DNA from: Agromyces sp. S2-1-8
Lineage (GTDB): Bacteria > Actinomycetota > Actinomycetes > Actinomycetales > Microbacteriaceae
Direction: 5' to 3'
Length of the DNA stretch: 64,000 bases
Assembly (NCBI RefSeq): GCF_021129215.1
Contig: NZ_JAJOLP010000001.1
Location: 2,790,001-2,854,000, forward strand
Positions 1 to 64,000 of this stretch are shown one piece after another (position 1 is the first letter of the stretch; the number at the start of each line of letters is the position of its first letter). The notes beneath the pieces are model-generated. The model did no database searches. It was not told where the DNA came from and saw nothing but the letters and a program-made list of their open reading frames with translations. Position numbers and translations under genes: made by a program.

Positions 1-2
1 GC

Positions 3-1502
<1,500 letters not shown>

Positions 1503-1518
<16 letters not shown>

Positions 1519-1547
1519 CAGCTAAGGAGAAGCAGGCCGTGAAGCAC
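1503..1547 (-). CDS. leuA leader peptide with four consecutive Leu codons
   Basis: A 14-codon frame starts with GTG and ends with TAG. It reads (M)LHGLLLLSCRSES, with Leu codons CTG-CTT-CTC-CTT at codons 5-8. Leucine-rich leaders before leuA are known in Actinobacteria. The frame has no ribosome binding site. A TAGCCT box lies 6 bases before the GTG, so the leader is probably translated from a leaderless transcript. Codons 10-13 form the 5' arm of the downstream hairpin, so a ribosome stalled on the Leu codons would cover that arm. Confidence 0.8.
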
Positions 1548-1553
1548 GCGACA

Positions 1554-1559
1554 AGGCTA
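1554..1559 (-). promoter_or_regulatory. -10 box of leuA leader transcript
   Basis: TAGCCT is spaced exactly 6 bases from the leader GTG at 1547, which would place the transcription start at the start codon. No good -35 hexamer was found. Confidence 0.45.
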
Positions 1560-1633
1560 ACACCCGCGCGCCGGGCGCGCACGCGTGTGACGTCGCGCGA
1601 GCCCCGGCGGGCGTCGCCGGGCGGCGCGGCGAA

Positions 1634-1667
1634 GCGGGCGGATGCCTCCCCCGAAGCATCCGCCCGC
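1634..1667 (-). terminator. Terminator hairpin after the FtsX-like permease
   Basis: A perfect 12-bp stem has arms GCGGGCGGATGC (1634-1645) and GCATCCGCCCGC (1656-1667) with a 10-base loop. It lies 24 bases downstream of the permease stop codon. There is no long T tract. The left arm carries one copy of the GGATGCCTC 9-mer described in the findings. Confidence 0.7.
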
Positions 1668-1691
1668 CCTTCCCACCTCCTCGCGCCGCCC

Positions 1692-3089
1692 CTATTCGAC
1701 CGCGAGGGCTGCGACCGGCGACACGCGCATCGCGCGACGCGCCGGAGCGATGGACGCGGCGAGCGTGAGCACGCCCGCTGCGACGATGAGCGCGCCGATC
1801 ATGACCCACGGGATGCCGGGGAAGACGAACACCGGCTGACCCTGCGCGCCGCCGAGCAGCGCCTGGGCGCCCGCCCAGCCGTACCCGAAGCCGAGCACGA
1901 GGCCCGTGAGCGTGGCAGCGACGGTGAGGGCCGCACTCTCGACGACGATCATGCGTCGCAGCTGCCGCCGGTCGAAGCCGAGCGCGCGCAGCAGGCCGAG
2001 CTCCCTGGAGCGCTGCAGCACGCTGAGCGACAGCGTGTTGACCATGCCGATCGCCGCGATGAGCGCGCTGAAGCCGATGAGCACCGTGAAGACCGCGATC
2101 GTCGCGTTCAGCATCGGCTCGATGCCGGCGAACACCTCGGGCTGCGCCTTCTGGGCGGCGAGGATCATCGCGCGGTACGACTCCATCGTGACCGAGAACG
2201 TCGTGATGAGCGTGACGCCGATGACGAGGCCGATCGTCATGCGCGAGCTGCGCTCGGGGTTGCGCACCGCGTTCTCGGCGGCGAGGCGTGCGGCGGGCGA
2301 GCGACCGAACAGACGCCCGACGAGCCGCAGCACGGGCGGCATGACGACGTCGGCGCCGAGCACGACGCCCGTGAACGACACGATGCCGCCGACCATGCCG
2401 ATGAGCACACCCTCCGGCCGGGTGAGCCCCACGACGACGCCCACCGCGAGCAGGGCCACCCCCACGACGACGAGCACCGCCGCCGTGATGTTGCGGCCGC
2501 GGCGACGGCCGACGGCCTCCTGGCTCTGCGGGTTCGCGTTGCCGATCGCCTCGGCCGGGCGCACCTTGAGCACCCGCCGCGACCCGACCCACGACGCCAC
2601 CCAGGTCGTGAGGGCGACGGCGATCGCCGGCAGCACGACCGAGACGTTGAGGTAGTCGTACTCGGTCTGGGGCAGCATCCCGCTCGCGACCGCGGAACGG
2701 GCGAGGCCGTACGCCGATGCCGTGCCGAGCAGGATGCCGATCGCCGCACCCGCGAAGCCGATGACGAGCCCTTCCTTCGCGATCTGCGCGCGCTGGGCGC
2801 GTGCGCTCGAGCCGATGAGACGAAGAAGCGCGATCACGCGAGTGCGTCCCGCGACGACCGTCGCGACCGTGTTCGTGGTGACGATCGCGCTCACGTACAC
2901 GGCGATGACGATGAACACCGTCGCGAGCACGCTGAGCATGAGTGCGACGGTGTCGCTCTCGCCCGTGACGTCGTCCGCCCGGATCGCCGCGGCCAGGAGG
3001 CCGGTCACCTGCAGGAGCAGCACGCCGAACGTGCCGGCGATCGTCGCGACCACGAGCGTCGGCCACTGGTCCCGGAATCGCGTGCGCAT
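1692..3089 (-). CDS. ABC transporter FtsX/MacB-like permease
   Basis: Membrane subunit of an ABC exporter, 465 residues. Two FtsX-type blocks are visible: the first around residues 10-170 (transmembrane segments near 13-33, 50-72 and 108-128, then a coupling segment ending VRPAEAIG), the second around residues 255-465 ending in APARRAMRVSPVAALAVE. It lacks the large extracellular domain of classical MacB. The start overlaps the stop of the ATPase gene (ATGA), so the two are translationally coupled. It is the last gene of the kinase-regulator-ATPase-permease group. The substrate is unknown; peptide or antibiotic export is typical of such sets. Confidence 0.9.
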   Translation of the reverse strand: MRTRFRDQWPTLVVATIAGTFGVLLLQVTGLLAAAIRADDVTGESDTVALMLSVLATVFIVIAVYVSAIVTTNTVATVVAGRTRVIALLRLIGSSARAQRAQIAKEGLVIGFAGAAIGILLGTASAYGLARSAVASGMLPQTEYDYLNVSVVLPAIAVALTTWVASWVGSRRVLKVRPAEAIGNANPQSQEAVGRRRGRNITAAVLVVVGVALLAVGVVVGLTRPEGVLIGMVGGIVSFTGVVLGADVVMPPVLRLVGRLFGRSPAARLAAENAVRNPERSSRMTIGLVIGVTLITTFSVTMESYRAMILAAQKAQPEVFAGIEPMLNATIAVFTVLIGFSALIAAIGMVNTLSLSVLQRSRELGLLRALGFDRRQLRRMIVVESAALTVAATLTGLVLGFGYGWAGAQALLGGAQGQPVFVFPGIPWVMIGALIVAAGVLTLAASIAPARRAMRVSPVAALAVE

Positions 3090-3850
3090 CAGGAGGCCAG
3101 CTCCATCGAGAGCATGAATGCCGAGATCTCCTCGGGCGTCGACCGGCCGGAATCGCGTACGATACGGCCGTCGGCGAGGAAGAGGATGCGGTCGGCGTGG
3201 CTCGCGGCGACCGGGTCGTGCGTCACCATCGCGATGGACTGGCCGTAGGTCGCACTCGCCGCCGCGAGGAGCCCGAGCACCTCGCGGCCGGTGCGCGAGT
3301 CGAGGTTGCCCGTGGGTTCGTCGGCGAAGACGAGATCGGGGCGCGTCGCGAGCGCCCTGGCGATCGCCACGCGCTGCTGCTGGCCGCCGGAGAGCTCGTG
3401 CGGGCGGTGCGTCAGCCGATCACCGAGGCCGAGGGTGGCGAAGAGCTCGTCGGTCCACTCCTGCTCGTCCTTCGTCGGGCGCCGGCCGTCGAGCTCGAAC
3501 GGCAGCAGCACGTTGCCGCGGACGTCGAGCGTCGGCACGAGGTTGAACGACTGGAACACGAACCCGATGCGGCGACGGCGCAGCACCGTCAGGGCCGAGT
3601 CGCCGAGCTCGGTGATGTCGGTGTCGCCGAGCCAGACGCGCCCCGCGCTCGGCGAGTCGAGGCCGGCCATGATGTGCATGAGGGTCGACTTGCCGGAGCC
3701 GCTCGGCCCCATGATCGCGGTGAACTCGCCGCGACGGAGACCGAGCGAGACGTCGTCGAGGGCGGTGACGGTGCCGGCGCCCTGCCCGTAGCGCTTGACG
3801 AGGCCGGCGACGCGGGCGATGAGACCGAGGTCGGAGGGTTGGATCTGCAT
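3089..3850 (-). CDS. ABC transporter ATP-binding protein (MacB/LolD type)
   Basis: Cytoplasmic ATPase, 253 residues, that powers the FtsX-like permease downstream. Walker [10 protein letters not shown] lies at about residues 48-56, a Q-loop (QSFNL) near residue 104, the signature LSGGQQQR near 155, Walker B LVFADEP near 175 and the H-loop THD near 210. The stop codon overlaps the permease ATG. A TAGCGT box 7 bases before the ATG suggests its own leaderless promoter, and a 20-bp palindrome lies 56-75 bases upstream of the ATG (3906-3925). Confidence 0.95.
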
Positions 3851-3857
3851 GTCTTCG

Positions 3858-3863
3858 ACGCTA
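3858..3863 (-). promoter_or_regulatory. -10 box before the ABC ATPase gene
   Basis: TAGCGT lies 7 bases before the ATG at 3850, a geometry that fits a leaderless or nearly leaderless transcript. This would allow the exporter genes to be expressed separately from the kinase and regulator. Confidence 0.4.
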
Positions 3864-3905
3864 CGGATGCCCGGGGGCTGCCTCGTCCGGCTGCAGTCGC
3901 GCCCG

Positions 3906-3925
3906 CGTCATCCTCGAGGATGACG
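3906..3925. promoter_or_regulatory. 20-bp perfect palindrome, candidate response-regulator operator
   Basis: CGTCATCCTCGAGGATGACG is its own reverse complement. It lies between the regulator stop codon (3932) and the ATPase start (3850), upstream of the candidate -10 box. An 11-base match, TCATCCTCGAG, recurs at 5848-5858 upstream of the kinase gene. NarL-family regulators bind inverted repeats, so this is a plausible site for the neighbouring regulator. Binding is inference. Confidence 0.6.
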
Positions 3926-3931
3926 TTGGCG

Positions 3932-4606
3932 TCAGCCCGCAGCGGGTTCGGTGAGGTCGTGCTCGTACGCGAACACCACGAGCTGCACCCGATCGCGCAG
4001 GCCGAGCTTCGCGAGGATGCGGCTGACGTGCGTCTTCACCGTCGCCTCCGAGAGGAATTCGCCCGCCGCGATCTCGCTGTTCGAGAGTCCCCGCGCAGCG
4101 AGTGCGAAGATCTCGCGCTCGCGGGGCGTCAGGTCGCCCCACGCCGGCGGTGCGGGACGCAGCCCGGAGCCGGCCCCCACATGCGCGAACAGCGCCCGGG
4201 TCGCCGACGCGGCGATGACCTGGTTGCCCTGGTGCACGGTGCGGATCGCCGCCAGCAGGAACTCGGGGTCGGCGTCCTTCAGCACGAAGCCGCTCGCGCC
4301 GGCGCGGATCGCCCGTGCGGCGTTCTCGTCGAGGTCGAAGGTGGTGAGCACGAGGATGCGCGGGGCCGTGCGCCCCTCGCGATCCGCGTCGGCGAGGATG
4401 CGCTCGGTGGCGGCGATGCCGTCGGCGAGCGGCATCCGCACGTCCATGAGCACGACGTCGGGCCGTACCGATGCCGCGAGGGCGACCGCTGCGACACCGT
4501 CGCCCGCCTCGCCCGCGACCTCGAGGTCGGGCTGGGACTCGACGAGCATGCGCACGCCGGCACGGAAGAGGGCCTGGTCGTCGACGAGGGCGACGCGGAT
4601 GCTCAT
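3932..4606 (-). CDS. NarL/LuxR-type response regulator
   Basis: DNA-binding regulator of 224 residues. The receiver domain has the acidic pair DD near residues 9-10, phospho-acceptor Asp55 in LMDVRMP and a conserved Lys in VLKDA. A LuxR-type helix-turn-helix covers about residues 155-210 (LTPREREIF, SEATVKTHVSRILAKL). The start overlaps the kinase stop codon (ATGA), giving a translationally coupled pair. It is followed by the ABC exporter genes, its probable targets. Confidence 0.95.
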   Translation of the reverse strand: MSIRVALVDDQALFRAGVRMLVESQPDLEVAGEAGDGVAAVALAASVRPDVVLMDVRMPLADGIAATERILADADREGRTAPRILVLTTFDLDENAARAIRAGASGFVLKDADPEFLLAAIRTVHQGNQVIAASATRALFAHVGAGSGLRPAPPAWGDLTPREREIFALAARGLSNSEIAAGEFLSEATVKTHVSRILAKLGLRDRVQLVVFAYEHDLTEPAAG

Positions 4607-5796
4607 GCGGTCCTTCCGGTTCGGGCGGGGATGCGGGCGGTGAGACGGAAGAGTCCGTCGTCGCCTGCCACCGCCTGCAGGGTACCGCCGGCGAGCTGCG
4701 CGCGTTCGCGCATCCCGGGGATGCCGTGGCGGAACGCGTGCGAGTCGGGCGGCGGCACGTCGGCCCGGCGGGCGTTCACGAGTTCGACGGTCACCCCCGC
4801 GTCGTCCCACCGGAGCGCGAGCTGCACCGGCTGTGCTGCGTCGCCGTGCCGGAGCGCGTTCGTGAGGCCCTCCTGCACGATGCGGTAGACGGCGATCTGC
4901 TGCCCCGTGCCGAGCTCGGGGCGGACCCCGTGCTCGTCGAGGCGGATGTCGAGCCCGGCCGCGCGGACCTGGTCGAGCAGGACGCCGAGATCGTCGAGCA
5001 CGGGTTGCGGCGACTCGGTCTCGTGATGGCGGAGTTCGGCGAGCAGGAGGCGCACGTCGCCGAGCGCGCCCCGCGCCACCCCGGCGATCGTGCCGAGCGC
5101 ATCGACCGCCGACTCGGGCTTCGTGCGGGCGGCGAACCGCGCACCGTCGGCCTGCGCGATCACGACCGCGAGCGAGTGGGCGACGACGTCGTGCATGTCG
5201 CGGGCGATGCGGTTGCGCTCCTGCTCGACCACCCAGCGGTACTCGGCGAGCTCGCGCTCGCGGTTCGCCACCTCTTCTCGACGCCGCACCTCGCGCGTGT
5301 CGCGGACGGCCCGCACGAGGAGGCCGGCGGTCCACGCGAGCACGAGGACCGCGATCGACGCGACGAAGAGCACGCCGGTCAGGATCACCGTGCCGATCGT
5401 GTCCTGCGGCGCCGCGAACGTCGCCCCGTCGATGAGCGGCTTCACCCACGCGAGATAGGCGGTCGCGAGCACCGCACCGACCCCGGCCGAGCCGAGCCCG
5501 AGCCACTTCACGACGCGCCCGCCGTGCGCCGCGGTCGAGTACAGCACGCCGAGGACCGCCGCGTCGTAGAGCTGCAGGTCGCGCAGCAGCAGCATCTGGG
5601 CGAGCGCCGCGACCCACGCGATCGCGAGCGACCAGCCCGGGTCGTAGCGGCGCACCGCGAGCGCCCCGGCGAACACCACGAGGATCAGGACGTCCGAGAC
5701 GCCGCCGAGCAGCGCGAACGGCAGGCACACGAGCGCGAACACGCCGGCGAGCACGATGTCGGTCGTGAGCTTCGCACGGCTGATCCTGGTGGGCAC
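4603..5796 (-). CDS. Sensor histidine kinase, NarL-type partner
   Basis: Membrane kinase of 397 residues with a GTG start. The N-terminal half holds about five hydrophobic segments (roughly 14-31, 36-48, 55-72, 102-118, 138-163). Next come a short coiled region and a HisKA_3 dimerisation domain with phospho-acceptor His202 in RDMHDVVAHS. The ATPase domain carries EGLTNALRH and GIPGMRERA. There is no extracellular sensor domain, so it may sense through the membrane or through the exporter. TACGGT stands 6 bases before the GTG, suggesting a leaderless transcript. Confidence 0.93.
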   Translation of the reverse strand: MPTRISRAKLTTDIVLAGVFALVCLPFALLGGVSDVLILVVFAGALAVRRYDPGWSLAIAWVAALAQMLLLRDLQLYDAAVLGVLYSTAAHGGRVVKWLGLGSAGVGAVLATAYLAWVKPLIDGATFAAPQDTIGTVILTGVLFVASIAVLVLAWTAGLLVRAVRDTREVRRREEVANRERELAEYRWVVEQERNRIARDMHDVVAHSLAVVIAQADGARFAARTKPESAVDALGTIAGVARGALGDVRLLLAELRHHETESPQPVLDDLGVLLDQVRAAGLDIRLDEHGVRPELGTGQQIAVYRIVQEGLTNALRHGDAAQPVQLALRWDDAGVTVELVNARRADVPPPDSHAFRHGIPGMRERAQLAGGTLQAVAGDDGLFRLTARIPARTGRTA

Positions 5797-5802
5797 CGAT
5801 CC

Positions 5803-5808
5803 ACCGTA
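5803..5808 (-). promoter_or_regulatory. -10 box of the kinase-regulator operon
   Basis: TACGGT is placed 6 bases before the GTG start at 5796. A half-site matching the 3906-3925 palindrome (TCATCCTCGAG, 5848-5858; 14 of 20 palindrome positions match over 5846-5865) lies upstream, as expected for autoregulation. Confidence 0.45.
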
Positions 5809-5924
5809 CGCGCTCGACTGCGCCGAGAGGGGCTCAGCGGCGCGGAATCATCCTCGAGTGGTACGAGAGACGGCGCCCCGATCGCACGCCCTCCGAGGCA
5901 TCCCCGCCCCGTCGCATGCTCGAC

Positions 5925-6818
5925 TCAGAAGCCGAGGCGGCCGAGCTGCTTCGGATCGCGCTGCCAGTCCTTCGCGACCTTCACGTGGAGGGCGAGGTAG
6001 ACCTTGCGCCCGAGCAGCTGCTCGATCTGCCCGCGCGCGGCCGCACCGACCTCCTTGAGCCGGGCGCCGCCCTTGCCGATGATGATGCCCTTCTGGCTGT
6101 CGCGCTCGACGAAGAGGTTCGCGTACACCTCGACGAGATCCTTGTCGTCCCGCTCGATCATGTCGTCGACCGTCACCGCGATCGAATGCGGCAGCTCGTC
6201 GGACACGCCCTCGAGCGCGGCCTCTCGCACGAACTCGGCGATGCGGTCGGTGATGTCCTCATCGGTGAGCGCCTCGGCCGGGTAGAGCGGCTGGTCGGAC
6301 TCGGGCATGAGGGCGAGCAACTCGGCCACGAGCACGTCGAGCTGTTCTCCTCGCGGGGCAGAGACCGGGACGATCGCGGCCCAGTCGCGCAGCTCGGACA
6401 CGGCGAGCAGCTGCTCGGCGACCTTGGCCTTCGACGTGGCGTCGGTCTTCGTCACGATTGCGACCTTCTTCGCGCGCGGGTACTGGTCGAGCTGTTCGTT
6501 GATGAATCGGTCGCCCGGGCCGATCGCCTCGTTCGCGGGAACGCAGAACGCGATCACGTCGACATCGCCGAGCGTCGACTGCACGAGGGTGTTGAGCCGC
6601 TCGCCGAGGAGGGTGCGCGGCCGGTGCAGACCCGGCGTGTCCACCAGGATGAGCTGGCCGTGCTCCCGATGCACGATGCCGCGGATCGCGCGTCGGGTCG
6701 TCTGCGGCTTGGAGCTCGTGATCGCGACCTTCTCGCCGACGAGCGCGTTCGTGAGCGTCGACTTGCCGACGTTCGGCCGGCCGACGAACGACACGAATCC
6801 GGCACGGTACTCAGTCAC
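5925..6818 (-). CDS. era: GTPase Era
   Basis: Ribosome-associated GTPase needed for 30S maturation and 16S rRNA 3'-end processing; 297 residues, normal length. G1 is GRPNVGKST at residues 13-21, the G2 region is KPQTTRRAI, G3 is DTPGLH near 60 and G4 is TKTD near 125. A C-terminal KH domain contains the signature IIGKGGARLKEVG. It is the last gene of the HrcA-controlled operon and overlaps the CNNM gene by 8 bp. Confidence 0.97.
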   Translation of the reverse strand: MTEYRAGFVSFVGRPNVGKSTLTNALVGEKVAITSSKPQTTRRAIRGIVHREHGQLILVDTPGLHRPRTLLGERLNTLVQSTLGDVDVIAFCVPANEAIGPGDRFINEQLDQYPRAKKVAIVTKTDATSKAKVAEQLLAVSELRDWAAIVPVSAPRGEQLDVLVAELLALMPESDQPLYPAEALTDEDITDRIAEFVREAALEGVSDELPHSIAVTVDDMIERDDKDLVEVYANLFVERDSQKGIIIGKGGARLKEVGAAARGQIEQLLGRKVYLALHVKVAKDWQRDPKQLGRLGF

Positions 6819-8127
6819 GATGGTTCCTCTCCACGGTCTCGCCCCCGTCGAATGCGGCGTGGGCGTCGATGAGGGCCTGGTCGGCCTCGACGAGGATCGT
6901 CGAGATGCGCTTGCGCCGCCCCTCGGTGCGCTCGGCCTCGAGGATGAGGCCCGAGACGCCGGCTCGTTCGCCGGGCTGCGGCAGCCGGCCGAGTTCTTTC
7001 GCGAGCAGCCCGCCCGCCGAGTCGACGTCCTCGTCCTCGAGGTCGAGGCCGAACAGCTCGCCGAGCTCGTCGATCGGGAGCCGGGCGTTCACCCGGTACC
7101 GGCCGTTCCCGAGGGGCTCGACCTGCGCCGCCTCACGGTCGTACTCGTCGGAGATGTCGCCCACGAGCTCCTCGATGAGGTCTTCGAGGGTCACGAGACC
7201 GGCGATGCCGCCGTACTCGTCGACGACCATCGCGAGGTGGGTCGACTCGAGCTGCATCTGCCTGAGCAGCGCGTCGGCCTTCATCGAGTCGGGCACGAAG
7301 GTCGCCGGCCGCCCGAGCTCGCCGACGGTGACCTCCTCGGCGTCGAGCGGACGCTCGAACCCGAGTCTCGCGAGATCGCGCAAATAGAGGATGCCCGTGA
7401 CGTCGTCGGCGTCGCGCGCGATCACCGGGATGCGCGAGTACCCCGCCTTGAGGAAGAGCGCCATCGCGTGCGGCAGGTGCGCCGTCGCGTCGATCGTCAC
7501 CATGTCGGTGCGGGGCACCATGACCTCGCGCACGACGGTGTCGTTGAACTCGAAGATCGAGTGGATGAGCTCGCGATCGCCCTCCTCGAGGACGTCGAGC
7601 TCGGCGGCCTCGTCGACCATGCTGAGCAGCTGCTCCTCGCTCGACACCCCCGCGAACCGCAGGCGCCCGGGCGTCACCCGGTTTCCGAGCGACACGAGCG
7701 CCCCCGCGAGCGGTCCGATGAGCACCCGCAGGAAGTGCACGAGCGGGGCCGTGAGCCGCAGCACCATGGGTGCGTGCGCGCGTCCGACGCTGCGCGGGCT
7801 TGCGCCGACGAGCACGAACGACGCGGCCGTCATGATGAAGGCGGCGCACAGCAGCACGAGCCAGATGTCCTCGATGAAGAAGGTGAACGCGAGCGTCACG
7901 AGCACCGCCGCGGTCGTCTCCGCGACGATGCGCACGAAGTTGACGGCGTTGACGTGCGCCCCCGTGTCGTCGGCGATCGCCAGCAGTGAGCGCCGGGCGC
8001 GCGACCCGATCGCGAGGTCGGTGAGGTCGGCCCGGCTCGAGACGCCGACGGCCGCGTCGACCGCGGCCATCAGCCCGCCGAAGGCGACGAGCACGAACGC
8101 CGCGGCGAGGAAGAGCCAGGGCAGCAT
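6811..8127 (-). CDS. CNNM/CorC-family membrane protein with CBS pair
   Basis: Hemolysin-C/CorC-like protein of 438 residues, a family linked to divalent cation efflux or homeostasis. An N-terminal CNNM domain has about four membrane segments in residues 1-140. Two CBS domains lie at about residues 200-325 (MVPRTDMVTID; VVDEYGGIAGLVTLEDLIEELVG). A CorC_HlyC C-terminal domain follows. The start at 8127 was chosen because it sits 2 bp after the ybeY stop and begins the first membrane helix; a longer frame would run into ybeY. In other bacteria it is also found next to ybeY and era. Confidence 0.92.
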   Translation of the reverse strand: MLPWLFLAAAFVLVAFGGLMAAVDAAVGVSSRADLTDLAIGSRARRSLLAIADDTGAHVNAVNFVRIVAETTAAVLVTLAFTFFIEDIWLVLLCAAFIMTAASFVLVGASPRSVGRAHAPMVLRLTAPLVHFLRVLIGPLAGALVSLGNRVTPGRLRFAGVSSEEQLLSMVDEAAELDVLEEGDRELIHSIFEFNDTVVREVMVPRTDMVTIDATAHLPHAMALFLKAGYSRIPVIARDADDVTGILYLRDLARLGFERPLDAEEVTVGELGRPATFVPDSMKADALLRQMQLESTHLAMVVDEYGGIAGLVTLEDLIEELVGDISDEYDREAAQVEPLGNGRYRVNARLPIDELGELFGLDLEDEDVDSAGGLLAKELGRLPQPGERAGVSGLILEAERTEGRRKRISTILVEADQALIDAHAAFDGGETVERNHRD

Positions 8128-8129
8128 GG

Positions 8130-8591
8130 TCAGCGGCGGCGCTCCTGCATCGAGAAGCCGACGAGGATGTCGCGCTGGATGCCGAACATCTCCTTCTCCT
8201 CGTCGGGCTCGGCGTGGTCGAAGCCGAGCAGATGCAGGATGCCGTGCGTCGTCAGTAGCAGGAGCTCGTCGAGCAGCGAGTGACCGGCGGTGCGAGCCTG
8301 CGACTCGGCCACCTGCGGGCACAGCACGACGTCGCCGAGGAGCCCGGGCGGAGTCGGCGCCTCCTCCGTGCCCGGGCGGAGCTCGTCCATCGGGAAGCTC
8401 AGCACGTCCGTCGGGCCGGGCTCGTCCATCCACTGGACGTGGAGCTGCTCCATCGCGCCCTCGTCGACGAGCACGATCGCGAGCTCGGCGTCCTGATGGA
8501 CGTGCATGGCGTCGAGCGCGTAGACCGCGAGCCGCTGGATCGCGGCCTCATCGACCTCGATCGCGGATTCGTTGTTGATCTCGATGCTCAA
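8130..8591 (-). CDS. ybeY: Endoribonuclease YbeY
   Basis: Metal-dependent RNase of 153 residues acting in 16S rRNA 3'-end maturation and ribosome quality control. The zinc motif [11 protein letters not shown] gives ligands His116, His120 and His126. The best-supported start is TTG at 8591, which overlaps the phoH stop (TTGA). The gene lies between phoH and CNNM/era, the common bacterial order. Confidence 0.95.
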
Positions 8592-9706
8592 GACGTGCCC
8601 TTTCTCGGCAGGTGGTCGCGGGGACCGGCGTGACCGCGCCGTTCGGCGCGATTCGCGAACTCGCGGGCCTCGGCGCGCTCGAAGCGCTGCGCCTGCTGCC
8701 GCTGGTCGAACTCGGTGTACGCGTCGACGATGCGTCCGACGAGGGTGTGGCGCACGACGTCGTCGCTCGTGAGGCGCGCGAAGTGGATGTCGTCGATGCG
8801 ATCGAGGATGCGCGTGACGAGGCGCAGTCCGCTCGCGCCGCCGGGGAGGTCGATCTGCGTCACGTCGCCGGTGACGACCATCTTCGATCCGAACCCCAGT
8901 CGGGTGAGAAACATCTTCATCTGCTCGGGCGTCGTGTTCTGCGCCTCGTCGAGCACGACGAACGAGTCGTTCAGGGTGCGTCCGCGCATGTACGCCAGCG
9001 GGGCGACCTCGACCGTGCCCGAGGCGAGCAGCTTCGGCACGAGCTCGGGGTCCATCATCTCGTTGAGGGCGTCGTAGAGCGGCCGCAGGTAGGGGTCGAT
9101 CTTGTCGGTGAGCGTTCCGGGCAGGAACCCGAGCCGCTCCCCCGCCTCGACCGCGGGGCGCGTGAGGATGATGCGATTGACCTCTTTGCGCTGCAGCGCC
9201 TGCACCGCCTTCGCCATGGCCAGGTACGTCTTGCCGGTGCCTGCGGGGCCGATGCCGAAGACGATCGTGTTCTCGTCGATCGCGTCGACGTAGGCGCGCT
9301 GGCCCTCGGTCTTCGGCCGGATGGTCTTGCCCCGGCTGGAGACGATCACCTGGCCGAGCAGGTCGGAGGGCTTCGCGTCGGGGTCGGCGTCGAGCATGCG
9401 GGCTGAGCTCCTCACTTCGGTCGGGGTCGGGTCCTGGTCGCGGCGCACCAGTTCGAGCAGCTCCTCGATCAGCCGGCGTACCCGGCGACGTTCGTCGGCA
9501 GCGCCGCGGATCGCGATCTCGTTGCCGCGGACGTGCACCTCGACGCCCGGGTATTCGCGCTGGACGGAGGTCAGCAGTCGGTCCTGGGGCCCCAGCAGGC
9601 GCACCATCTGCACCCCGTCGATGCGCAGGCGCTCTTCGTCGACGCCGGTCGCCGCCCCCTCCGGCCCGGTCGGCACCGCGGACTCCGTCGACTCAGGCTC
9701 CGGCAA
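8588..9706 (-). CDS. PhoH-like ATPase
   Basis: PhoH/PhoL family RNA-associated ATPase, about 372 residues. An N-terminal KH-like region ([12 protein letters not shown]) comes first; the PhoH domain follows with Walker [12 protein letters not shown] and Walker [22 protein letters not shown]. The start is uncertain: TTG at 9706 gives a 14-bp overlap with the HIT gene, and a GTG 33 bases further in is also possible. It is translationally linked to ybeY, consistent with a shared role in ribosome or RNA quality control. Confidence 0.93.
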
Positions 9707-10055
9707 GCGTGCCCTCCTCGAGCCCGCCCGCGAGGACGTGCGCGTGCACGTGGAACACGGTCTGGCCGGCCGAGGCACCGGTGTTGAACACCAGGCGGAA
9801 CTCGCCGTCGGCGAGGTCGCCCGCGACGTCGCGAGCCAGGCCGACGAGCTCGGCCAGCAGCTCGGGGTCGCCCGCGGCGAGTTCGACCACGTCGCGGTAG
9901 TCGCCCGCCTTCGTCGTGACGATCACGTGCACCGGCGCCTGCGGCGCGATGTCGTGGAACGCGATGACGCGCTCGGACTCGGCGACGATGCGCGCCGGGA
10001 TCTCGCGCGCGACGATGCGTTCGAAGACGGTCGGTTCAGCGCGCGAGTCGGTCAT
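9693..10055 (-). CDS. HIT-family nucleotide hydrolase
   Basis: Histidine-triad (HINT-like) purine nucleoside phosphoramidase of 120 residues. The triad HVHAHVL has His102, His104 and His106, and the core PVHVIVTTK is conserved. The gene sits between rsmE and phoH in the CIRCE operon. TACGAT lies 6 bases before the ATG, so an internal promoter giving a leaderless transcript is possible; the intervening GGTGGA could equally be a ribosome binding site. Confidence 0.95.
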   Translation of the reverse strand: MTDSRAEPTVFERIVAREIPARIVAESERVIAFHDIAPQAPVHVIVTTKAGDYRDVVELAAGDPELLAELVGLARDVAGDLADGEFRLVFNTGASAGQTVFHVHAHVLAGGLEEGTLAGA

Positions 10056-10061
10056 TCCACC

Positions 10062-10067
10062 ATCGTA
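10062..10067 (-). promoter_or_regulatory. Possible internal -10 box before the HIT gene
   Basis: TACGAT is 6 bases upstream of the ATG at 10055. It would let HIT-phoH-ybeY-CNNM-era be expressed when HrcA represses the operon promoter. Confidence 0.3.
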
Positions 10068-10079
10068 GCGAGGGATCGC

Positions 10080-10814
10080 TCACCACCGCCCGAGCCGGAC
10101 GCTCAGCACGGCGATCGCCGCGGGACCGGCGGTCGAGGTGCGGAGCACCGATGCGCCGAGGCGCACCGTCTCGGCGCCGGCGGCGACGAGGCGGTCGAGC
10201 TCGTCGGGCGCGATGCCGCCCTCGGGCCCGACCACGAGCGCGAGGTCGCGGCCGTCGGGCTCGAGCTCGGTGAGCGCCATACGTGCGGTCGGCTCGAGCA
10301 CGAGCACCCGGGTTCCGGCCAGCCGCGCGGGCAGCCCGGCCGTCGTCGTGACCTCGGTGACCTCGGGCTGCCAGGCGCGGATCGACTGCTTGACGGCCTC
10401 GCGCACGATGGTGGCCCAGCGGCGCCTGCCCTTCTCGGCCTTCGGGCCCTCCCACCGCGACACCGAACGGGCGGCGGCCCACGGCACGACGGCGTCGACG
10501 CCGAGCTCGGTCGACGCCTGCACGGCCATCTCATCGCGGTCGCCCTTCGCGAGGGCCTGCACGAGCGTGATCGCCGGGGAGGGACGCTCCTCGACGGCGA
10601 CCTCGTCGGCGACGAGCACGAGCTCGCGGGGCTCGGTCGCGACGACCGAGCCACGGACGATCACCCCGCGCCCGTCGCCGATCGCGATGCGCTCGCCCGT
10701 GCGGATGCGCGCGACGGTGACGGCGTGCCGCGCCTCGTCGCCCGTGAGCCGCACCTCCGCGCCCGGGGCGAGCGCGCCGAGGTCGAGGGACTCGTCGAGG
10801 TACAGGCTGCTCAT
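10080..10814 (-). CDS. rsmE: 16S rRNA (uracil1498-N3)-methyltransferase
   Basis: SPOUT-fold methyltransferase of 244 residues that methylates U1498 of 16S rRNA with SAM. It has an N-terminal PUA-like domain (residues about 1-75), the linker LVQALAKGDRDEMAVQ, and the SPOUT knot motif LVVGPEGGIAPDEL followed by RLGASVLRTSTAGPAAI. It lies 13 bp after dnaJ, the common actinobacterial dnaJ-rsmE pairing. Confidence 0.96.
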   Translation of the reverse strand: MSSLYLDESLDLGALAPGAEVRLTGDEARHAVTVARIRTGERIAIGDGRGVIVRGSVVATEPRELVLVADEVAVEERPSPAITLVQALAKGDRDEMAVQASTELGVDAVVPWAAARSVSRWEGPKAEKGRRRWATIVREAVKQSIRAWQPEVTEVTTTAGLPARLAGTRVLVLEPTARMALTELEPDGRDLALVVGPEGGIAPDELDRLVAAGAETVRLGASVLRTSTAGPAAIAVLSVRLGRW

Positions 10815-10827
10815 CTGCGGACTCCGC

Positions 10828-11928
10828 TCAGCCGAGGAACCGGTCGCGGAGCCGGGCGAACAGCCCCTGCTGGAAGTGGCTGAGCTCGGGCTCGGGCGAC
10901 CGCTTCGACGCCGCGAACTGCGAGATCAGATCGCGCTCCTTCGACGACAGCTTCGTCGGCGTGACGACCTGCACGCCGATCTTGAGGTCGCCGCGGCCGT
11001 TGCCGCGGAGCTTGGTGACCCCGCGGTCCTTCACGGTCAGGATCTCGCCGCTCTGCGTGCCGGCCTTCACCTCGAGCTCGACGTCGCCGTCGAGACCGGG
11101 GATCGTCGCGTCCGTTCCGAGGATGGCGTCGGTCATCGCGACCTCGAGGGTCGCGAGCAGGTCGTCGCCGTTGCGGCTGAACACCTCGTGGTTCTTGACC
11201 TTGATCTCGAGGTAGAGGTCGCCGTTCGGTCCACCGGCGGGGCCGGCCTCGCCGGAGCCCGGCATCTGCAGGCGAACACCCGTGTCGACGCCCGCAGGGA
11301 TGTCGACCGGCACCGTACGACGTGCGCGCACGCGCCCCTGGCCCTGGCAGGTGATGCAGGGCGTGGCGATGATCGTGCCGTAGCCGCGGCAGGTGCCGCA
11401 CGGGCTCGAGGTCATCACGTTGCCGAGGAGCGAGCGCACCTGGCGCTGGATCTGGCCGCTGCCGTGGCAGATGTCGCACGTGACGGGCGAGGTGCCCGGC
11501 TGGCAGCACGACCCCTGGCAGGTCTCGCAGCGCACGGCCGTGTCGACCTCGATGTCGCGGTGGGTGCCGAAGATCACCTCGTCGAGGCCGACCTCGACGC
11601 GGATCAGGGCGTCCTGGCCGCGCTCACGCCGCGACCGCGGGCCACGGCTCTGCTGGCCGGCACCGAAGAACGTCTCGAAGATGTCGCCGAAGCCGCCGAA
11701 GTTCTGGCCGCCGAAGCCGCCCTGGCCGCCGCCGAGGTCGTACTGCTGGCGCTGCTTGGGGTCGCTCAGCACGTCGTACGCGTGGGTCACCTCTTTGAAG
11801 CGCTCGGATGCCTCGGCGCCCGGGTTCACGTCGGGGTGGAGTTCTCGCGCGAGGCGGCGGTACGCCTTCTTGATCTCGTCGGGGGTGGCGTCGCGGGAGA
11901 CGCCGAGGACCTCGTAGTGGTCGGCCAC
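10828..11928 (-). CDS. dnaJ: Chaperone DnaJ (DnaJ2 type)
   Basis: Hsp40 co-chaperone of 366 residues that stimulates DnaK. The J domain has HPD at residues 31-33. A Gly/Phe-rich linker follows (about 75-105), then a four-motif zinc region and the CTD substrate-binding domains. Three zinc motifs are regular ([24 protein letters not shown]). The first reads CETCQGSC, with Cys in place of the usual Gly and another Cys next to it. Location beside hrcA rather than grpE-dnaK marks it as the second actinobacterial DnaJ. Confidence 0.95.
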
Positions 11929-11976
11929 GGAGGGCTTGTCCTTTCGGTTGCGCCGGTCGGTTCGGACGGCGGCTGG

Positions 11977-12999
11977 TCAGTTCTCGCCGAGCGTGCGGGA
12001 GAGGTATCGGGCGACGGCGCGGACGGCCGCCATGCTGTTTGAATAGTCCATTCGGGTCGGCCCGACGACGCCGAGGCGCGAGATGTCGCGCCCGGGGATC
12101 TCGAACGCACTCGACACGATCGACGTCTCGCCGAGGCCGAACGAGGCGTTCTCTCGGCCGATGCGAACGGCGACGGCGTGCTCGTCGGTCGCCATCTCGC
12201 CGAAGAGCCTGAGCAGCACGACCTGTTCCTCGATCGCCTCGATCACCCCGAGGATCGACCCGGCGAAGTCCTGTTCGGTGCGCACGAGGTTCGCGGCACC
12301 CGCGACGACCAGCCGGTCGCTGCGCTGCTGGCGCGCCTGGTCGGCGAGCGTCGCGGCGAGCGTGTGCAGCACCGCGGCGTGGCGCCGGTCGACGACGTCG
12401 AGCTCGCCCGACAGCAGCTCCGAGGCATCCGTCATCGTGGTGCCCGCGACGAGCTCGTTGAGGCGGTGCCGGAGCGACGCGAGCGTCTCGTCGTCGACCG
12501 GTTCGGCGAGCTCGGCGAGCCGCTGCTCGACCTGGCCGGAGTCGGCGATGAGGATGCAGAGCACGCGGGAGGGTGCGAGCGCGACGAGCTCGACGTGACG
12601 CACCCGTGCACTCGAGAAGCTCGGGTACTGCACGACCGCGAGCTGCTTCGTGAGCTGGGAGATGAGGCGAACGGTGCGGGCGAGCAGTTCGTCGAGGTCG
12701 CTCGACTCGCCGAGGAAGGTCTCGATCGCCTGTCGCTGCGCCGAGCTCAGCGGACGCACGTCGGTGAGCTGGTCGACGAAGACGCGATAGCCCTTGTCGG
12801 TCGGAATGCGGCCCGACGACGTGTGCGGCGCCGCGATCAGCTCCTCCTCTTCGAGGAGTGCCATGTCGTTGCGGATGGTCGCGGCCGAGACGCCGAAGGC
12901 GTGGCGTTCGACGATCGTCTTCGAGCCGACGGGTTCGCGCGAGGCGACATAGTCCTGCACGATCGCGCGGAGCACCGCGAGACTGCGTTCGGAGACCAT
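11977..12999 (-). CDS. hrcA: Heat-inducible transcription repressor HrcA
   Basis: Repressor of 340 residues that binds CIRCE and depends on GroEL for activity in studied bacteria. An N-terminal winged helix (GVSAATIRNDMALLEE, about residues 35-50) precedes a GAF-like HrcA domain. The ATG at 12999 follows a purine-rich GAGGAAG/GCGAGGG stretch. A perfect CIRCE element lies 24-50 bases upstream, so it autoregulates the whole hrcA-dnaJ-rsmE-HIT-phoH-ybeY-CNNM-era operon. Confidence 0.97.
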   Translation of the reverse strand: MVSERSLAVLRAIVQDYVASREPVGSKTIVERHAFGVSAATIRNDMALLEEEELIAAPHTSSGRIPTDKGYRVFVDQLTDVRPLSSAQRQAIETFLGESSDLDELLARTVRLISQLTKQLAVVQYPSFSSARVRHVELVALAPSRVLCILIADSGQVEQRLAELAEPVDDETLASLRHRLNELVAGTTMTDASELLSGELDVVDRRHAAVLHTLAATLADQARQQRSDRLVVAGAANLVRTEQDFAGSILGVIEAIEEQVVLLRLFGEMATDEHAVAVRIGRENASFGLGETSIVSSAFEIPGRDISRLGVVGPTRMDYSNSMAAVRAVARYLSRTLGEN

Positions 13000-13022
13000 G
13001 GCCCTCGCTTCCTCTGCACGGC

Positions 13023-13049
13023 TTGGCACTCGATCGATCGGAGTGCCAA
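13023..13049. promoter_or_regulatory. CIRCE operator
   Basis: TTGGCACTC (13023-13031), a 9-base spacer GATCGATCG, then GAGTGCCAA (13041-13049). It is a perfect 9-bp inverted repeat with the canonical N9 spacing of the HrcA site. It overlaps the first base of the hrcA -10 box at 13049-13054 and the likely start region. Confidence 0.95.
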
Positions 13050-13054
13050 TCATA
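13049..13054 (-). promoter_or_regulatory. -10 box of the hrcA operon promoter
   Basis: TATGAT on the minus strand lies directly upstream of the CIRCE half-site, so HrcA bound at CIRCE would block transcription initiation. A convincing -35 was not found. Confidence 0.6.
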
Positions 13055-13185
13055 TCGCGACATCCCGTGACCCGGCCGTTGCCGCGGTCCCACCGGGGCG
13101 CTACCGTATGGATGTTCCGCGCGCCGCCCCCGTTCCCGCGGCCCGCGCCTCCACCCGACCGTTCCCGCCCCCGAAAGGCATGCCC

Positions 13186-13590
13186 ATGAGCGACTCCGCA
13201 CCGCCGCCCCCCGCCCCCGAGCCGCAGCCGGCCGCCCCCCTCGCCCACGACCAGGACGTGCTCTGGGGCTCGCTCGCCCAGCTCGGCGGCATCGTCGGCC
13301 CGCTGCCCTCGCTCATCATCTGGCTCGTGTTCAAGGACCGCGGCCCGTTCACGAACGTCGAGGCGAAGGAGGGCCTCAACTTCCAGATCACGGCGATCAT
13401 CGCGTACGTCGCGATCGTGATCGTGAACATGGTGCTGGCCCTCGTGACCTTCGGGTTCTGGGGGTACGTCGGGTGGCTCCTGCCGACCGCGCTCTGGGTG
13501 ACCGTCGTCGTGTTCTCGATCCTCGCGTACCTCAAGGCGAAGGACGGCGTGCACTACCGGTACCCCTTCGCCATCCGCCTCATCAAGTAG
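13186..13590 (+). CDS. DUF4870 membrane protein (first copy)
   Basis: Small inner-membrane protein of 134 residues and unknown function. A Pro/Ala-rich cytoplasmic leader (about 1-22) is followed by GGIVGPLPSLIIWLVFKDRG, a motif found in DUF4870/Tic20-like proteins, and three to four hydrophobic segments. The ATG at 13186 is preceded by GAAAGG at 7 bases; the ATG at 13180 is too close to that site. It is divergent from hrcA and about 35-40 percent identical by eye to the next gene. Confidence 0.85.
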   Translation: MSDSAPPPPAPEPQPAAPLAHDQDVLWGSLAQLGGIVGPLPSLIIWLVFKDRGPFTNVEAKEGLNFQITAIIAYVAIVIVNMVLALVTFGFWGYVGWLLPTALWVTVVVFSILAYLKAKDGVHYRYPFAIRLIK

Positions 13591-13611
13591 CCGGTTCGAC
13601 GACGCATTGCC

Positions 13612-13645
13612 GAGCGCGCCGCGGGAACTCTTCCGCGGCGCGCTC
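13612..13645 (+). terminator. Terminator after the first DUF4870 gene
   Basis: A perfect 13-bp stem with arms GAGCGCGCCGCGG and CCGCGGCGCGCTC and an 8-base loop, starting 22 bases after the stop codon and followed by GTCTGT. It suggests that the second DUF4870 gene has its own promoter or depends on read-through. Confidence 0.75.
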
Positions 13646-13703
13646 GTCTGTGCCAGCATGACAGCGACCCGCCGCCGCCCGGCGGCCCGATCAAGGAGAG
13701 ACC

Positions 13704-14087
13704 ATGTCCGAGGGCACCCCGCCACCTCCCCCGCCCGTGAACCCCTACGAGCAGAACCAGCCGCTCAGCCCGTCCGACGAGAAGCTCTGGGCGACGCTGA
13801 TCCAGATCGGCGGCATCATCTTCGGCGTCCTGCCGTCGCTGATCGGCTACCTCATCCTGAAGGACAAGGGCCCGTTCGTCCGCGGCCACGCGGCGACGGC
13901 GCTGAACTTCCAGATCACGCTGCTCATCGCCTATGTCGTCGGCTGGATCACCGCGTTCATCCTGATCGGATTCATCATCCTCGCCGCGGCGTGGATCTGC
14001 TCGATCGTCTTCGGCATCATCGCCGCGATCGCGGCGAACAAGGGCGAGCCGTACGTCTACCCGATCGCGATCAAGTTCGTCAACTGA
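13704..14087 (+). CDS. DUF4870 membrane protein (second copy)
   Basis: A 127-residue membrane protein, paralogous to the gene at 13186. It shares GGIIFGVLPSLIGYLILKDKGPF and a following ALNFQIT segment with the first copy and has three hydrophobic segments. The N-terminus is Pro-rich. AAGGAGAG precedes the ATG at good spacing. The function is not known; the family is annotated only by sequence. Confidence 0.85.
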   Translation: MSEGTPPPPPPVNPYEQNQPLSPSDEKLWATLIQIGGIIFGVLPSLIGYLILKDKGPFVRGHAATALNFQITLLIAYVVGWITAFILIGFIILAAAWICSIVFGIIAAIAANKGEPYVYPIAIKFVN

Positions 14088-14112
14088 GCTCGTCCGCACC
14101 GGTTCTCGATCC

Positions 14113-14133
14113 GCGCCCCGCGTCGTCGGGCGC
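14113..14133. terminator. Hairpin between convergent genes DUF4870 and hemW
   Basis: GCGCCC (14113-14118) and GGGCGC (14128-14133) form a 6-bp stem with a 9-base loop between the two convergent genes. It touches the last base of the hemW stop codon and is a weak bidirectional terminator candidate. Confidence 0.35.
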
Positions 14134-15371
14134 TACTCGACCACCGGAGCGTCGAGCAGCCGCCGCACCACCGCGTCGGCGAGGAGCCGCCCCTTCCGCG
14201 TGAGCGTCAGCACGCCGGAGAGGGCGGCTCTCGCGTCGACGAGGCCGTCTGCGATGAGCCCGGCGACCGCATGACGGCCGCCGGTGTGCAGCGAGGCGAG
14301 CTCGAGCCCCTCCCGGATCCGCGTCGCGAGCAGCACGCGCTCGGTCTCGCGCGTCGGTCCGTCGAGCACTTCGCGGCCCACGGCGGGCGAGATGCCCTTC
14401 GCGAGGCGTTCGGCGTACGCCGAGGGATGCTTCGCGTTCCACCAGCGCACGCCGCCGACGTGGCTGTGCGCGCCCGGGCCGACGCCCCACCAGTCGTCGC
14501 CCCGCCAGTACCCGAGGTTGTGGCGCGACCGGTGCCGGGTGCCGCGCGCCCAGTTGCTGACCTCGTACCAGTCGTAGCCGGCCGCGGCGAGCGACTCGTC
14601 GGCGAGCTCGTACATGTCGGCCTCGAGGTCGTCCGACGGCGTCGCGAGCTCACCGCGGCGGATCTGCCGGGCGAGCTTCGTGCCGTCCTCCACGATGAGC
14701 GCGTACGCGCTCAGGTGGTCGGGGCGCTGCGCGATGGCGTGCTCGAGGCTGCGCCGCCAGTCGTCGAGCGACTCCCCCGGCGTGCCGTAGATGAGGTCGA
14801 GGCTGACGTCGAGCCCTGCGTCGCGGGCCCACTCGACGACCTGCGGCACCCGCTCGGGGTCGTGCGTGCGGTCGAGCGCCGCCAGCACGTGCGGAACCGC
14901 CGACTGCATGCCGAACGACACGCGCGTGAACCCGCCGGCCGCGAGCTCGTCGAGCTCTCGCCGTCCGACCGAGTCGGGATTCGCCTCGGTCGTGACCTCG
15001 GCGCCGGGCGCGAGGCCGAACTCGTCGCGCACGGCGCCGAGCATCTCGACGAGGTCGGCGGCGGGCAGGAGGGTGGGCGTGCCGCCGCCGAAGAACACGG
15101 TCTCGACCGGGCGGGAGGGGACTTCGGATGCCTCGAGCACGCGCCGCGACATCCTGATCTCGTCGATCGCCTGGCCCGCGTAGTCGGCCTGCCGGGCGCC
15201 GCGCAGCTCGTCGGACGTGTACGTGTTGAAGTCGCAGTACCCGCACCGCACCCGGCAGAACGGCACGTGCACGTAGACGCCGAACGCGCGGTCCGCGGCG
15301 CCCGCGGCCGCCTGGGCCGGCAGCAGGCCGTCGGCCGGAGCCGGTTCGCCGAGCGGCAGCGCCGAGCCCAC
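14133..15371 (-). CDS. hemW: Radical SAM heme chaperone HemW
   Basis: Radical SAM protein of 412 residues, formerly called an oxygen-independent coproporphyrinogen III oxidase homologue; HemW inserts or transfers heme. The cluster motif CRVRCGYC gives Cys39, Cys43 and Cys46 (CX3CX2C), followed by FFGGGTPTLL, and a C-terminal HemN-type domain. The GTG start at 15371 lies 2 bp after the DUF1990 stop and gives a full-length protein with a 30-residue extra N-terminus. The lepA-hemW pairing is common in Gram-positive bacteria. Confidence 0.94.
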   Translation of the reverse strand: MGSALPLGEPAPADGLLPAQAAAGAADRAFGVYVHVPFCRVRCGYCDFNTYTSDELRGARQADYAGQAIDEIRMSRRVLEASEVPSRPVETVFFGGGTPTLLPAADLVEMLGAVRDEFGLAPGAEVTTEANPDSVGRRELDELAAGGFTRVSFGMQSAVPHVLAALDRTHDPERVPQVVEWARDAGLDVSLDLIYGTPGESLDDWRRSLEHAIAQRPDHLSAYALIVEDGTKLARQIRRGELATPSDDLEADMYELADESLAAAGYDWYEVSNWARGTRHRSRHNLGYWRGDDWWGVGPGAHSHVGGVRWWNAKHPSAYAERLAKGISPAVGREVLDGPTRETERVLLATRIREGLELASLHTGGRHAVAGLIADGLVDARAALSGVLTLTRKGRLLADAVVRRLLDAPVVE

Positions 15372-15373
15372 GC

Positions 15374-16024
15374 CTACACGCCGCCGGCGGGGTGGAGCGC
15401 CCGCAGCTCCCTGCGGGTGAGCTCGCGACGACGACGACGGGTGGACGGCGAGAGCACGGCGCGCACGCCGCCCGCGGTCGCGAGGATCGAGCGGATGGTG
15501 AGCCACACCGTGTCGTCGTCGCGGTGCTCGAGGATGAACGACTCCTCGCCGGTCTCGGCGCCGTGCGCCGTCGTTCCGTAGGCGAAGCCGATCCGGTTCG
15601 GTTCGTCGATCACGTAGACGACGAGCACGGGGGTCTTCGCCGTGCCGAACCGCCGCTTGTGCTCGAGCGTCGCGGTCATGCCCGCGGCGATGTACGGGGT
15701 GCCGTCGGCGCCGAACCGGTCCTCCGTGCGGGGCGCGGGCTGGTCGGCGAGCGGGGCGCCGGTCGGGTCGAACACGATGCCGGGGTACTGGGCCCCGGTG
15801 CCGGCCGACACGTCGGCGATCGTGAACCCGGCTCCCCGTTGGATGCCCCACGTCATGAGCGCCTCGGCCGAGCGGTCGAACCGCTCCTGGCCCGAGCCGA
15901 GCCGTACCGCGTCCTCGGCGGGCCGGAGGCCCACCGGCGGGTAGCGGAGGAAATCGGGGTCGAGCGTGGCGCCGATCGCCCCGTAGGTGACCGACTGGTC
16001 GGTGAACGTGCTTCTGCGAGTCAT
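15374..16024 (-). CDS. DUF1990 family protein
   Basis: A 216-residue protein of the DUF1990 family, whose function is not established. The core TYGAIGATLD, MTWGIQRGAGF and RIGFAYGTTAHGAETGEESFILEH segments are typical. There is no signal peptide or membrane segment. GAAGGAA precedes the ATG. It lies between lepA and hemW with gaps of 31 and 2 bp, so it is co-transcribed with both. Confidence 0.88.
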   Translation of the reverse strand: MTRRSTFTDQSVTYGAIGATLDPDFLRYPPVGLRPAEDAVRLGSGQERFDRSAEALMTWGIQRGAGFTIADVSAGTGAQYPGIVFDPTGAPLADQPAPRTEDRFGADGTPYIAAGMTATLEHKRRFGTAKTPVLVVYVIDEPNRIGFAYGTTAHGAETGEESFILEHRDDDTVWLTIRSILATAGGVRAVLSPSTRRRRRELTRRELRALHPAGGV

Positions 16025-16055
16025 CCGTGTTCCTTCGCGCGCGGCGGGCCGCGCG

Positions 16056-17930
<1,875 letters not shown>

Positions 17931-17995
17931 CCTGTCGATTCTCCCATGATTCGGCTTCCGACTTTCGACGGATGCCTCGCGGCGGGCGCCGCGGC

Positions 17996-18001
17996 TACGC
18001 T
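17996..18001 (+). promoter_or_regulatory. -10 box of the second kinase operon
   Basis: TACGCT stands 6 bases before the ATG at 18008, the same geometry as before dedA, suggesting a leaderless transcript. The lepA-kinase divergent gap is only 77 bp and contains one GGATGCCTC 9-mer. Confidence 0.45.
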
Positions 18002-18007
18002 CGCAGC

Positions 18008-19258
18008 ATGAGCGCGACCCTGCCGAACCCGTCGCGCGGGGCCGAATCGGCGCTGCGCCCGGTGTTCATCGCGCTTCGGCTCGGGCTGCACCTGCTCGTC
18101 GTCGGGCTCACGCTCTTCGTCATCGTGCGGGCGCTCATCTCCGACGACACCGACGAGGTGCCGATCACGGTGCTCGCGATCGCGTTCCTCGCCTGCTACG
18201 GCGCGGGGGTCGCGACGGCGCACCGGCACCTGCCGACGTGGGCGCGCGTCGTCTGGCTCGTGATGCTCCTCGCGCTCTGGGTCGCGATGTCGGCGCTCAC
18301 CCCCGACGCCGCCTTCCTCGCCTTCCCGCTGTTCTTCCTCGAGCTGCACGTGCTCGCCGCGCCGATCGCTGTGCCGCTCGTCGTCGTCACCTTCGGCCTC
18401 TCGGTCTGGGGCACGGCGAGCCACCTCGGCTACGAGGTCGGCTCGATCCTCGGACCGCTGATCAGCGCGGGCGTCGCGATCGTGATCGGCCTCGGCTACC
18501 GCGCGATGGCGCAGGAGACGAGGGAGCGCCAGGCGCTCATCCTCGACCTGATCGCGACGCGCGAGGAACTCGCGGCCGCGAGCCACGAGGCCGGCACGCT
18601 CGCCGAGCGCGAGCGGCTCGCCCGCGAGATCCACGACACCCTCGCGCAGGGACTCTCGAGCATCCAGATGCTGCTGCATGCGGCCGAGCGGGACGTCTCG
18701 GACGAGAGCGTGCGTCAGAAGCTCGTGCTCGCCCGCGAGACCGCGGCCGAGAATCTCGGCGAGGCGCGCCGGTTCATCCGCGAGCTCACCCCGCCGTCGC
18801 TCGACGAGCAGACGCTGCCCGCCGCGCTCCGCCGGCTCGCCGAGGCCGTCGACGACCAGGCTCACCAGTCGGGCGCCGACACGCGCGTCGAGTTCGCGAC
18901 GAGCGGCGACCCGGTCGTGCTGCCGATGGCGGTCGACGCGGCGCTGCTGCGGATCGCCCAGGGCTCGCTCGCGAACGTCGTGAAGCACGCCGACGCCCGC
19001 ACGTGCTCGCTCACGCTGACCTACCTCGGCGACGAGGTCGCGCTCGACATCGTCGACGACGGCATCGGCTTCGACGTCGAGGCCGTCGCCCGACGCGCCG
19101 CGGCAGCCGCCGCGGACGGCACGACGGCCGCTGCCGGCGAGTACGGCCTCCGTTCGATCCGGCGGCGCGCCGAAGAGCTCGGCGGCCGATCCGACGTCGA
19201 ATCCGCGCCCGGCGAGGGCACGGCGCTGTCGATCCGCATCCCGGTGGTGCCAGCATGA
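18008..19258 (+). CDS. Sensor histidine kinase, NarL-type partner
   Basis: Membrane kinase of 416 residues. The first half has about five membrane segments (roughly 20-42, 54-70, 81-97, 103-135, 147-163) without an extracellular sensor domain. A short coiled segment leads to a HisKA_3 domain with phospho-acceptor His209 in [14 protein letters not shown], and an ATPase domain with VDDGIGFD and [14 protein letters not shown]. It overlaps the regulator gene by ATGA. Confidence 0.93.
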
Positions 19259-19875
19259 TCCGGCTGCTGCTCGCCGACGACCACCCGGTGGTGCGGGCGG
19301 GCATCCGCGCGATGCTCGAACGCGAGGTCGATCTCGAGGTCGTCGGCGAGGCGTCCTCGGCCGAGGACGCGGTGCGTCTCGGCCGGAAGGGCGTCGACCT
19401 CGTCCTCATGGACCTCCAGTTCCCCGGCGCGATGCAGGGTGCGGAGGCGACCCGCCGGCTGCGCGCCGAGCCCGACGGACCGAGGGTGCTCGTGCTCACC
19501 AACTACGACACCGACGCCGACATCCTCGGGGCGATCGAAGCCGGCGCGAGCGGCTACCTCCTGAAGGACGCACCGCCCGAGACGCTCATCGCGGCCGTGC
19601 GCGCCGCCGCAGAGGGCGATCGGGCGCTCGCACCGGAGCTCGCCGCGAAGCTCGACGCCTCCCGCGCCACGGGCGAGCGCCTGACGGTGCGCGAGGCCGA
19701 GGTGCTCGCGCTCGTCGCCGAGGGTCGCACCAACCGCGAGATCGGCAAGTCGCTCTTCCTCAGCGAGGCGACCGTCAAGTCGCACCTCGTGCACATCTTC
19801 ACGAAGCTCGGCGTCGGCTCGCGCACCGCGGCCGTCGCCCGGGCTCGTGAGATCGGGGCGATCAGGGCGGGGTGA
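19255..19875 (+). CDS. NarL/LuxR-type response regulator
   Basis: A 206-residue regulator. The receiver has the acidic pair ADDH near 7-10 and phospho-acceptor Asp53 in LMDLQFPG; Lys is conserved in LLKDAPP. A LuxR helix-turn-helix covers about residues 140-200 (LTVREAEVLALVAEG, SEATVKSHLVHIF). Translationally coupled to the kinase upstream and to the hydrolase downstream. The target genes are not evident from the window. Confidence 0.95.
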   Translation: MIRLLLADDHPVVRAGIRAMLEREVDLEVVGEASSAEDAVRLGRKGVDLVLMDLQFPGAMQGAEATRRLRAEPDGPRVLVLTNYDTDADILGAIEAGASGYLLKDAPPETLIAAVRAAAEGDRALAPELAAKLDASRATGERLTVREAEVLALVAEGRTNREIGKSLFLSEATVKSHLVHIFTKLGVGSRTAAVARAREIGAIRAG

Positions 19876-20636
19876 GCATGGTCGGCGCCCGCATCGTGCT
19901 CGTGCACGGCATCCGAACCTCGGCCACGATGTGGCGGCGGCAGGTCGCCGCGCTCACGGCGCACGGCGTCGACGTCGTCGCGGTCGACCTGCCCGGGCAC
20001 GGGTCGCGCATGGCCGAGGAGTTCTCGATCGACGCCGCGATGGCGGTGATCGAGGAGGCGCTGAACCCGCCGCAGACCGATGGGACGGCTCCGGATGCCG
20101 CGCCGCCGCGTCTGCTCGTCGGTCTCAGCCTCGGCGGCTACCTGTCGATCGAGTTCGCGGCGAGGCATCCGGATCGTCTCGACGGCCTCGTCGCGGCCGC
20201 GTGCGGGACCGTGCCTCGCGGGCCCGGTCTCGCCGCCTACCGGTCGATCGCCGCGGCCATCGCCCGTCTGCCCGATCGCGGACGATGGCTGAACGACGCG
20301 ACCGCCGCCCTCTTCCTCGCGCCCGACGCGCTCGCCGATGTGGTCGCAGGCGGCGTCGCACTCGACGTGATGGCCCCCGCGCTCGCGGCCGTCGGGCACC
20401 TCGATCCGGTGGCGGCGCTCGACGCCGTCCGGGTGCCGATCTGGTTCGTGAACGGACGCTACGACCACTTCCGGCTGCAGGAACGGCGGCTGCTGCGCGC
20501 GGCGCACGACGCTCGGCTCGTCGTCGTGCCCGGGGCCACCCACCTCGTGAGCCTGACCGCGGCCGACGGCTTCACCGCGGTCGTGCTCGGCGCCGTCGCC
20601 GAGCTCGAACGGCGCGCCGCCGCCCGGCGCCGCTGA
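19872..20636 (+). CDS. Alpha/beta hydrolase
   Basis: Serine hydrolase fold of 254 residues from the GTG at 19872 (or 252 from the ATG at 19878). The oxyanion region LVHGIR is at the start. The nucleophile is probably Ser86 in GLSLGGY, the acid Asp is in NGRYDHF near 200 and the His is in GATHLVSL near 226. No signal peptide. The GTGA overlap with the response regulator makes it the third gene of a signalling operon. The substrate is unknown; the sequence resembles the MenH/BioH-like group only at the level of the fold. Confidence 0.85.
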   Translation: MSMVGARIVLVHGIRTSATMWRRQVAALTAHGVDVVAVDLPGHGSRMAEEFSIDAAMAVIEEALNPPQTDGTAPDAAPPRLLVGLSLGGYLSIEFAARHPDRLDGLVAAACGTVPRGPGLAAYRSIAAAIARLPDRGRWLNDATAALFLAPDALADVVAGGVALDVMAPALAAVGHLDPVAALDAVRVPIWFVNGRYDHFRLQERRLLRAAHDARLVVVPGATHLVSLTAADGFTAVVLGAVAELERRAAARRR

Positions 20637-20655
20637 CCCGTTCGACCCGAAATGC

Positions 20656-20684
20656 TTGCCCTCCGCAGGCAACCGACGTAGCGT
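20656..20684 (+). promoter_or_regulatory. Candidate guaD promoter
   Basis: TTGCCC (20656-20661), a 17-base spacer, then TAGCGT (20679-20684). The -35 is part of a small dyad, TTGCC-N7-GGCAA (20656-20672), which could be an operator. The predicted start would leave a 5' untranslated region of about 120 bases. Confidence 0.45.
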
Positions 20685-20711
20685 GTCGTCGGCGCATCGT
20701 TCGCATGGATA

Positions 20712-20751
20712 ACCGATGCGCTGCAGATTCAGTGTCGAACCATGCATCGGT
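20712..20751 (+). repeat. Inverted repeats in the guaD 5' region
   Basis: ACCGATGC (20712-20719) and GCATCGGT (20744-20751) form a perfect 8-bp dyad with a 24-base loop. A third copy of the core, GCATCG, lies at 20694-20699 and pairs alternatively with CGATGC at 20714-20719. The two mutually exclusive pairings lie in the predicted leader of guaD. This is seen directly; a role as riboswitch or operator is only a possibility. Confidence 0.4.
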
Positions 20752-20814
20752 CAGGCAACGCCGGCCGGTGCGTCGATACGCATCAGCTGGCGGGGCCGAA
20801 AGGTGGTCCCAACG

Positions 20815-22170
20815 ATGGTTCCCTCCCAGCTCTACCGTGCGACCGTCGTCGACACGCCCGTCAGTCCGTTCGAGGGCGGCGAGGCGCGCTACGACGCCGA
20901 CAGTGCGATCGTCGTCGAAGGCGGCGTCATCCGCTTCCGCGGCGCATTCGACGAGGCATCCCGGCGGCACCCCGACGCGACGGTCGTCGACCTGCGCGAC
21001 GGCGTGCTGCTTCCCGGGCTCGTCGACACGCACGTCCACTTCCCGCAGCTGCGTTCCATGGCGGGGCTCGGCCTGCCGTTGCTCGACTGGCTCGACCGGT
21101 ACACCCTGCCCGAGGAGACGCGGTTCGTCGACGACGCGTACGCGCGCGAGGTCGCCCCGCCGTTCCTCAACGCGCTCGCGGCGGCCGGCACGACGAGTGC
21201 GCTCGTGTTCGGATCGCACTTCGCCGGCGCCATGCGCGAGTTCTTCGGCGCGGCGTCGTCGTCGGGCCTGCGCATCACGAGCGGGCTCGTCGTCGGCGAC
21301 CGGATGCTGCTCGACGGGCTCTACACGACGCCCGAGCGAGCGCGTGAGGAAGCGGCCGCCCTCGTCGAGGCATGGCACGGCCGCGGCCGCCTGCGCTATG
21401 CGGTCACGCCGCGGTTCTCATTGTCGGCGTCCGACGACCTGCTCGCCGCGTGCAGCGACACGTTCGCCTCGCGCGACGACCTCTGGTTCACCTCGCACCT
21501 CAACGAGAACCCCGCCGAGGTCGACACGGTCGCGAGCCTCTTCCCCGACCGCCGCGACTACCTCGACACGTACGATCACCACGGGCTCGTGAACCGCCGT
21601 TCGGTCTTCGCGCACAGCGTGCACTCGACGGTGCCCGAACTCGCCAGGATGGCGGAGGCGGGCGCCTCGGTCGCGCACTGCCCGACGTCGAACTCGGCGC
21701 TCGGCAGCGGGCTGTTCCCGTTGCGTCGCCATCTCGACGCCGGCGTGCGCGTCGCGCTCGGCACCGATGTCGGGGCCGGCAACGGGTTCAGCCTGTTCAA
21801 GGACGGCATCCAGGCGTACTTCATGCAGATGCTGCTCGGCCCCGACGGCGTGCAGCTCGAGCCCGCGCATCTCCTCTACCTCGCGACGCTCGCCGGAGCC
21901 GAGGCGCTCGGGCTCGACGGTGTCGGCCATCTCGGCGTCGGCATGCAGTTCGACGCGATCCACGTGCGCCCGGCGCCGGGCTCGGCGTACGACATCGTGC
22001 TGTCGCGCTCGGAGTCGGCGGGCGACGTGCTCGCTCGCACGTTCGCGCTGGCGACCACCCATGATGTCGCTGCGACATGGGTCGGCGGCGACCTCGTGCA
22101 CGCGCGCTCGTCGGTCCTCGGCGACGAGGGCGCCTCGGCCATGACCGACCCGGTTCCGCTGCACGGGTGA
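20815..22170 (+). CDS. guaD: Guanine deaminase
   Basis: Amidohydrolase of 451 residues converting guanine to xanthine and ammonia. PGLVDTHVHFPQ has the metal ligands His73 and His75 and the Phe-Pro-Gln typical of guanine deaminases. Further ligands are in FTSHLNENPAEV, SVHSTVPEL and the Asp of LGTDVGAGNGFSLF. The ATG at 20815 follows AAGGTGG at 8 bases; a frame reaching further upstream lacks a ribosome binding site. No xanthine dehydrogenase or urate genes are adjacent. Confidence 0.93.
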   Translation: MVPSQLYRATVVDTPVSPFEGGEARYDADSAIVVEGGVIRFRGAFDEASRRHPDATVVDLRDGVLLPGLVDTHVHFPQLRSMAGLGLPLLDWLDRYTLPEETRFVDDAYAREVAPPFLNALAAAGTTSALVFGSHFAGAMREFFGAASSSGLRITSGLVVGDRMLLDGLYTTPERAREEAAALVEAWHGRGRLRYAVTPRFSLSASDDLLAACSDTFASRDDLWFTSHLNENPAEVDTVASLFPDRRDYLDTYDHHGLVNRRSVFAHSVHSTVPELARMAEAGASVAHCPTSNSALGSGLFPLRRHLDAGVRVALGTDVGAGNGFSLFKDGIQAYFMQMLLGPDGVQLEPAHLLYLATLAGAEALGLDGVGHLGVGMQFDAIHVRPAPGSAYDIVLSRSESAGDVLARTFALATTHDVAATWVGGDLVHARSSVLGDEGASAMTDPVPLHG

Positions 22171-22198
22171 TGCCGGCGGTCGGATCGTCCTGCGACCC

Positions 22199-22231
22199 GC
22201 CCGGCAGTCCCGCTTTGGTGGGCCGCCGGGC
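22199..22231 (+). terminator. guaD terminator overlapping the rpsT promoter
   Basis: The outer stem GCCCGGC (22199-22205) and GCCGGGC (22225-22231) encloses an inner stem, CCCGC with GTGGG, around a TTTG loop. It starts 28 bases after the guaD stop and covers the candidate rpsT -35 box. Confidence 0.55.
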
Positions 22232-22244
22232 GAACTGGTAGTGT
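22215..22244 (+). promoter_or_regulatory. Candidate rpsT promoter
   Basis: TTGGTG (22215-22220), an 18-base spacer, then TAGTGT (22239-22244). It would give a 5' leader of about 95 bases before rpsT. The leader contains GCCGTG and CACGGC arms that could pair. Confidence 0.4.
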
Positions 22245-22347
22245 TGTGTGTTGGCTTCCGTGTGGGTCCCACCCCGCACGAGACGCCGTGGCGGCCCCTC
22301 TACCGTTCACGGCACCTCCCGTACCCGCACGAACGAAAGAATCACAC

Positions 22348-22608
22348 GTGGCAAACATCAAGTCGCAGATCAAGCGCATCCGCACCAACCGCAAGGCCGA
22401 AGAGCGCAACAAGGCCGTCAAGAGCGAGCTCAAGACCGTCGTGCGCGCCGCCCGCGAGGCCATCGCCTCGGGCGACAAGGACAAGGCCACCGCCGCCGTG
22501 CGCGTCGCCTCGCGCAAGCTCGACAAGGCCGTGTCGAAGGGCGTCATCCACCAGAACCAGGCCGCGAACCGCAAGTCGGCGATCGCCAAGCAGGCCGCCG
22601 CGCTCTGA
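22348..22608 (+). CDS. rpsT: 30S ribosomal protein S20
   Basis: An 86-residue, very basic primary 16S rRNA-binding protein, of normal length. [22 protein letters not shown] and the C-terminal [13 protein letters not shown] are typical. The GTG at 22348 was chosen because it gives the exact family N-terminus; frames extending upstream are non-homologous. Codons use GC almost exclusively at third positions, as in highly expressed genes. A strong terminator follows. Confidence 0.98.
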
Positions 22609-22627
22609 TTCTCAGCAGTTTCGCATG

Positions 22628-22651
22628 AAGGCCCCGCTTCGGCGGGGCCTT
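22628..22651 (+). terminator. rpsT terminator
   Basis: A perfect 10-bp stem AAGGCCCCGC (22628-22637) and GCGGGGCCTT (22642-22651) is closed by a TTCG tetraloop and followed by CGTCGTC. It starts 20 bases after the stop codon. The A/T ends of the stem also make it a candidate terminator for the opposite strand. Confidence 0.9.
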
Positions 22652-22852
22652 CGTCGTCTCCGGGACGGCTCGTGGCCGGCCGTGCTCACCTCATCGCCGC
22701 ACTCCTTCGAAGGCCAGTCATGCGGCCCGACACCTCGTCGCCCGACACTCGACGCTCGACGCTCGAACTCGAGTGCACTTCACGCCTCGAATCGGGCGAC
22801 GACGGCGCCCCCGATACGCGAGGCCTCAGGCTTCGGTGCGGGCTCGGAGCGA
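22652..22852. other. Spacer between rpsT terminator and holA, nothing recognised
   Basis: About 200 bases with no supported gene, tRNA or promoter. It contains a short direct repeat, CGACACTCGACGCTCGACGCTCGA, seen as tandem CGACNCT units around 22742-22765. No homologous coding frame was recognised. Confidence 0.5.
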
Positions 22853-23875
22853 CTAGCGGCGACCGCGGGCGGCGATGACGCCGACGAGGCGCTCGAGTGC
22901 GAACACGGGGTCGCGTTCGGCGCCCTTGACCGCTGCGTCGGTCGCGGCGAGGGTCTCGATCGCGACACCGAGGCCCTCGTCGGTCCAGCCGACGAGGTCG
23001 CGACGCGCTCGGTCGACCTGCCACGGCGCCATGCCGAGGGATGACGCGAGCTGAGCGCCGCCGCCGCGCGAACCGGACACCTTCGCCATCGTGCGCAGCT
23101 TCATCGCGAACGCCGCGACCATCGGCACCGGGTCGGCGCCGCTGTCGAGCGCGTGCCGGAGCGCGATCAACGCCTCACCGTGGCGCCCGGCGATCGCGGC
23201 ATCGGCGACGGCGAACGCGTTCGTCTCGACCCGACCGCCGTAGTAGCGGGCGACGACCGCCTCGGAGATGTCGCCGGGAGCGTCGGCGATGAGCTGCCGG
23301 CACGCGGCCGAGAGCTCGCGGAGGTCGTCGCTGAACGCCCCGACGAGAGCCCGAAGGGCGCCCGGCGCGATCTTGCGGCCGGCCGCTCGGAACTCCGCCG
23401 CCGCGAAGTCCTGCTTCTCGGAGTCCTTCTTCAGCTCGGCGCAGACGATCTCGATGCCGCCGCCGGTGCCCGCCCGGATCGCGTCGAGCAGCTTCTTGCC
23501 GCGCACCCCGCTTCGATGGCGCAGAACGAGCGTCGTCGAGTCGGCCGGCTGCTCGAGGTAGGCGAGCGCGTCGAGCAGGAAGTCGTCGCTCGCCTTGTCG
23601 ACCGCACTCACCCGGATCAGTCGAGGTTCGCCGAAGAGCGACGGGCTCGCGAGCGTGAGCAGCTCGCCCCGCCGATACCCGTCGGCCTCGAGGTCGCTGA
23701 CCTCGAGCGCGGGGTCTTCGGCCCGCAGGAAGTCGCGGAGCAGGCCGATCGCGCGTTCGGCGAGCACGTCTTCGGCACCGGTCACGAGCACGATCGGCGC
23801 AGGTCGAACGGCGTGCCAGGCGAGTTGCGGGATCGCGACCTTCGAACGCGCCGAAGCGCCACCGCGTGCTGCCAC
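22853..23875 (-). CDS. holA: DNA polymerase III subunit delta
   Basis: Clamp-loader delta subunit, 340 residues, which opens the beta clamp during DNA replication. Recognisable are IVLVTGAEDVLAERAI near the N-terminus, the central LRHRSGVRGKKLLDAI segment and a C-terminal collar domain (LASSLGMAPWQVDRARRDLVGW). The GTG start at 23875 lies 25 bp after the comEC stop. The comEA-comEC-holA order followed by convergent rpsT is widely conserved in Gram-positive bacteria. Confidence 0.93.
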   Translation of the reverse strand: MAARGGASARSKVAIPQLAWHAVRPAPIVLVTGAEDVLAERAIGLLRDFLRAEDPALEVSDLEADGYRRGELLTLASPSLFGEPRLIRVSAVDKASDDFLLDALAYLEQPADSTTLVLRHRSGVRGKKLLDAIRAGTGGGIEIVCAELKKDSEKQDFAAAEFRAAGRKIAPGALRALVGAFSDDLRELSAACRQLIADAPGDISEAVVARYYGGRVETNAFAVADAAIAGRHGEALIALRHALDSGADPVPMVAAFAMKLRTMAKVSGSRGGGAQLASSLGMAPWQVDRARRDLVGWTDEGLGVAIETLAATDAAVKGAERDPVFALERLVGVIAARGRR

Positions 23876-23900
23876 CCGTGCCTCCGTTCCACGCTCCAGT

Positions 23901-26333
23901 CTACGGGCGGCCACCGACCCCGCCCGCCCGTTCGCTCCAGACCGCGAAGCCGCCGGCGGTCGCGTCGACTGCGATCGATCCCATCTCGTCGGTGCGCAGC
24001 GCCGTCGTGCCGGCCAGCTCGAGCAGGTCGAGCGCCCGCTCGGTCGGGTGCCCGTAGCCGTTGTCGGCGCCGACCCCGACGAGCCCGATCGCCGCGTGCA
24101 GGCGTTCGTAGAGGCGGTCGCTCTGGTCGGACGACCCGTGGTGGGCGACCTTGACGAGGTCGACGTCGCCGATCGTGGCCGACCGCAGCATGCGATCCTG
24201 CGACTCCTCGCCGAGATCACCGAGGAAGACGCCCCGATAGCCGGGCGAGACGAGGTCGAGCACGACGCTCGCGTCGTTGCCGGGTTGCGCCTCGGGCTGC
24301 GGCCACAGCACCCGCCAGCTCGACACGCCGAGCGTGCCGTGCACGCCGGCGGTGACCTCGACGGCCCGTGCTCCCGACACGACGAGCGGCTCGAGGACTC
24401 GTGACGAGCGATCGCCGTCGAGCGGGCCGTGCAGCACGGTGCCCGCGCGGCCGAGGATCGCCGGCGTTCCGCCCACGTGGTCGGCGTCCCAGTGGGTCAG
24501 TACGACGAGGTCGAGACGATCGACGCCGAACAGCTCGAGGCACCTGGTGAGCGCGGCCGCGTCGGGCCCGGTGTCGATGAGGGCGACGGACGTGCTCGAA
24601 CGCACGAGCACGGCATCTCCCTGCCCGACGTCGCAGGCCGCGACATCCCATTGCGCGGGTCTCGTCGCGCGAGCGACGAGCGGGGCACCGCCCGCCAGGC
24701 CGACCGTGATCGCGACGGTCACGACCAGCAGGCTCGCGATCGACACGCGACCGCGTCGCGACAACGGCGGCCCCATCACGAGCCGCAGCGCGAGTACCGT
24801 GCACACCCCGAGGAGCACGGCGCCCGCGGCATCGGGGAGCCACGCCAGCCTCCCGCCGGGCAGGGACGCGCCCGTGTGGGCGACGACCGCGATCCATTGC
24901 GCCGGCCACCACGCGAGCTGCATCGCCGCGAACCCCACCGAGGGCAGCACCGGCAGCAGCAGGCAGCCGATCAGTCCTGCGATGGTGCCGACGGGCGCCG
25001 CCGGTGCCGCCAGCAGGTTCGCGGGAACGCCGTAGACCGCGATCGCCGGGTCGAGCAGCACGAGCACGGGCTGGCAGGCGAGCTGCGCGGCGAGCGGCAC
25101 GCCCAGCACGAATGCGAGCGGCGTCGGCATCACCCGGGCGAGCGCCGTCGAGAGCGGCGCCGCGAGCAGCAGCAGGCCGGCCGTCGCGCAGACCGACAGC
25201 GCGAATCCGTAGTCGCGCGCGTACCACGGATCGACGACCAGCAGCACGACGACGGCCAGCGCGAGGGCCGCCACTCCCCCGCCGGGACGGCCGACGGCCA
25301 GCGCCGCCAGCACGACGACGGCCATGACCGCGGCACGCACGACGCTCGACTCGGGGGTCACGAGCACGACGAACGCCGCGAGAGCGACGAGCGCAACGAG
25401 CACCCGGATGCCACGGCGCAGGCCCGCCGCGGCGGCCACCGCGAACGCTGCCGCGGTGATGATGGCGCAGTTCGCGCCCGAGACGGCGGTCAGGTGACTG
25501 AGCGAACTCGCCTTCATGTCGTCGTCGAGTTCGGCGCCGACCGCGCTCGTGTCGCCGATCGCAAGTCCGGGCACGAGCGAACCGCCGTCGCCGTCGAGAC
25601 GGGACGCGGCATCGGCGAACCGGGTGCGCAGCTCGCCGCTCCACGCGAGCCACGGCGGCGGCGGCTCGACGACGACGTCGCCGTCGGCATGCAGGTCGAA
25701 CGCCGCGCGCTCCGCGCCGGGTGATGCGGTCGCCCGGCCGGTGAAGGCGAGCCGTGCACCGAGCTGGAGCTCGGCGGGCACGGCTTCGACGACACCGCTC
25801 ACCGGGATCGCTCGGGTCGCCCGGCCGTCGACCGCGACCAGCCGGCCCTCGAAACGCAGTGAGGCCGTCGCCCGCGGACGGGGCGCGTCCCCGGTCGCGG
25901 TCTGCCCGGCGATGCCGGCCGCTGCGCCGCCACGCCCATCGACCGCCGAAGGGGACGCCGCGGCCGGAGTCGCGGCACCCCCGTCGGTGGCAGGGCCCCA
26001 CATCGTCATGAGCCGACGCGGCGCCGCGGTCAATTCGACGACCACCGCGATGCCCTCGCGCTCCGCCGCCGCCGTCGCGAGCGGCGACGAACTCCGCGCT
26101 CCGAGGGCGCCCGACGCGCTCGTCGCCACGAGCGCGGCGACCGCCGCGCAGACGAGCGCGGTCGCGGCGATCGGCCGCCGCGTGCGGAGCGCGACGACGA
26201 GCGCGAGGACCGCCGCCATCCAGGTCGCACCAGCCACGACCCCCGCATCGAGCCCGATGTCCGGGGAGAGCACCGCCAGCCAGGCGCCGGCCCACGCCGT
26301 GCAGGCCGGGGCGGCGAGCCGCAGACCGGGCAT
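23901..26333 (-). CDS. ComEC/Rec2 DNA-uptake channel with metallo-beta-lactamase domain
   Basis: Inner-membrane competence protein of 810 residues, proposed to translocate single-stranded DNA. An N-terminal membrane region and DUF4131-like part (1-240) precede the Competence domain (about 250-520, GLAIGDTSAVGAELDDDMKASSLSHLTAVSGANCAI). A metallo-beta-lactamase-like domain follows (about 550-800) with LTHWDADHVGG and KVAHHGSSDQSD. The start is 2 bp after the comEA stop. Whether the organism is transformable cannot be judged from this window. Confidence 0.93.
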   Translation of the reverse strand: MPGLRLAAPACTAWAGAWLAVLSPDIGLDAGVVAGATWMAAVLALVVALRTRRPIAATALVCAAVAALVATSASGALGARSSSPLATAAAEREGIAVVVELTAAPRRLMTMWGPATDGGAATPAAASPSAVDGRGGAAAGIAGQTATGDAPRPRATASLRFEGRLVAVDGRATRAIPVSGVVEAVPAELQLGARLAFTGRATASPGAERAAFDLHADGDVVVEPPPPWLAWSGELRTRFADAASRLDGDGGSLVPGLAIGDTSAVGAELDDDMKASSLSHLTAVSGANCAIITAAAFAVAAAAGLRRGIRVLVALVALAAFVVLVTPESSVVRAAVMAVVVLAALAVGRPGGGVAALALAVVVLLVVDPWYARDYGFALSVCATAGLLLLAAPLSTALARVMPTPLAFVLGVPLAAQLACQPVLVLLDPAIAVYGVPANLLAAPAAPVGTIAGLIGCLLLPVLPSVGFAAMQLAWWPAQWIAVVAHTGASLPGGRLAWLPDAAGAVLLGVCTVLALRLVMGPPLSRRGRVSIASLLVVTVAITVGLAGGAPLVARATRPAQWDVAACDVGQGDAVLVRSSTSVALIDTGPDAAALTRCLELFGVDRLDLVVLTHWDADHVGGTPAILGRAGTVLHGPLDGDRSSRVLEPLVVSGARAVEVTAGVHGTLGVSSWRVLWPQPEAQPGNDASVVLDLVSPGYRGVFLGDLGEESQDRMLRSATIGDVDLVKVAHHGSSDQSDRLYERLHAAIGLVGVGADNGYGHPTERALDLLELAGTTALRTDEMGSIAVDATAGGFAVWSERAGGVGGRP

Positions 26334-26335
26334 GG

Positions 26336-27034
26336 TCAGAGCGCCACGAGGTCGACGAGCCCCGAGTACACCGCATCGCCGATGCCCGCGACGTCGAGCA
26401 GCTGGTCGGTGCTCGTGAACGGTCCGTTCGCCTCGCGCCAGTCGATGATGCGCTGCGCCAGTGCCGGACCGATGCGCGGCAGCATGTCGAGCTCGGCGAC
26501 GTCGGCGGTGTTGAGGTGCACCTTGCCGTCGCCCGCGCCGCCCGCCCCCGTGCCCCCGGCGGCAGCACCGTCGCCGGCGGCACCGACGGCCGGCACCTCG
26601 CCGACCTTCGGCACGATCAGCTGCTCGCCGTCGGCGACCGCCCGAGCCAGGTTCACCCCGGCCGGGTCGGCCTCGGCCGTGAGGCCGCCGGCGGCGGCGA
26701 TCGCGTCGACGACGCGCGCGCCCTCGTCGAGCTGGACGATCCCAGGACTCGCGACCGCGCCGAGCACGTGCACGAGCACGACGGGCGGTGCAGCGGTCGC
26801 GACCGTCGCGGCCGCATCACCGGAGGCACCAGCACCCGACGCGCCGTTGCCCGCGAACCCGACCTCGCCCTGTTCGCCGCCGCCCGATGCCGCGAACGAC
26901 ATCACCGCGGCGACGACGACCGCCGCGATGAACAGCGCGACAGCGGCGCCCACGCCGAGGCGCACGCGCGGCGACGCCCGCCGCGCGGACGGGTCGAGCA
27001 CGGCCGACGGGTCCGGCGAGGAGTTGGGCGGCAT
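26336..27034 (-). CDS. ComEA-like DNA-binding competence protein
   Basis: A 232-residue membrane-anchored DNA-binding protein. One transmembrane helix (about 27-49) is followed by a Gly/Ala-rich spacer, an SLBB domain (VVLVHVLGAVASPGIVQL, about 84-145), another Gly/Ala linker and a helix-hairpin-helix pair (NTADVAELDMLPRIGPALAQRIIDWR, VAGIGDAVYSGL). TAGCGT lies 6 bases before the ATG, so the comEA-comEC-holA operon may start as a leaderless mRNA. Confidence 0.92.
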   Translation of the reverse strand: MPPNSSPDPSAVLDPSARRASPRVRLGVGAAVALFIAAVVVAAVMSFAASGGGEQGEVGFAGNGASGAGASGDAAATVATAAPPVVLVHVLGAVASPGIVQLDEGARVVDAIAAAGGLTAEADPAGVNLARAVADGEQLIVPKVGEVPAVGAAGDGAAAGGTGAGGAGDGKVHLNTADVAELDMLPRIGPALAQRIIDWREANGPFTSTDQLLDVAGIGDAVYSGLVDLVAL

Positions 27035-27040
27035 GCCCGC

Positions 27041-27046
27041 ACGCTA
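27041..27046 (-). promoter_or_regulatory. -10 box of comEA-comEC-holA
   Basis: TAGCGT is 6 bases upstream of the ATG at 27034, implying a transcription start at the start codon. Confidence 0.45.
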
Positions 27047-27203
27047 TGCGCCGAGGACCGAGGACGAGCGACGATCGGCCGCCGACGTGCGAATTCGGCC
27101 GACGATCGCGCCTGTCGAGGACGAGTCGACGGCGAGCCGCGGACGGGCCCGGCGAGGCGGCGTCGAACAGACGGGTCGAGCGACGCCGATCCGGGCGAGA
27201 CCC

Positions 27204-28064
27204 CTACGCCGCGACGGCCTCGCGAGGCCACTCGCGGCCGAACCGCGCGAGGTGGTGCCACACGTACTTCACGAGCTGCGGGTCGATTCCGCCCGCGACG
27301 CGCGCACGACCGACGACCGCCGGCGTGAGCATGCCGTCGACCGCGATGCGCCGGGCGACCTCGACGGCCTCCTCGCCGCGATACTCCGGGTTGGCTTCGA
27401 CGGTCTCGAGTCCGAGTCGGTAGCCGGGGTGGCGTTCGATGACGAGGCCGGCGTCCTCGGCGACGCGAAGGGTCGCCTCGTCATCGAAGCTCGGGTCGAG
27501 CACGATCGCCTCGACGTCGTCGGGCACCGAGACGCCCCCGTGCACCTGCGCCTCGATGTAACGGTTGAGCAGTTCATCGACGACGTCGGCGTGGTAGTCG
27601 TCGAGCAGCCCCATCCGGTCGGCGACCCCGAACAGCGCGGGCTCGAACGCGCTGTCGGGATACGTGAACGTCGCACGCCGCAGGGCCTCCGGCCGGAGGC
27701 GCAGGTAGGCCGAGCCGAATCGCGGCGCCGCGCCGTACGCGTCGCCGTCGAGGTTCAGCGCGCCGTAGGCCGGGCGGAGTGCCCCGTCGTGCGCGTCGTA
27801 CGCGCCGGAGAACAGGCGGCTCTCCCAGTTCCAGCGGTCGCCGCCCGGAACGGCCGTCAGCCCGCCGTTGCTCGTGCCGGTGACGAACTGCGAGGCGTAG
27901 CGTCCCTCCTCCAGGATGCGCCGCAGCACGGGCTTGCCGTGAAGGTCGGAATCGGGGTGGAAGTGCAGGACGAGCCGGGCGTCGGTCGGCACCGCGCGGC
28001 CGGGCTTCGAGCGAGCGGCGACGGCGGTGAGGGCGGCGTGCCAGGGTTCGGGTCGATGGTCCAT
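27204..28064 (-). CDS. DUF3626 family protein
   Basis: A 286-residue protein recognised as DUF3626 from LVLHFHPDSD near residue 31, SQFVTGTSNGGLTAVPGGDRWNWESRLFSGAYD near 58-90 and YGALNLDG. The HFHPD and TSNGG segments suggest a conserved catalytic or metal-binding centre, but no activity is established. No signal peptide or membrane helix. It stands alone between comEA and leuS. The ATG at 28064 has CAGAAT 6 bases upstream, so it may be leaderless. Confidence 0.8.
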   Translation of the reverse strand: MDHRPEPWHAALTAVAARSKPGRAVPTDARLVLHFHPDSDLHGKPVLRRILEEGRYASQFVTGTSNGGLTAVPGGDRWNWESRLFSGAYDAHDGALRPAYGALNLDGDAYGAAPRFGSAYLRLRPEALRRATFTYPDSAFEPALFGVADRMGLLDDYHADVVDELLNRYIEAQVHGGVSVPDDVEAIVLDPSFDDEATLRVAEDAGLVIERHPGYRLGLETVEANPEYRGEEAVEVARRIAVDGMLTPAVVGRARVAGGIDPQLVKYVWHHLARFGREWPREAVAA

Positions 28065-28070
28065 CCGTCG

Positions 28071-28076
28071 ATTCTG
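28071..28076 (-). promoter_or_regulatory. Possible -10 box of the DUF3626 gene
   Basis: CAGAAT, one mismatch from TANNNT, sits 6 bases before the ATG at 28064. It is weaker than the other candidates in this window. Confidence 0.25.
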
Positions 28077-28116
28077 GCAGGCGGTCCCGCCGCCGGGCGT
28101 CGTATGACGCCGATGC

Positions 28117-28164
28117 CGACAGCCCGCCCGAACGTGGCACGGCCACCGCCCGGACGGGCTGTCG
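28117..28164 (-). terminator. Branched hairpin after leuS
   Basis: A perfect 10-bp outer stem, CGACAGCCCG (28117-28126) and CGGGCTGTCG (28155-28164), encloses a smaller GTGG/CCAC hairpin. It begins 26 bases downstream of the leuS stop. No T tract follows on the minus strand. Confidence 0.5.
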
Positions 28165-28189
28165 AACGGTGCGATCGACGCGGTCGGCG

Positions 28190-30763
28190 CTACCCCCGCG
28201 TCGCGATGTTGACGAGCTTCGGCGCGCGCACGATGACGTTCACGATCTCGCGCTCCCCGATCGTGCGCGCCACGGCCGCGGAGCCGCGTGCGAGCTGTTC
28301 GAGCTCCTCCGCCGAGATCTTCGGCGACACCTCGAGCCGGTCGCGCACCTTGCCGTCGACCTGCACGATCGCGGTCACCTGGTCTTCGACCAGCAGCGCC
28401 GGGTCGGCCTTGCGCCACGGCACGAGGGCGACCGTCGGCTCGTAGCCAAGTCGCTGCCACATGTCCTCCGCCGTGTAGGGCGCGAACAGGTCGAGCACGA
28501 TCGCCGTCACCTCGGCCGCCTCGCGCACGGCCGCGTCGCCAGCGCCGGGACCGGAGTCGATCGCCTTCCGCGTGGCGTTCACGAGCTCCATGAGCCTCGC
28601 CACGATGACGTTGAACTTGTACGACTCGGCCAGCCCCGCGGCATCCGCGAGCAGTCGGTGCGTGACCCGGCGCAGCGCCCGGTCGCCGGTCGACCAATCG
28701 ACGCCGGGCGCCGAGGTCACCTCGCCGGCGATGCGCCACGCGCGCGCCAGGAACTTCGCGGAACCCACCGGCGAGACATCCGCCCAGTCGATGTCGTCCT
28801 CCGGCGGACCGGCGAACGCGAGCGTGACCCGAAGCGCGTCGGTGCCGTGCGCCGAGAGCTCGGAGGCGAACTCGACGAGATTGCCCTTCGACTTCGACAT
28901 CTTCGAGCCGTCCATGAGCACCATGCCCTGGTTCAGGAGCGAGGTGAACGGCTCGGTGAAGCTCAGGTAGCCGAGGTCGAACAGCACCTTCGTGATGAAG
29001 CGCGAGTACAGCAGGTGCAGGATCGCGTGCTCGACCCCGCCGACGTACTGGTCGACCGGCGCCCACTTCTCGGCCTGCGCCGGGTCGAACGCCTGCGTGT
29101 CGTCGTTCGCGTTCAGGTACCGCAGGTAGTACCAGGAGCTGTCGACGAAGGTGTCCATGGTGTCGGAGTCGCGCTTGGCCGGGCCGCCGCAGTTCGGGCA
29201 CGCCACGTTCACCCAGTCCTCGGCCGCGCCGAGCGGGCTCGAGCCCTTCGGCTTCAGGTCGAGGCCGGCGGCCTCGGGCAGCCGCACGGGCAGCTCCGAC
29301 TCGGGTACCGGCACCTCGCCGCACTCGGCGCAGTGGATGATCGGGATCGGGGTGCCCCAGAAGCGCTGGCGCGAGATCAGCCAGTCGCGCAACCGGAAGT
29401 TCTTGGCCGCGCGACCGGTGCCGCGTTCGTCGAGGATCTCGATCGCGCGACGGATCGCGTTCGACTTCGAGAGGCCGTCGAGCGGGCCCGAGTTGATGAG
29501 GCGGCCCTCGCCGGTGAGCGCGGTGCCGGTACCCGCGGGATCGAGCGGCGGCAGGTCGTCGGGCAGGTACGGGTCGCCGTGCTCGTCGAGCGGGATGACC
29601 GGGATGACGCCCGTCACCGGCGCATTGGTGTCGACCACGACGCGCACCGGCAGCCCGAAGGTGCGTGCGAAGTCGAGGTCGCGCTGGTCATGCGCGGGCA
29701 CGGCCATGATCGCGCCGTGGCCGTAGTCGGCCAGCACGTAGTCGCTCGCCCAGATCGGCAGGCGCTCGCCGTTCAGCGGGTTGACCGCGTAGCGCTCGAG
29801 GAAGACGCCCGTCTTCGGACGGTCGGTCGCGAGGCGCTCGATGTCGCTCTCGGCGCGCACCGAGTCGAGGTAGTCGTCGAAGCGCTGCTTCACCTCGGCC
29901 GACGCACCCTCGGCGAGCTCGGCCGCGAGCGGCGAGTCGACGGCGACGACCATGAACGTGGCGCCGTACAGGGTGTCTGGACGGGTCGTGAACACGGGCA
30001 CGCGCTCGGCGCGCCCTTCGATCTCGAACTCGACGTCGGCGCCGGCCGAGCGCCCGATCCAGTTCCGCTGCATCGAGACGACCTTCGACGGCCAGGTGCC
30101 CTCGAGCTGGTTGAGGTCGTCGAGCAGGCGGTCGGCGTAGTCGGTGACGCGGAAGTACCACTGGGTCAGGGCCTTCTTCGTGACGACCGCACCGCAGCGC
30201 TCGCAGTGGCCGTCGACGACCTGCTCGTTCGCGAGCACCGTCTGGTCGTTCGGGCACCAGTTGACCTGGCCCGCCTTGCGATAGGCGATGCCCTTCTCGT
30301 AGAGCTTCAGGAACAGCCACTGGTTCCAGTTGTAGTACTCGGGGTCGCTCGTGTGCAGCTCTCGCGACCAGTCGAAGCTCGGCGCGTACTGGCGGAACGA
30401 GGCCTTCTGCTGGGCGATGTTCGCGTAGGTCCACTCGCGAGGGTCGGCTCCGCGCTTGATGGCCGCGTTCTCGGCCGGCAGGCCGAACGAGTCCCAGCCG
30501 ATCGGGTGCAGCACGTCGAAGCCCTGGTGGCGCCAGTAGCGCGCGGCGATGTCACCGAACCCGAACGCCTCGGCGTGGCCCATGTGCAGGTCGCCCGACG
30601 GGTACGGGAACATGTCGAGCACGTACTTGCGCGGCCGCGTGTCGCCTGCCGCCCCGGCGCGGAAGGGCTCGAGCTCGTCCCACACGGGAAGCCACTTCGC
30701 CTGGATCGCGGCGAAGTCGTACGCGCCGGGCTCGGCGTTCGCGGGGTCGTGATCGTGTGCCAC
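28190..30763 (-). CDS. leuS: Leucyl-tRNA synthetase
   Basis: Class I aminoacyl-tRNA synthetase of 857 residues. The HIGH-type motif is [13 protein letters not shown] and the KMSKS loop is MSKSKGNLV. The editing domain carries [16 protein letters not shown] zinc finger [20 protein letters not shown] precedes the insertion; a second cysteine pair group is HCAECGEV with CPNCGG. The GTG at 30763 was chosen because the alignable N-terminus [11 protein letters not shown] starts 13 residues later. No T-box was found in the 87-bp gap upstream. Confidence 0.97.
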
Positions 30764-30850
30764 GTGACTCTCAATCGTGTGTCGCTCGGCGGGCGCGGCC
30801 CGCAGGTCTCGGGCGCGCCGGATCGCGGCGCACTCGGGTATCAAGACTAG

Positions 30851-32308
30851 TCAATCCAGGCGGGTGGATGCCTCGCCGAGGGCTGCGAGCAGGGCCCGAG
30901 CCTTGATGCGCGTCTCCTCGATCTCCTCCTCGGCGACCGACAGCGCGGTGATGCCGCCGCCCGTGCCGATCGACGCCCCGCTCGGGGCGATGACGATCGA
31001 CCGGATGACCATCGCGAGGTCGGCGCCGCCGTCGACGCCGAGGTAGCCGAAGGCGCCCGAGTAGACGCCGCGCGGCCCCTGCTCGAGCTCGTGCAGGATC
31101 GTCATGGCGCTGCGCTTGGGCGCGCCGGTCATCGACCCTGCGGGGAACGCGGCGCGCACGACGTCGAGCGCGTCCATTGGCGGCACGATTCGCGCACGCA
31201 CGGTCGAGACGAGCTGGTGCACGTGCCGGTACTCCTCGACCTCGAGCAGCCCCTCGACGCTCACGCTGCCGAGCTCGGCGATGCGGCCGAGGTCGTTGCG
31301 CATGAGGTCGACGATCATGAGGTTCTCGGCGCGCTCCTTGTCGCTCGCGAGGAGCTCGTCGCGGAGCGCGGCATCCCGCACCGGATCGGCGTCGCGCGGC
31401 CGGGTGCCCTTCATCGGCTTCGTCGACACGAGCCCGGACGGCTCGATGTGCAGGAACTGCTCGGGCGACGCGCTGAGCAGGGCGAACTCGCCGAACCGGA
31501 GGTAGCCGCCGTGATGGCTCGGGCTCGTCGCGCGCAGTGCGAGGTAGGTCTCGGCCGGATCGGGGTGCACGTCGAGGTCGACCCGGTTCGTGAGGCACAG
31601 CTGATAGGCGTCGCCGCGCACGATCGCCGCCTGGCACTCGTCGATGAGCCGACCGTAGGCCGCCGCGTCGTGCCGCCAGCGGGCGATGGGCGCAGCGGCA
31701 GGATGGCTCGCGCCGCCGCCCGCCCCGGGGCCGGCACCGCTGGCGGGCCCGGCCGCCGGCTCCGCCGGCATCCGTTCGAGCGCCGACGCCCACTCGTCGG
31801 CCCACGCGTCGGCGTCGGGTGATTCGATCCAGAGCAGGCGCACCTCGCGCAGGGCGTGGTCGAACAGGGTCACCCGGTCGAGGAAGAGGAACGCCGCGTC
31901 GGGGGTCTCGGCCGGCGCGGTCGGAACGCCCTCGAGGTCGGCTCCGAGCTCGTAGCCGAACCATCCGAACCAGCCGAGCGGACCGGGGGCCTGAGCCCCC
32001 GGTGCGAGCGCGACGGGCGGCTGGGCGAGCGCATCGGCGAGCAGCTCGAAGACGCGCCCGCGCCGCACGACGCCGGCATCACCGGGCGAGGCCGGGCGGG
32101 CGATCGTGACGGTGCCGGCCGAGAGGTCCACGGTGACGACGTCGCTCCCGGCATGGGCGGCACCGAGCACGCTCACTCCGCTCGACCCCTCGTCGCCCCC
32201 GTCGAGCCAGACCACGTGGTCGAGCTGCGCGAAGCGGTCGGCGAAGACCGCGCGTGGCGTGCGCCACTCCGGCAATGCGCGCGAACGCAGGCGAGGAGGC
32301 ATCCACAC
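30851..32308 (-). CDS. pabB: Anthranilate/aminodeoxychorismate synthase component I (PabB-like)
   Basis: Chorismate-binding enzyme of 485 residues, probably the aminodeoxychorismate synthase of folate synthesis. The motif KPMKGTRPR favours PabB over TrpE, which has an Ala in that lysine-containing motif. The catalytic RAAFPAGSMTGAPK and IGTGGGIT motifs are intact. A Gly/Ala/Pro-rich linker occupies about residues 184-212. The start is GTG at 32308 or ATG at 32302, 3-9 bp after the cydC stop, so pabB probably rides on the cyd transcript. No pabA or pabC lies next to it. Confidence 0.88.
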   Translation of the reverse strand: MWMPPRLRSRALPEWRTPRAVFADRFAQLDHVVWLDGGDEGSSGVSVLGAAHAGSDVVTVDLSAGTVTIARPASPGDAGVVRRGRVFELLADALAQPPVALAPGAQAPGPLGWFGWFGYELGADLEGVPTAPAETPDAAFLFLDRVTLFDHALREVRLLWIESPDADAWADEWASALERMPAEPAAGPASGAGPGAGGGASHPAAAPIARWRHDAAAYGRLIDECQAAIVRGDAYQLCLTNRVDLDVHPDPAETYLALRATSPSHHGGYLRFGEFALLSASPEQFLHIEPSGLVSTKPMKGTRPRDADPVRDAALRDELLASDKERAENLMIVDLMRNDLGRIAELGSVSVEGLLEVEEYRHVHQLVSTVRARIVPPMDALDVVRAAFPAGSMTGAPKRSAMTILHELEQGPRGVYSGAFGYLGVDGGADLAMVIRSIVIAPSGASIGTGGGITALSVAEEEIEETRIKARALLAALGEASTRLD

Positions 32309-32311
32309 AGC

Positions 32312-34021
32312 CTACGGCGCGACGCGCGTCGCCGGCTCGCGGCCAGCCTCTCCGACGAGACGGCCGCCGTCGATCGTGACGATGCGGTCCACGAGCGACG
32401 GGTCGACCGGCGTATGCGAGATGAGGACGACGGTGCGGTCGGCACCGGCCGCACCGAGGAGCTCGCGGAGCAGCGAGTCGGCTCGCTCGCGATCGACGTT
32501 CGCGGTCGGCTCGTCGAGCACGAGCACGGGGAACCCCGCGAGCATCGCTCGCGCGAGGGCGTGGCGCTGCGCCTGGCCGCCCGACACGAGCGCGCCGCGC
32601 TCGCCGACCTTCGCTCCGAGGCCGCCTCGTTCGGCGAGCCAGTCGCCGAGGCCGACCCGTGCGAGCACGTCGACGAGTTCGTCGTCGCTCGCGGTGTCGC
32701 GGGCGAAGAGCAGGTTCTGGCGAACGTCCTCGTCGAAGAGCCACGGCGACTGCTCGACGAGCCCGACGAGGCGGCGGACCTCGGACGGGTCGAGCCGCGC
32801 CGTGTCCACCCCGTCGATCAGGTACGAGCCGTCGGCGACGTCGAGGAACCGCACGAGCACGTGCGCGAGGGTCGTCTTGCCCGACCCGGAGGGTCCGCGC
32901 ACGAGCACCCGCTCCCCCGGTGCGAGCTCGAGATCGATGCCCGACAGCGCGGCACCCCGCGAGCCGGGCCATGCGGCGCCCACGGCTCGGAGCGTCAGGC
33001 GGGGCGGCCCGTCGGTCGCCGGCACGACGTCGGGCTCGAGCGGCGCGGCCGGGAGCTCGGCGGGGACCTCGTCGGGGACGGCGCTCGCGACCCGCTCGGC
33101 GCTCACCCGGGCGAGGCGCCACGCGGTCACCGCCGGCGGCAGGGCCGCGGCGATCTCGGCGATCGCGAGCGGCACGAGGCACAGCACCGCGAAGGTCGGG
33201 CCGTCGATGCGCCCCTCGGCGAGCAGCGACTGACCCGCCGTGAGGCTCGCCGCCACCGCGAAGCCGCCGATCGCCGCCATGAGCGCCGCAGCGGCGCCGG
33301 CGGCCGAGGCGTTCGCGCGCGTGTGCTGTGCGAGGCGCTCGCCGAGTCGCTCGATGCGCCGACGGCTCGCGGCGGCCGCATCGAAGGCGACGAGCATGTC
33401 GAGCGACTGCACGTGTTCGACCACTGCGGCCTGCAGCTCGCCGCGAAGGGGCGCCAGTCGCCGCTCGGCCCGGGCTGCGACCGCGCGCTGGACGAGCACC
33501 GTCGCACCGAGGCCGGCCACGAGGCATCCGGCGATCGCGAGCGCCGAGCCCGGCGAGACCGACGAGACGCCGACGACCGCCGCGACGAGGACGACCGATG
33601 CGCTCGCGACGGGCTGCACCGCGCGAAGCGGCACGTTCTGCAGTTCGTCGACGTCGCCGGTGAATCGCGCGAGGAGCTCCCCGCGTCGAAGGTCCGCGAT
33701 GCCGTCGGGCGCGACCGGCAGCATGCGCTCGAAGACGCCGGTCCGGATCTCGGCGAGCTGGCGGAACGCCGCATCGTGTCCGGTCAGCCGCTCGAGATAG
33801 CGGAACACCGCGCGGCCGAGCGCGAACGCGCGCACGCCCACGATCGCGAGCGACAGGTACAGCACCGGCGGCTGCTCGGCCGCGCGGGCGATGAGCCAGG
33901 CGGAACATGCGATGAGGGCCACGACCGATCCGCCGGACGCTGCGCCGAACAGCACCGACGGGAGCAGCCGGCGAAGCGGCGGGATGCTCGTGCGGAGCAC
34001 GGATCGGGTGCGATCAGACAT
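32312..34021 (-). CDS. cydC: Cysteine/glutathione exporter subunit CydC
   Basis: ABC half-transporter of 569 residues; with CydD it exports thiols or loads heme, which is needed to assemble cytochrome bd. An N-terminal six-helix domain precedes the ATPase: Walker A RGPSGSGKTTLA near 375, signature LVSGGQAQRHALARAML and Walker B FPVLVLDEPTANVD. The ATG at 34021 overlaps cydD by 8 bp; a longer frame upstream would lie within cydD. Confidence 0.94.
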   Translation of the reverse strand: MSDRTRSVLRTSIPPLRRLLPSVLFGAASGGSVVALIACSAWLIARAAEQPPVLYLSLAIVGVRAFALGRAVFRYLERLTGHDAAFRQLAEIRTGVFERMLPVAPDGIADLRRGELLARFTGDVDELQNVPLRAVQPVASASVVLVAAVVGVSSVSPGSALAIAGCLVAGLGATVLVQRAVAARAERRLAPLRGELQAAVVEHVQSLDMLVAFDAAAASRRRIERLGERLAQHTRANASAAGAAAALMAAIGGFAVAASLTAGQSLLAEGRIDGPTFAVLCLVPLAIAEIAAALPPAVTAWRLARVSAERVASAVPDEVPAELPAAPLEPDVVPATDGPPRLTLRAVGAAWPGSRGAALSGIDLELAPGERVLVRGPSGSGKTTLAHVLVRFLDVADGSYLIDGVDTARLDPSEVRRLVGLVEQSPWLFDEDVRQNLLFARDTASDDELVDVLARVGLGDWLAERGGLGAKVGERGALVSGGQAQRHALARAMLAGFPVLVLDEPTANVDRERADSLLRELLGAAGADRTVVLISHTPVDPSLVDRIVTIDGGRLVGEAGREPATRVAP

Positions 34022-35660
34022 GGGCGGCCTCCGTGGAGACGACGACGTCGGCCACCGCCATGAGCTCGGGCCGATGCGTGGCGACGAGCACGATGCGCCC
34101 GGTCGCGGCGAGCCCCCGGAGCTCGGCGGCGAGCTCGGCCTCGCGGCTCGCATCCTGAGCGGACGTGGGCTCATCCAGGAGCAGCAACGGCAGGTCGCGG
34201 GCGAGCAGGCGGTGCACCGCCCGGGCGATGGCGACCCGCTGCGCCTGGCCGCCCGACAGTCCGCTGCCGCCCGGGCCGAGTCGGCGATCTGCGGGCACGT
34301 CGACGCCCGCGACCCGCAGCGCCGTGTCGAGGAACGCCGGATCGGCCGACTCGTCGCCGAGTCGCACGTTCATCTCGACGGTGCCGGCGACGAGTGTCGG
34401 CGTCTGGCCCGCCCAGGCGATGCGGTCGAACCCGTGCCCGTCGAGCTCGCGGCCCTCCAGCTCGATGACGCCCTCGTGCGGCACGAAGCCGAGCAGTGCC
34501 GCGAACAGGGTCGACTTGCCGCTGCCGCTCTCGCCGACGACGGCGGCGAGTCGTCCCGTCGGCACCGCGAACGAGCGGCCGTCGATCACGACGCGCTCAT
34601 CGCGCCGCACCGTGACCCCGGCGAGGGCCAGGCCCTCGCCGGCGGTGGAACGGCCGCGGGCTCCCGATCCGGGAGCGTGCTGGATCGGGGATGCCTCGTC
34701 GCCGGCGCCCTCGGCCGCCTCGAGGAGCTCGAACGCGTCGGCGGCCGCGGTGACCCCCGCCGCCGAGGCGTGGAACGCAGCGCCGACGTTGCGCAGCGGA
34801 AGGAAGACCTCGGGTGCGAGCACGAGCACGAAGATGCCGGCGGCGAGCGCCATGTCGCCCGAGACGAGCCGCAGCCCGATCGACACCGCGACGAGGGCGA
34901 CCGAGAGGCTCGCGGCGAGCTCGAGCGTGAACCCCGAGAGGAAGGTCACGCGCAGGACCTTCATCGTGTGCTTCCGGTAGTCGTCGGTCACCGCGCGGAT
35001 GCGCCCCACCTGCCGCTGTGCGCGCCCGTAGAGCAGCAGCGTCGAGAGGCCGCCGACGACTTCGAGGAAGCCCCGTGACAGCGTCGACAGGCTGTCCCAC
35101 TGGCGTCGCTGCACACGCTCGGTCGCCATGCCGATGAGCGCCATGAACACGGGGGTGAGCGGCAGCACGATGACGAGCACGAGCCCCGACAGCGGGTCGG
35201 CGATCCACGCCGCGGCGATGCACGCCGGGGTCGCGACCACGGTGAGGACGAGTTGCGGGAGGTAGCGGCCGAAGTAGTCGTCGAGCGCGTCGACGCCAGG
35301 GCCCAGCAGCGTCGCGATCCGTGCCGTGGGGAATCCGGCGATGCCCGCGGGGCGCCGCTCGAGGGCGGCCAGCAGGTCGGACCGGAGTTCGCCCTTCACG
35401 CGCATCGCACCGCTCGAGCCGACCACCTCCCATCCCCACGCGCCCAGGGCGCGCACCGTCGCACCGCAGACGAGCAGCGCGAGGAGGAGGCGCACCTCGT
35501 CGATCGGCATTCCGTCGATGAGCCCGGAGACGAGCCCGGCGATCGCCCAGGCGATCGCGATGGTCGCGGCGGCCTGCACGACGGCGAGCGCCCCGCCCGC
35601 GACGAGGAAGCCGCGGGCGGCGCGCGAGCGCCTGACGAGCCTGGGGTCGAGTGGTTTCAC
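34014..35660 (-). CDS. cydD: Cysteine/glutathione exporter subunit CydD
   Basis: ABC half-transporter of 548 residues paired with CydC. The membrane domain occupies about residues 1-310. The ATPase has Walker [17 protein letters not shown], signature [16 protein letters not shown] and Walker B LPLLLLDEPTSAQD. The Q-loop and H-loop THRPE are present. It lies 16 bp after cydB in the cydABDC order. Many actinobacteria have CydDC as separate genes, as here, or fused. Confidence 0.94.
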   Translation of the reverse strand: MKPLDPRLVRRSRAARGFLVAGGALAVVQAAATIAIAWAIAGLVSGLIDGMPIDEVRLLLALLVCGATVRALGAWGWEVVGSSGAMRVKGELRSDLLAALERRPAGIAGFPTARIATLLGPGVDALDDYFGRYLPQLVLTVVATPACIAAAWIADPLSGLVLVIVLPLTPVFMALIGMATERVQRRQWDSLSTLSRGFLEVVGGLSTLLLYGRAQRQVGRIRAVTDDYRKHTMKVLRVTFLSGFTLELAASLSVALVAVSIGLRLVSGDMALAAGIFVLVLAPEVFLPLRNVGAAFHASAAGVTAAADAFELLEAAEGAGDEASPIQHAPGSGARGRSTAGEGLALAGVTVRRDERVVIDGRSFAVPTGRLAAVVGESGSGKSTLFAALLGFVPHEGVIELEGRELDGHGFDRIAWAGQTPTLVAGTVEMNVRLGDESADPAFLDTALRVAGVDVPADRRLGPGGSGLSGGQAQRVAIARAVHRLLARDLPLLLLDEPTSAQDASREAELAAELRGLAATGRIVLVATHRPELMAVADVVVSTEAAHV

Positions 35661-35676
35661 GCCTGCATCGTCCTCG

Positions 35677-36681
35677 TCAGTGGGCGGCCGCCTCGACGTG
35701 CGCGCGGCTCACCCGCTTGCGGAAGATCCAGTACGTCCACGCCTGGTAGGCGAGCACGAGCGGCAGGAAGATCAGCGCCACCCAGCTCATGACCGTGAGC
35801 GTGTACGGCGTCGACGAGGCGTTCTCGATCGTCAGGCTGTTCGCCGGATCGTTCGACGCGGGCATCACGTCGGGGAAGAGCGACGCGAACAGCGCGAGCA
35901 CTGCGGCGGCGACGGTGATCGCGAGCAGCGCGAACGCGACTCCTTCGGCACCTCGCAGGTTCGCGATCCAGCCGCCGACGAGCGCGACGGCCGCGATCCC
36001 CGCCAGGATCCAGAACCAGGGAGTGCCGAACGCGAGCCCGGTCCACAGCAGGAAGGCGGCCGCGACGACGATCGTGACGACGCCCGCGCGCGTGGCGAGC
36101 CTGCGCGCACGCGCGCGCAGGTCGCCCTCGGTCTTGAGCGAGGCGAACACCACCCCGTGCGTGAAGAACAGGAGGAGCGTCGTGAGCCCGCCGAGCAGGG
36201 CGTACGGGTTCAGCAGGTCGAACAGCGTGCCCGTGTAGTTGTGGTCGGCATCGAGCGGCACGCCCTGCACGATGTTCGCGAAGGCCACACCCCAGAGCAG
36301 CGCCGGCACCGCGGAGCCGACGACGATCATGCCGTCGAACCAGGCCTTCCACTTCGACTCGGGGCGCTGGTGGCGGTACTCGAACGAGACGCCGCGGGCG
36401 ATGAGCGCGAGCAGGATGAGCAGGAGCGCCAGGTAGAACCCCGAGAACAGGGTCGCGTACCACTCGGGGAAGGCGGCGAACAGGGATGCCCCGGCGACGA
36501 TGACCCACGTCTCGTTGAGGTCCCAGACCGGGCCGATGGTGTTGATGAGCACCCGTCGGTCGGTGTCGTCCCTGCCGAGGAACGGCAGCGACATGCCGAT
36601 GCCGAAGTCGAAGCCGTCGAGCACGAAGTAGCCGACGAAGAGGAAGGCCACGATCCAGAACCAGAGCGTTGAGAGATCCAT
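35677..36681 (-). CDS. cydB: Cytochrome bd ubiquinol/menaquinol oxidase subunit II
   Basis: Membrane subunit of 334 residues with about eight to nine helices. The N-terminal LWFWIVAFLFVGYFVLDGFDFGIGM and the conserved GPVWDLNETWVIVAGASLFAAFP are diagnostic. With CydA it forms the high-affinity, proton-gradient-generating but non-pumping terminal oxidase. It starts 10 bp after the cydA stop. Confidence 0.97.
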   Translation of the reverse strand: MDLSTLWFWIVAFLFVGYFVLDGFDFGIGMSLPFLGRDDTDRRVLINTIGPVWDLNETWVIVAGASLFAAFPEWYATLFSGFYLALLLILLALIARGVSFEYRHQRPESKWKAWFDGMIVVGSAVPALLWGVAFANIVQGVPLDADHNYTGTLFDLLNPYALLGGLTTLLLFFTHGVVFASLKTEGDLRARARRLATRAGVVTIVVAAAFLLWTGLAFGTPWFWILAGIAAVALVGGWIANLRGAEGVAFALLAITVAAAVLALFASLFPDVMPASNDPANSLTIENASSTPYTLTVMSWVALIFLPLVLAYQAWTYWIFRKRVSRAHVEAAAH

Positions 36682-36691
36682 GTCCGTCTCC

Positions 36692-38104
36692 TCAGTAGAC
36701 CGTTGCGGCGGGCTCGACGCGGCCCGATTCGGGGTCGGGCTCGCCGATCTCGGGCGGCCCCTGCTTGATGGCGCGGATCACGAGCCGCACCTCGACGACC
36801 GCGAGCGCGCCGTAGATGAGCGTGAACGCGACGAGCGAGATGAGGACGTCGAGCCCGGTGACGTTCGGCGAGACCGCCGACTCGGTCGGCAGCAGGCTGA
36901 ACACGATCCAGGGTTGGCGACCCATCTCGGTGAAGATCCAGCCGACGATCATCGCGGCGAGCGAGAGCGGGAAGCTCCAGATCGCGATCTTCCAGACCCA
37001 CTTCTGCCGAGGCATCCGGCCCTTGCGGGTGAGCCACAGGCCGACGACCGCGACGAGCACGTGCAGCATGCCGAGGCCGATCATCCAGCGGAACGCCCAG
37101 TACGTGACCCAGATGATCGGCGCGTAGTCGCCGGGGCCGTAGAGGGCTTGGTAGTCGGCCTGCAGATCGTTGATGCCTTCGACGCAGCCGTCGAAGGTGT
37201 GCGTCGACAGCAGAGAGAGCACGTAGGGCACCCGGATCGAGAAGAGCTCGGTCGTGCCGTCGGGGGTGCCGAGCGTGAACAGCGAGAACGACGCGTCGGC
37301 CCCGCAGACCGTGTCGTAGGTGGCTTCGGCGGCCGCCATCTTCATCGGCTGGGTCGCGACCATCGCGAGGCTCAGCTGGTCGCCGAAGAGGGTCGTCAGG
37401 ATCCCCGAGCCGACCATGAGCCACAGGCCGAACTTCAGGGCCGGGCGCATCGAGTCGAGGTGCTGGTTGCGCGCGAGGTGCCACGCGCTCGCGCTGATGA
37501 TGAGGCCGGCCGCGACCATGAAGCTCGCGGCGATCGTGTGCGGGAACGCGGCGAGGGCGACGGGGTTCGTCAGGAGCGCCCAGATGTCGACGAGTTCCGC
37601 GCGGCCCTTCTCGGCGTTCATCTCGTACCCGACCGGGTTCTGCATGAAGGCGTTCGCGGCGATGATGAAGTAGGCCGAGACGATCGTGCCGACCGCGGTG
37701 CACCAGATGGTGGCGAGGTGGATGCCGCGGGGCAGTTTGTCCCAGCCGAAGATCCAGAGGCCGATGAACGTCGCCTCGAAGAAGAACGCGAGCAGGCCCT
37801 CGAGGGCGAGCGGTGCGCCGAAGACGTCGCCGACGAACCGCGAGTACTCCGACCAGTTCATGCCGAACTGGAACTCCTGCACGATGCCCGTCACGACGCC
37901 CATGGCGAAGTTGATGAGGAAGATCGACCCGAAGAACCGGGTCACCTGCAGGTACTGGGTCTTGCCCGTGCGGTACCACGCGGTCTGGAAGATCGCGACC
38001 GTCGTCGCGAGACCGATCGTGATCGGTACGAACAGGAAGTGATAGACGGTGGTCAACCCGAACTGCCATCGGGCGAGCAGCAACGGATCGAGCAGCTCGT
38101 TCAC
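36692..38104 (-). CDS. cydA: Cytochrome bd oxidase subunit I
   Basis: Quinol-oxidising, heme-carrying subunit of 470 residues from GTG at 38104, preceded by AAAGGGG. The heme ligand candidates are His22 in TTVYHFLFVP, His in FPHTIAASFMVA, and the Met of TQPMKMAAAEA. The GRQPW motif is intact. The Q-loop is short, as in other Gram-positive CydA. It is first in the cydABDC-pabB unit and divergent from the BlaI-type repressor across two operator-like repeats. Confidence 0.97.
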   Translation of the reverse strand: MNELLDPLLLARWQFGLTTVYHFLFVPITIGLATTVAIFQTAWYRTGKTQYLQVTRFFGSIFLINFAMGVVTGIVQEFQFGMNWSEYSRFVGDVFGAPLALEGLLAFFFEATFIGLWIFGWDKLPRGIHLATIWCTAVGTIVSAYFIIAANAFMQNPVGYEMNAEKGRAELVDIWALLTNPVALAAFPHTIAASFMVAAGLIISASAWHLARNQHLDSMRPALKFGLWLMVGSGILTTLFGDQLSLAMVATQPMKMAAAEATYDTVCGADASFSLFTLGTPDGTTELFSIRVPYVLSLLSTHTFDGCVEGINDLQADYQALYGPGDYAPIIWVTYWAFRWMIGLGMLHVLVAVVGLWLTRKGRMPRQKWVWKIAIWSFPLSLAAMIVGWIFTEMGRQPWIVFSLLPTESAVSPNVTGLDVLISLVAFTLIYGALAVVEVRLVIRAIKQGPPEIGEPDPESGRVEPAATVY

Positions 38105-38145
38105 GGATACCCCTTTCGCGGAGTCCGAACATCTCGGTGAGATTC

Positions 38146-38163
38146 TTCTACAAAGCGTAAAAC
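38146..38163. promoter_or_regulatory. BlaI-type operator repeat 1
   Basis: TTCTACAAAGCGTAAAAC, a near-palindrome with arms TTCTAC and GTAAAA around AAAGC. It is 16 of 18 identical to the repeat at 38169-38186 and lies 42 bases upstream of the cydA start. Confidence 0.6.
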
Positions 38164-38168
38164 TTTGC

Positions 38169-38186
38169 TTCTACACAGCGTAGAAC
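38169..38186. promoter_or_regulatory. BlaI-type operator repeat 2
   Basis: TTCTACACAGCGTAGAAC has perfect 6-bp arms TTCTAC and GTAGAA around ACAGC. It lies 30 bases upstream of the blaI start and abuts its likely -35 region. BlaI/CopY repressors bind short dyads of the TAC-GTA type. The two repeats start 23 bases apart. Confidence 0.65.
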
Positions 38187-38203
38187 AATCCCGCCGACGG
38201 CGG

Positions 38204-38209
38204 TACTCT
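38204..38209 (+). promoter_or_regulatory. -10 box of the blaI-M56 operon
   Basis: TACTCT stands 6 bases before the ATG at 38216. It suggests a leaderless transcript, with operator repeat 2 covering the -35 position. Confidence 0.45.
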
Positions 38210-38215
38210 GGATGC

Positions 38216-38590
38216 ATGGCGAGTCTCGGAGATCTCGAGCGCTCCGTGATGGAGGTGCTCTGGTCGAGCGACGTCGCGCTCACAGCGAATGAGCTGCGCG
38301 ACGCGCTGGCCGTGCGCGGCGGCGATTCCGGCCGCACGGTGGCGACCACGACCGTGCTGACGGTGCTCTCGCGGCTCGAGCGCAAGGGCTTCGTGAGCCG
38401 CACGCGCGAGCGCCGTCCGCACCACTACCAGGCGCTGCTCTCCCGAGAAGAGCACACGGCGGAGCTCATGCACGAGGTGCTCGACCGCGCGAGCGACCGT
38501 GACGCCGCCCTCGCCCGCTTCGTCGGCACGGTGAGCGACGGCGAGGCCGCGACGCTCCGCCGGCTCCTCGACGAGCTCGCGCACCACTGA
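38216..38590 (+). CDS. BlaI/MecI/CopY-family transcriptional repressor
   Basis: A 124-residue winged-helix repressor. The N-terminal LGDLERSVMEVLWSSDVALTANELRDAL and TTVLTVLSRLERKGFVSRTRERR segments are the family helix-turn-helix and wing. The C-terminal part forms the dimerisation helices and holds the usual protease cleavage region. The partner peptidase follows 2 bp later. No beta-lactamase or penicillin-binding gene is nearby, so the targets are more likely the cyd operon and itself. Confidence 0.92.
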   Translation: MASLGDLERSVMEVLWSSDVALTANELRDALAVRGGDSGRTVATTTVLTVLSRLERKGFVSRTRERRPHHYQALLSREEHTAELMHEVLDRASDRDAALARFVGTVSDGEAATLRRLLDELAHH

Positions 38591-38592
38591 CG

Positions 38593-39567
38593 ATGCTCGC
38601 CGTCGCCGCGGTGCTCGGCGTGCTCGCCTTCGCGCTGGCCTGGCCGATCCCGGTCGCGCTCTCGCGCGCCGCCTGGCCGTCGCGATCGCCGGCTGCCGCC
38701 CTCGTGCTCTGGCAGTCGATCGCGATCGCCGGCGGACTCTCGATGATCGGCTGCCTCCTCGTCTACGGCGCGGCGCCCGCCGGCTCGCTCGTCGGCGCCT
38801 GGAACGCCCTCGTACCCGTGCTCCTCACCGGCCCGATCCCGCCGGAGTTCGACGTGCTCGAGCTCGCCGCCATCACGCTCGCCGCCGGTCTCGCCCTGCA
38901 CCTCGCGCTGAACCTCGCCCTCACCGCTGTTCGCGCCGAACGCGAGCGACGGCGCCAGCACCAGCTCATCGCCCTGCTCGGCGACCCGATGCCGGGCCAA
39001 CCCAGCACCCGCGTGCTCGCGCACCCGACCCCGCTCGCCTACTGCGTGCCCGGCATCCGCACGGCGACCGTGCTGACCGACGGTCTCGTCGACGCGCTGA
39101 GCCCGGCCGAGCTCGCCGCGGTGATCGCTCACGAGCGCGCCCACCTCGACCAGCTCCATCACCTCGTGCTGCTCGCCTTCCGCGCCTGGCACAGCGCACT
39201 GCCGTGGTTCCCGATCGCGAACCGCTCGGAGCGCGCCGTGATCCTCCTCGCGGAGATGCTCGCCGATGACCGGGCACGCCGCGTCGCCGGCGACGACGCG
39301 CTGCGCGGCGCCATGCTCGTCGTCGGCGCCGACGCGGGCCCGGCCGGGCTCGGCGACGACGGCGTCATCGCCGACGCCGACATGCTCGAGGCGCGTCTCG
39401 CGAGGCTCGACGGCACGACCCCGGCCCGCGACGGTCGCGGCGGCCCCGCACCCCGTCGTGCAGTGCCCGCACCCTCACGGCCGCTCGTGGTCGCGGCCTC
39501 GATCGCGCTCGTCGCGATCCCCCTACTGGCGTACGCCCTCGTCCTGACGAATACGACGCCGGTCTGA
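38593..39567 (+). CDS. M56-family membrane metallopeptidase (BlaR1-like, no sensor domain)
   Basis: A 324-residue membrane protease. Helices lie near residues 1-25, 35-60 and 88-112; the zinc motif HERAH is at 180-184 in AAVIAHERAHLDQLHH, and the downstream Glu is probably in EMLADDRARRVAG. A last helix is near 300-320. It lacks the beta-lactam-binding domain of BlaR1/MecR1, so the inducing signal must be different. It probably cleaves the adjacent repressor. Confidence 0.9.
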   Translation: MLAVAAVLGVLAFALAWPIPVALSRAAWPSRSPAAALVLWQSIAIAGGLSMIGCLLVYGAAPAGSLVGAWNALVPVLLTGPIPPEFDVLELAAITLAAGLALHLALNLALTAVRAERERRRQHQLIALLGDPMPGQPSTRVLAHPTPLAYCVPGIRTATVLTDGLVDALSPAELAAVIAHERAHLDQLHHLVLLAFRAWHSALPWFPIANRSERAVILLAEMLADDRARRVAGDDALRGAMLVVGADAGPAGLGDDGVIADADMLEARLARLDGTTPARDGRGGPAPRRAVPAPSRPLVVAASIALVAIPLLAYALVLTNTTPV

Positions 39568-39589
39568 CGCGCGCGCACGCCGCGATCGA

Positions 39590-39595
39590 TACGCT
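39590..39595 (+). promoter_or_regulatory. -10 box before dedA
   Basis: TACGCT is 6 bases before the ATG at 39602, as for the kinase gene at 18008. Confidence 0.45.
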
Positions 39596-39601
39596 CGAAC
39601 G

Positions 39602-40390
39602 ATGAACGAGATCCTCGACTGGATCCTGAACACCGTGCAATCGGTCGACCCCGTCGTCAGGACGCTCCTCGCGGGAGTCGGGATCATGCTCGAGACGAGC
39701 GTGCTGATCGGCCTGGTGGTGCCCGGCGACACCATCGTGCTCGTCGCCGCGACGGGGGTCGAGGACCTCGCGCAGTACTTCGCGCTCGCGTTCGCCGTGA
39801 TCATCGGCGCACTCATCGGCGAGAGCATCGGCTTCGGCATCGGCCACTGGTTCGGCCCGCACCTGCTGCACTCGCGCCTCGGCCGGCGCATCGGCGAGGA
39901 CCACTGGCATCGCGCACAGCGCTACCTCGACCGTCGAGGCGGGCCGGCGATCTTCATCTCGCGGTTCCTGCCGATCCTGCACTCGCTCATCCCGCTGACC
40001 GTGGGCATGAGCACGATGCGCTACCGCCGCTTCATCGCATGGACGCTTCCGGCGTGCGTCCTGTGGGCGTTCGCCTATGTCACCGTCGGATGGCTCGCCG
40101 CCGGCAGCTACCGGGAGCTGAGCCGCCAGCTGCACTGGGCGGGCTACCTCTTCGTCGGCGTCATCGTCGTCTTCCTGGCGCTCGTGTGGCTCGCGAAGAA
40201 GCTCATCGTCCGCTCGGAGGCGAAGCACATGGAGGCGGCGGAGGCGTCCGACGACTCCGGGGCACTCGACACCGCGCCGGTGGCTCCGACCGCGTTCGCC
40301 CCTGACCGCCGGACGCACGACGACCGTGCCGACGGCGAGGGGCCGGATCCCTCGACACCCGGCCCCTCGCGTCTCGGCTCCGACCGCTGA
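39602..40390 (+). CDS. DedA-family membrane protein
   Basis: A 262-residue integral membrane protein of the DedA/SNARE-associated (VTT) family; relatives flip lipid carriers or affect membrane potential. The typical GLVVPGDTIVLVAATG, GESIGFGIGHWFG and FISRFLPILHSLIPLTVGMSTMRYRRF motifs are present, with four to five hydrophobic segments. The last 50 residues are a disordered, Asp/Pro-rich tail, and a strong hairpin lies within its codons (40335-40370). Confidence 0.92.
   Translation: MNEILDWILNTVQSVDPVVRTLLAGVGIMLETSVLIGLVVPGDTIVLVAATGVEDLAQYFALAFAVIIGALIGESIGFGIGHWFGPHLLHSRLGRRIGEDHWHRAQRYLDRRGGPAIFISRFLPILHSLIPLTVGMSTMRYRRFIAWTLPACVLWAFAYVTVGWLAAGSYRELSRQLHWAGYLFVGVIVVFLALVWLAKKLIVRSEAKHMEAAEASDDSGALDTAPVAPTAFAPDRRTHDDRADGEGPDPSTPGPSRLGSDR
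40335..40370 (+). terminator. Strong hairpin inside the 3' end of dedA
   Basis: Perfect 12-bp arms GCGAGGGGCCGG (40335-40346) and CCGGCCCCTCGC (40359-40370) lie 20 bases before the dedA stop codon. A second 7-bp stem, CGACCGC/GCGGTCG (40381-40399), contains the stop codon. Both lie between convergent genes and could terminate either one. Confidence 0.5.
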
Positions 40391-40412
40391 CGGCGGTCGC
40401 AGCCGCCGGTAC

Positions 40413-41339
40413 TCAGAAGAGCGACTGCTCGGCGAGCCAGTCGCTCGCGATCTGCTCGGCCGACTCCTGGTCGTCGACGCTCTTCGCGTTGAGGGCGACG
40501 AGCTCGTCGGCGGTCAGTGCCGCGCTCACCGTGTTGATGACCTCGGCGGCCTTGTCGTCGACCTTCTCGCTGACGACGGGCACGACGTTCGACGCGAGGA
40601 ACAGGCCCTCGGGGTCTTCGAGGGTCACGAGGTCGCTCGTCGCGATCGCGGGGTTCGCACTGAAGATGTTGACGAGCTGCACGTCGCCGTCCTGCAGGGC
40701 CTTCAGCGTCAGCGGGCCGCCCGAGTCCTCGATCGGCGTGAACGCGACGTCGACGCCGTAGACCGACTTCAGCCCCTCCGGCCCGTACGGCCGGGTCGCG
40801 AGCTCCGAGTTGCCGCCGAGCGTCAGCGGCGTGGTCACCTTCGCGAGGTCGGCGAGGCTCGTGACGTCGTTCTGCTCGGAGAACTCCTTGGTCACGTTGT
40901 ACGAGTCCTGGTCGGTCGCGGGCGACTGGTCGAGGACGCGCAGCCCCTCGGGCAGCGAGGTCTCGAGCTCGGCGTACACGTCGTCGGCCGTCGTCGCCGT
41001 GGTGTCGGGGACGTAGTACTGGAGCAGGTTGCCCGTGTACTCGGGGAAGACGTCGATGCTCCCGCTCTCGATCTCGGGCATGTAGACCTCGCGCTGGCCG
41101 ATGCGCGGCTGCAGCTCGACGGTGAACCCGTTGGCTTCGAGCGCCTGCGCGTAGAGCTCGGCGATGATCTCGTTCGAGTAGTAGTCCTGCGACCCGACGA
41201 CGAGCGTCTCGCCGCCGCCGTCGGTCTCGCCCGATCCGCTGTCGAGCGGATCGCTCGATGCGCACCCTGCCAGGGCCACTGTCGCCCCGACCGCGACCGC
41301 CGCGAGTGCGACGAGCCGGCCTTTTCCTGCTGTGATCAT
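40413..41339 (-). CDS. Glycine betaine/choline-type substrate-binding lipoprotein (OpuCC-like)
   Basis: Extracytoplasmic binding protein of 308 residues for an osmoprotectant ABC importer. A lipoprotein signal peptide ends in LAGCASS with the lipidated Cys26. The OpuAC domain starts at TLVVGSQDYYSNEIIAELYA and includes DVFPEYTGNLLQYY and GGNSELATRPYG. Its start overlaps the upstream permease stop (ATGA). The exact substrate (betaine, choline, carnitine or ectoine-like) cannot be told. Confidence 0.9.
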   Translation of the reverse strand: MITAGKGRLVALAAVAVGATVALAGCASSDPLDSGSGETDGGGETLVVGSQDYYSNEIIAELYAQALEANGFTVELQPRIGQREVYMPEIESGSIDVFPEYTGNLLQYYVPDTTATTADDVYAELETSLPEGLRVLDQSPATDQDSYNVTKEFSEQNDVTSLADLAKVTTPLTLGGNSELATRPYGPEGLKSVYGVDVAFTPIEDSGGPLTLKALQDGDVQLVNIFSANPAIATSDLVTLEDPEGLFLASNVVPVVSEKVDDKAAEVINTVSAALTADELVALNAKSVDDQESAEQIASDWLAEQSLF

Positions 41340-42079
41340 GACTGGTTCCCTTCCTGGATGGGTTGCCCCACGGTCGCTCGCGACCGGGTCGGTCGTGAGC
41401 GAGGTTCGCGCGTGCGGGCGGCCCGCACGCCGGCGGGTACGACGACCCGCTGGATGATGGCGAAGCACCCGTCGACGACGAGTGCGAGGAGGATGACGAG
41501 GATCGAGCCGCCGAGCATCTCGGCGTAGTCGCGCGTCTTGAGACCCTCGAAGATGAAGCGGCCGAGCCCGAAGTTCGCGATGTATGCGGCGAGCGTCGCC
41601 GTCGCGACGATCTGCAGCGTGGCCGATCGGACGCCGCCGACGATGATCGGCATGCCGAGCGGCACCTCGACCTTGCTCACGACCTGGCGCTCGCGCATGC
41701 CCATCGCGCGTGCGGCATCGACGGTTCGGCGATCGACGCTCTCGAAACCCGAGTAGGCCCCGGCGAGCAATGGCGGCAGCGCCAGCACGACGAGCGCGAT
41801 GATCGGAGCGGAGAGCCCGATGCCGAGCCACAGCCCGACGAGCGTCAGCAGACCGAGCGTCGGCAACGCGCGCAGGCCGCCGGAGACCATCACGGCGAGT
41901 TCGCGGCCGCGACCGGTGTGCCCCACGAGCCCGCCGAGCGGAAGCGCGATGAGTGCCGCGATGACGAGCACGATCGCCGAGATCACGAGGTGCTGCGCGA
42001 TCCGCTCGGGAATGCTCCCGGGGCCCGTCCAGTGGGCGGGGTCGAGGATCCAGGCAACCGCTTCGAGCAGGAGGTTCAC
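41336..42079 (-). CDS. Osmoprotectant ABC transporter permease (OpuCB/CD-like)
   Basis: A 247-residue BPD-type permease with about five helices and the coupling motif EVPLGMPIIVGGVRSATLQ. The GTG start overlaps the stop of the first permease gene (GTGA). The C-terminal 30 residues are Arg-rich and polar. It is the third gene of the ATPase-permease-permease-binding protein unit. Confidence 0.92.
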   Translation of the reverse strand: MNLLLEAVAWILDPAHWTGPGSIPERIAQHLVISAIVLVIAALIALPLGGLVGHTGRGRELAVMVSGGLRALPTLGLLTLVGLWLGIGLSAPIIALVVLALPPLLAGAYSGFESVDRRTVDAARAMGMRERQVVSKVEVPLGMPIIVGGVRSATLQIVATATLAAYIANFGLGRFIFEGLKTRDYAEMLGGSILVILLALVVDGCFAIIQRVVVPAGVRAARTREPRSRPTRSRATVGQPIQEGNQS

Positions 42080-42762
42080 GAGGCGTCCACCTGCTCGACC
42101 CGCTCGAGGCTGCGGCGTCGTTGCGCCCGGCTCGGCCGCCACCAGGGCATGACCAGGCGCCCGATGGCCACACTCGCCCAGTCGAGCCCGATGGCGAGAG
42201 CCATCGTGACGACGATGCCGGTGATGATCTCGGCCTGGATCCCGCGTTGCAGACCGTCGGTGAACAGACTGCCGAGGCTCTGCACGCCGGTGACGGCGCC
42301 GATCGTCGCGAGGCTCACCGTGCTCACGATGACGACCCGGATGCCGGAGAGCAGCACGGGACCCGCGAGCGGGAGTTCGACGCCCCAGAACCGGCTGAAC
42401 GACGCGTACCCGATCGCGGTGGCGGACTGGCGGACGTCTGGCTCGACGGCATCGAAGGCGTCGGCCGCGGTGCGAACGATCACGGCGATGCCGTAGAGGG
42501 TCAGCGCGACGACGAGGTTGATCGGCGAGGTCGTGCGCTGCCCGGTGAAGATCGGCAGCGCGATGAGCAGCGCGAGCGACGGGATCGCGTACAGCAGGCC
42601 GCACAGCGACAGCAGCACGCCGCGCGACCACCGGTACCGGTGCGCGACCCAGCCGATCGGAACGGAGATCACGAAGCTCAGTATGATCGCGGGCACCGAC
42701 AATGCCAGGTGCACGAGGGTGAGCTCGCCGACCAGGTCGAGGTTCGACCAGAGCCACTTCAC
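42076..42762 (-). CDS. Osmoprotectant ABC transporter permease (OpuCB/CD-like)
   Basis: A 228-residue BPD-type permease, homologous to the next one, with helices near 10-35, 50-72, 82-102, 135-160 and 175-200 and the EAA-like motif ELPLAGPVLLSGIRVVIV. The GTG start overlaps the ATPase stop codon. The two permeases form a heterodimer in this family. Confidence 0.92.
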   Translation of the reverse strand: MKWLWSNLDLVGELTLVHLALSVPAIILSFVISVPIGWVAHRYRWSRGVLLSLCGLLYAIPSLALLIALPIFTGQRTTSPINLVVALTLYGIAVIVRTAADAFDAVEPDVRQSATAIGYASFSRFWGVELPLAGPVLLSGIRVVIVSTVSLATIGAVTGVQSLGSLFTDGLQRGIQAEIITGIVVTMALAIGLDWASVAIGRLVMPWWRPSRAQRRRSLERVEQVDAS

Positions 42763-43571
42763 GAGGCGAGCACTCCCGCCGCACGCCCGTCGTCGTCGAC
42801 GACCACGCGCCGACCGTCGACCTCGGTCACGTGCAGCACGCGCTTGCCCCGGTTCGCCCCGACGAAGTCGGCGACGAAGTCGTCGGCCGGGTTCGCGAGG
42901 ATCTCCGCGGGTGACGCGGCCTGCGAGATGTGTCCGCCCTGCTGCATGATCACGACCTGGTCGCCGAGGAGGAAGGCCTCGTCGATGTCGTGGGTGACGA
43001 ACACGACCGTCTTGCCCAGTTCGCCCTGCAGGCGGAGCAGTTCCTGCTGCAGCTCCGAACGGACGATCGGGTCGACCGCTCCGAACGGTTCGTCCATGAG
43101 GAGGATGTTCGGGTCGACCGCGAGCCCGCGGGCGACGCCGACGCGCTGCTGCTGACCGCCCGAGAGCTGGCTCGGGTACTTGTCGGCGAGCGAACGGTCG
43201 AGGCCGACGGTGTCGAGCAGTTCGAGCGCCCGCGCGTGCGCCTCGCGCTTGCGGACGCCGCGGAGGAGCGGCACGGTCGCCACGTTGTCGATCACCTTGC
43301 GATGCGGCAGCAGCCCGGAGTTCTGCATCACGTAGCCGATGCCGCGTCGCAGCACGACCGGATCGACGGTCGCGACATCCGTGCCGTCGATGAGCACCTG
43401 GCCGCCGGTCGGGTCGACCATGCGGTTGATCATGCGCAGGAGCGTGGTCTTGCCCGACCCCGACGAGCCGACCAGCACCGTCGTCTTGCGCGGCGGAATG
43501 ACGATGTCGACGTCCGAGACGGCGAGCGTGCCGTCGGGGAAGCGCTTGGACACGCCGCGGAACTCGATCAT
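42759..43571 (-). CDS. Osmoprotectant ABC transporter ATPase (OpuCA-like)
   Basis: A 270-residue ATPase with Walker A GSSGSGKTTLL, Q-loop QNSGLLPHRKV, signature [16 protein letters not shown] and Walker B ILLMDEPFGAVD. The C-terminal segment after residue 240 is short and lacks the CBS pair that many OpuCA/OpuAA proteins use to sense ionic strength, so osmotic gating by CBS domains is not expected. It lies 95 bp downstream of tetR and may share its transcript. Confidence 0.93.
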   Translation of the reverse strand: MIEFRGVSKRFPDGTLAVSDVDIVIPPRKTTVLVGSSGSGKTTLLRMINRMVDPTGGQVLIDGTDVATVDPVVLRRGIGYVMQNSGLLPHRKVIDNVATVPLLRGVRKREAHARALELLDTVGLDRSLADKYPSQLSGGQQQRVGVARGLAVDPNILLMDEPFGAVDPIVRSELQQELLRLQGELGKTVVFVTHDIDEAFLLGDQVVIMQQGGHISQAASPAEILANPADDFVADFVGANRGKRVLHVTEVDGRRVVVDDDGRAAGVLAS

Positions 43572-43666
43572 GCTGGCTCAATCCCGTCGTCGGCGTTCGC
43601 TGCCATGTGCAGCTTCAAGCCAAACACCGATCGCGCCCGGAGCGCAACGGGGCGCCCCGCGAGTCG

Positions 43667-44329
43667 TCAGGCGGCTGAGGACGCGGAGAGGGCCCGTCCG
43701 AGGTGCTCGGCGAGGTAGTCGTGCACGAGACGCTTCGCCTCGGCGAGGTACCGCTCGTCGCCGTCGACCGATCGCTCGTACGCACGGCTGATGAGGGCGT
43801 CGCCGATCTCCATCGCCACCCCGAGGCGGAACCGCAGCTCCGCCTGGTCGCCCTCGCCGCCGAACTCGGCCTCGATGAGCCGGGCCATGCGGTGCGCGAA
43901 CTCGGGCTCGACATCGCCTTCGGCGAGCTCGCGCTGCGCGGCGTGCACGACGCTGAACCCGGGCTCGCCGGCGTACATCTTGGCGCTGACGTCGAGCGCG
44001 ACGTCGACGACCGTCCACCACGACTCGAGCGTCGTGCGCGCCATCTCGTCAGCGACCCGCTCGCGGAACCGGTGCACCGAGCGCTCGCGCAGCGCGTAGA
44101 GCACGGCGACGCGGTCGGGGAAGTAGCGGTACACCGTGCCGATCGAGGCGCCTGCGCGCTCGGCGACCATCTGGGTCGTCAGGCGCTCGAACCCCGATTC
44201 GTCGACGATCTCGGCGGCAGCATCGAGCAGCGCGTCGAGGCGCTGGCTGGACCGACGCTGCGTCGGCTCGGTGCGGACCGAGCGCCTCCGGCTCGGATCG
44301 GCCCCGAGGATCAGGTCGATGTTCGGCAC
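43667..44329 (-). CDS. TetR-family transcriptional regulator
   Basis: A 220-residue repressor with a GTG start preceded by GAGGAGG. The TetR helix-turn-helix is at about residues 49-80 (LTTQMVAERAGASIGTVYRYFPDRVAVL). The C-terminal ligand domain is not assignable. A perfect palindrome fills the spacer of its own promoter (44360-44378), so it is probably autoregulated. It is followed by the osmoprotectant transporter genes and is divergent from the phosphatase gene. Confidence 0.92.
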   Translation of the reverse strand: MPNIDLILGADPSRRRSVRTEPTQRRSSQRLDALLDAAAEIVDESGFERLTTQMVAERAGASIGTVYRYFPDRVAVLYALRERSVHRFRERVADEMARTTLESWWTVVDVALDVSAKMYAGEPGFSVVHAAQRELAEGDVEPEFAHRMARLIEAEFGGEGDQAELRFRLGVAMEIGDALISRAYERSVDGDERYLAEAKRLVHDYLAEHLGRALSASSAA

Positions 44330-44353
44330 GGAACCTCCTCAGTTGCTCGGACC

Positions 44354-44359
44354 ACTCTA
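44354..44359 (-). promoter_or_regulatory. -10 box of tetR
   Basis: TAGAGT lies 24-29 bases upstream of the GTG start and leaves room for the GAGGAGG ribosome binding site. The palindrome 44360-44378 begins at the next base. Confidence 0.5.
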
Positions 44360-44378
44360 CCGGGCGTCGAACGCCCGG
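44360..44378. promoter_or_regulatory. TetR operator candidate
   Basis: CCGGGCGT-CGA-ACGCCCGG is a 19-bp perfect inverted repeat with a 3-base centre in the 101-bp gap between divergent tetR and the phosphatase gene. Its position just upstream of the tetR -10 box would block polymerase binding. Confidence 0.6.
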
Positions 44379-44430
44379 GCGTGCACCCGCCGTTTCGCGA
44401 CGTGTCCCCCGTGCATGACAGACTGAGTGG

Positions 44431-45489
44431 ATGCCGGCGAGCTCCCCCACCCCGCACGGTTCTCGAGAGCGCCAGGTCCGGCATCGCGCCGCGCGCATCG
44501 AGGACTGGTTCCACGACGTGCGCTCCCGCGGCGCCCGTCGTCGCGGGCATGTGCCGACCGTCGTGCCGTACACGGGATACGGCTCGACCGAATGGGTGCG
44601 CGTGTTCTGCCGCGTGCTGCTGTCGAAGCCGGTGGCCGCCGACGAACGCTCGAAGCGCCGCCGCAAGCGCGGCGAACAGGGCATCCGGGGCTGGCGCAGC
44701 TTCACGAGCGTGCCGGTCGGCGACGTTCCGGTCGTCATCGACGTCGGCGGCCAGCGCATCGAGGTGCTCGCCGACCGCGGCGGCGTCGTCGACACGACCG
44801 TGCCGGCGTCGCTCGCGCCCGGCTGGCACCGTGCCACCCTCAGCACCGAGGGCGCCGAGCCCGTCGAGGCGCCGATCCGCATCGTCGGTCCCGACGTCGA
44901 CTTCGGCATCATCTCCGATGTCGACGACACCGTCATGGTGACGGCGCTCCCCCGCCCGCTCGTCGCCGCTTGGAACACGTTCGTGCTCGACGAGCACGCA
45001 CGCATCCCCACGCCCGGCATGGCCGTCCTGTTCGAGCGGCTCGCCCGCTCGCACCCCGGCTCCCCCGTCATCTACCTGTCGACGGGCGCGTGGAACGTCG
45101 CACCCACCCTCACGCGCTTCCTCTCGCGCAACCTGTTCCCCGCCGGCCCGCTGCTCCTGACCGACTGGGGCCCGACTCACGATCGCTGGTTCCGCAGCGG
45201 CCGCGAGCACAAGGCCGAGAATCTCCGTCGCCTCGCCGAGGAGTTCCCGAACGTGCGCTGGCTGCTCATCGGCGACGACGGCCAGCACGACGAGGAGCTC
45301 TACGCCCGCTTCGCCGCCGAGCATCCCGATCGCGTCGCCGCGATCGCGATCCGCCGGCTCTCGACCGGTGAGGCCGTGCTCGCCGGCGGACGCACCAAGG
45401 CCGAGGAGCACGGCACCGACGTGCCATGGGTCTCGGCGAGCGACGGCTCGACGATCGCCGATCGGCTCGCCGAGGTCGGCGTCGTCTGA
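44431..45489 (+). CDS. App1-like phosphatidate phosphatase domain protein (DUF2183)
   Basis: A 352-residue protein with the App1/DUF2183 catalytic domain of HAD type. The catalytic motif is SDVDDTV at 162-168 (Asp163 and Asp165), motif II is in YLSTGAWN, and LIGDDGQHDEELY carries the acidic motif. The N-terminal 150 residues are a beta-rich region. In fungi App1 dephosphorylates phosphatidate; bacterial substrates are not settled. No membrane helix is visible. Divergent from tetR. Confidence 0.88.
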   Translation: MPASSPTPHGSRERQVRHRAARIEDWFHDVRSRGARRRGHVPTVVPYTGYGSTEWVRVFCRVLLSKPVAADERSKRRRKRGEQGIRGWRSFTSVPVGDVPVVIDVGGQRIEVLADRGGVVDTTVPASLAPGWHRATLSTEGAEPVEAPIRIVGPDVDFGIISDVDDTVMVTALPRPLVAAWNTFVLDEHARIPTPGMAVLFERLARSHPGSPVIYLSTGAWNVAPTLTRFLSRNLFPAGPLLLTDWGPTHDRWFRSGREHKAENLRRLAEEFPNVRWLLIGDDGQHDEELYARFAAEHPDRVAAIAIRRLSTGEAVLAGGRTKAEEHGTDVPWVSASDGSTIADRLAEVGVV

Positions 45490-45525
45490 GCGCTCCGCTC
45501 GTCGCGCACACCTGGTCGGAGCGCT
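45489..45525. terminator. Bidirectional terminator overlapping two stop codons
   Basis: Perfect 9-bp arms AGCGCTCCG (45489-45497) and CGGAGCGCT (45517-45525) with a 19-base loop. The arms include the last base of the phosphatase stop codon and the end of the convergent pyrD stop codon. Confidence 0.6.
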
Positions 45526-46576
45526 AGCGGGCGACCGCCCGGTCGCGAGACCGCCGGAACGACGCGAGTCCGCGGTTGACCTGCCGCGCCCACAAGGGCC
45601 CGCGGTAGATGAAGGCCGAGTACCCCTGCACGAGCGTCGCACCTGCGTCGAGCCGGTCCTGCACATCGGCGGCCGTCTCGACGCCGCCGACCGAGATCAC
45701 GCACAGGTCGTCGGGCACGCTGCGGCGCACGACGCGCAGCACCTCGAGCGAGCGGGCGGCGAGCGGGGCACCCGAGAGGCCGCCGGCACCGATGGCTTCG
45801 ATCGCGGATGCCTCGGTCGTGAGTCCCTCGCGGGAGATCGTCGTGTTCGTGGCGATGATGCCGTCGAGGCCGAGCCGCACGACGAGCTCGCAGATGCGCT
45901 CCACCTCCGAGTCGGCGAGGTCGGGCGCGATCTTCACGAGGAGCGGGGTGGTTCCCGCGGCCTCGCGCACGGTCTCGAGGAGCGGTGCGAGGGCGTCGAG
46001 CTCCTGCAGCCCACGGAGGCCGGGTGTGTTCGGAGAGCTCACGTTGACCACGAGGTAGTCGGCGTACGGGGCGAGCAGCTTCGCGCTGCGCACGTAGTCG
46101 CCCACGGCGTCCTCGACGGCGGTCACCCGGCTCTTGCCGATGTTGACACCGAGCACGGGCCGGTGCGAGCGGCGCGACAGCCGCGAGAGGCGACCGGCCG
46201 CAGCATCCGCCCCGCCGTTGTTGAACCCCATGCGGTTGATGAGCGCCCGGTCCTTCACCAGCCGGAAGAGGCGCGGCCGCTCGTTGCCCGGTTGCGCGAT
46301 CGCCGTGATCGTGCCGACCTCGACATGCCCGAAGCCGAGCTGGCCGAGACCGATGACCGCGCGAGCGTCCTTGTCGAAACCCGCGGCCACGCCGAACGGC
46401 GACGGGAATCGGAGCCCGAGCGTCTCGACCGCGAGTGACGGGTCGGGGGCGGTGAACCGCTCGACGAGCCGTCCGAGGCCGAGCGTCGGCAGGCCCCGGA
46501 TCACGCTGAACGCGAGGTGGTGCGCGTCTTCGGGGTCGAGCTTCGTGAGGAAGAGGGAGAAGAGGAGTCGATACAT
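45524..46576 (-). CDS. pyrD: Dihydroorotate dehydrogenase (quinone), class 2
   Basis: Membrane-associated FMN enzyme of 350 residues that oxidises dihydroorotate to orotate with quinone. An N-terminal amphipathic segment (YRLLFSLFLTKLDPEDAHHLA) marks class 2. FMN and substrate motifs are GVAAGFDKDA, NRMGFNNGGAD, VVNVSSPNTPGLR with the catalytic Ser, and SVGGVETAADVQDRL. The ATG at 46576 was chosen from this N-terminus. TACCCT is 9 bases upstream. Confidence 0.96.
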   Translation of the reverse strand: MYRLLFSLFLTKLDPEDAHHLAFSVIRGLPTLGLGRLVERFTAPDPSLAVETLGLRFPSPFGVAAGFDKDARAVIGLGQLGFGHVEVGTITAIAQPGNERPRLFRLVKDRALINRMGFNNGGADAAAGRLSRLSRRSHRPVLGVNIGKSRVTAVEDAVGDYVRSAKLLAPYADYLVVNVSSPNTPGLRGLQELDALAPLLETVREAAGTTPLLVKIAPDLADSEVERICELVVRLGLDGIIATNTTISREGLTTEASAIEAIGAGGLSGAPLAARSLEVLRVVRRSVPDDLCVISVGGVETAADVQDRLDAGATLVQGYSAFIYRGPLWARQVNRGLASFRRSRDRAVAR

Positions 46577-46613
46577 GCCGGATTCAGGGTACCCGTCGCG
46601 AGGCACGGCGACG

Positions 46614-47087
46614 TCACTCGACCGGCCGGGCGGGCAACCGGCCGTGCTCCTCGCGCAACTGCTCGATCGCCGCCTCGAAGTCGTCGAGCGACTCGAACGC
46701 CTGGTAGACGCTCGCGAAGCGCAGGTACGCCACCTCGTCGAGCTCGCGGAGCGGCGGAAGGATGGCGAGGCCGATGTCGTTCGCCTCGATCTGCGACGCA
46801 CCGGTCGAACGGATCGTCTCCTCGACCTTCTGCGCGAGCACCGCGAGGTCGGAATCGGTCACCGGGCGACCCTGGCACGCCTTCTTGACGCCCAGCACGA
46901 CCTTCTCGCGGCTGAACGGCTCGACGACACCCGAGCGCTTCATGACGACGAGGCTCGCCGTCTCGGTCGTCGAGAACCGACGCCCGCACTCGGGGCACTG
47001 CCTGCGGCGGCGGATCGACAGTCCGTCGTCGCTCGTGCGGGAGTCGATGACGCGCGAATCGGGGTGGCGGCAGAAGGGACAGTACAT
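46614..47087 (-). CDS. nrdR: Transcriptional repressor NrdR
   Basis: A 157-residue ATP-cone repressor of ribonucleotide reductase genes. The zinc ribbon has CPFC and CPEC near residues 3-6 and 31-34. The ATP-cone follows from [17 protein letters not shown] to about residue 140. Length is normal. No nrd gene lies in the window. TAGGCT is 9 bases before the ATG, the same arrangement as hisD. Confidence 0.97.
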
Positions 47088-47118
47088 GGTGACCCCAGCC
47101 TAGCGGCGCGCGGGCGCC

Positions 47119-48429
47119 TCACTCCGCGTCGAAGCGAGCCGCCACGGCCTCGCCGTGAGCAGGCAGGTCCTCCTCGGTCGAGAGGGCGGCGATCACCGGG
47201 GCGACCTCGCGCAGCGCGGCCTCGTCGTAGCGCACGACCTGCTGCGGACGCAGGAAGGTCGCGGCCGACAATCCCGCCGCGAAACGGGCCTGACCGCCGG
47301 TCGGCAGCACGTGGTTCGAGCCGGCGGCGTAGTCGCCGAGGCTCACCGGCGAGTAGGGGCCGATGAAGATCGCACCCGCGTTCTCGATGCGGGCGAGCAC
47401 GGCGTCGGCGTCGCGGACCTGGATCTCGAGGTGCTCGGGCCCGAAGGCGTTCGCGAACGCCGCCGCCTGCTCGAGGTCGTCGACGAGGACGAGCGCCGAC
47501 TGCGCGCCGGTGAGCGACTGGTGCACGCGGTCGCCGTGCTTCGTCGCGGCCGATCGCGCCGCGAGCCGGTCGAGCACCCGCTCGGCGAACGCGGGCGAAT
47601 CGGTCACGAGCACCGCAGCGGCGAGCTCGTCGTGTTCCGCCTGGCTGATGAGGTCGGCGGCCACGAAATCGGCGTCAGCCGCATCATCGGCGATGACGAG
47701 GATGTCGGTCGGTCCCGCTTCCGCGTCGATGCCGGTGACCCCGTGGACGACCCGCTTGGCCGCCGCGACGTAGACGTTGCCGGGCCCGGTGACGAGCTGC
47801 ACCGGCTCGAGCCCGAGGGCGGGCACGCCGTACGCGAAGGCACCGATCGCGCCGGCGCCGCCCATCGCGTAGACCTCGGTGATGCCGAGCAGGGCGGCGA
47901 CGCCCGCGATCGTCGGGTGCACGCGCCCGCCGAACTCCGCCTGCGGCGGCGAGGCGAGCGCGATCGATGCGACGCCGGCCGCCTGTGCGGGCACGACGTT
48001 CATGACGACGCTCGAAGGGTAGACGGCCTTGCCGCCCGGCACGTACAGGCCGACCCTGCCGACCGGTTGCCAGCGCTGCTCGATGACGGCGCCCGCACCG
48101 AGCTCGGTGCGCCGGGCGGCGGGCACCTGGGCGGAGCTCGCGGCGCGCACCCGCTCGATCGTGCGTTCGGCCGCGGCCCGGATCTCGGGCGCGAGGCCGT
48201 CGCGCGCAGCTGCGAGCTCGTCGGCGGGCACTCGCACGTACGGCGGAGTCACCCGGTCGAAGCGCTCGGCCTGCTCCAGGAGCGCCGACTCGCCATGCGC
48301 TCGGACGGCCTCGATGAGGGCGCGCGCGGGCTCGAGCGCGGCCGACACGTCGGTCGCCGCCCGGGGCACGAGCGCGAGCAGTTCGCTCGTCGATGGGCGG
48401 GTCGCGCGGAGGTCGATCGTTCGCAGCAT
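47119..48429 (-). CDS. hisD: Histidinol dehydrogenase
   Basis: A 436-residue zinc enzyme for the last two steps of histidine synthesis. The motifs GRVGLYVPGGKAVYPSSVVMNVVPAQAAG, VTGPGNVYVAAAKR and EAGPTDILVIAD are typical; the catalytic region is SQAEHDELAAAVLVT and the C-terminal GSNHVLPTGGQARFAAGLS. It stands apart from other his genes. TAGGCT lies 9 bases before the ATG. Confidence 0.97.
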   Translation of the reverse strand: MLRTIDLRATRPSTSELLALVPRAATDVSAALEPARALIEAVRAHGESALLEQAERFDRVTPPYVRVPADELAAARDGLAPEIRAAAERTIERVRAASSAQVPAARRTELGAGAVIEQRWQPVGRVGLYVPGGKAVYPSSVVMNVVPAQAAGVASIALASPPQAEFGGRVHPTIAGVAALLGITEVYAMGGAGAIGAFAYGVPALGLEPVQLVTGPGNVYVAAAKRVVHGVTGIDAEAGPTDILVIADDAADADFVAADLISQAEHDELAAAVLVTDSPAFAERVLDRLAARSAATKHGDRVHQSLTGAQSALVLVDDLEQAAAFANAFGPEHLEIQVRDADAVLARIENAGAIFIGPYSPVSLGDYAAGSNHVLPTGGQARFAAGLSAATFLRPQQVVRYDEAALREVAPVIAALSTEEDLPAHGEAVAARFDAE

Positions 48430-48476
48430 GGTGGCTCAAGCCTACCGAGCGGCGCCCGCCGCCCGGCGGGCCGGCG

Positions 48477-51400
48477 TCACACGAGGCAGTTCGGGCCGAG
48501 CAGGCTCTTGAGCTCGCCGTAGAAGTCGGCGCTCACGTTCACCGGGTACGGCAGCTCGAAGACGCGTGCGGACCGCCCGCGCACGAGCTTCAGCCGCACC
48601 TCGGTATCGCCTCGATGCCGGCTCAGCACCTCGCCGAGGGCGGTGATCGTCTCGGTCGTCGCCCGCTGGTCGGGCAGCGAGATCATGACCGGGCCGCTCT
48701 CTTCGCCCTGGCCGAGGTCGGGCGTGAAGACGCTGAAGGCGTGCAGGTTCATGCCGTCGTCGCGCATGCTGACCCGGCCCCGTACCACGGCGATCGTGTC
48801 GGCCTGCAGGCCCGGTGCGAACTCCTGGTAGGCCTTGCCCATGAACATGACGGTGATCTCGCCCGAGAAGTCCTCGACCTGGATCATGCCGTACTGGTTG
48901 CCCGAGGCCTTGGCGATACGGTGCTGCACGCTCGTGACGAGGCCCGCGACGGTGACCGTGTCGCCGTCCTGCGTGGAGTCGGATCCCATGAGGTCGGTGA
49001 TCGTCGTCGAGGCGTGCTTGGCGAGCGGCACCTCGAGGCCGGCCAGCGGATGGTCGGACACGTAGAGCCCGAGCATCTCGCGCTCGAAGGCGAGCTTGTC
49101 CTTCTTCGTCCATTCGGGCCGGTCGGGGACCAGCGAGGGCGCGGCCTCCTTCTCGTGCTCGTCGAAGAGGCTGTCGAAGTCGAACCCGACGTCGCCGTTC
49201 TCCTCGGCGCGCTTCTCCTTCACGGCCGACTCGACGGCGCCCTCGTGGATCTCGACGAGCGAGCGACGCGTGTGGCCGAGCGAATCGAAGGCCCCCGCCT
49301 TCACGAGCGACTCGACCGTGCGCTTGTTCGCGACGGGGATCGGCACCTTCTTCAGGAAGTCGTGGAACGACTCGAACCGCCCCTCCTTCTCACGGGCGCC
49401 GCGGATCGCGTCGACGACGTTGAAGCCGACGTTCCGCACCGCACCGAGGCCGAAGCGGATGTCGTCGCCGACGGCGGCGAAGAATCCGATCGATTCGTTC
49501 ACGTCGGGCGGGAGCACCTTGATGCCCATGCGGCGGCACTCGTTGAGGTAGAGGGCGAGCTTGTCGCGGGCGTCGCCGACGCTCGTGAGGAGGGCCGCCA
49601 TGTACTCGGCCGGGAAGTGGGCCTTGAGGTACGCCGTCCAGTAGCTGAGCACGCCGTACGCCGCCGAGTGGGCCTTGTTGAACGCGTAGTCGGAGAACGG
49701 CAGCAGGATCTCCCACAGCTTGCCGATCGCCTCATCGGAGTACCCGTTCGACTTCATGCCCGCCGAGAAGCCCTCGTACTGCTTGTCGAGCTCGGACTTC
49801 TTCTTCTTGCCCATCGCGCGCCGAAGGATGTCGGCCTGGCCGAGCGAGAACCCGGCGACCCGCTGGGCGATCGCCATCACCTGCTCCTGGTAGATGATGA
49901 GGCCGTAGCTCGTGTCGAGGATGTCCTTCAGCGACTCGGCGAACTCGGGGTGGATCGGCGTGATCTCCTGCAGGCCGTTCTTGCGCAGCGCGTAGTTCGT
50001 GTGCGAGTTCGCTCCCATCGGGCCCGGGCGGTAGAGCGCGATGACGGCGGAGATGTCCTCGAAGTTGTCGGGCTTCATGAGGCGCAGGAGCGAACGCATC
50101 GGCCCGCCGTCGAGCTGGAACACCCCGAGCGTGTCGCCCCGCGAGAGGAGGGCGTAGGCCTCGGGGTCGTCGAGGGCGAGGTCTTCGAGCACCGGCCGGA
50201 AGCCGCGGTTCGCCTCGATGTTGTCGAGCGCGTCGTCGATGATCGTGAGGTTGCGCAGCCCCAGGAAGTCCATCTTGATGAGGCCGAGCGACTCGCACGC
50301 CGGGTAGTCGAACTGCGTGACGATCTGCCCGTCCTGCTCGCGCTTCATGATCGGGATGATGTCGATGAGCGGGTCGCTCGACATGATCACGCCGGCCGCG
50401 TGCACGCCCCACTGGCGCTTCAGGTTCTCGATGCCGAGCGCCGTCTCGAAGACGGTCTTGGCCTCGGGGTCGGTCTCGACGATCGCGCGGATGTCGCCCG
50501 CCTCTTTGTAGCGCGGGTGGTTCTTGTCGAAGATGCCGGTGAGCGGAATGTCCTTGCCCATGACCGCGGGCGGCATCGCCTTCGTGAGCTTCTCGCCCAT
50601 CGAGAACGGGAAGCCGAGCACGCGCCCCGAGTCCTTCAGCGCCTGCTTCGCCTTGATCGTGCCGTACGTGACGATCTGCGCGACCCGCTCTTCGCCGTAC
50701 TTCTCGGTCACGTACTTGATGACCTCGCCGCGACGACGCTCGTCGAAGTCGACGTCGAAGTCGGGCATCGAGACGCGGTCGGGGTTCAGGAAGCGCTCGA
50801 AGATGAGACCGTGCTGCAGCGGGTCGAGGTCGGTGATCTTCATCGCGTAGGCCGCCATCGAACCTGCGCCCGACCCTCGGCCCGGTCCGACCCGGATGCC
50901 GTGCTCCTTCGACCAGTTGATGAAGTCGGCGACGACGAGGAAGTAGCCCGGGAAACCCATCTGGCTGATGACGCCGACCTCGTAGTCGGCCTGCTTGCGC
51001 ACGTCGGCCGGGATGCCGTTCGGGTACCGGAGGTGGAGGCCCTTCTCGACCTCCTTCACGAACCAGCTCTCTTCGTTCTCGCCCTCGGGCACCGGGAATC
51101 GCGGCATGTAGTTCGCGCTCGTGTTGAACTGCACGTCGCAGCGCTCGGCGATCGCGAGCGTGTTGTCGCACGCCTCGGGGTGGTCGCGGAAGATCTGTCG
51201 CATCTCGGCCGCGGTCTTCAGGTAGAAGTCGTCGGCGTCGAACTTGAACCGGTTGGGGTCGTCGAGCGTCGAGCCCGACTGCACGCACAGCAGCGCAGCG
51301 TGGCTCTTGGCGTCGTGCGCATGCGTGTAATGGAGGTCGTTCGTCGCGACGAGCGGCAGGCCCAGGTCTTTCGCGAGGCGCAGCAGGTCGGTCATGATGC

Positions 51401-51995
51401 GCTTCTCGATGCCGAGGCCGTGGTCCATGATCTCGCAGAAGAAGTTGTCGGCCCCGAAGATGTCGCGGAACTCGGCCGCCGCCTTGACCGCCTCGTCGTA
51501 CTGTCCGAGCCTGAGGCGCGTCTGCACCTCGCCGGAGGGGCAGCCGGTCGTCGCGATGAGCCCCTTCGAGTAGGTCTGCAGGAGCTCGCGGTCCATGCGC
51601 GGCTTGAAGTAGTACCCCTCGATCGACGCGCGGCTCGAGAGGCGGAAGAGGTTGTGCATGCCCTCGGTCGTCTCCGACAGGAGGGTCATGTGCGTGTAGG
51701 CGCCCGAGCCGGAGACGTCGTCGCCGCCGCCGTTGCCCCAACGGATGCGGGTCTTGTCGCTGCGATGGGTGCCGGGCGTCAGGTACGCCTCGGTGCCGAT
51801 GATCGGCTTGATGCCGGCGTCGGTCGCCTGCTTCCAGAAGTCGTAGGCGCCGAACACGTTGCCGTGGTCGGTGACCGCCACCGCCGGCATCTCGTACCCC
51901 TGGGCCGCCTTGATCAGCTCACCCACTCGAGCTGCGCCGTCGAGCATCGAGTACTCGGAATGCACGTGCAGATGGACGAATGAATCGGCGGCCAC
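48477..51995 (-). CDS. dnaE: DNA polymerase III subunit alpha
   Basis: Replicative DNA polymerase of 1172 residues. The N-terminal PHP domain starts SFVHLHVHSEYSMLDGA. The palm has VGPGRGSGAGSMAAYAM and the catalytic PDFDVDFDERRR. A tandem helix-hairpin-helix follows, then an OB fold near 1000-1080 (GDTVTVAGLVTSVQHR). The GTG at 51995 follows GAGGAG closely and gives the family N-terminus; an ATG 12 bases upstream at 52007 is the alternative. Length matches actinobacterial DnaE1. Confidence 0.97.
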   Translation of the reverse strand: MAADSFVHLHVHSEYSMLDGAARVGELIKAAQGYEMPAVAVTDHGNVFGAYDFWKQATDAGIKPIIGTEAYLTPGTHRSDKTRIRWGNGGGDDVSGSGAYTHMTLLSETTEGMHNLFRLSSRASIEGYYFKPRMDRELLQTYSKGLIATTGCPSGEVQTRLRLGQYDEAVKAAAEFRDIFGADNFFCEIMDHGLGIEKRIMTDLLRLAKDLGLPLVATNDLHYTHAHDAKSHAALLCVQSGSTLDDPNRFKFDADDFYLKTAAEMRQIFRDHPEACDNTLAIAERCDVQFNTSANYMPRFPVPEGENEESWFVKEVEKGLHLRYPNGIPADVRKQADYEVGVISQMGFPGYFLVVADFINWSKEHGIRVGPGRGSGAGSMAAYAMKITDLDPLQHGLIFERFLNPDRVSMPDFDVDFDERRRGEVIKYVTEKYGEERVAQIVTYGTIKAKQALKDSGRVLGFPFSMGEKLTKAMPPAVMGKDIPLTGIFDKNHPRYKEAGDIRAIVETDPEAKTVFETALGIENLKRQWGVHAAGVIMSSDPLIDIIPIMKREQDGQIVTQFDYPACESLGLIKMDFLGLRNLTIIDDALDNIEANRGFRPVLEDLALDDPEAYALLSRGDTLGVFQLDGGPMRSLLRLMKPDNFEDISAVIALYRPGPMGANSHTNYALRKNGLQEITPIHPEFAESLKDILDTSYGLIIYQEQVMAIAQRVAGFSLGQADILRRAMGKKKKSELDKQYEGFSAGMKSNGYSDEAIGKLWEILLPFSDYAFNKAHSAAYGVLSYWTAYLKAHFPAEYMAALLTSVGDARDKLALYLNECRRMGIKVLPPDVNESIGFFAAVGDDIRFGLGAVRNVGFNVVDAIRGAREKEGRFESFHDFLKKVPIPVANKRTVESLVKAGAFDSLGHTRRSLVEIHEGAVESAVKEKRAEENGDVGFDFDSLFDEHEKEAAPSLVPDRPEWTKKDKLAFEREMLGLYVSDHPLAGLEVPLAKHASTTITDLMGSDSTQDGDTVTVAGLVTSVQHRIAKASGNQYGMIQVEDFSGEITVMFMGKAYQEFAPGLQADTIAVVRGRVSMRDDGMNLHAFSVFTPDLGQGEESGPVMISLPDQRATTETITALGEVLSRHRGDTEVRLKLVRGRSARVFELPYPVNVSADFYGELKSLLGPNCLV

Positions 51996-52085
51996 GGGGC
52001 TCCTCATCGGGGTGGATCTGGGTCGGTGCTTCGAGTGTACGGCGACCCGGTGACGCTCGTCGGCGTGTCGTTCGCGGGTCGGAGG

Positions 52086-53006
52086 TCAGTCGCCGCGGAG
52101 CACGTCGAGCGCGTGCGCGAGGTCGGCCGGGTAGGCGGAGGAAAACGTCGTCCACTCCCCCGTGCCCGGGTGCGTGAGCGAGAGCTCGTGCGCGTGCAGC
52201 CACTGCCGCGTGAGTCCGAGACGTGCCGAGAGCGTCGGGTCGGCACCGTACATCGCGTCGCCCGCGCAGGGGTGGCGCTGCGCCGCCATGTGCACGCGGA
52301 TCTGGTGCGTTCGGCCGGTCTCGAGGTGCACCTCGAGGAGCGAGGCGTACGGGAACGCCTCGATCGTCTCGTAGTGCGTGACGGCGTGCTTGCCGTCGGC
52401 GGTCACGGCGAACTTCCACTCCGACCGCGGGTGGCGACCGACCGGCGCGTCGATCGTGCCGGCGAGCGGGTCGGGGTGCCCCTGCACGACCGTGTGGTAG
52501 ATCTTCTCGACCTCGCGGTCGTGGAACTGCCGCTTGAGCTCCGTGTAGGCGCGCTCGGACTTCGCCACGACCATGAGGCCGCTCGTCCCGGCATCGAGGC
52601 GGTGCACCACACCCTGTCGTTCGGGCGCGCCCGACGTCGAGATGCGGAACCCGGCCGCGGCCAGCGCGCCGACGACCGTCGGGCCGTTCCAGCCGAGCGA
52701 GGGGTGCGCGGCGACGCCCGCCGGCTTGTCGACGACGACGAGATCGTCGTCGTCGTGCACGATGCCGAGCTCGGGAACCGCGATCGGTTCGACGGCGAGG
52801 GTGCGCGGCGGCTCCCAGCTCACCTCGAGCCAGCTGCCGGCGCGCAGGCGATCGGACTTGCCGACGACGACGCCGTCGAGGAGCACGCCGCCGGACTCCG
52901 CGATCTCCGCCGCCAGCGTGCGGGAGAAGCCGAGCAGCTTCGCGAGGCCGGCGTCGACCCTCGTGGCGTCGAGCCCGTCGGGCACGGGCAGCGAGCGATG
53001 TTCCAT
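52086..53006 (-). CDS. RluD-like pseudouridine synthase
   Basis: A 306-residue RluA/RluD-family enzyme modifying 23S rRNA. An S4-like domain (residues about 12-75) precedes the catalytic domain with [16 protein letters not shown], where Asp is the nucleophile, and [18 protein letters not shown]. The ATG overlaps the lspA stop by one base. The lspA-rluD pair is widely conserved. Confidence 0.94.
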
Positions 53007-53650
53007 CAGGCCTCGGCGACGGCGGCCGCACGCGGCCCGTCGGCGTCGCCCGCGGCCGTGGTCTCGCCCGACGGAGCGTCGCCGTCGAGCGCGGTCGTTC
53101 CGGAGGCATCCGCCCGGTCGGTCTTCGGCGCGCGCGTCTCGCGCGTGCCGTCGAGCCCGACACCGCGGATGGTGAGGATCATGAACAGCACCATGCTCGA
53201 CACGATCGCCATGTCGGCGACGTTGTAGATCGCCGGCAGCAGCCATGGCGTCGAGATGAAGTCGATCACGTGCCCGAGCCCGAAGCTCGGCTCTCGGAAG
53301 AGCCGGTCGGTCAGGTTGCCGAGCACCCCGCCGAGCAGGAGCCCGAACACGAGCGCCCACGCGACGGAGCGGATACGGCGGGAGAACCAGATGATGAACG
53401 TGATGACGGTCGCTGCGAGGATCGTGAAGATCCAGGTCATGCCGCTCGCGAGCGAGAACGCCGCGCCGGGGTTCCGCACGAACTGCCACTGGAGCACGGA
53501 GCCCAGCACCGGCACGACCTCGCCTTCGGTGAGGTTCGAGACGACGAGGAACTTGCTCAACTGGTCGAGGCCGTACGCCGCGAGTGCGGCGCCGGCCAGG
53601 ACCAGCAGGGCGGTGGTGGTGCCGACCTTCGCGGCCCGCTCAGCCGCCAA
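53006..53650 (-). CDS. lspA: Lipoprotein signal peptidase
   Basis: Aspartic membrane protease (signal peptidase II) of 214 residues. NPGAAFS is near 60-66, and the catalytic Asp pair is probably Asp130 in GHVIDFI and Asp146 in YNVADMAI. Four membrane helices are visible. A polar, acidic tail from about residue 165 onward (rich in Asp, Ala and Thr) makes it about 45 residues longer than typical LspA. The TTG start at 53650 overlaps divIVA by 11 bp and is the only reasonable one. Confidence 0.95.
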
Positions 53651-54311
53651 AGCCCTGGAAGGTCGGAGCAGGCTGCTCGGCGGGGGCCGAGAAGCCCTGG
53701 TTGCCCGACACCTGCACCGGGGCGGCGGTGTCGAGCTCGCGCAGCTGACCCTCGATGTAGCTCTTCAGCTTGGCGCGGTAGTCGCGTTCGAACGTGCGCA
53801 ACTCGTCGACGCGCTTCTCGAGCGCCACGCGCTCCTGGTCGAGGATGCCCATCTGCTGACGCTGCTTGGCTTCGGCCTCGGCGACGACGCGCGCCGCGGT
53901 CGCGTGACCCTCGGCGATGAGCGCATCGCGCTTCTCGATGCCCTCGCGCACGTGCTCCTCGTGGAGGCGGCGGGCGAGCTGGAGCAGGTTCGTCGTCGAC
54001 GTCTGCTCGTCGAGCTCGGACTGCGGCGCTGCCGGCTGCGTCGGCACGGCGACCGTGGGCGGCGGTGCGGCGGGCTCCGTGTAGACGGCGGCGGGCGCGG
54101 GAGCGGCCGGGGCCGGGGCACTCGCGGCCTCGGCGGCGCGAGCCTCGGCGGCGGCGACGCGCTGGCGAAGCTCGTCGTTCTCCTGGTTCAGCCGGCGCAG
54201 CTCGACGACCACCTCATCGAGGAAGTCGTCGACCTCGTCCTGGTCGTAGCCCTCCCGGAACTTCGTCGCCTGGAAGCGCTTGTTGACCACATCTTCCGGA
54301 GTTAGCGCCAT
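53640..54311 (-). CDS. DivIVA/Wag31 polar growth scaffold
   Basis: A 223-residue coiled-coil protein that marks curved poles and septa and directs peptidoglycan synthesis in actinobacteria. The membrane-binding head is at the N-terminus: TPEDVVNKRFQATKFREGYDQDEVDDFLDEV. A first coiled coil, a Pro/Ala-rich linker (about 65-105) and a second coiled coil (about 110-195) follow. The ATG at 54311 lies in a 116-bp gap after yggT that has two short dyads. Confidence 0.95.
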   Translation of the reverse strand: MALTPEDVVNKRFQATKFREGYDQDEVDDFLDEVVVELRRLNQENDELRQRVAAAEARAAEAASAPAPAAPAPAAVYTEPAAPPPTVAVPTQPAAPQSELDEQTSTTNLLQLARRLHEEHVREGIEKRDALIAEGHATAARVVAEAEAKQRQQMGILDQERVALEKRVDELRTFERDYRAKLKSYIEGQLRELDTAAPVQVSGNQGFSAPAEQPAPTFQGFGG

Positions 54312-54332
54312 GGCTTCCCACCCTCAAATCTG

Positions 54333-54367
54333 TCGAACGGTTCGATCACGTTCTGCTAACGGTAGCA
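54333..54367. repeat. Two dyads upstream of divIVA
   Basis: TCGAACGGTTCGA (54333-54345) is a 13-bp palindrome around one central base, and TGCTA-ACGG-TAGCA (54354-54367) is a second dyad. They lie 22 to 56 bases upstream of the divIVA ATG. The first does not have LexA-box spacing. Confidence 0.4.
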
Positions 54368-54427
54368 AACACCGACTGCGAGTCGTGAGCCGCGTTCGAC
54401 TTCACCGGTCACGCTCGCAGGAGATGC

Positions 54428-54742
54428 TCAGCCGACGGCGGACGCCGCGGCCAGCCACGACACGACGGTCATGGCGACGATGACGACCAGCATGGCCAGG
54501 CTCCACCCGAGATCGAGTGCGACCTGGCCGATGCGGATCGGCGGGATGACACGGCGGAAGAACCTGACCGGCGGATCGGTGACGGAATACACGGCCTCGA
54601 CCACCACGAGCCAGAACCCGCGTGGCCGCCAGGAGCGGTTGAACGTCCGCACGAGATCGAGCACGAACCGCCCCCACATCACGAAGAAGTAGATGAGCAG
54701 CAGTGCGTAGAGGACGTTCCAGACGATCGAGAGCGCGCCCAC
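54428..54742 (-). CDS. YggT-family membrane protein
   Basis: A 104-residue protein with two hydrophobic segments (about 4-22 and 78-98), GTG start. The motif VYSVTDPPVRFFRRVIPPIRIG is typical of the YggT family. It is often found between sepF and divIVA in Gram-positive bacteria, which suggests a role in septation, but its function is not established. It begins 6 bp after the sepF stop. Confidence 0.92.
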   Translation of the reverse strand: MGALSIVWNVLYALLLIYFFVMWGRFVLDLVRTFNRSWRPRGFWLVVVEAVYSVTDPPVRFFRRVIPPIRIGQVALDLGWSLAMLVVIVAMTVVSWLAAASAVG

Positions 54743-54748
54743 CGACGG

Positions 54749-55246
54749 CTACGCGTGCGTGAAGAACGACGCGTCGACGTCGCCCTCGGCGTCGCCGCTC
54801 TCGCCCGAGACGACGACGTGCGACGGCGACAGCAGGAACACCTTGCTCGTGACGCGCTCGATCTTGCCGTAGAGACCCTGCGAGAGGCCGCTGGCGAAGT
54901 CGATGAGCCGACGGGCGTCGCCGTCGGACATCTGCGAGAGGTTGATGATCACGGGGACTCCCTCGCGGAAGGACTCGGCGATCACCTGCGCGTCACGGTA
55001 CTGGCGCGGGTGCACGGTCAGGATCTCGTTCATCTCCACCTGCGGGGTGCTCGGCTGTACGTGGTGCTTACGGAGCGGCGTGACTGCAGCCCCGATCTTC
55101 GGCGCCGGTGCGGGCGCCGCGTGGACGACCGGGGCGGGAGCCGCAGCTGCGGGGCCCGGCGAGGCGGCGGCGTGCGGCGCCTCCTCCTCGAGCTCCTCAT
55201 CGGCGAGTCCGAGGTAGACCATGGTCTTCTTGAGCGGGTTCGACAT
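54749..55246 (-). CDS. sepF: Cell-division protein SepF
   Basis: A 165-residue FtsZ-anchoring protein. An N-terminal amphipathic membrane-binding helix ([18 protein letters not shown]) is followed by an Ala/Pro linker and the SepF domain from about residue 73 ([43 protein letters not shown]). The ATG follows GGAGG. In actinobacteria SepF substitutes for the missing FtsA as the membrane tether of FtsZ. Confidence 0.95.
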
Positions 55247-55279
55247 CGATGCCTCCGTCTGTGTTCCGTCTCTTCGAGG

Positions 55280-55951
55280 CTAACCGGCGGTCGGCCGGTT
55301 CCCGGTGATTGCCGTTCCGATCCGGAGGTGTGTCGCACCCTCCAAGATCGCGTCGCGGAAATCGTGGCTCATCCCCATGGACAGGTCGGTCGCGTCGGGC
55401 GCGAGGCGCACGACGCGCTCGGAGAGCTCGCGGACGCGGGCGAAGGCGGGCCGTGCCGGCTCGTCGAGCGGCGCCACCGCCATCAACCCGCGCAGCACGA
55501 GGCCGGGGGTCTCGAGCACGTGCTCGACGAGCGCCTCGAGCTCCGCCGGGGCGACGCCGCCGCGGCCCGGATCATCCGTGAGGTTCACCTGCACGAAGCA
55601 GTCGACGGAGGTCTCGTCGGAGCGCAGCACGTCGACGAGCGCACGCCGGTCGATCGAGTGTATGGCCGACGCGTAGGTGCGGACCTGCCGTGCCTTCTTG
55701 CTCTGCAGCTGGCCGATGAAGTGCCAGTGCAGGCCGAGCTCCGCGAGCTCGGCGGCCTTCGCCTGAGCCTCCTGGTGGCGGTTCTCCCCCACGTCGCGCA
55801 CGCCGAGGGTCGCGAGATCGCGCACGAGCGAGGCGGGCTGGAACTTCGTGACCACGATGGTCGTGATCTCGGATGCCTCGCGGCCGGCGTCGGCCGCGGC
55901 GTCCGAGATCGCCGCCTGCACGGCGGCGAGCCGGAAACCGAGCCCGCTCAC
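55280..55951 (-). CDS. PLP homeostasis protein YggS
   Basis: A 223-residue alanine-racemase-fold protein binding pyridoxal phosphate. The PLP lysine is in VVTKFQP near residue 35; HFIGQLQSKKARQV and GLMAVAP are typical. GTG start. It lies 49 bp after ftsZ and 33 bp before sepF, the usual place, but without the pgeF/YfiH gene often found between ftsZ and yggS. Confidence 0.93.
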   Translation of the reverse strand: MSGLGFRLAAVQAAISDAAADAGREASEITTIVVTKFQPASLVRDLATLGVRDVGENRHQEAQAKAAELAELGLHWHFIGQLQSKKARQVRTYASAIHSIDRRALVDVLRSDETSVDCFVQVNLTDDPGRGGVAPAELEALVEHVLETPGLVLRGLMAVAPLDEPARPAFARVRELSERVVRLAPDATDLSMGMSHDFRDAILEGATHLRIGTAITGNRPTAG

Positions 55952-56000
55952 GCGGCTCGCCCCCGGCCCGTCCGTGCCGCGCGCACTCGAGAAGCTCCGC

Positions 56001-57218
56001 TCACTTCAGGAAGTCGGGGATGTCGAGGTCGTCGTCTCCGTCGTCGAATGCCGGGTCGGTCACGATCTGGTCGGCGGTCGACGTCGACGCCTCGCCCCAA
56101 TTGGCGGTCTCCACGAGTTCGTCGATGTCGATCTCCGCGATGACGTCGGCCGCTTCATCGCTCAGCGACTCGCCGAGGGCCGCCCCGCCGGCCGCGACCG
56201 GCACGCCGACCGCCGCGGCCGCCGCCGGCACGAAGTTCGAGCGGCGCGCCTCGACGGGCTTGGCATTGGGCTCACCGCCGTCGAAGCCGGCGGCGATGAC
56301 GGTCACGCGCACCTCGTCGCCGAGGGTGTCGTCGATGACGGCGCCGAAGATGATGTTCGCCTCGGGGTGCACGGCCTCCTGCACGAGGCGGGCGGCGTCG
56401 TTGATCTCGAAGATGCCGAGGTTCGAGCCGCCCTGGATCGAGAGCAGCACACCGTGCGCTCCGTCGATCGACGCCTCGAGCAGCGGACTCGCGACCGCGA
56501 GTTCGGCGGCCTTGATCGCGCGGTCGGCGCCTCTCGACGAGCCGATGCCCATGAGGGCCGAGCCGGCCCCCTGCATGACCGACTTGACGTCGGCGAAGTC
56601 GAGGTTGATGAGGCCGGGCGTCGTGATCAGGTCGGTGATGCCCTGCACACCGGCGAGGAGCACCTGGTCGGCGGTCGAGAACGCCTCGAGCATCGAGATG
56701 CCCCGGTCGCTGATCTCGAGCAGACGGTCGTTCGGCACCACGATGAGGGTGTCGACCTCTTCCTTCAGGCGCGCGACGCCCTGCTCGGCCTGCGTCTGGC
56801 GCCGCTTGCCTTCGAAGCCGAAGGGCTTCGTGACGACACCGATGGTGAGCGCGCCGATCGACTTGGCGATGCGCGCGACGACCGGGGCACCCCCCGTGCC
56901 GGTGCCGCCGCCCTCGCCCGCGGTGACGAAGACCATGTCGGCGCCCGCGAGCGCCTCCTCGATCTCCTCCGCGTGGTCCTCGGCGGCGCGACGGCCGACC
57001 TCGGGGTCGGCGCCGGCGCCGAGACCCCGCGTCAGGTCGCGGCCGACGTCGAGCTTGACGTCGGCGTCGCTCATGAGCAGCGCCTGTGCGTCGGTGTTGA
57101 TCGCGATGAATTCGACTCCGCGCAGGCCGAGTTCGATCATGCGGTTGACGGCGTTGACGCCGCCGCCGCCGATACCGACCACCTTGATAACGGCGAGGTA
57201 GTTCTGGTTTGTCGACAT
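56001..57218 (-). CDS. ftsZ: Cell-division protein FtsZ
   Basis: Tubulin-like GTPase of 405 residues forming the Z-ring. Nucleotide-binding [11 protein letters not shown] is near residues 17-27, the signature GGGTGTG at 103-109, and the T7-loop region is [13 protein letters not shown] 60-residue disordered Asp/Ala-rich linker leads to the C-terminal peptide [11 protein letters not shown], which contacts SepF and FtsW. The ATG follows GGAAGG. A 188-bp gap with an AT-rich patch separates it from ftsQ. Confidence 0.98.
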
Positions 57219-57234
57219 GTCCGGCCTTCCGTGC

Positions 57235-57255
57235 GAACTCTGAACCCTGAACCTC
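57235..57255 (-). repeat. Triple heptamer repeat in the ftsZ leader
   Basis: Three tandem 7-base units, GAACTCT (57235-57241), GAACCCT (57242-57248) and GAACCTC (57249-57255), read here on the plus strand. They lie 17-37 bases upstream of the ftsZ ATG, just before the ribosome binding site. Confidence 0.5.
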
Positions 57256-57406
57256 TAGTCGAAGGTTAAAGTTTTGCTGAGTATGCAATTCCTGAGACGA
57301 CGGTAGGTCGCCGCGCGGGCGCGTCGAGCAAGGCGAGCCCGGCGTGTCGCGATCCGACCGTCGAGATGGTCGCCCGGGCCCCTCGCGAACCCTCCGGCGC
57401 CCCGCG
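57256..57406 (-). promoter_or_regulatory. ftsZ upstream region with AT-rich patch
   Basis: A 151-base stretch between ftsQ and the ftsZ leader. Around 57260-57290 it has an unusually AT-rich segment for this genome, containing TTGCAT and TAACCT on the minus strand, but with spacing of 14 bases that does not fit a standard promoter. The position suggests an ftsZ promoter; the exact boxes are uncertain. The rest holds no recognised feature. Confidence 0.35.
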
Positions 57407-58510
57407 TCAACCCGTGATCGGAGCCTCCGGCGACGAGACGTCGTAGCCGGGCACCGTGTCGGGCGGCGCCGCCTTCATGAGCGTCGCGAGCACGTCGGCC
57501 TTGAGACCGGAGTCGTTCGCGCCGCCCCAGACGACCGGCACCCCGCCCGCGAGCTCGAGCCGCACGTCGTCGGGAGTTTCCGCCGAGGCGCCGACGAGCT
57601 GGCTGCGGACCTCGGCGGGGAGGCTCCGCACGACCGCGGCGACGGCCTTGAAGCCCTCGGAGCCGACGCCCCCGTCGACCTCGATGAGCGGCTGCCCGTC
57701 GGGACGCTCGGCCGGCCGGTCGATGACGACCCCGGCCGCGTCCACGAGCTCGAGACCGCCGCCCTTCGCCTCGATGACGCCGACCGGCGTGCGCTCGACG
57801 ATCCGCACCACGAGCGTGCCGGGCGGGATCGTCTCGACCGAGTACGTCTCGATGAGCCGGAAGTCCGCGAGTGCCGCATGCACCTGTTCGCCCGTGATGA
57901 GGGTCAGCGGGGTGCCGAGCTGGCCGTCGAACGCGGCCGCGATCGAGTCGGCGGGGATGCGCGAGGCTCCTTCGACGCGCACCTCGCGCAACGCCATGAG
58001 CGGCGAGTACGCGCCCGCGACGATGCCGACGGTCACGGCCGCGACCGCTCCGCCCGCGATCCACCAGGTGAGCCGACGACGGCGCGACCGCTTCGTGAAC
58101 CGGCGCACCTCCTGCTTCTCGTAACGCCGGCGTTCGCGCTCGGCGGCCGCGAGTGCGCGCCTGGCCGACTTCGCATCGGCCGGCCGATCGCCGGTATGGT
58201 CCGCCGTCGCGGCAGCCGGCCCGGGTTCGACCTCGGGCGCCGCGGCGCCCGGTGCTCGGACGGCACCGCCCACGGGAATCGTCACGGAAGGTTCGACCAC
58301 GACGATCGGCTCGGTCGTGACGCGGTCGGCTGCGTCCCTCCCGCCGTAGCGGAGCGACGGACCGGCCGCGCCGGCGGGCGCGGGCGCTCGTACGGCGCCG
58401 AGCGGATCGGCTCCCGCCGCGGGGGCGTCCGCACCGCCCCGCGGCTCGGGCGCCGGCGTTCGCCTCGGGCGCCGCGGCGTGCGTCCGTCGAAGCCCTGCG
58501 GCCGCTTCAC
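57407..58510 (-). CDS. ftsQ: Cell-division protein FtsQ/DivIB
   Basis: Bitopic divisome protein of 367 residues, GTG start at 58510. A long Pro/Ala/Arg-rich cytoplasmic region (1-145) contains a basic coiled stretch (AAAERERRRYEKQEVRRFTK). A single membrane helix (about 148-168) leads to a POTRA domain (LREVRVEGASRIPADSI onward) and an FtsQ beta domain. The cytoplasmic part is longer than in E. coli but normal for actinobacteria. Confidence 0.93.
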   Translation of the reverse strand: MKRPQGFDGRTPRRPRRTPAPEPRGGADAPAAGADPLGAVRAPAPAGAAGPSLRYGGRDAADRVTTEPIVVVEPSVTIPVGGAVRAPGAAAPEVEPGPAAATADHTGDRPADAKSARRALAAAERERRRYEKQEVRRFTKRSRRRRLTWWIAGGAVAAVTVGIVAGAYSPLMALREVRVEGASRIPADSIAAAFDGQLGTPLTLITGEQVHAALADFRLIETYSVETIPPGTLVVRIVERTPVGVIEAKGGGLELVDAAGVVIDRPAERPDGQPLIEVDGGVGSEGFKAVAAVVRSLPAEVRSQLVGASAETPDDVRLELAGGVPVVWGGANDSGLKADVLATLMKAAPPDTVPGYDVSSPEAPITG

Positions 58511-58523
58511 GCGCGGCCCGCCG

Positions 58524-59924
58524 TCACCCGCGCTCCCGCTCGAGCGATCCGAGCAGCTGCGGCACGATGCGGTAGACGTCACCGCAGCCGAGGGTGATGA
58601 CGAAGTCGCCGTCGCGGGCGATCTTCGCCGTGTGGTCGGCGGCCGCCTGCCAGTCGGCGATGAACGCGACCTTCTCGGGATCGGCGAACCGCTCGCTCAC
58701 GAGTGCGCCCGTCACCCCGGGCACCGGATCCTCGCGGGCACCGTACACGTCGAGCACGACGGTCTCGTCGGCGAACTCCTCGAGCACCTCGGCGAACTCC
58801 TTCGCGAAGGCCTGGGTGCGGCTGTAGGTGTGCGGCTGGTGCACGGCGATGATGCGTCCGTCGCCGACGACGGTGCGCGCCGCGGCCAGTGCCGCCGCGA
58901 CCTCCGTCGGGTGGTGCGCGTAGTCGTCGTAGACGCTCACGCCGCCCACGGTGCCGTGGAGTTCGAAGCGGCGACCGGTGCCGGTGAAGCGGGAGATGCC
59001 CTCGAGCGCGGCGGCCGGCTCGAAGCCCAGCCCGACGAGCACGGCGAACGCGCCTGCGGCGTTGATCGCGTTGTGCTTGCCCGGGATGCGCAGCCTCGCC
59101 GCGTAGTCGACACCGTCGTAGGCGATGACGAAGGCCACCGGGCCGTCGGTCTCGATCGAGTGCACCCGCACCGAGGCATCCGCCGCCTCGCCGAACGTGA
59201 CGACGTTCGCGTGGCCGAGCCGCTCGTGCACGCGCTGCGCACCGGCGTCGTCGGAGGAGATCACGACGAACTCCGAGGCGCGGTCGGCGAAGTCGACGAA
59301 CGCCTGCTCGAACGCCTCGCGCGAGCCGTAGTGGTCGAGGTGGTCGGGATCGACGTTCGTGATGAGCGCGACGGCGGTGTCGTAGAGGAGGAACGAGCCG
59401 TCGGACTCGTCGGCCTCGACGACGAAGAGCTCGCCCTCGCCTGCGGACGACGAGACGCCCAGCCCGTCGATGACGCCGCCGTTCACGAAGCTCGGATCGG
59501 CCCCGAGCGCGAGGAGGCCGGTGACGATCATGCCGGTCGACGTGGTCTTGCCGTGGGCGCCGGCGACCGACACGAGGCGCTGGCCCGAGATCAGCCAGGC
59601 GAGCGCCTGCGAGCGGTGCAGCACGGGCAGCCCGCGCTCGAGGGCCAGCTGGTACTCGGGGTTGTCCTGCCAGAGCGCGCCGGTCACGACGACCGCCTCG
59701 GCGTCGCCGAGGTTCGCGGCGTCGTGCCCGATCGCGATCTCGGCACCGAGCTCGCGGAGCGCGGCGATGTTCGCCGAGTCGCGCACGTCGGAGCCGGTCA
59801 CCCGATGGCCGGCACCGATGAACAGGCGCGCGATGCCGCTCATGCCGGACCCCCCGATGCCGACGAAGTGCACGGCGCCGAGCTCGGCGGGGATCTGGAT
59901 CGAGAGATCGGGCTTGATGGTCAC
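58524..59924 (-). CDS. murC: UDP-N-acetylmuramate-L-alanine ligase
   Basis: ATP-dependent ligase of 466 residues adding L-Ala to UDP-MurNAc. The N-terminal Rossmann motif is [17 protein letters not shown], the ATP-binding P-loop [13 protein letters not shown], and substrate-binding DESDGSF and [14 protein letters not shown] are present. It lies 93 bp after murG and 13 bp before ftsQ. Confidence 0.97.
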
Positions 59925-60017
59925 GTTCGGGCGCTCTTCCTCGGTGCGGTCGGGGTCGTCGGTGCGCCGGCGGGCGCGTTCGGGGCGGGTGGTTCCGCTG
60001 CTTCCACGTTACGCGTC

Positions 60018-61109
60018 TCAGGCGCGGCCCGCGGCTCCCCCGCCGAGCGCGCGGTCGACGAGGGCGACCATGCGGTCGGTGCCGTCGGCGACGCCCGCCG
60101 TCGCCGCGGCCGATGCCATCGCGGCGACGCGTTCGCGGTCGGCGAGCAGCGGCACGAGCTCGGCGGCCACCCACTCGGGAAGGAACCGGGCGTCGTCGAC
60201 GAGGATTCCGCCACCGGCCGCGACGACGCCCGCGGCGTTGAACCGCTGCTCGCCGTTGCCGACGGGGTACGGCACGTACACGGCGGGGATGCCGAGGGCC
60301 GAGAGCTCGCTCACGGTCGCCGCGCCCGCTCGGGATACCGCGAGGTCGGCGAGGGCGAGGGCGAGGTCCATGCGGTCGGCGTACTCGACCATCCGGTAGC
60401 CGGCGACACCGGGATCGTCGACCTCGGAAGTCGCGCCCGTGATGTGCAGCACCTGCCAGCCGGCACCGGTGATCGCCTCGGCACTGTCGACCATCGTGCG
60501 ATTGATGCGACGTGCGCCGAGCGAACCACCGGTCGCGAGGAGCACGGGCTTCGACGCGTCGAGTCCGAAGAACCCCGCGGCCTCGCCTCGGAGCGCAGCG
60601 CGATCGAGCGTCTCGATCTCGCGGCGGAGCGGCATGCCGACGACCTCGGCGCCGGGCAGCGGCGTGCCCTCGAACGCGACGCCGACGGCATCCGCGCGGC
60701 GGGCGCCGAGCCGGTTCGCGAGGCCCGGCTTCGCGTTCGCCTCGTGCACCGCGACCGGGACGCCGGCACGTCGCGCAGCGATGTAGGCGGGAGTCGAGAC
60801 GTACCCGCCGAAGCCGACGACGACGTCGACACCACGACCGGCGATGATGCCCGAGACATCCGAGATCGAACGACGGAACCGCGCCGGGAACGCGGCGGCG
60901 GCACGGTTCGGCCGCCGCGGGAAGGGGACCTTCGCGATCGTGAGCAACTCGTAGCCGCGAGCCGGCACGAGCCTCGCCTCGAGCCCCTCGGCCGTGCCGA
61001 GCACGAGCACCTCGGCGTCGGGATCGCGCTCGCGCAGGCGATCGGCGACGGCGAGCAGGGGGTTCACGTGGCCGGCGGTTCCGCCGCCGGCGAGCAGGTA
61101 GACGGTCAT
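60018..61109 (-). CDS. murG: Lipid II glycosyltransferase MurG
   Basis: A 363-residue peripheral membrane glycosyltransferase that adds GlcNAc to lipid I. N-terminal LLAGGGTAGHVNPLLAVAD, the middle GFGGYVSTPAYIAA and VHEANAKPGLANR, and C-terminal GGSLGARRIN and SRAGAATVSEL are all conserved. The ATG overlaps the ftsW stop (ATGA). Confidence 0.97.
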   Translation of the reverse strand: MTVYLLAGGGTAGHVNPLLAVADRLRERDPDAEVLVLGTAEGLEARLVPARGYELLTIAKVPFPRRPNRAAAAFPARFRRSISDVSGIIAGRGVDVVVGFGGYVSTPAYIAARRAGVPVAVHEANAKPGLANRLGARRADAVGVAFEGTPLPGAEVVGMPLRREIETLDRAALRGEAAGFFGLDASKPVLLATGGSLGARRINRTMVDSAEAITGAGWQVLHITGATSEVDDPGVAGYRMVEYADRMDLALALADLAVSRAGAATVSELSALGIPAVYVPYPVGNGEQRFNAAGVVAAGGGILVDDARFLPEWVAAELVPLLADRERVAAMASAAATAGVADGTDRMVALVDRALGGGAAGRA

Positions 61110-62374
61110 CGCGCGGCTCGCTCCGCCGCACGGGCCCTTCGCGCCGCCGAACGGGCGGCGAGGCGGGCGGATGCCTCGGGCGTCCGCGCGACCGACAGGA
61201 CGACGCCGATCGCGACGAGGGTCGTGAGCAGGGCGGTGCCTCCCGCGGAGACGAGCGGCAGCGGGACACCGAGGACGGGGAAGACTCCGAGCACGACACC
61301 GATATTGACACAGGCTTGGCCGATCACCCACACCATGACCGCCGCCGTGGCCGCCCGGCCGAACGGCGTGCCCGCGCCGCGGAACACCCGCGCGAAGGCG
61401 ATCGCGAGCAGTACGAACAGGCCGATCACGACGATCGCGCCGATGAGGCCGAGCTCCTCGCCGATGATCGCGAAGATGAAGTCGTTGTCGGCTGCCGGCA
61501 GCCACGACCACTTCGCCGCAGAGTTCCCGAGGCCGACGCCGAAGATGCCGCCGTTCGCGAGGGCGAAGGTACCGTGCTGGATCTGCCAGCAGTCGTTGAC
61601 CGCGTCGCCCGTGCCGCCGGCCTCGCAGTTCGCGTCGAGGAACGAGGTGATGCGGCGCATGCGGCTCTCGCTCGAGAACGCGACGATCACGAACCCGACG
61701 ACGGCGATGATGATCGGCGGCAGGAGCAACCGGAGCCGCACCCCGATGAGGAAGAGCGCGCCGAGCAGCATCGCGCCCATGATCATGACGGTGCCGAGGT
61801 CGCCGCCGAGGAGCACGAGCCCGATCGCACCGCCGCCGACGAGCAGGATCGGCAGGATGCCGTGCGTGAAGTCGTCGAGCCGGTCCTGCTTCTTCGTGAC
61901 CATGAGCCCGAGCCAGATGACCAGGGCGACCTTGATGAACTCCGACGGCTGGAACTGCACGGGGCCGATCGCGAGCCAGTTCGTGTTGCCGCCGACCTCG
62001 ATGCCCATCGGGGTCGCCACGACGAGCAGCTGCGGGATGCAGGTGACGATGAGCGCCGGCCAGGCGACGCGCATCCAGAATCGCTCTGGCAGCCGGCTCG
62101 CGATGAGCATGGCTGGGATGCCGATGACGGCGAACACGCCCTGTCGCACCGCCTGGTCGAGGAGGCCGCCGTCTTCGAGGTACGACTCGACGAGCGAGGA
62201 GGAGAGCACCATGACGAGGCCGAGCACGACCAGGAAGAGGGTCGTGCCGAGCAGCAGGAAGTAGTCGGCCGACTCGGCGCGGAACAACCGCCCCAGGCGG
62301 ATCCGCGCCGCCGAGACGCCCTGCTGGGCGGGCTCAGCCTTCTGCGGGCGGCTCGTGCGGGGCGGAGTCGCCAT
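61106..62374 (-). CDS. ftsW: Peptidoglycan glycosyltransferase FtsW
   Basis: SEDS-family polymerase of 422 residues with about ten membrane helices. Typical are NTNWLAIGPVQFQPSEFIKVALV, the extracellular loop with the Asp of GGDLGTV, and GVFPVLGVPLPLVSAGGTALL. The C-terminal tail is rich in Arg/Ala. The ATG at 62374 follows GGGAGGTGAGG and overlaps murD by 41 bp, the longest overlap in the window. Confidence 0.96.
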   Translation of the reverse strand: MATPPRTSRPQKAEPAQQGVSAARIRLGRLFRAESADYFLLLGTTLFLVVLGLVMVLSSSLVESYLEDGGLLDQAVRQGVFAVIGIPAMLIASRLPERFWMRVAWPALIVTCIPQLLVVATPMGIEVGGNTNWLAIGPVQFQPSEFIKVALVIWLGLMVTKKQDRLDDFTHGILPILLVGGGAIGLVLLGGDLGTVMIMGAMLLGALFLIGVRLRLLLPPIIIAVVGFVIVAFSSESRMRRITSFLDANCEAGGTGDAVNDCWQIQHGTFALANGGIFGVGLGNSAAKWSWLPAADNDFIFAIIGEELGLIGAIVVIGLFVLLAIAFARVFRGAGTPFGRAATAAVMVWVIGQACVNIGVVLGVFPVLGVPLPLVSAGGTALLTTLVAIGVVLSVARTPEASARLAARSAARRARAAERAAR

Positions 62375-63890
62375 CCGCCTCACCTCCCAGCATCGCTCTG
62401 ACCGCTTCGTGGAACCGCCGGCCGCGATCGCCGTAGTCGGCGAACTGGTCCATGGACGCCGCCGCGGGCGCGAGGAGCACGGTGTCCCCGTCCTCGGCGA
62501 CCGCCGCAGCCAGTGCGACCGCATCGGGCATCACCTGCTCAGTGTCGTCGGCGACGACCTCGAAGAGCGGCAGTTGCGGCGCGTGTCGCCGGAACGCATC
62601 GACGAGCTCGGCGCGATCGCGACCGATGACGACCGCGGCGCGCAGCCGGCCGACGTGCGCTGCGACGAGCGAGTCGGCGTCGACGCCCTTGAGCAGGCCG
62701 CCCACGATCCAGACGACCCGGCCGAAGGCCTTCAGGGATGCCTCGGCGGCATGCGGATTCGTCGCCTTCGAGTCGTCGATCCAGCGGATGCCACCGGCGA
62801 CGGCGACGGTCTCGATGCGGTGGGCGTCGAGCCGGAACTCGGCGAGTGCGTCGTGGATCACACCGACCGGGACCCCGTGGGAACGCGCGAGCGCGGAGGC
62901 GGCGAGGATGTTGGCGACGACGTGCGGCGCGGCCAGCCCGCGCGGCTCGAGCTCGTCGAGGGTCGTGAGCTCGAGGGCGGCCGTACGCCGGTCATCGAGG
63001 AACGCCCGATCGCACAGGATCCCGTCGACGACGCCGAAGTCGCTCGGTCCGGGCACGTCGAGCCCGAAGCCGATGGCGCGGGCGCCCTCCTCGACCTCGG
63101 CGTCCTCGACCATGCGCAGGGTCGCCTCGTCGGCGCGGTTGTAGACGCACGCGACCTTCGTGTTCTCGTAGACCTTCGCCTTCGCAGCGCGGTAGGCCTC
63201 GAACGAGCCGTGCCAGTCGAGGTGGTCGTCGGCGAGGTTGAGCACGACGCTCGCCCACGGGTGCACGGCGCCGGGACCCGTGGTCGGCAACGTGTGCAGC
63301 TGGTAGCTCGACAGCTCGACGACGAGCACGTCGAAGCCCGCCGGGTCGCGCACGGCGTCGAGCACGGGCACGCCGATGTTGCCGCACGGCGCCGCGCGCA
63401 GGCCGTTCGCCGCGAGGAACGTCGCAGTCATCTGGACGGTCGTGGTCTTGCCGTTGGTGCCGGTCACGAGGATCCACTCGGCCGCGTTCACCTTGTCGCG
63501 CACCCGCCAGGCCAGCTCGATGTCGCCCCATACCGCCACGCCCTCGCTCCCCGCCCATCCGAGGACGGCATGGTCGGGATGGAATCCCGGTGAGGCGACC
63601 ACGACGTCGGGGGCGAACGCGACGAGCTCGTCGGGCACCGCGTCGAGCGGGTGCCGCACGAGCCGCGCGCCGATGACGTCGAGGATCCGCGCGCGGTCGT
63701 CGTCGACGTCGGGGGCGAGGACGAGCACCTCGGCGCCGAGCTCCGTCAGTGTGTCGGCGACGGCGAAACCCGTCACGCCGACGCCGAGCACGGCGACACG
63801 GAGACCACGCCAGTCGGCGTTCCAGCTCGTCAGCGTGTCGAGGCGGTTCGCGGCGCGGCCCGGGTCATCCGCCGTCAACGCTGCAGCCAC
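62334..63890 (-). CDS. murD: UDP-N-acetylmuramoyl-L-alanine-D-glutamate ligase
   Basis: ATP-dependent ligase of 518 residues from GTG at 63890. The Rossmann start is [19 protein letters not shown], the P-loop [33 protein letters not shown] and [16 protein letters not shown] are typical. The start overlaps the mraY stop by 16 bp. An N-terminal extension of about 28 residues precedes the family start. Confidence 0.96.
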
Positions 63891-64000
63891 TCGAAGTAGA
63901 ACGCGCCCACGCCGGCGGCCACGAAGAGTCCGGCGATGATCCAGAAGCGCACGACGATCGTGACCTCGGCCCAGCCCTTGAGCTCGAAGTGGTGATGGAT
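63875..64000 (-). CDS. mraY: Phospho-MurNAc-pentapeptide transferase, C-terminal end only
   Basis: Only the last 41 codons are inside the window; the gene continues off the right edge. The segment [19 protein letters not shown] is the conserved MraY C-terminal active-site motif (HHHFE), followed by the last membrane helix and the end YFEWLQR. MraY makes lipid I on the inner membrane face. It precedes murD in the dcw cluster. Confidence 0.95.

What the first reader, a model, noticed from the sequence alone, without database searches (positions are those of the whole stretch)
1640..62744. A 9-mer (GGATGCCTC) repeated at least 20 times, equally on both strands
I count 20 exact copies in 64 kb, ten per strand; composition alone predicts about 0.8. 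Copies lie in coding DNA in at least three reading frames (EAS/DAS, RHP, GCL, MPR) and also outside genes: in the terminator at 1634-1667, in the gap before era (5895) and in the lepA-kinase gap (17970); the copy at 32296 straddles the pabB start. Codon or dipeptide preference explains many copies, but not the frame-shifted and intergenic ones. Many copies extend to CGGATGCCTCG. The lack of strand bias argues against Chi- or KOPS-type polarity and fits a methylation target, a nucleoid-protein site or a mismatch-biased motif. I know of no assigned role.
Basis: partly seen in the sequence, partly recalled or inferred. Interest (0 to 1): 0.7.

Follow-up and report, generated by a model that had tools for sequence, protein, structure and literature searches.

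The report
DNA uptake-like tag in soil bacteria
A nine-letter DNA word is stamped about 1,500 times across the chromosome of this soil bacterium, and related bacteria carry their own "dialects" of it, which looks like the self-recognition tags that a few other bacteria use when they take up DNA from their surroundings.

Summary
GGATGCCTC occurs 20 times in the window (shuffles: 0.92) and 1,519 times in the 4.10 Mb genome (753 + 766; reversed-word control 3). The genus is Agromyces (Microbacteriaceae). Codon or codon-pair usage does not explain it: 120 coding copies against 5.6 and 11.8 expected. It is 4.4 times denser between genes, shows no replication polarity, and is fivefold scarcer in 40 kb of the second contig (presumably a plasmid).

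All 60 congeneric genomes searched carry it. In 76 of 150 family genomes the core CGGATGCC is at least 5 times its control, more than in any genome seen outside the family. Flanking letters differ by lineage, as in Neisseriaceae uptake-sequence dialects. Against the nearest relative found, sites keep GGATGC while the tail changes.

The window holds comEA and comEC; beside topA lies a small Flp/Tad-type locus resembling the Micrococcus luteus competence pilus. One genome that lost the word within a word-rich genus has that locus split; a second, weaker case has a damaged comE locus.

Best reading: a DNA uptake sequence of a Flp-pilus competence system. Uptake is untested; some relatives keep the machinery without this word. 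A 2025 paper calls Neisseriaceae and Pasteurellaceae the only families known to do this.

The parts
1640..1648 (+). GGATGCCTC copy, intergenic, in one arm of a hairpin
1634..1667 (+). hairpin between genes that contains the copy at 1640 and an imperfect inverted copy; folds at -28.2 kcal/mol as RNA in a 43-base stretch (no shuffle control)
5895..5903 (-). GGATGCCTC copy, intergenic upstream of the era-like gene
11806..11814 (+). GGATGCCTC copy in a gene
12422..12430 (-). GGATGCCTC copy in a gene
15126..15134 (+). GGATGCCTC copy in a gene
17680..17688 (-). GGATGCCTC copy in lepA
17970..17978 (+). GGATGCCTC copy, intergenic next to lepA
20162..20170 (-). GGATGCCTC copy in a gene
20953..20961 (-). 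GGATGCCTC copy in an amidohydrolase-family gene
30866..30874 (+). GGATGCCTC copy in a gene
32296..32304 (-). GGATGCCTC copy at the start of the pabB-like gene; intergenic by my gene call
33521..33529 (-). GGATGCCTC copy in a gene
34689..34697 (+). GGATGCCTC copy in a gene
37009..37017 (-). GGATGCCTC copy in a gene
45806..45814 (+). GGATGCCTC copy in a gene
53103..53111 (-). GGATGCCTC copy in a gene
55871..55879 (+). GGATGCCTC copy in a gene
59173..59181 (-). GGATGCCTC copy in a gene
61169..61177 (+). GGATGCCTC copy in a gene
62736..62744 (+). GGATGCCTC copy in a gene
23901..26333 (-). comEC: competence DNA channel (Competence plus metallo-beta-lactamase domains), 810 aa; lies in a 9.9 kb stretch without a copy of the word
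26336..27034 (-). comEA: secreted DNA-binding protein (SLBB plus helix-hairpin-helix domains), 232 aa

Best explanation
GGATGCCTCG is most likely a DNA uptake sequence: a self-tag recognised outside the cell by a surface DNA receptor of a natural-transformation machine, probably a minor pilin of the Flp (Tad) type pilus encoded beside topA, or ComEA. Tagged DNA would be bound preferentially, pulled in by the pilus, passed by ComEA to ComEC and recombined. Alleles that carry the tag therefore spread, so copies build up on both strands, in genes where the protein tolerates EAS or DAS, and between genes, where inverted pairs form hairpins that may double as terminators. The receptor keeps the core GGATGCC while its preference for flanking letters drifts, giving lineage dialects. 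Shown: abundance, symmetry, non-coding excess, hairpin pairs, dialects, core conservation, presence of comEA, comEC and the Flp-type locus. Inferred: uptake, receptor, terminator role, and the drive that spreads the word.
For: Abundance and symmetry: 1,519 copies, 753/766. No replication polarity for any two-arc split. Not codon-driven. 4.4-fold denser between genes. Of 10 neighbouring pairs within 100 bp, 8 are in hairpin orientation (P = 4e-4 against one in four); 10 of 59 intergenic copies have an exact inverted partner within 50 bp against 1.6% of 2,300 control 9-mers. Second contig: 3 copies in 40 of its 84 kb against 14.9 expected (P = 2e-4). Genus: 60 of 60 genomes carry it, 131 to 1,734 copies. 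Family: CGGATGCC at least 5 times its reversed control in 76 of 150 genomes, at least 3 times in 101 of 150; in the 184 other genomes of the order, from 19 other families, the ratio by eye runs from about 0.3 to 3.9. Dialects: GYGGATGCCG (G154), CGGATGCCGCG (G142), GACGGATGCC (G053), CGGATGCCGC (G001). Against G197: 39 of 46 aligned own sites keep GGATGC against 52% of anagram 6-mers (P = 3e-6); third-codon letters of the two main frames (letters 1, 4, 7) are identical in 63 of 72 against a background of 74% (P = 0.005), and all third-codon letters of the word in 83 of 99 (P = 0.016); the eighth letter is identical in only 26 of 45 (P = 4e-7). Machinery: comEA and comEC in the window; ComEC domain in 148 of 150 family genomes; a tadA-tadBC-flp-tadE-tadF locus beside topA, its Flp resembling the M. 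luteus Flp printed in PMC6370729 (passages), which says Flp pili are required for transformation there. Losses: G272 (core ratio 2.6; its six congeners about 15 to 22) has that locus split, with a truncated tadBC beside transposase frames. G096 (ratio 0.6; sibling G014 only 2.4) has a truncated comEC frame and no comEA match in 40 kb.
Against: No uptake or transformation was measured and no receptor identified. Machinery and word are not tightly linked: G121 matches comEA, comEC and the Flp-type locus but lacks GGATGCC (its top 8-mer is GCGGATCG), and G045 and G010 have a ComEC domain but no clear word. Conversely, a named Microbacterium record with comEC interrupted by an island still holds 32 GGATGCC in 40 kb, unless the break is recent. 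The two losses are only two: G096's sibling is itself weak (no clear word in 60 kb), G272 is a draft with a weak CGGATCCG excess, so both may be changes of dialect. tblastn missed the G087 ComEC that the Pfam model finds, so absence of comEA in G096 is not certain. Close pairs are not more numerous than chance (10 against 7.2 expected); only their orientation is skewed, and convergent gaps are only mildly richer (1.57 against 1.06 per kb, 8 sites). The PF07811 TadE correlation (P = 3e-5) is not corrected for kinship and largely reflects other Tad clusters; G007 and G090 are rich in the core with no such match. The full 9-mer is no better conserved against G197 than anagrams (20 of 46 = 43% against 42%). 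Where the eighth letter is a second codon position it is kept (18 of 19). Foreign DNA is poorer but not free of the core: 13 GGATGCC in 40 kb of the second contig, 15 in 40 kb of a Microbacterium phage against 3 reversed.
Confidence: 0.58

Rival explanations
1. A binding site of an abundant intracellular DNA protein (nucleoid, recombination or segregation factor) whose specificity drifts between lineages and which favours sites genome-wide.
For: Genome-wide spread, a conserved core with changing flanks and intergenic excess would also fit a DNA-binding protein; some genomes carry other GGAT-containing words although their competence genes are matched.
Against: No polarity on the chromosome, which oriented recombination and segregation words show (recalled); fivefold scarcer on the second contig; skew to hairpin orientation. 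No candidate protein was sought.
Confidence: 0.23
2. A repair or mutation bias that creates or preserves the word in any DNA replicated in the cell (the HIP1-like idea).
For: Both strands and all frames; HIP1-type words are likewise numerous (recalled). Copies of the core occur in a phage and on the second contig.
Against: The word is an asymmetric 9 to 10-mer; 16 of its 27 single-letter neighbours are at or below expectation; second contig depleted; flanking preference differs between congeners, which a conserved repair enzyme would not explain simply.
Confidence: 0.09
3. A methylation or restriction-modification target.
For: The core contains GGATG and GATGC, targets of known type IIS enzymes (FokI, SfaNI; recalled). 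Words of several genomes without the core contain GATC.
Against: Restriction normally depletes its target (established knowledge); a 9 to 10-bp continuous asymmetric target with a drifting 3' end is unlike known methyltransferases (recalled). Methylation was not measured and methyltransferase genes were not surveyed.
Confidence: 0.06
4. Codon, dipeptide or composition preference in a G+C-rich genome.
For: 100 of 120 coding copies are in the two frames read as EAS and DAS.
Against: Synonymous and codon-pair controls give 5.6 and 11.8 against 120; density is highest outside genes.
Confidence: 0.01

Closest known systems
DNA uptake sequence (DUS) of Neisseriaceae, with its dialects
   Same: Thousands of copies of a short word, an invariant core (CTG) with eight lineage dialects, inverted pairs associated with terminators (PMC3630211: abstract and passages); transformation by a type IV filament with ComEA and ComEC.
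   Different: Unrelated word; G+C-rich Actinomycetota without an outer membrane; Flp/Tad-type pilus instead of type IVa; no ComP-like receptor known; uptake untested.
Uptake signal sequence (USS) of Pasteurellaceae
   Same: A 9-letter word, highly enriched, with dialects (PMC12616744: passages); on both strands and in genes and between them (recalled).
   Different: Two USS dialects named there, more here; different word, phylum and pilus type.
HIP1 of cyanobacteria (recalled)
   Same: Numerous short word with no assigned role.
   Different: HIP1 is a palindrome; this word is asymmetric.
Chi / KOPS oriented words (recalled)
   Same: Short, numerous, genome-wide.
   Different: Those are oriented with respect to replication; no polarity here.
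Micrococcus luteus Flp competence pilus
   Same: A similar short Flp pilin with minor pilins, with comEA and comEC (PMC6370729 passages).
   Different: No uptake sequence for M. luteus was mentioned in the passages I saw (12 of 20 places); a search for Agromyces with natural competence found no paper in the open library.

Membership tests
DNA uptake sequence (DUS/USS) | Short (9 to 12 nt) word, highly enriched genome-wide | tested here: met
   1,519 copies against 3 for the reversed word; 176 against 8.2 in 464 kb
DNA uptake sequence (DUS/USS) | Both orientations, no replication polarity | tested here: met
   753/766; no two-arc split above 55%
DNA uptake sequence (DUS/USS) | Intergenic excess with inverted pairs able to form hairpins | tested here: met
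   1.311 against 0.298 per kb; 8 of 10 close pairs in hairpin orientation, though the number of close pairs is near chance (10 against 7.2)
DNA uptake sequence (DUS/USS) | Dialects with a fixed core | tested here: met
   Core at a mean ratio of 3 or more in 60 of 85 genera; flanks differ within and between genera. Congruence with a species tree was not tested; some genomes carry other words
DNA uptake sequence (DUS/USS) | Host has transformation machinery (ComEA, ComEC, type IV filament) | tested here: met
   DprA was not searched; TadE and Tad domain scores of the topA-linked locus are just below the Pfam cut-offs
DNA uptake sequence (DUS/USS) | Depleted in foreign DNA | tested here: inconclusive
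   Second contig 3 against 14.9, but the 7-letter core persists there and in one phage
DNA uptake sequence (DUS/USS) | The word raises DNA binding, uptake or transformation | not testable with these tools
   Needs a bench assay
DNA uptake sequence (DUS/USS) | A cognate surface receptor | not tested
   Candidates only: TadE- and TadF-like proteins of the topA-linked locus, each with two cysteines kept in the G000, G106 and G272 sequences (read by eye), and ComEA
Chi / KOPS | Orientation bias along replichores | tested here: not met
HIP1 | Palindromic word | tested here: not met
   The word is not its own reverse complement
Restriction-modification target | Methylated base and cognate methyltransferase | not tested
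   No methylation data; methyltransferase genes not surveyed

The most novel reading that the evidence does not exclude
Microbacteriaceae are a third bacterial family, and the first Actinomycetota, with sequence-specific self-DNA uptake: a family-wide dialect system around the core GGATGCC, read by a Flp/Tad-type competence machine that arose independently of Neisseriaceae and Pasteurellaceae.
Probability: 0.5. Interest if true: 0.92.

Novelty: new variant of a known kind. Interest (0 to 1): 0.8.

Why it matters
Neisseriaceae and Pasteurellaceae are named in a 2025 paper as the only families known to sort self from foreign DNA by a short enriched word (PMC12616744, passage). A third, independent case in a Gram-positive phylum, across dozens of genera and with several dialects, would show that such words evolve repeatedly, would make transformation of Microbacteriaceae testable, and would give a large comparative set for finding how a pilus reads DNA sequence. 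It also suggests adding the local dialect to donor DNA when working with laboratory species of this family.

Tried and rejected
Codon, dipeptide and codon-pair usage: rejected. Oriented recombination or segregation words: rejected; the first polarity count (118/111) assumed the origin at the contig start, which the gene calls there did not support, so the origin-free test is the one to use. Literature by the motif letters: 316 and 319 papers hold the letters, 20 of each were listed, by title on unrelated subjects; none was opened. Literature on uptake sequences in Actinobacteria: one search gave 0 papers; one search listed 7 of 7, 4 of 4, 7 of 7, 15 of 142 and 12 of 207, with no title or abstract start reporting such a word; Agromyces with natural competence gave 0. 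The library is open-access PMC only, so this does not prove absence in print. ComEC presence is near universal (148 of 150) and cannot discriminate. TadE by PF07811 correlates with the word but largely catches Tad clusters other than the topA-linked one, whose TadE scores just under the cut-off, so I do not lean on it. Phage contrast (one phage) is inconclusive. A DnaE search of phages served only to look for Microbacterium phages; the ComEA search of plasmids led to the Microbacterium record. No structure prediction was run.
Full report
What is there. The word GGATGCCTC occurs 20 times in the window, ten per strand, where shuffles give 0.92; it is the window's most over-represented 9-mer. The whole genome (4.10 Mb, two contigs) holds 753 + 766 copies, and the reversed word 3. 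In a 464 kb sample (window, 19 further chromosome stretches, one stretch of the second contig) there are 176 copies against 8.2 expected from a third-order Markov model; 158 of 176 are followed by G. Of the 27 single-letter neighbours 16 lie at or below expectation; 8 are about twofold or more above it, the strongest being GGATGCCGC (67 against 21.7), GGATGTCTC (17 against 2.6), GGACGCCTC (23 against 8.6) and GGATGCCCC (19 against 5.9).

It is not codon usage. In 444 kb of chromosome with rough gene calls, 120 copies are coding, 54 intergenic and 2 straddling; density is 0.298 per kb in genes and 1.311 per kb between genes. Shuffling synonymous codons within genes gives 5.6 coding copies (maximum 11 of 100 runs); keeping protein and codon-pair usage gives 11.8 (maximum 19 of 50 runs). 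100 of the 120 coding copies are in two of the six gene-relative frames.

Layout. For 229 sites in 614 kb no division of the chromosome into two arcs yields more than 55% in one orientation, and 98% of 200 permutations reach as much. In 494 kb, 10 adjacent pairs lie within 100 bp (7.2 expected by chance), but 8 of the 10 are in hairpin orientation (P = 4e-4); 10 of 59 intergenic copies have an exact inverted partner within 50 bp, against 1.6% of 2,300 control 9-mers. Five such pairs and the imperfect one at 1634-1667 fold at -27 to -48 kcal/mol, without a shuffle control. Convergent gaps are slightly richer in copies (1.57 per kb, 8 sites) than tandem and divergent ones (1.06), so a terminator role is only suggested. 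On the second contig, which I take for a plasmid, 40 of 84 kb hold 3 copies where 14.9 are expected.

Who has it. The 8 named relatives found through ComEC are all Agromyces, family Microbacteriaceae. All 60 genus genomes searched carry the word, from 131 to 1,734 copies. Across 150 family genomes the core CGGATGCC is at least 3 times its reversed control in 101, at least 5 times in 76, at least 10 times in 39, and below 1.5 times in 16. Outside the family, in 184 genomes of 19 other families of the order, ratios by eye run from about 0.3 to 3.9, so only ratios of 5 and more are clearly special to the family.

Dialects. De novo word counts in 40 to 180 kb samples show the same core with other flanks: GYGGATGCCG in G154 and CGGATGCCGCG in G142, both in the same genus; GACGGATGCC in G053 and G080; GCGGATGCCG and CGGATGCCGC in G057; CGGATGCCGC in G001; GGATGCCGCG in G106. 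Genomes without the core show nothing comparable (G045, G010, G014) or other words: GCGGATCG (G121), GCAGGATCC (G047, weaker in G087 and G004), GATCCGGATC (G096), a weak CGGATCCG (G272), GGAGGCGC-type words (G035, G110). G007, rich in the core by whole-genome count (ratio about 9), shows it only weakly in its 60 kb sample.

Site history. Against the nearest relative found (G197, 82% identical in comEC), 138 kb align at about 88% identity. Of 51 own sites 46 align; 20 are identical, no more than anagram 9-mers (43% against 42%). But 39 of 46 keep GGATGC, against 52% of anagram 6-mers (P = 3e-6); in the other direction 24 of 31 aligned G197 sites keep it. Third-codon letters of the two main frames (letters 1, 4, 7) are identical in 63 of 72 against a background of 74% (P = 0.005); over all third-codon letters of the word it is 83 of 99 (P = 0.016). 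The eighth letter, T, is identical in only 26 of 45 (P = 4e-7): 4 of 12 between genes, 0 of 5 at third, 4 of 9 at first and 18 of 19 at second codon positions. So the core is held in place as DNA while the tail moves where the protein allows, which is how dialects would arise. Choosing sites by their present word biases toward mismatches at recently changed letters, but that bias applies to every letter alike; gain in one lineage was not told from loss in the other.

Machinery. The window carries comEA and comEC next to holA and leuS, and lepA; the stretch 20962-30865 around them has no copy of the word. The genome has two larger Tad clusters (names by eye with Pfam hits) and a small locus between acs and topA: a T2SSE ATPase (tadA), a T2SSF protein (tadBC), a short pilin-like protein of Pfam DUF4244 (flp), and TadE- and Tad-like proteins just under the Pfam cut-offs. 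tadA, tadBC, flp and tadE were matched together in 12 of the 13 genomes looked at, out of the 20 (G000, G007, G004, G106, G121, G110, G096, G014, G286, G300, G314, G381; the 13th is G272); tadF was not matched in G110 and G014, and the G300 contig ends within tadF. The Flp reads like the M. luteus competence Flp printed in PMC6370729, which says that Flp pili are required for transformation there (passages).

Two losses. In the genus g85, G272 has 313 core copies against 122 control, while its six congeners have ratios of about 15 to 22. Its locus is split: a C-terminally truncated tadBC next to transposase frames (HTH_Tnp_1, rve) on one contig, flp-tadE-tadF-topA on another beside a TIR-domain gene; its ComEC domain is complete. 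The five congeners looked at (G106, G286, G300, G314, G381) have the locus together; G367 was not looked at. In g15, G096 has 75 against 120 while its sibling G014 has 289 against 118, itself weak; G096 comEC is open only from within the Competence domain (575 aa) and no comEA is matched in 40 kb. Against this, G121 keeps comEA, comEC and the locus without the word; tblastn missed the ComEC of G087 that the Pfam model finds; and a named Microbacterium record with an interrupted comEC is still rich in the core (32 GGATGCC in 40 kb). These cases fit, but do not prove, a link.

Judgement. The pattern meets the sequence-level marks of uptake sequences in Neisseriaceae (eight dialects, fixed core, inverted pairs; PMC3630211 abstract and passages) and resembles those of Pasteurellaceae. 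[quoted passage not shown] lists capped in 27 and 53). Function, receptor and drive remain inferred.

Noticed in passing
L157 (G004), L159 (G087); T2SSF hits in G047, G035, G110, G314: Six of the 20 genomes carry a two-domain PilC-type T2SSF protein, in G004 within a locus that by eye is a complete type IVa pilus. Five of the six have a core ratio of 2 or less (G314 is the exception), and G047, more weakly G087 and G004, show the other word GCAGGATCC: a possible second, separately read word.
   Followed up: partly
L187 (Microbacterium sp. NIBRBAC000506063, NZ_CP072877.1 258710-275770): comEC is interrupted by an island with a TIR-domain gene and a type I restriction-modification system; G272 likewise has a TIR-domain gene beside its split flp. 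Competence loci may be landing sites for defence islands.
   Followed up: no
L187, 465 kb record labelled plasmid: The record labelled a plasmid holds leuS, rplU, rpmA, rpsT and holA, so it looks like chromosomal DNA; it carries GGATGCCG 30 times in 40 kb.
   Followed up: no
G096 samples L089-L092, L117-L119: Palindrome GATCCGGATC is strongly over-represented (22 strand-counted, i.e. 11 sites, in 140 kb against 0.15 expected), unlike the asymmetric words of its relatives.
   Followed up: no
window 20962-30865: A 9.9 kb stretch without the word contains comEA and comEC; at genome density about 3.7 copies are expected, so this may be chance.
   Followed up: no
G000 sample: CGATCGCG and GCGATCGC (the latter is the HIP1 core, recalled) are about twofold over-represented as well.
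   Followed up: no
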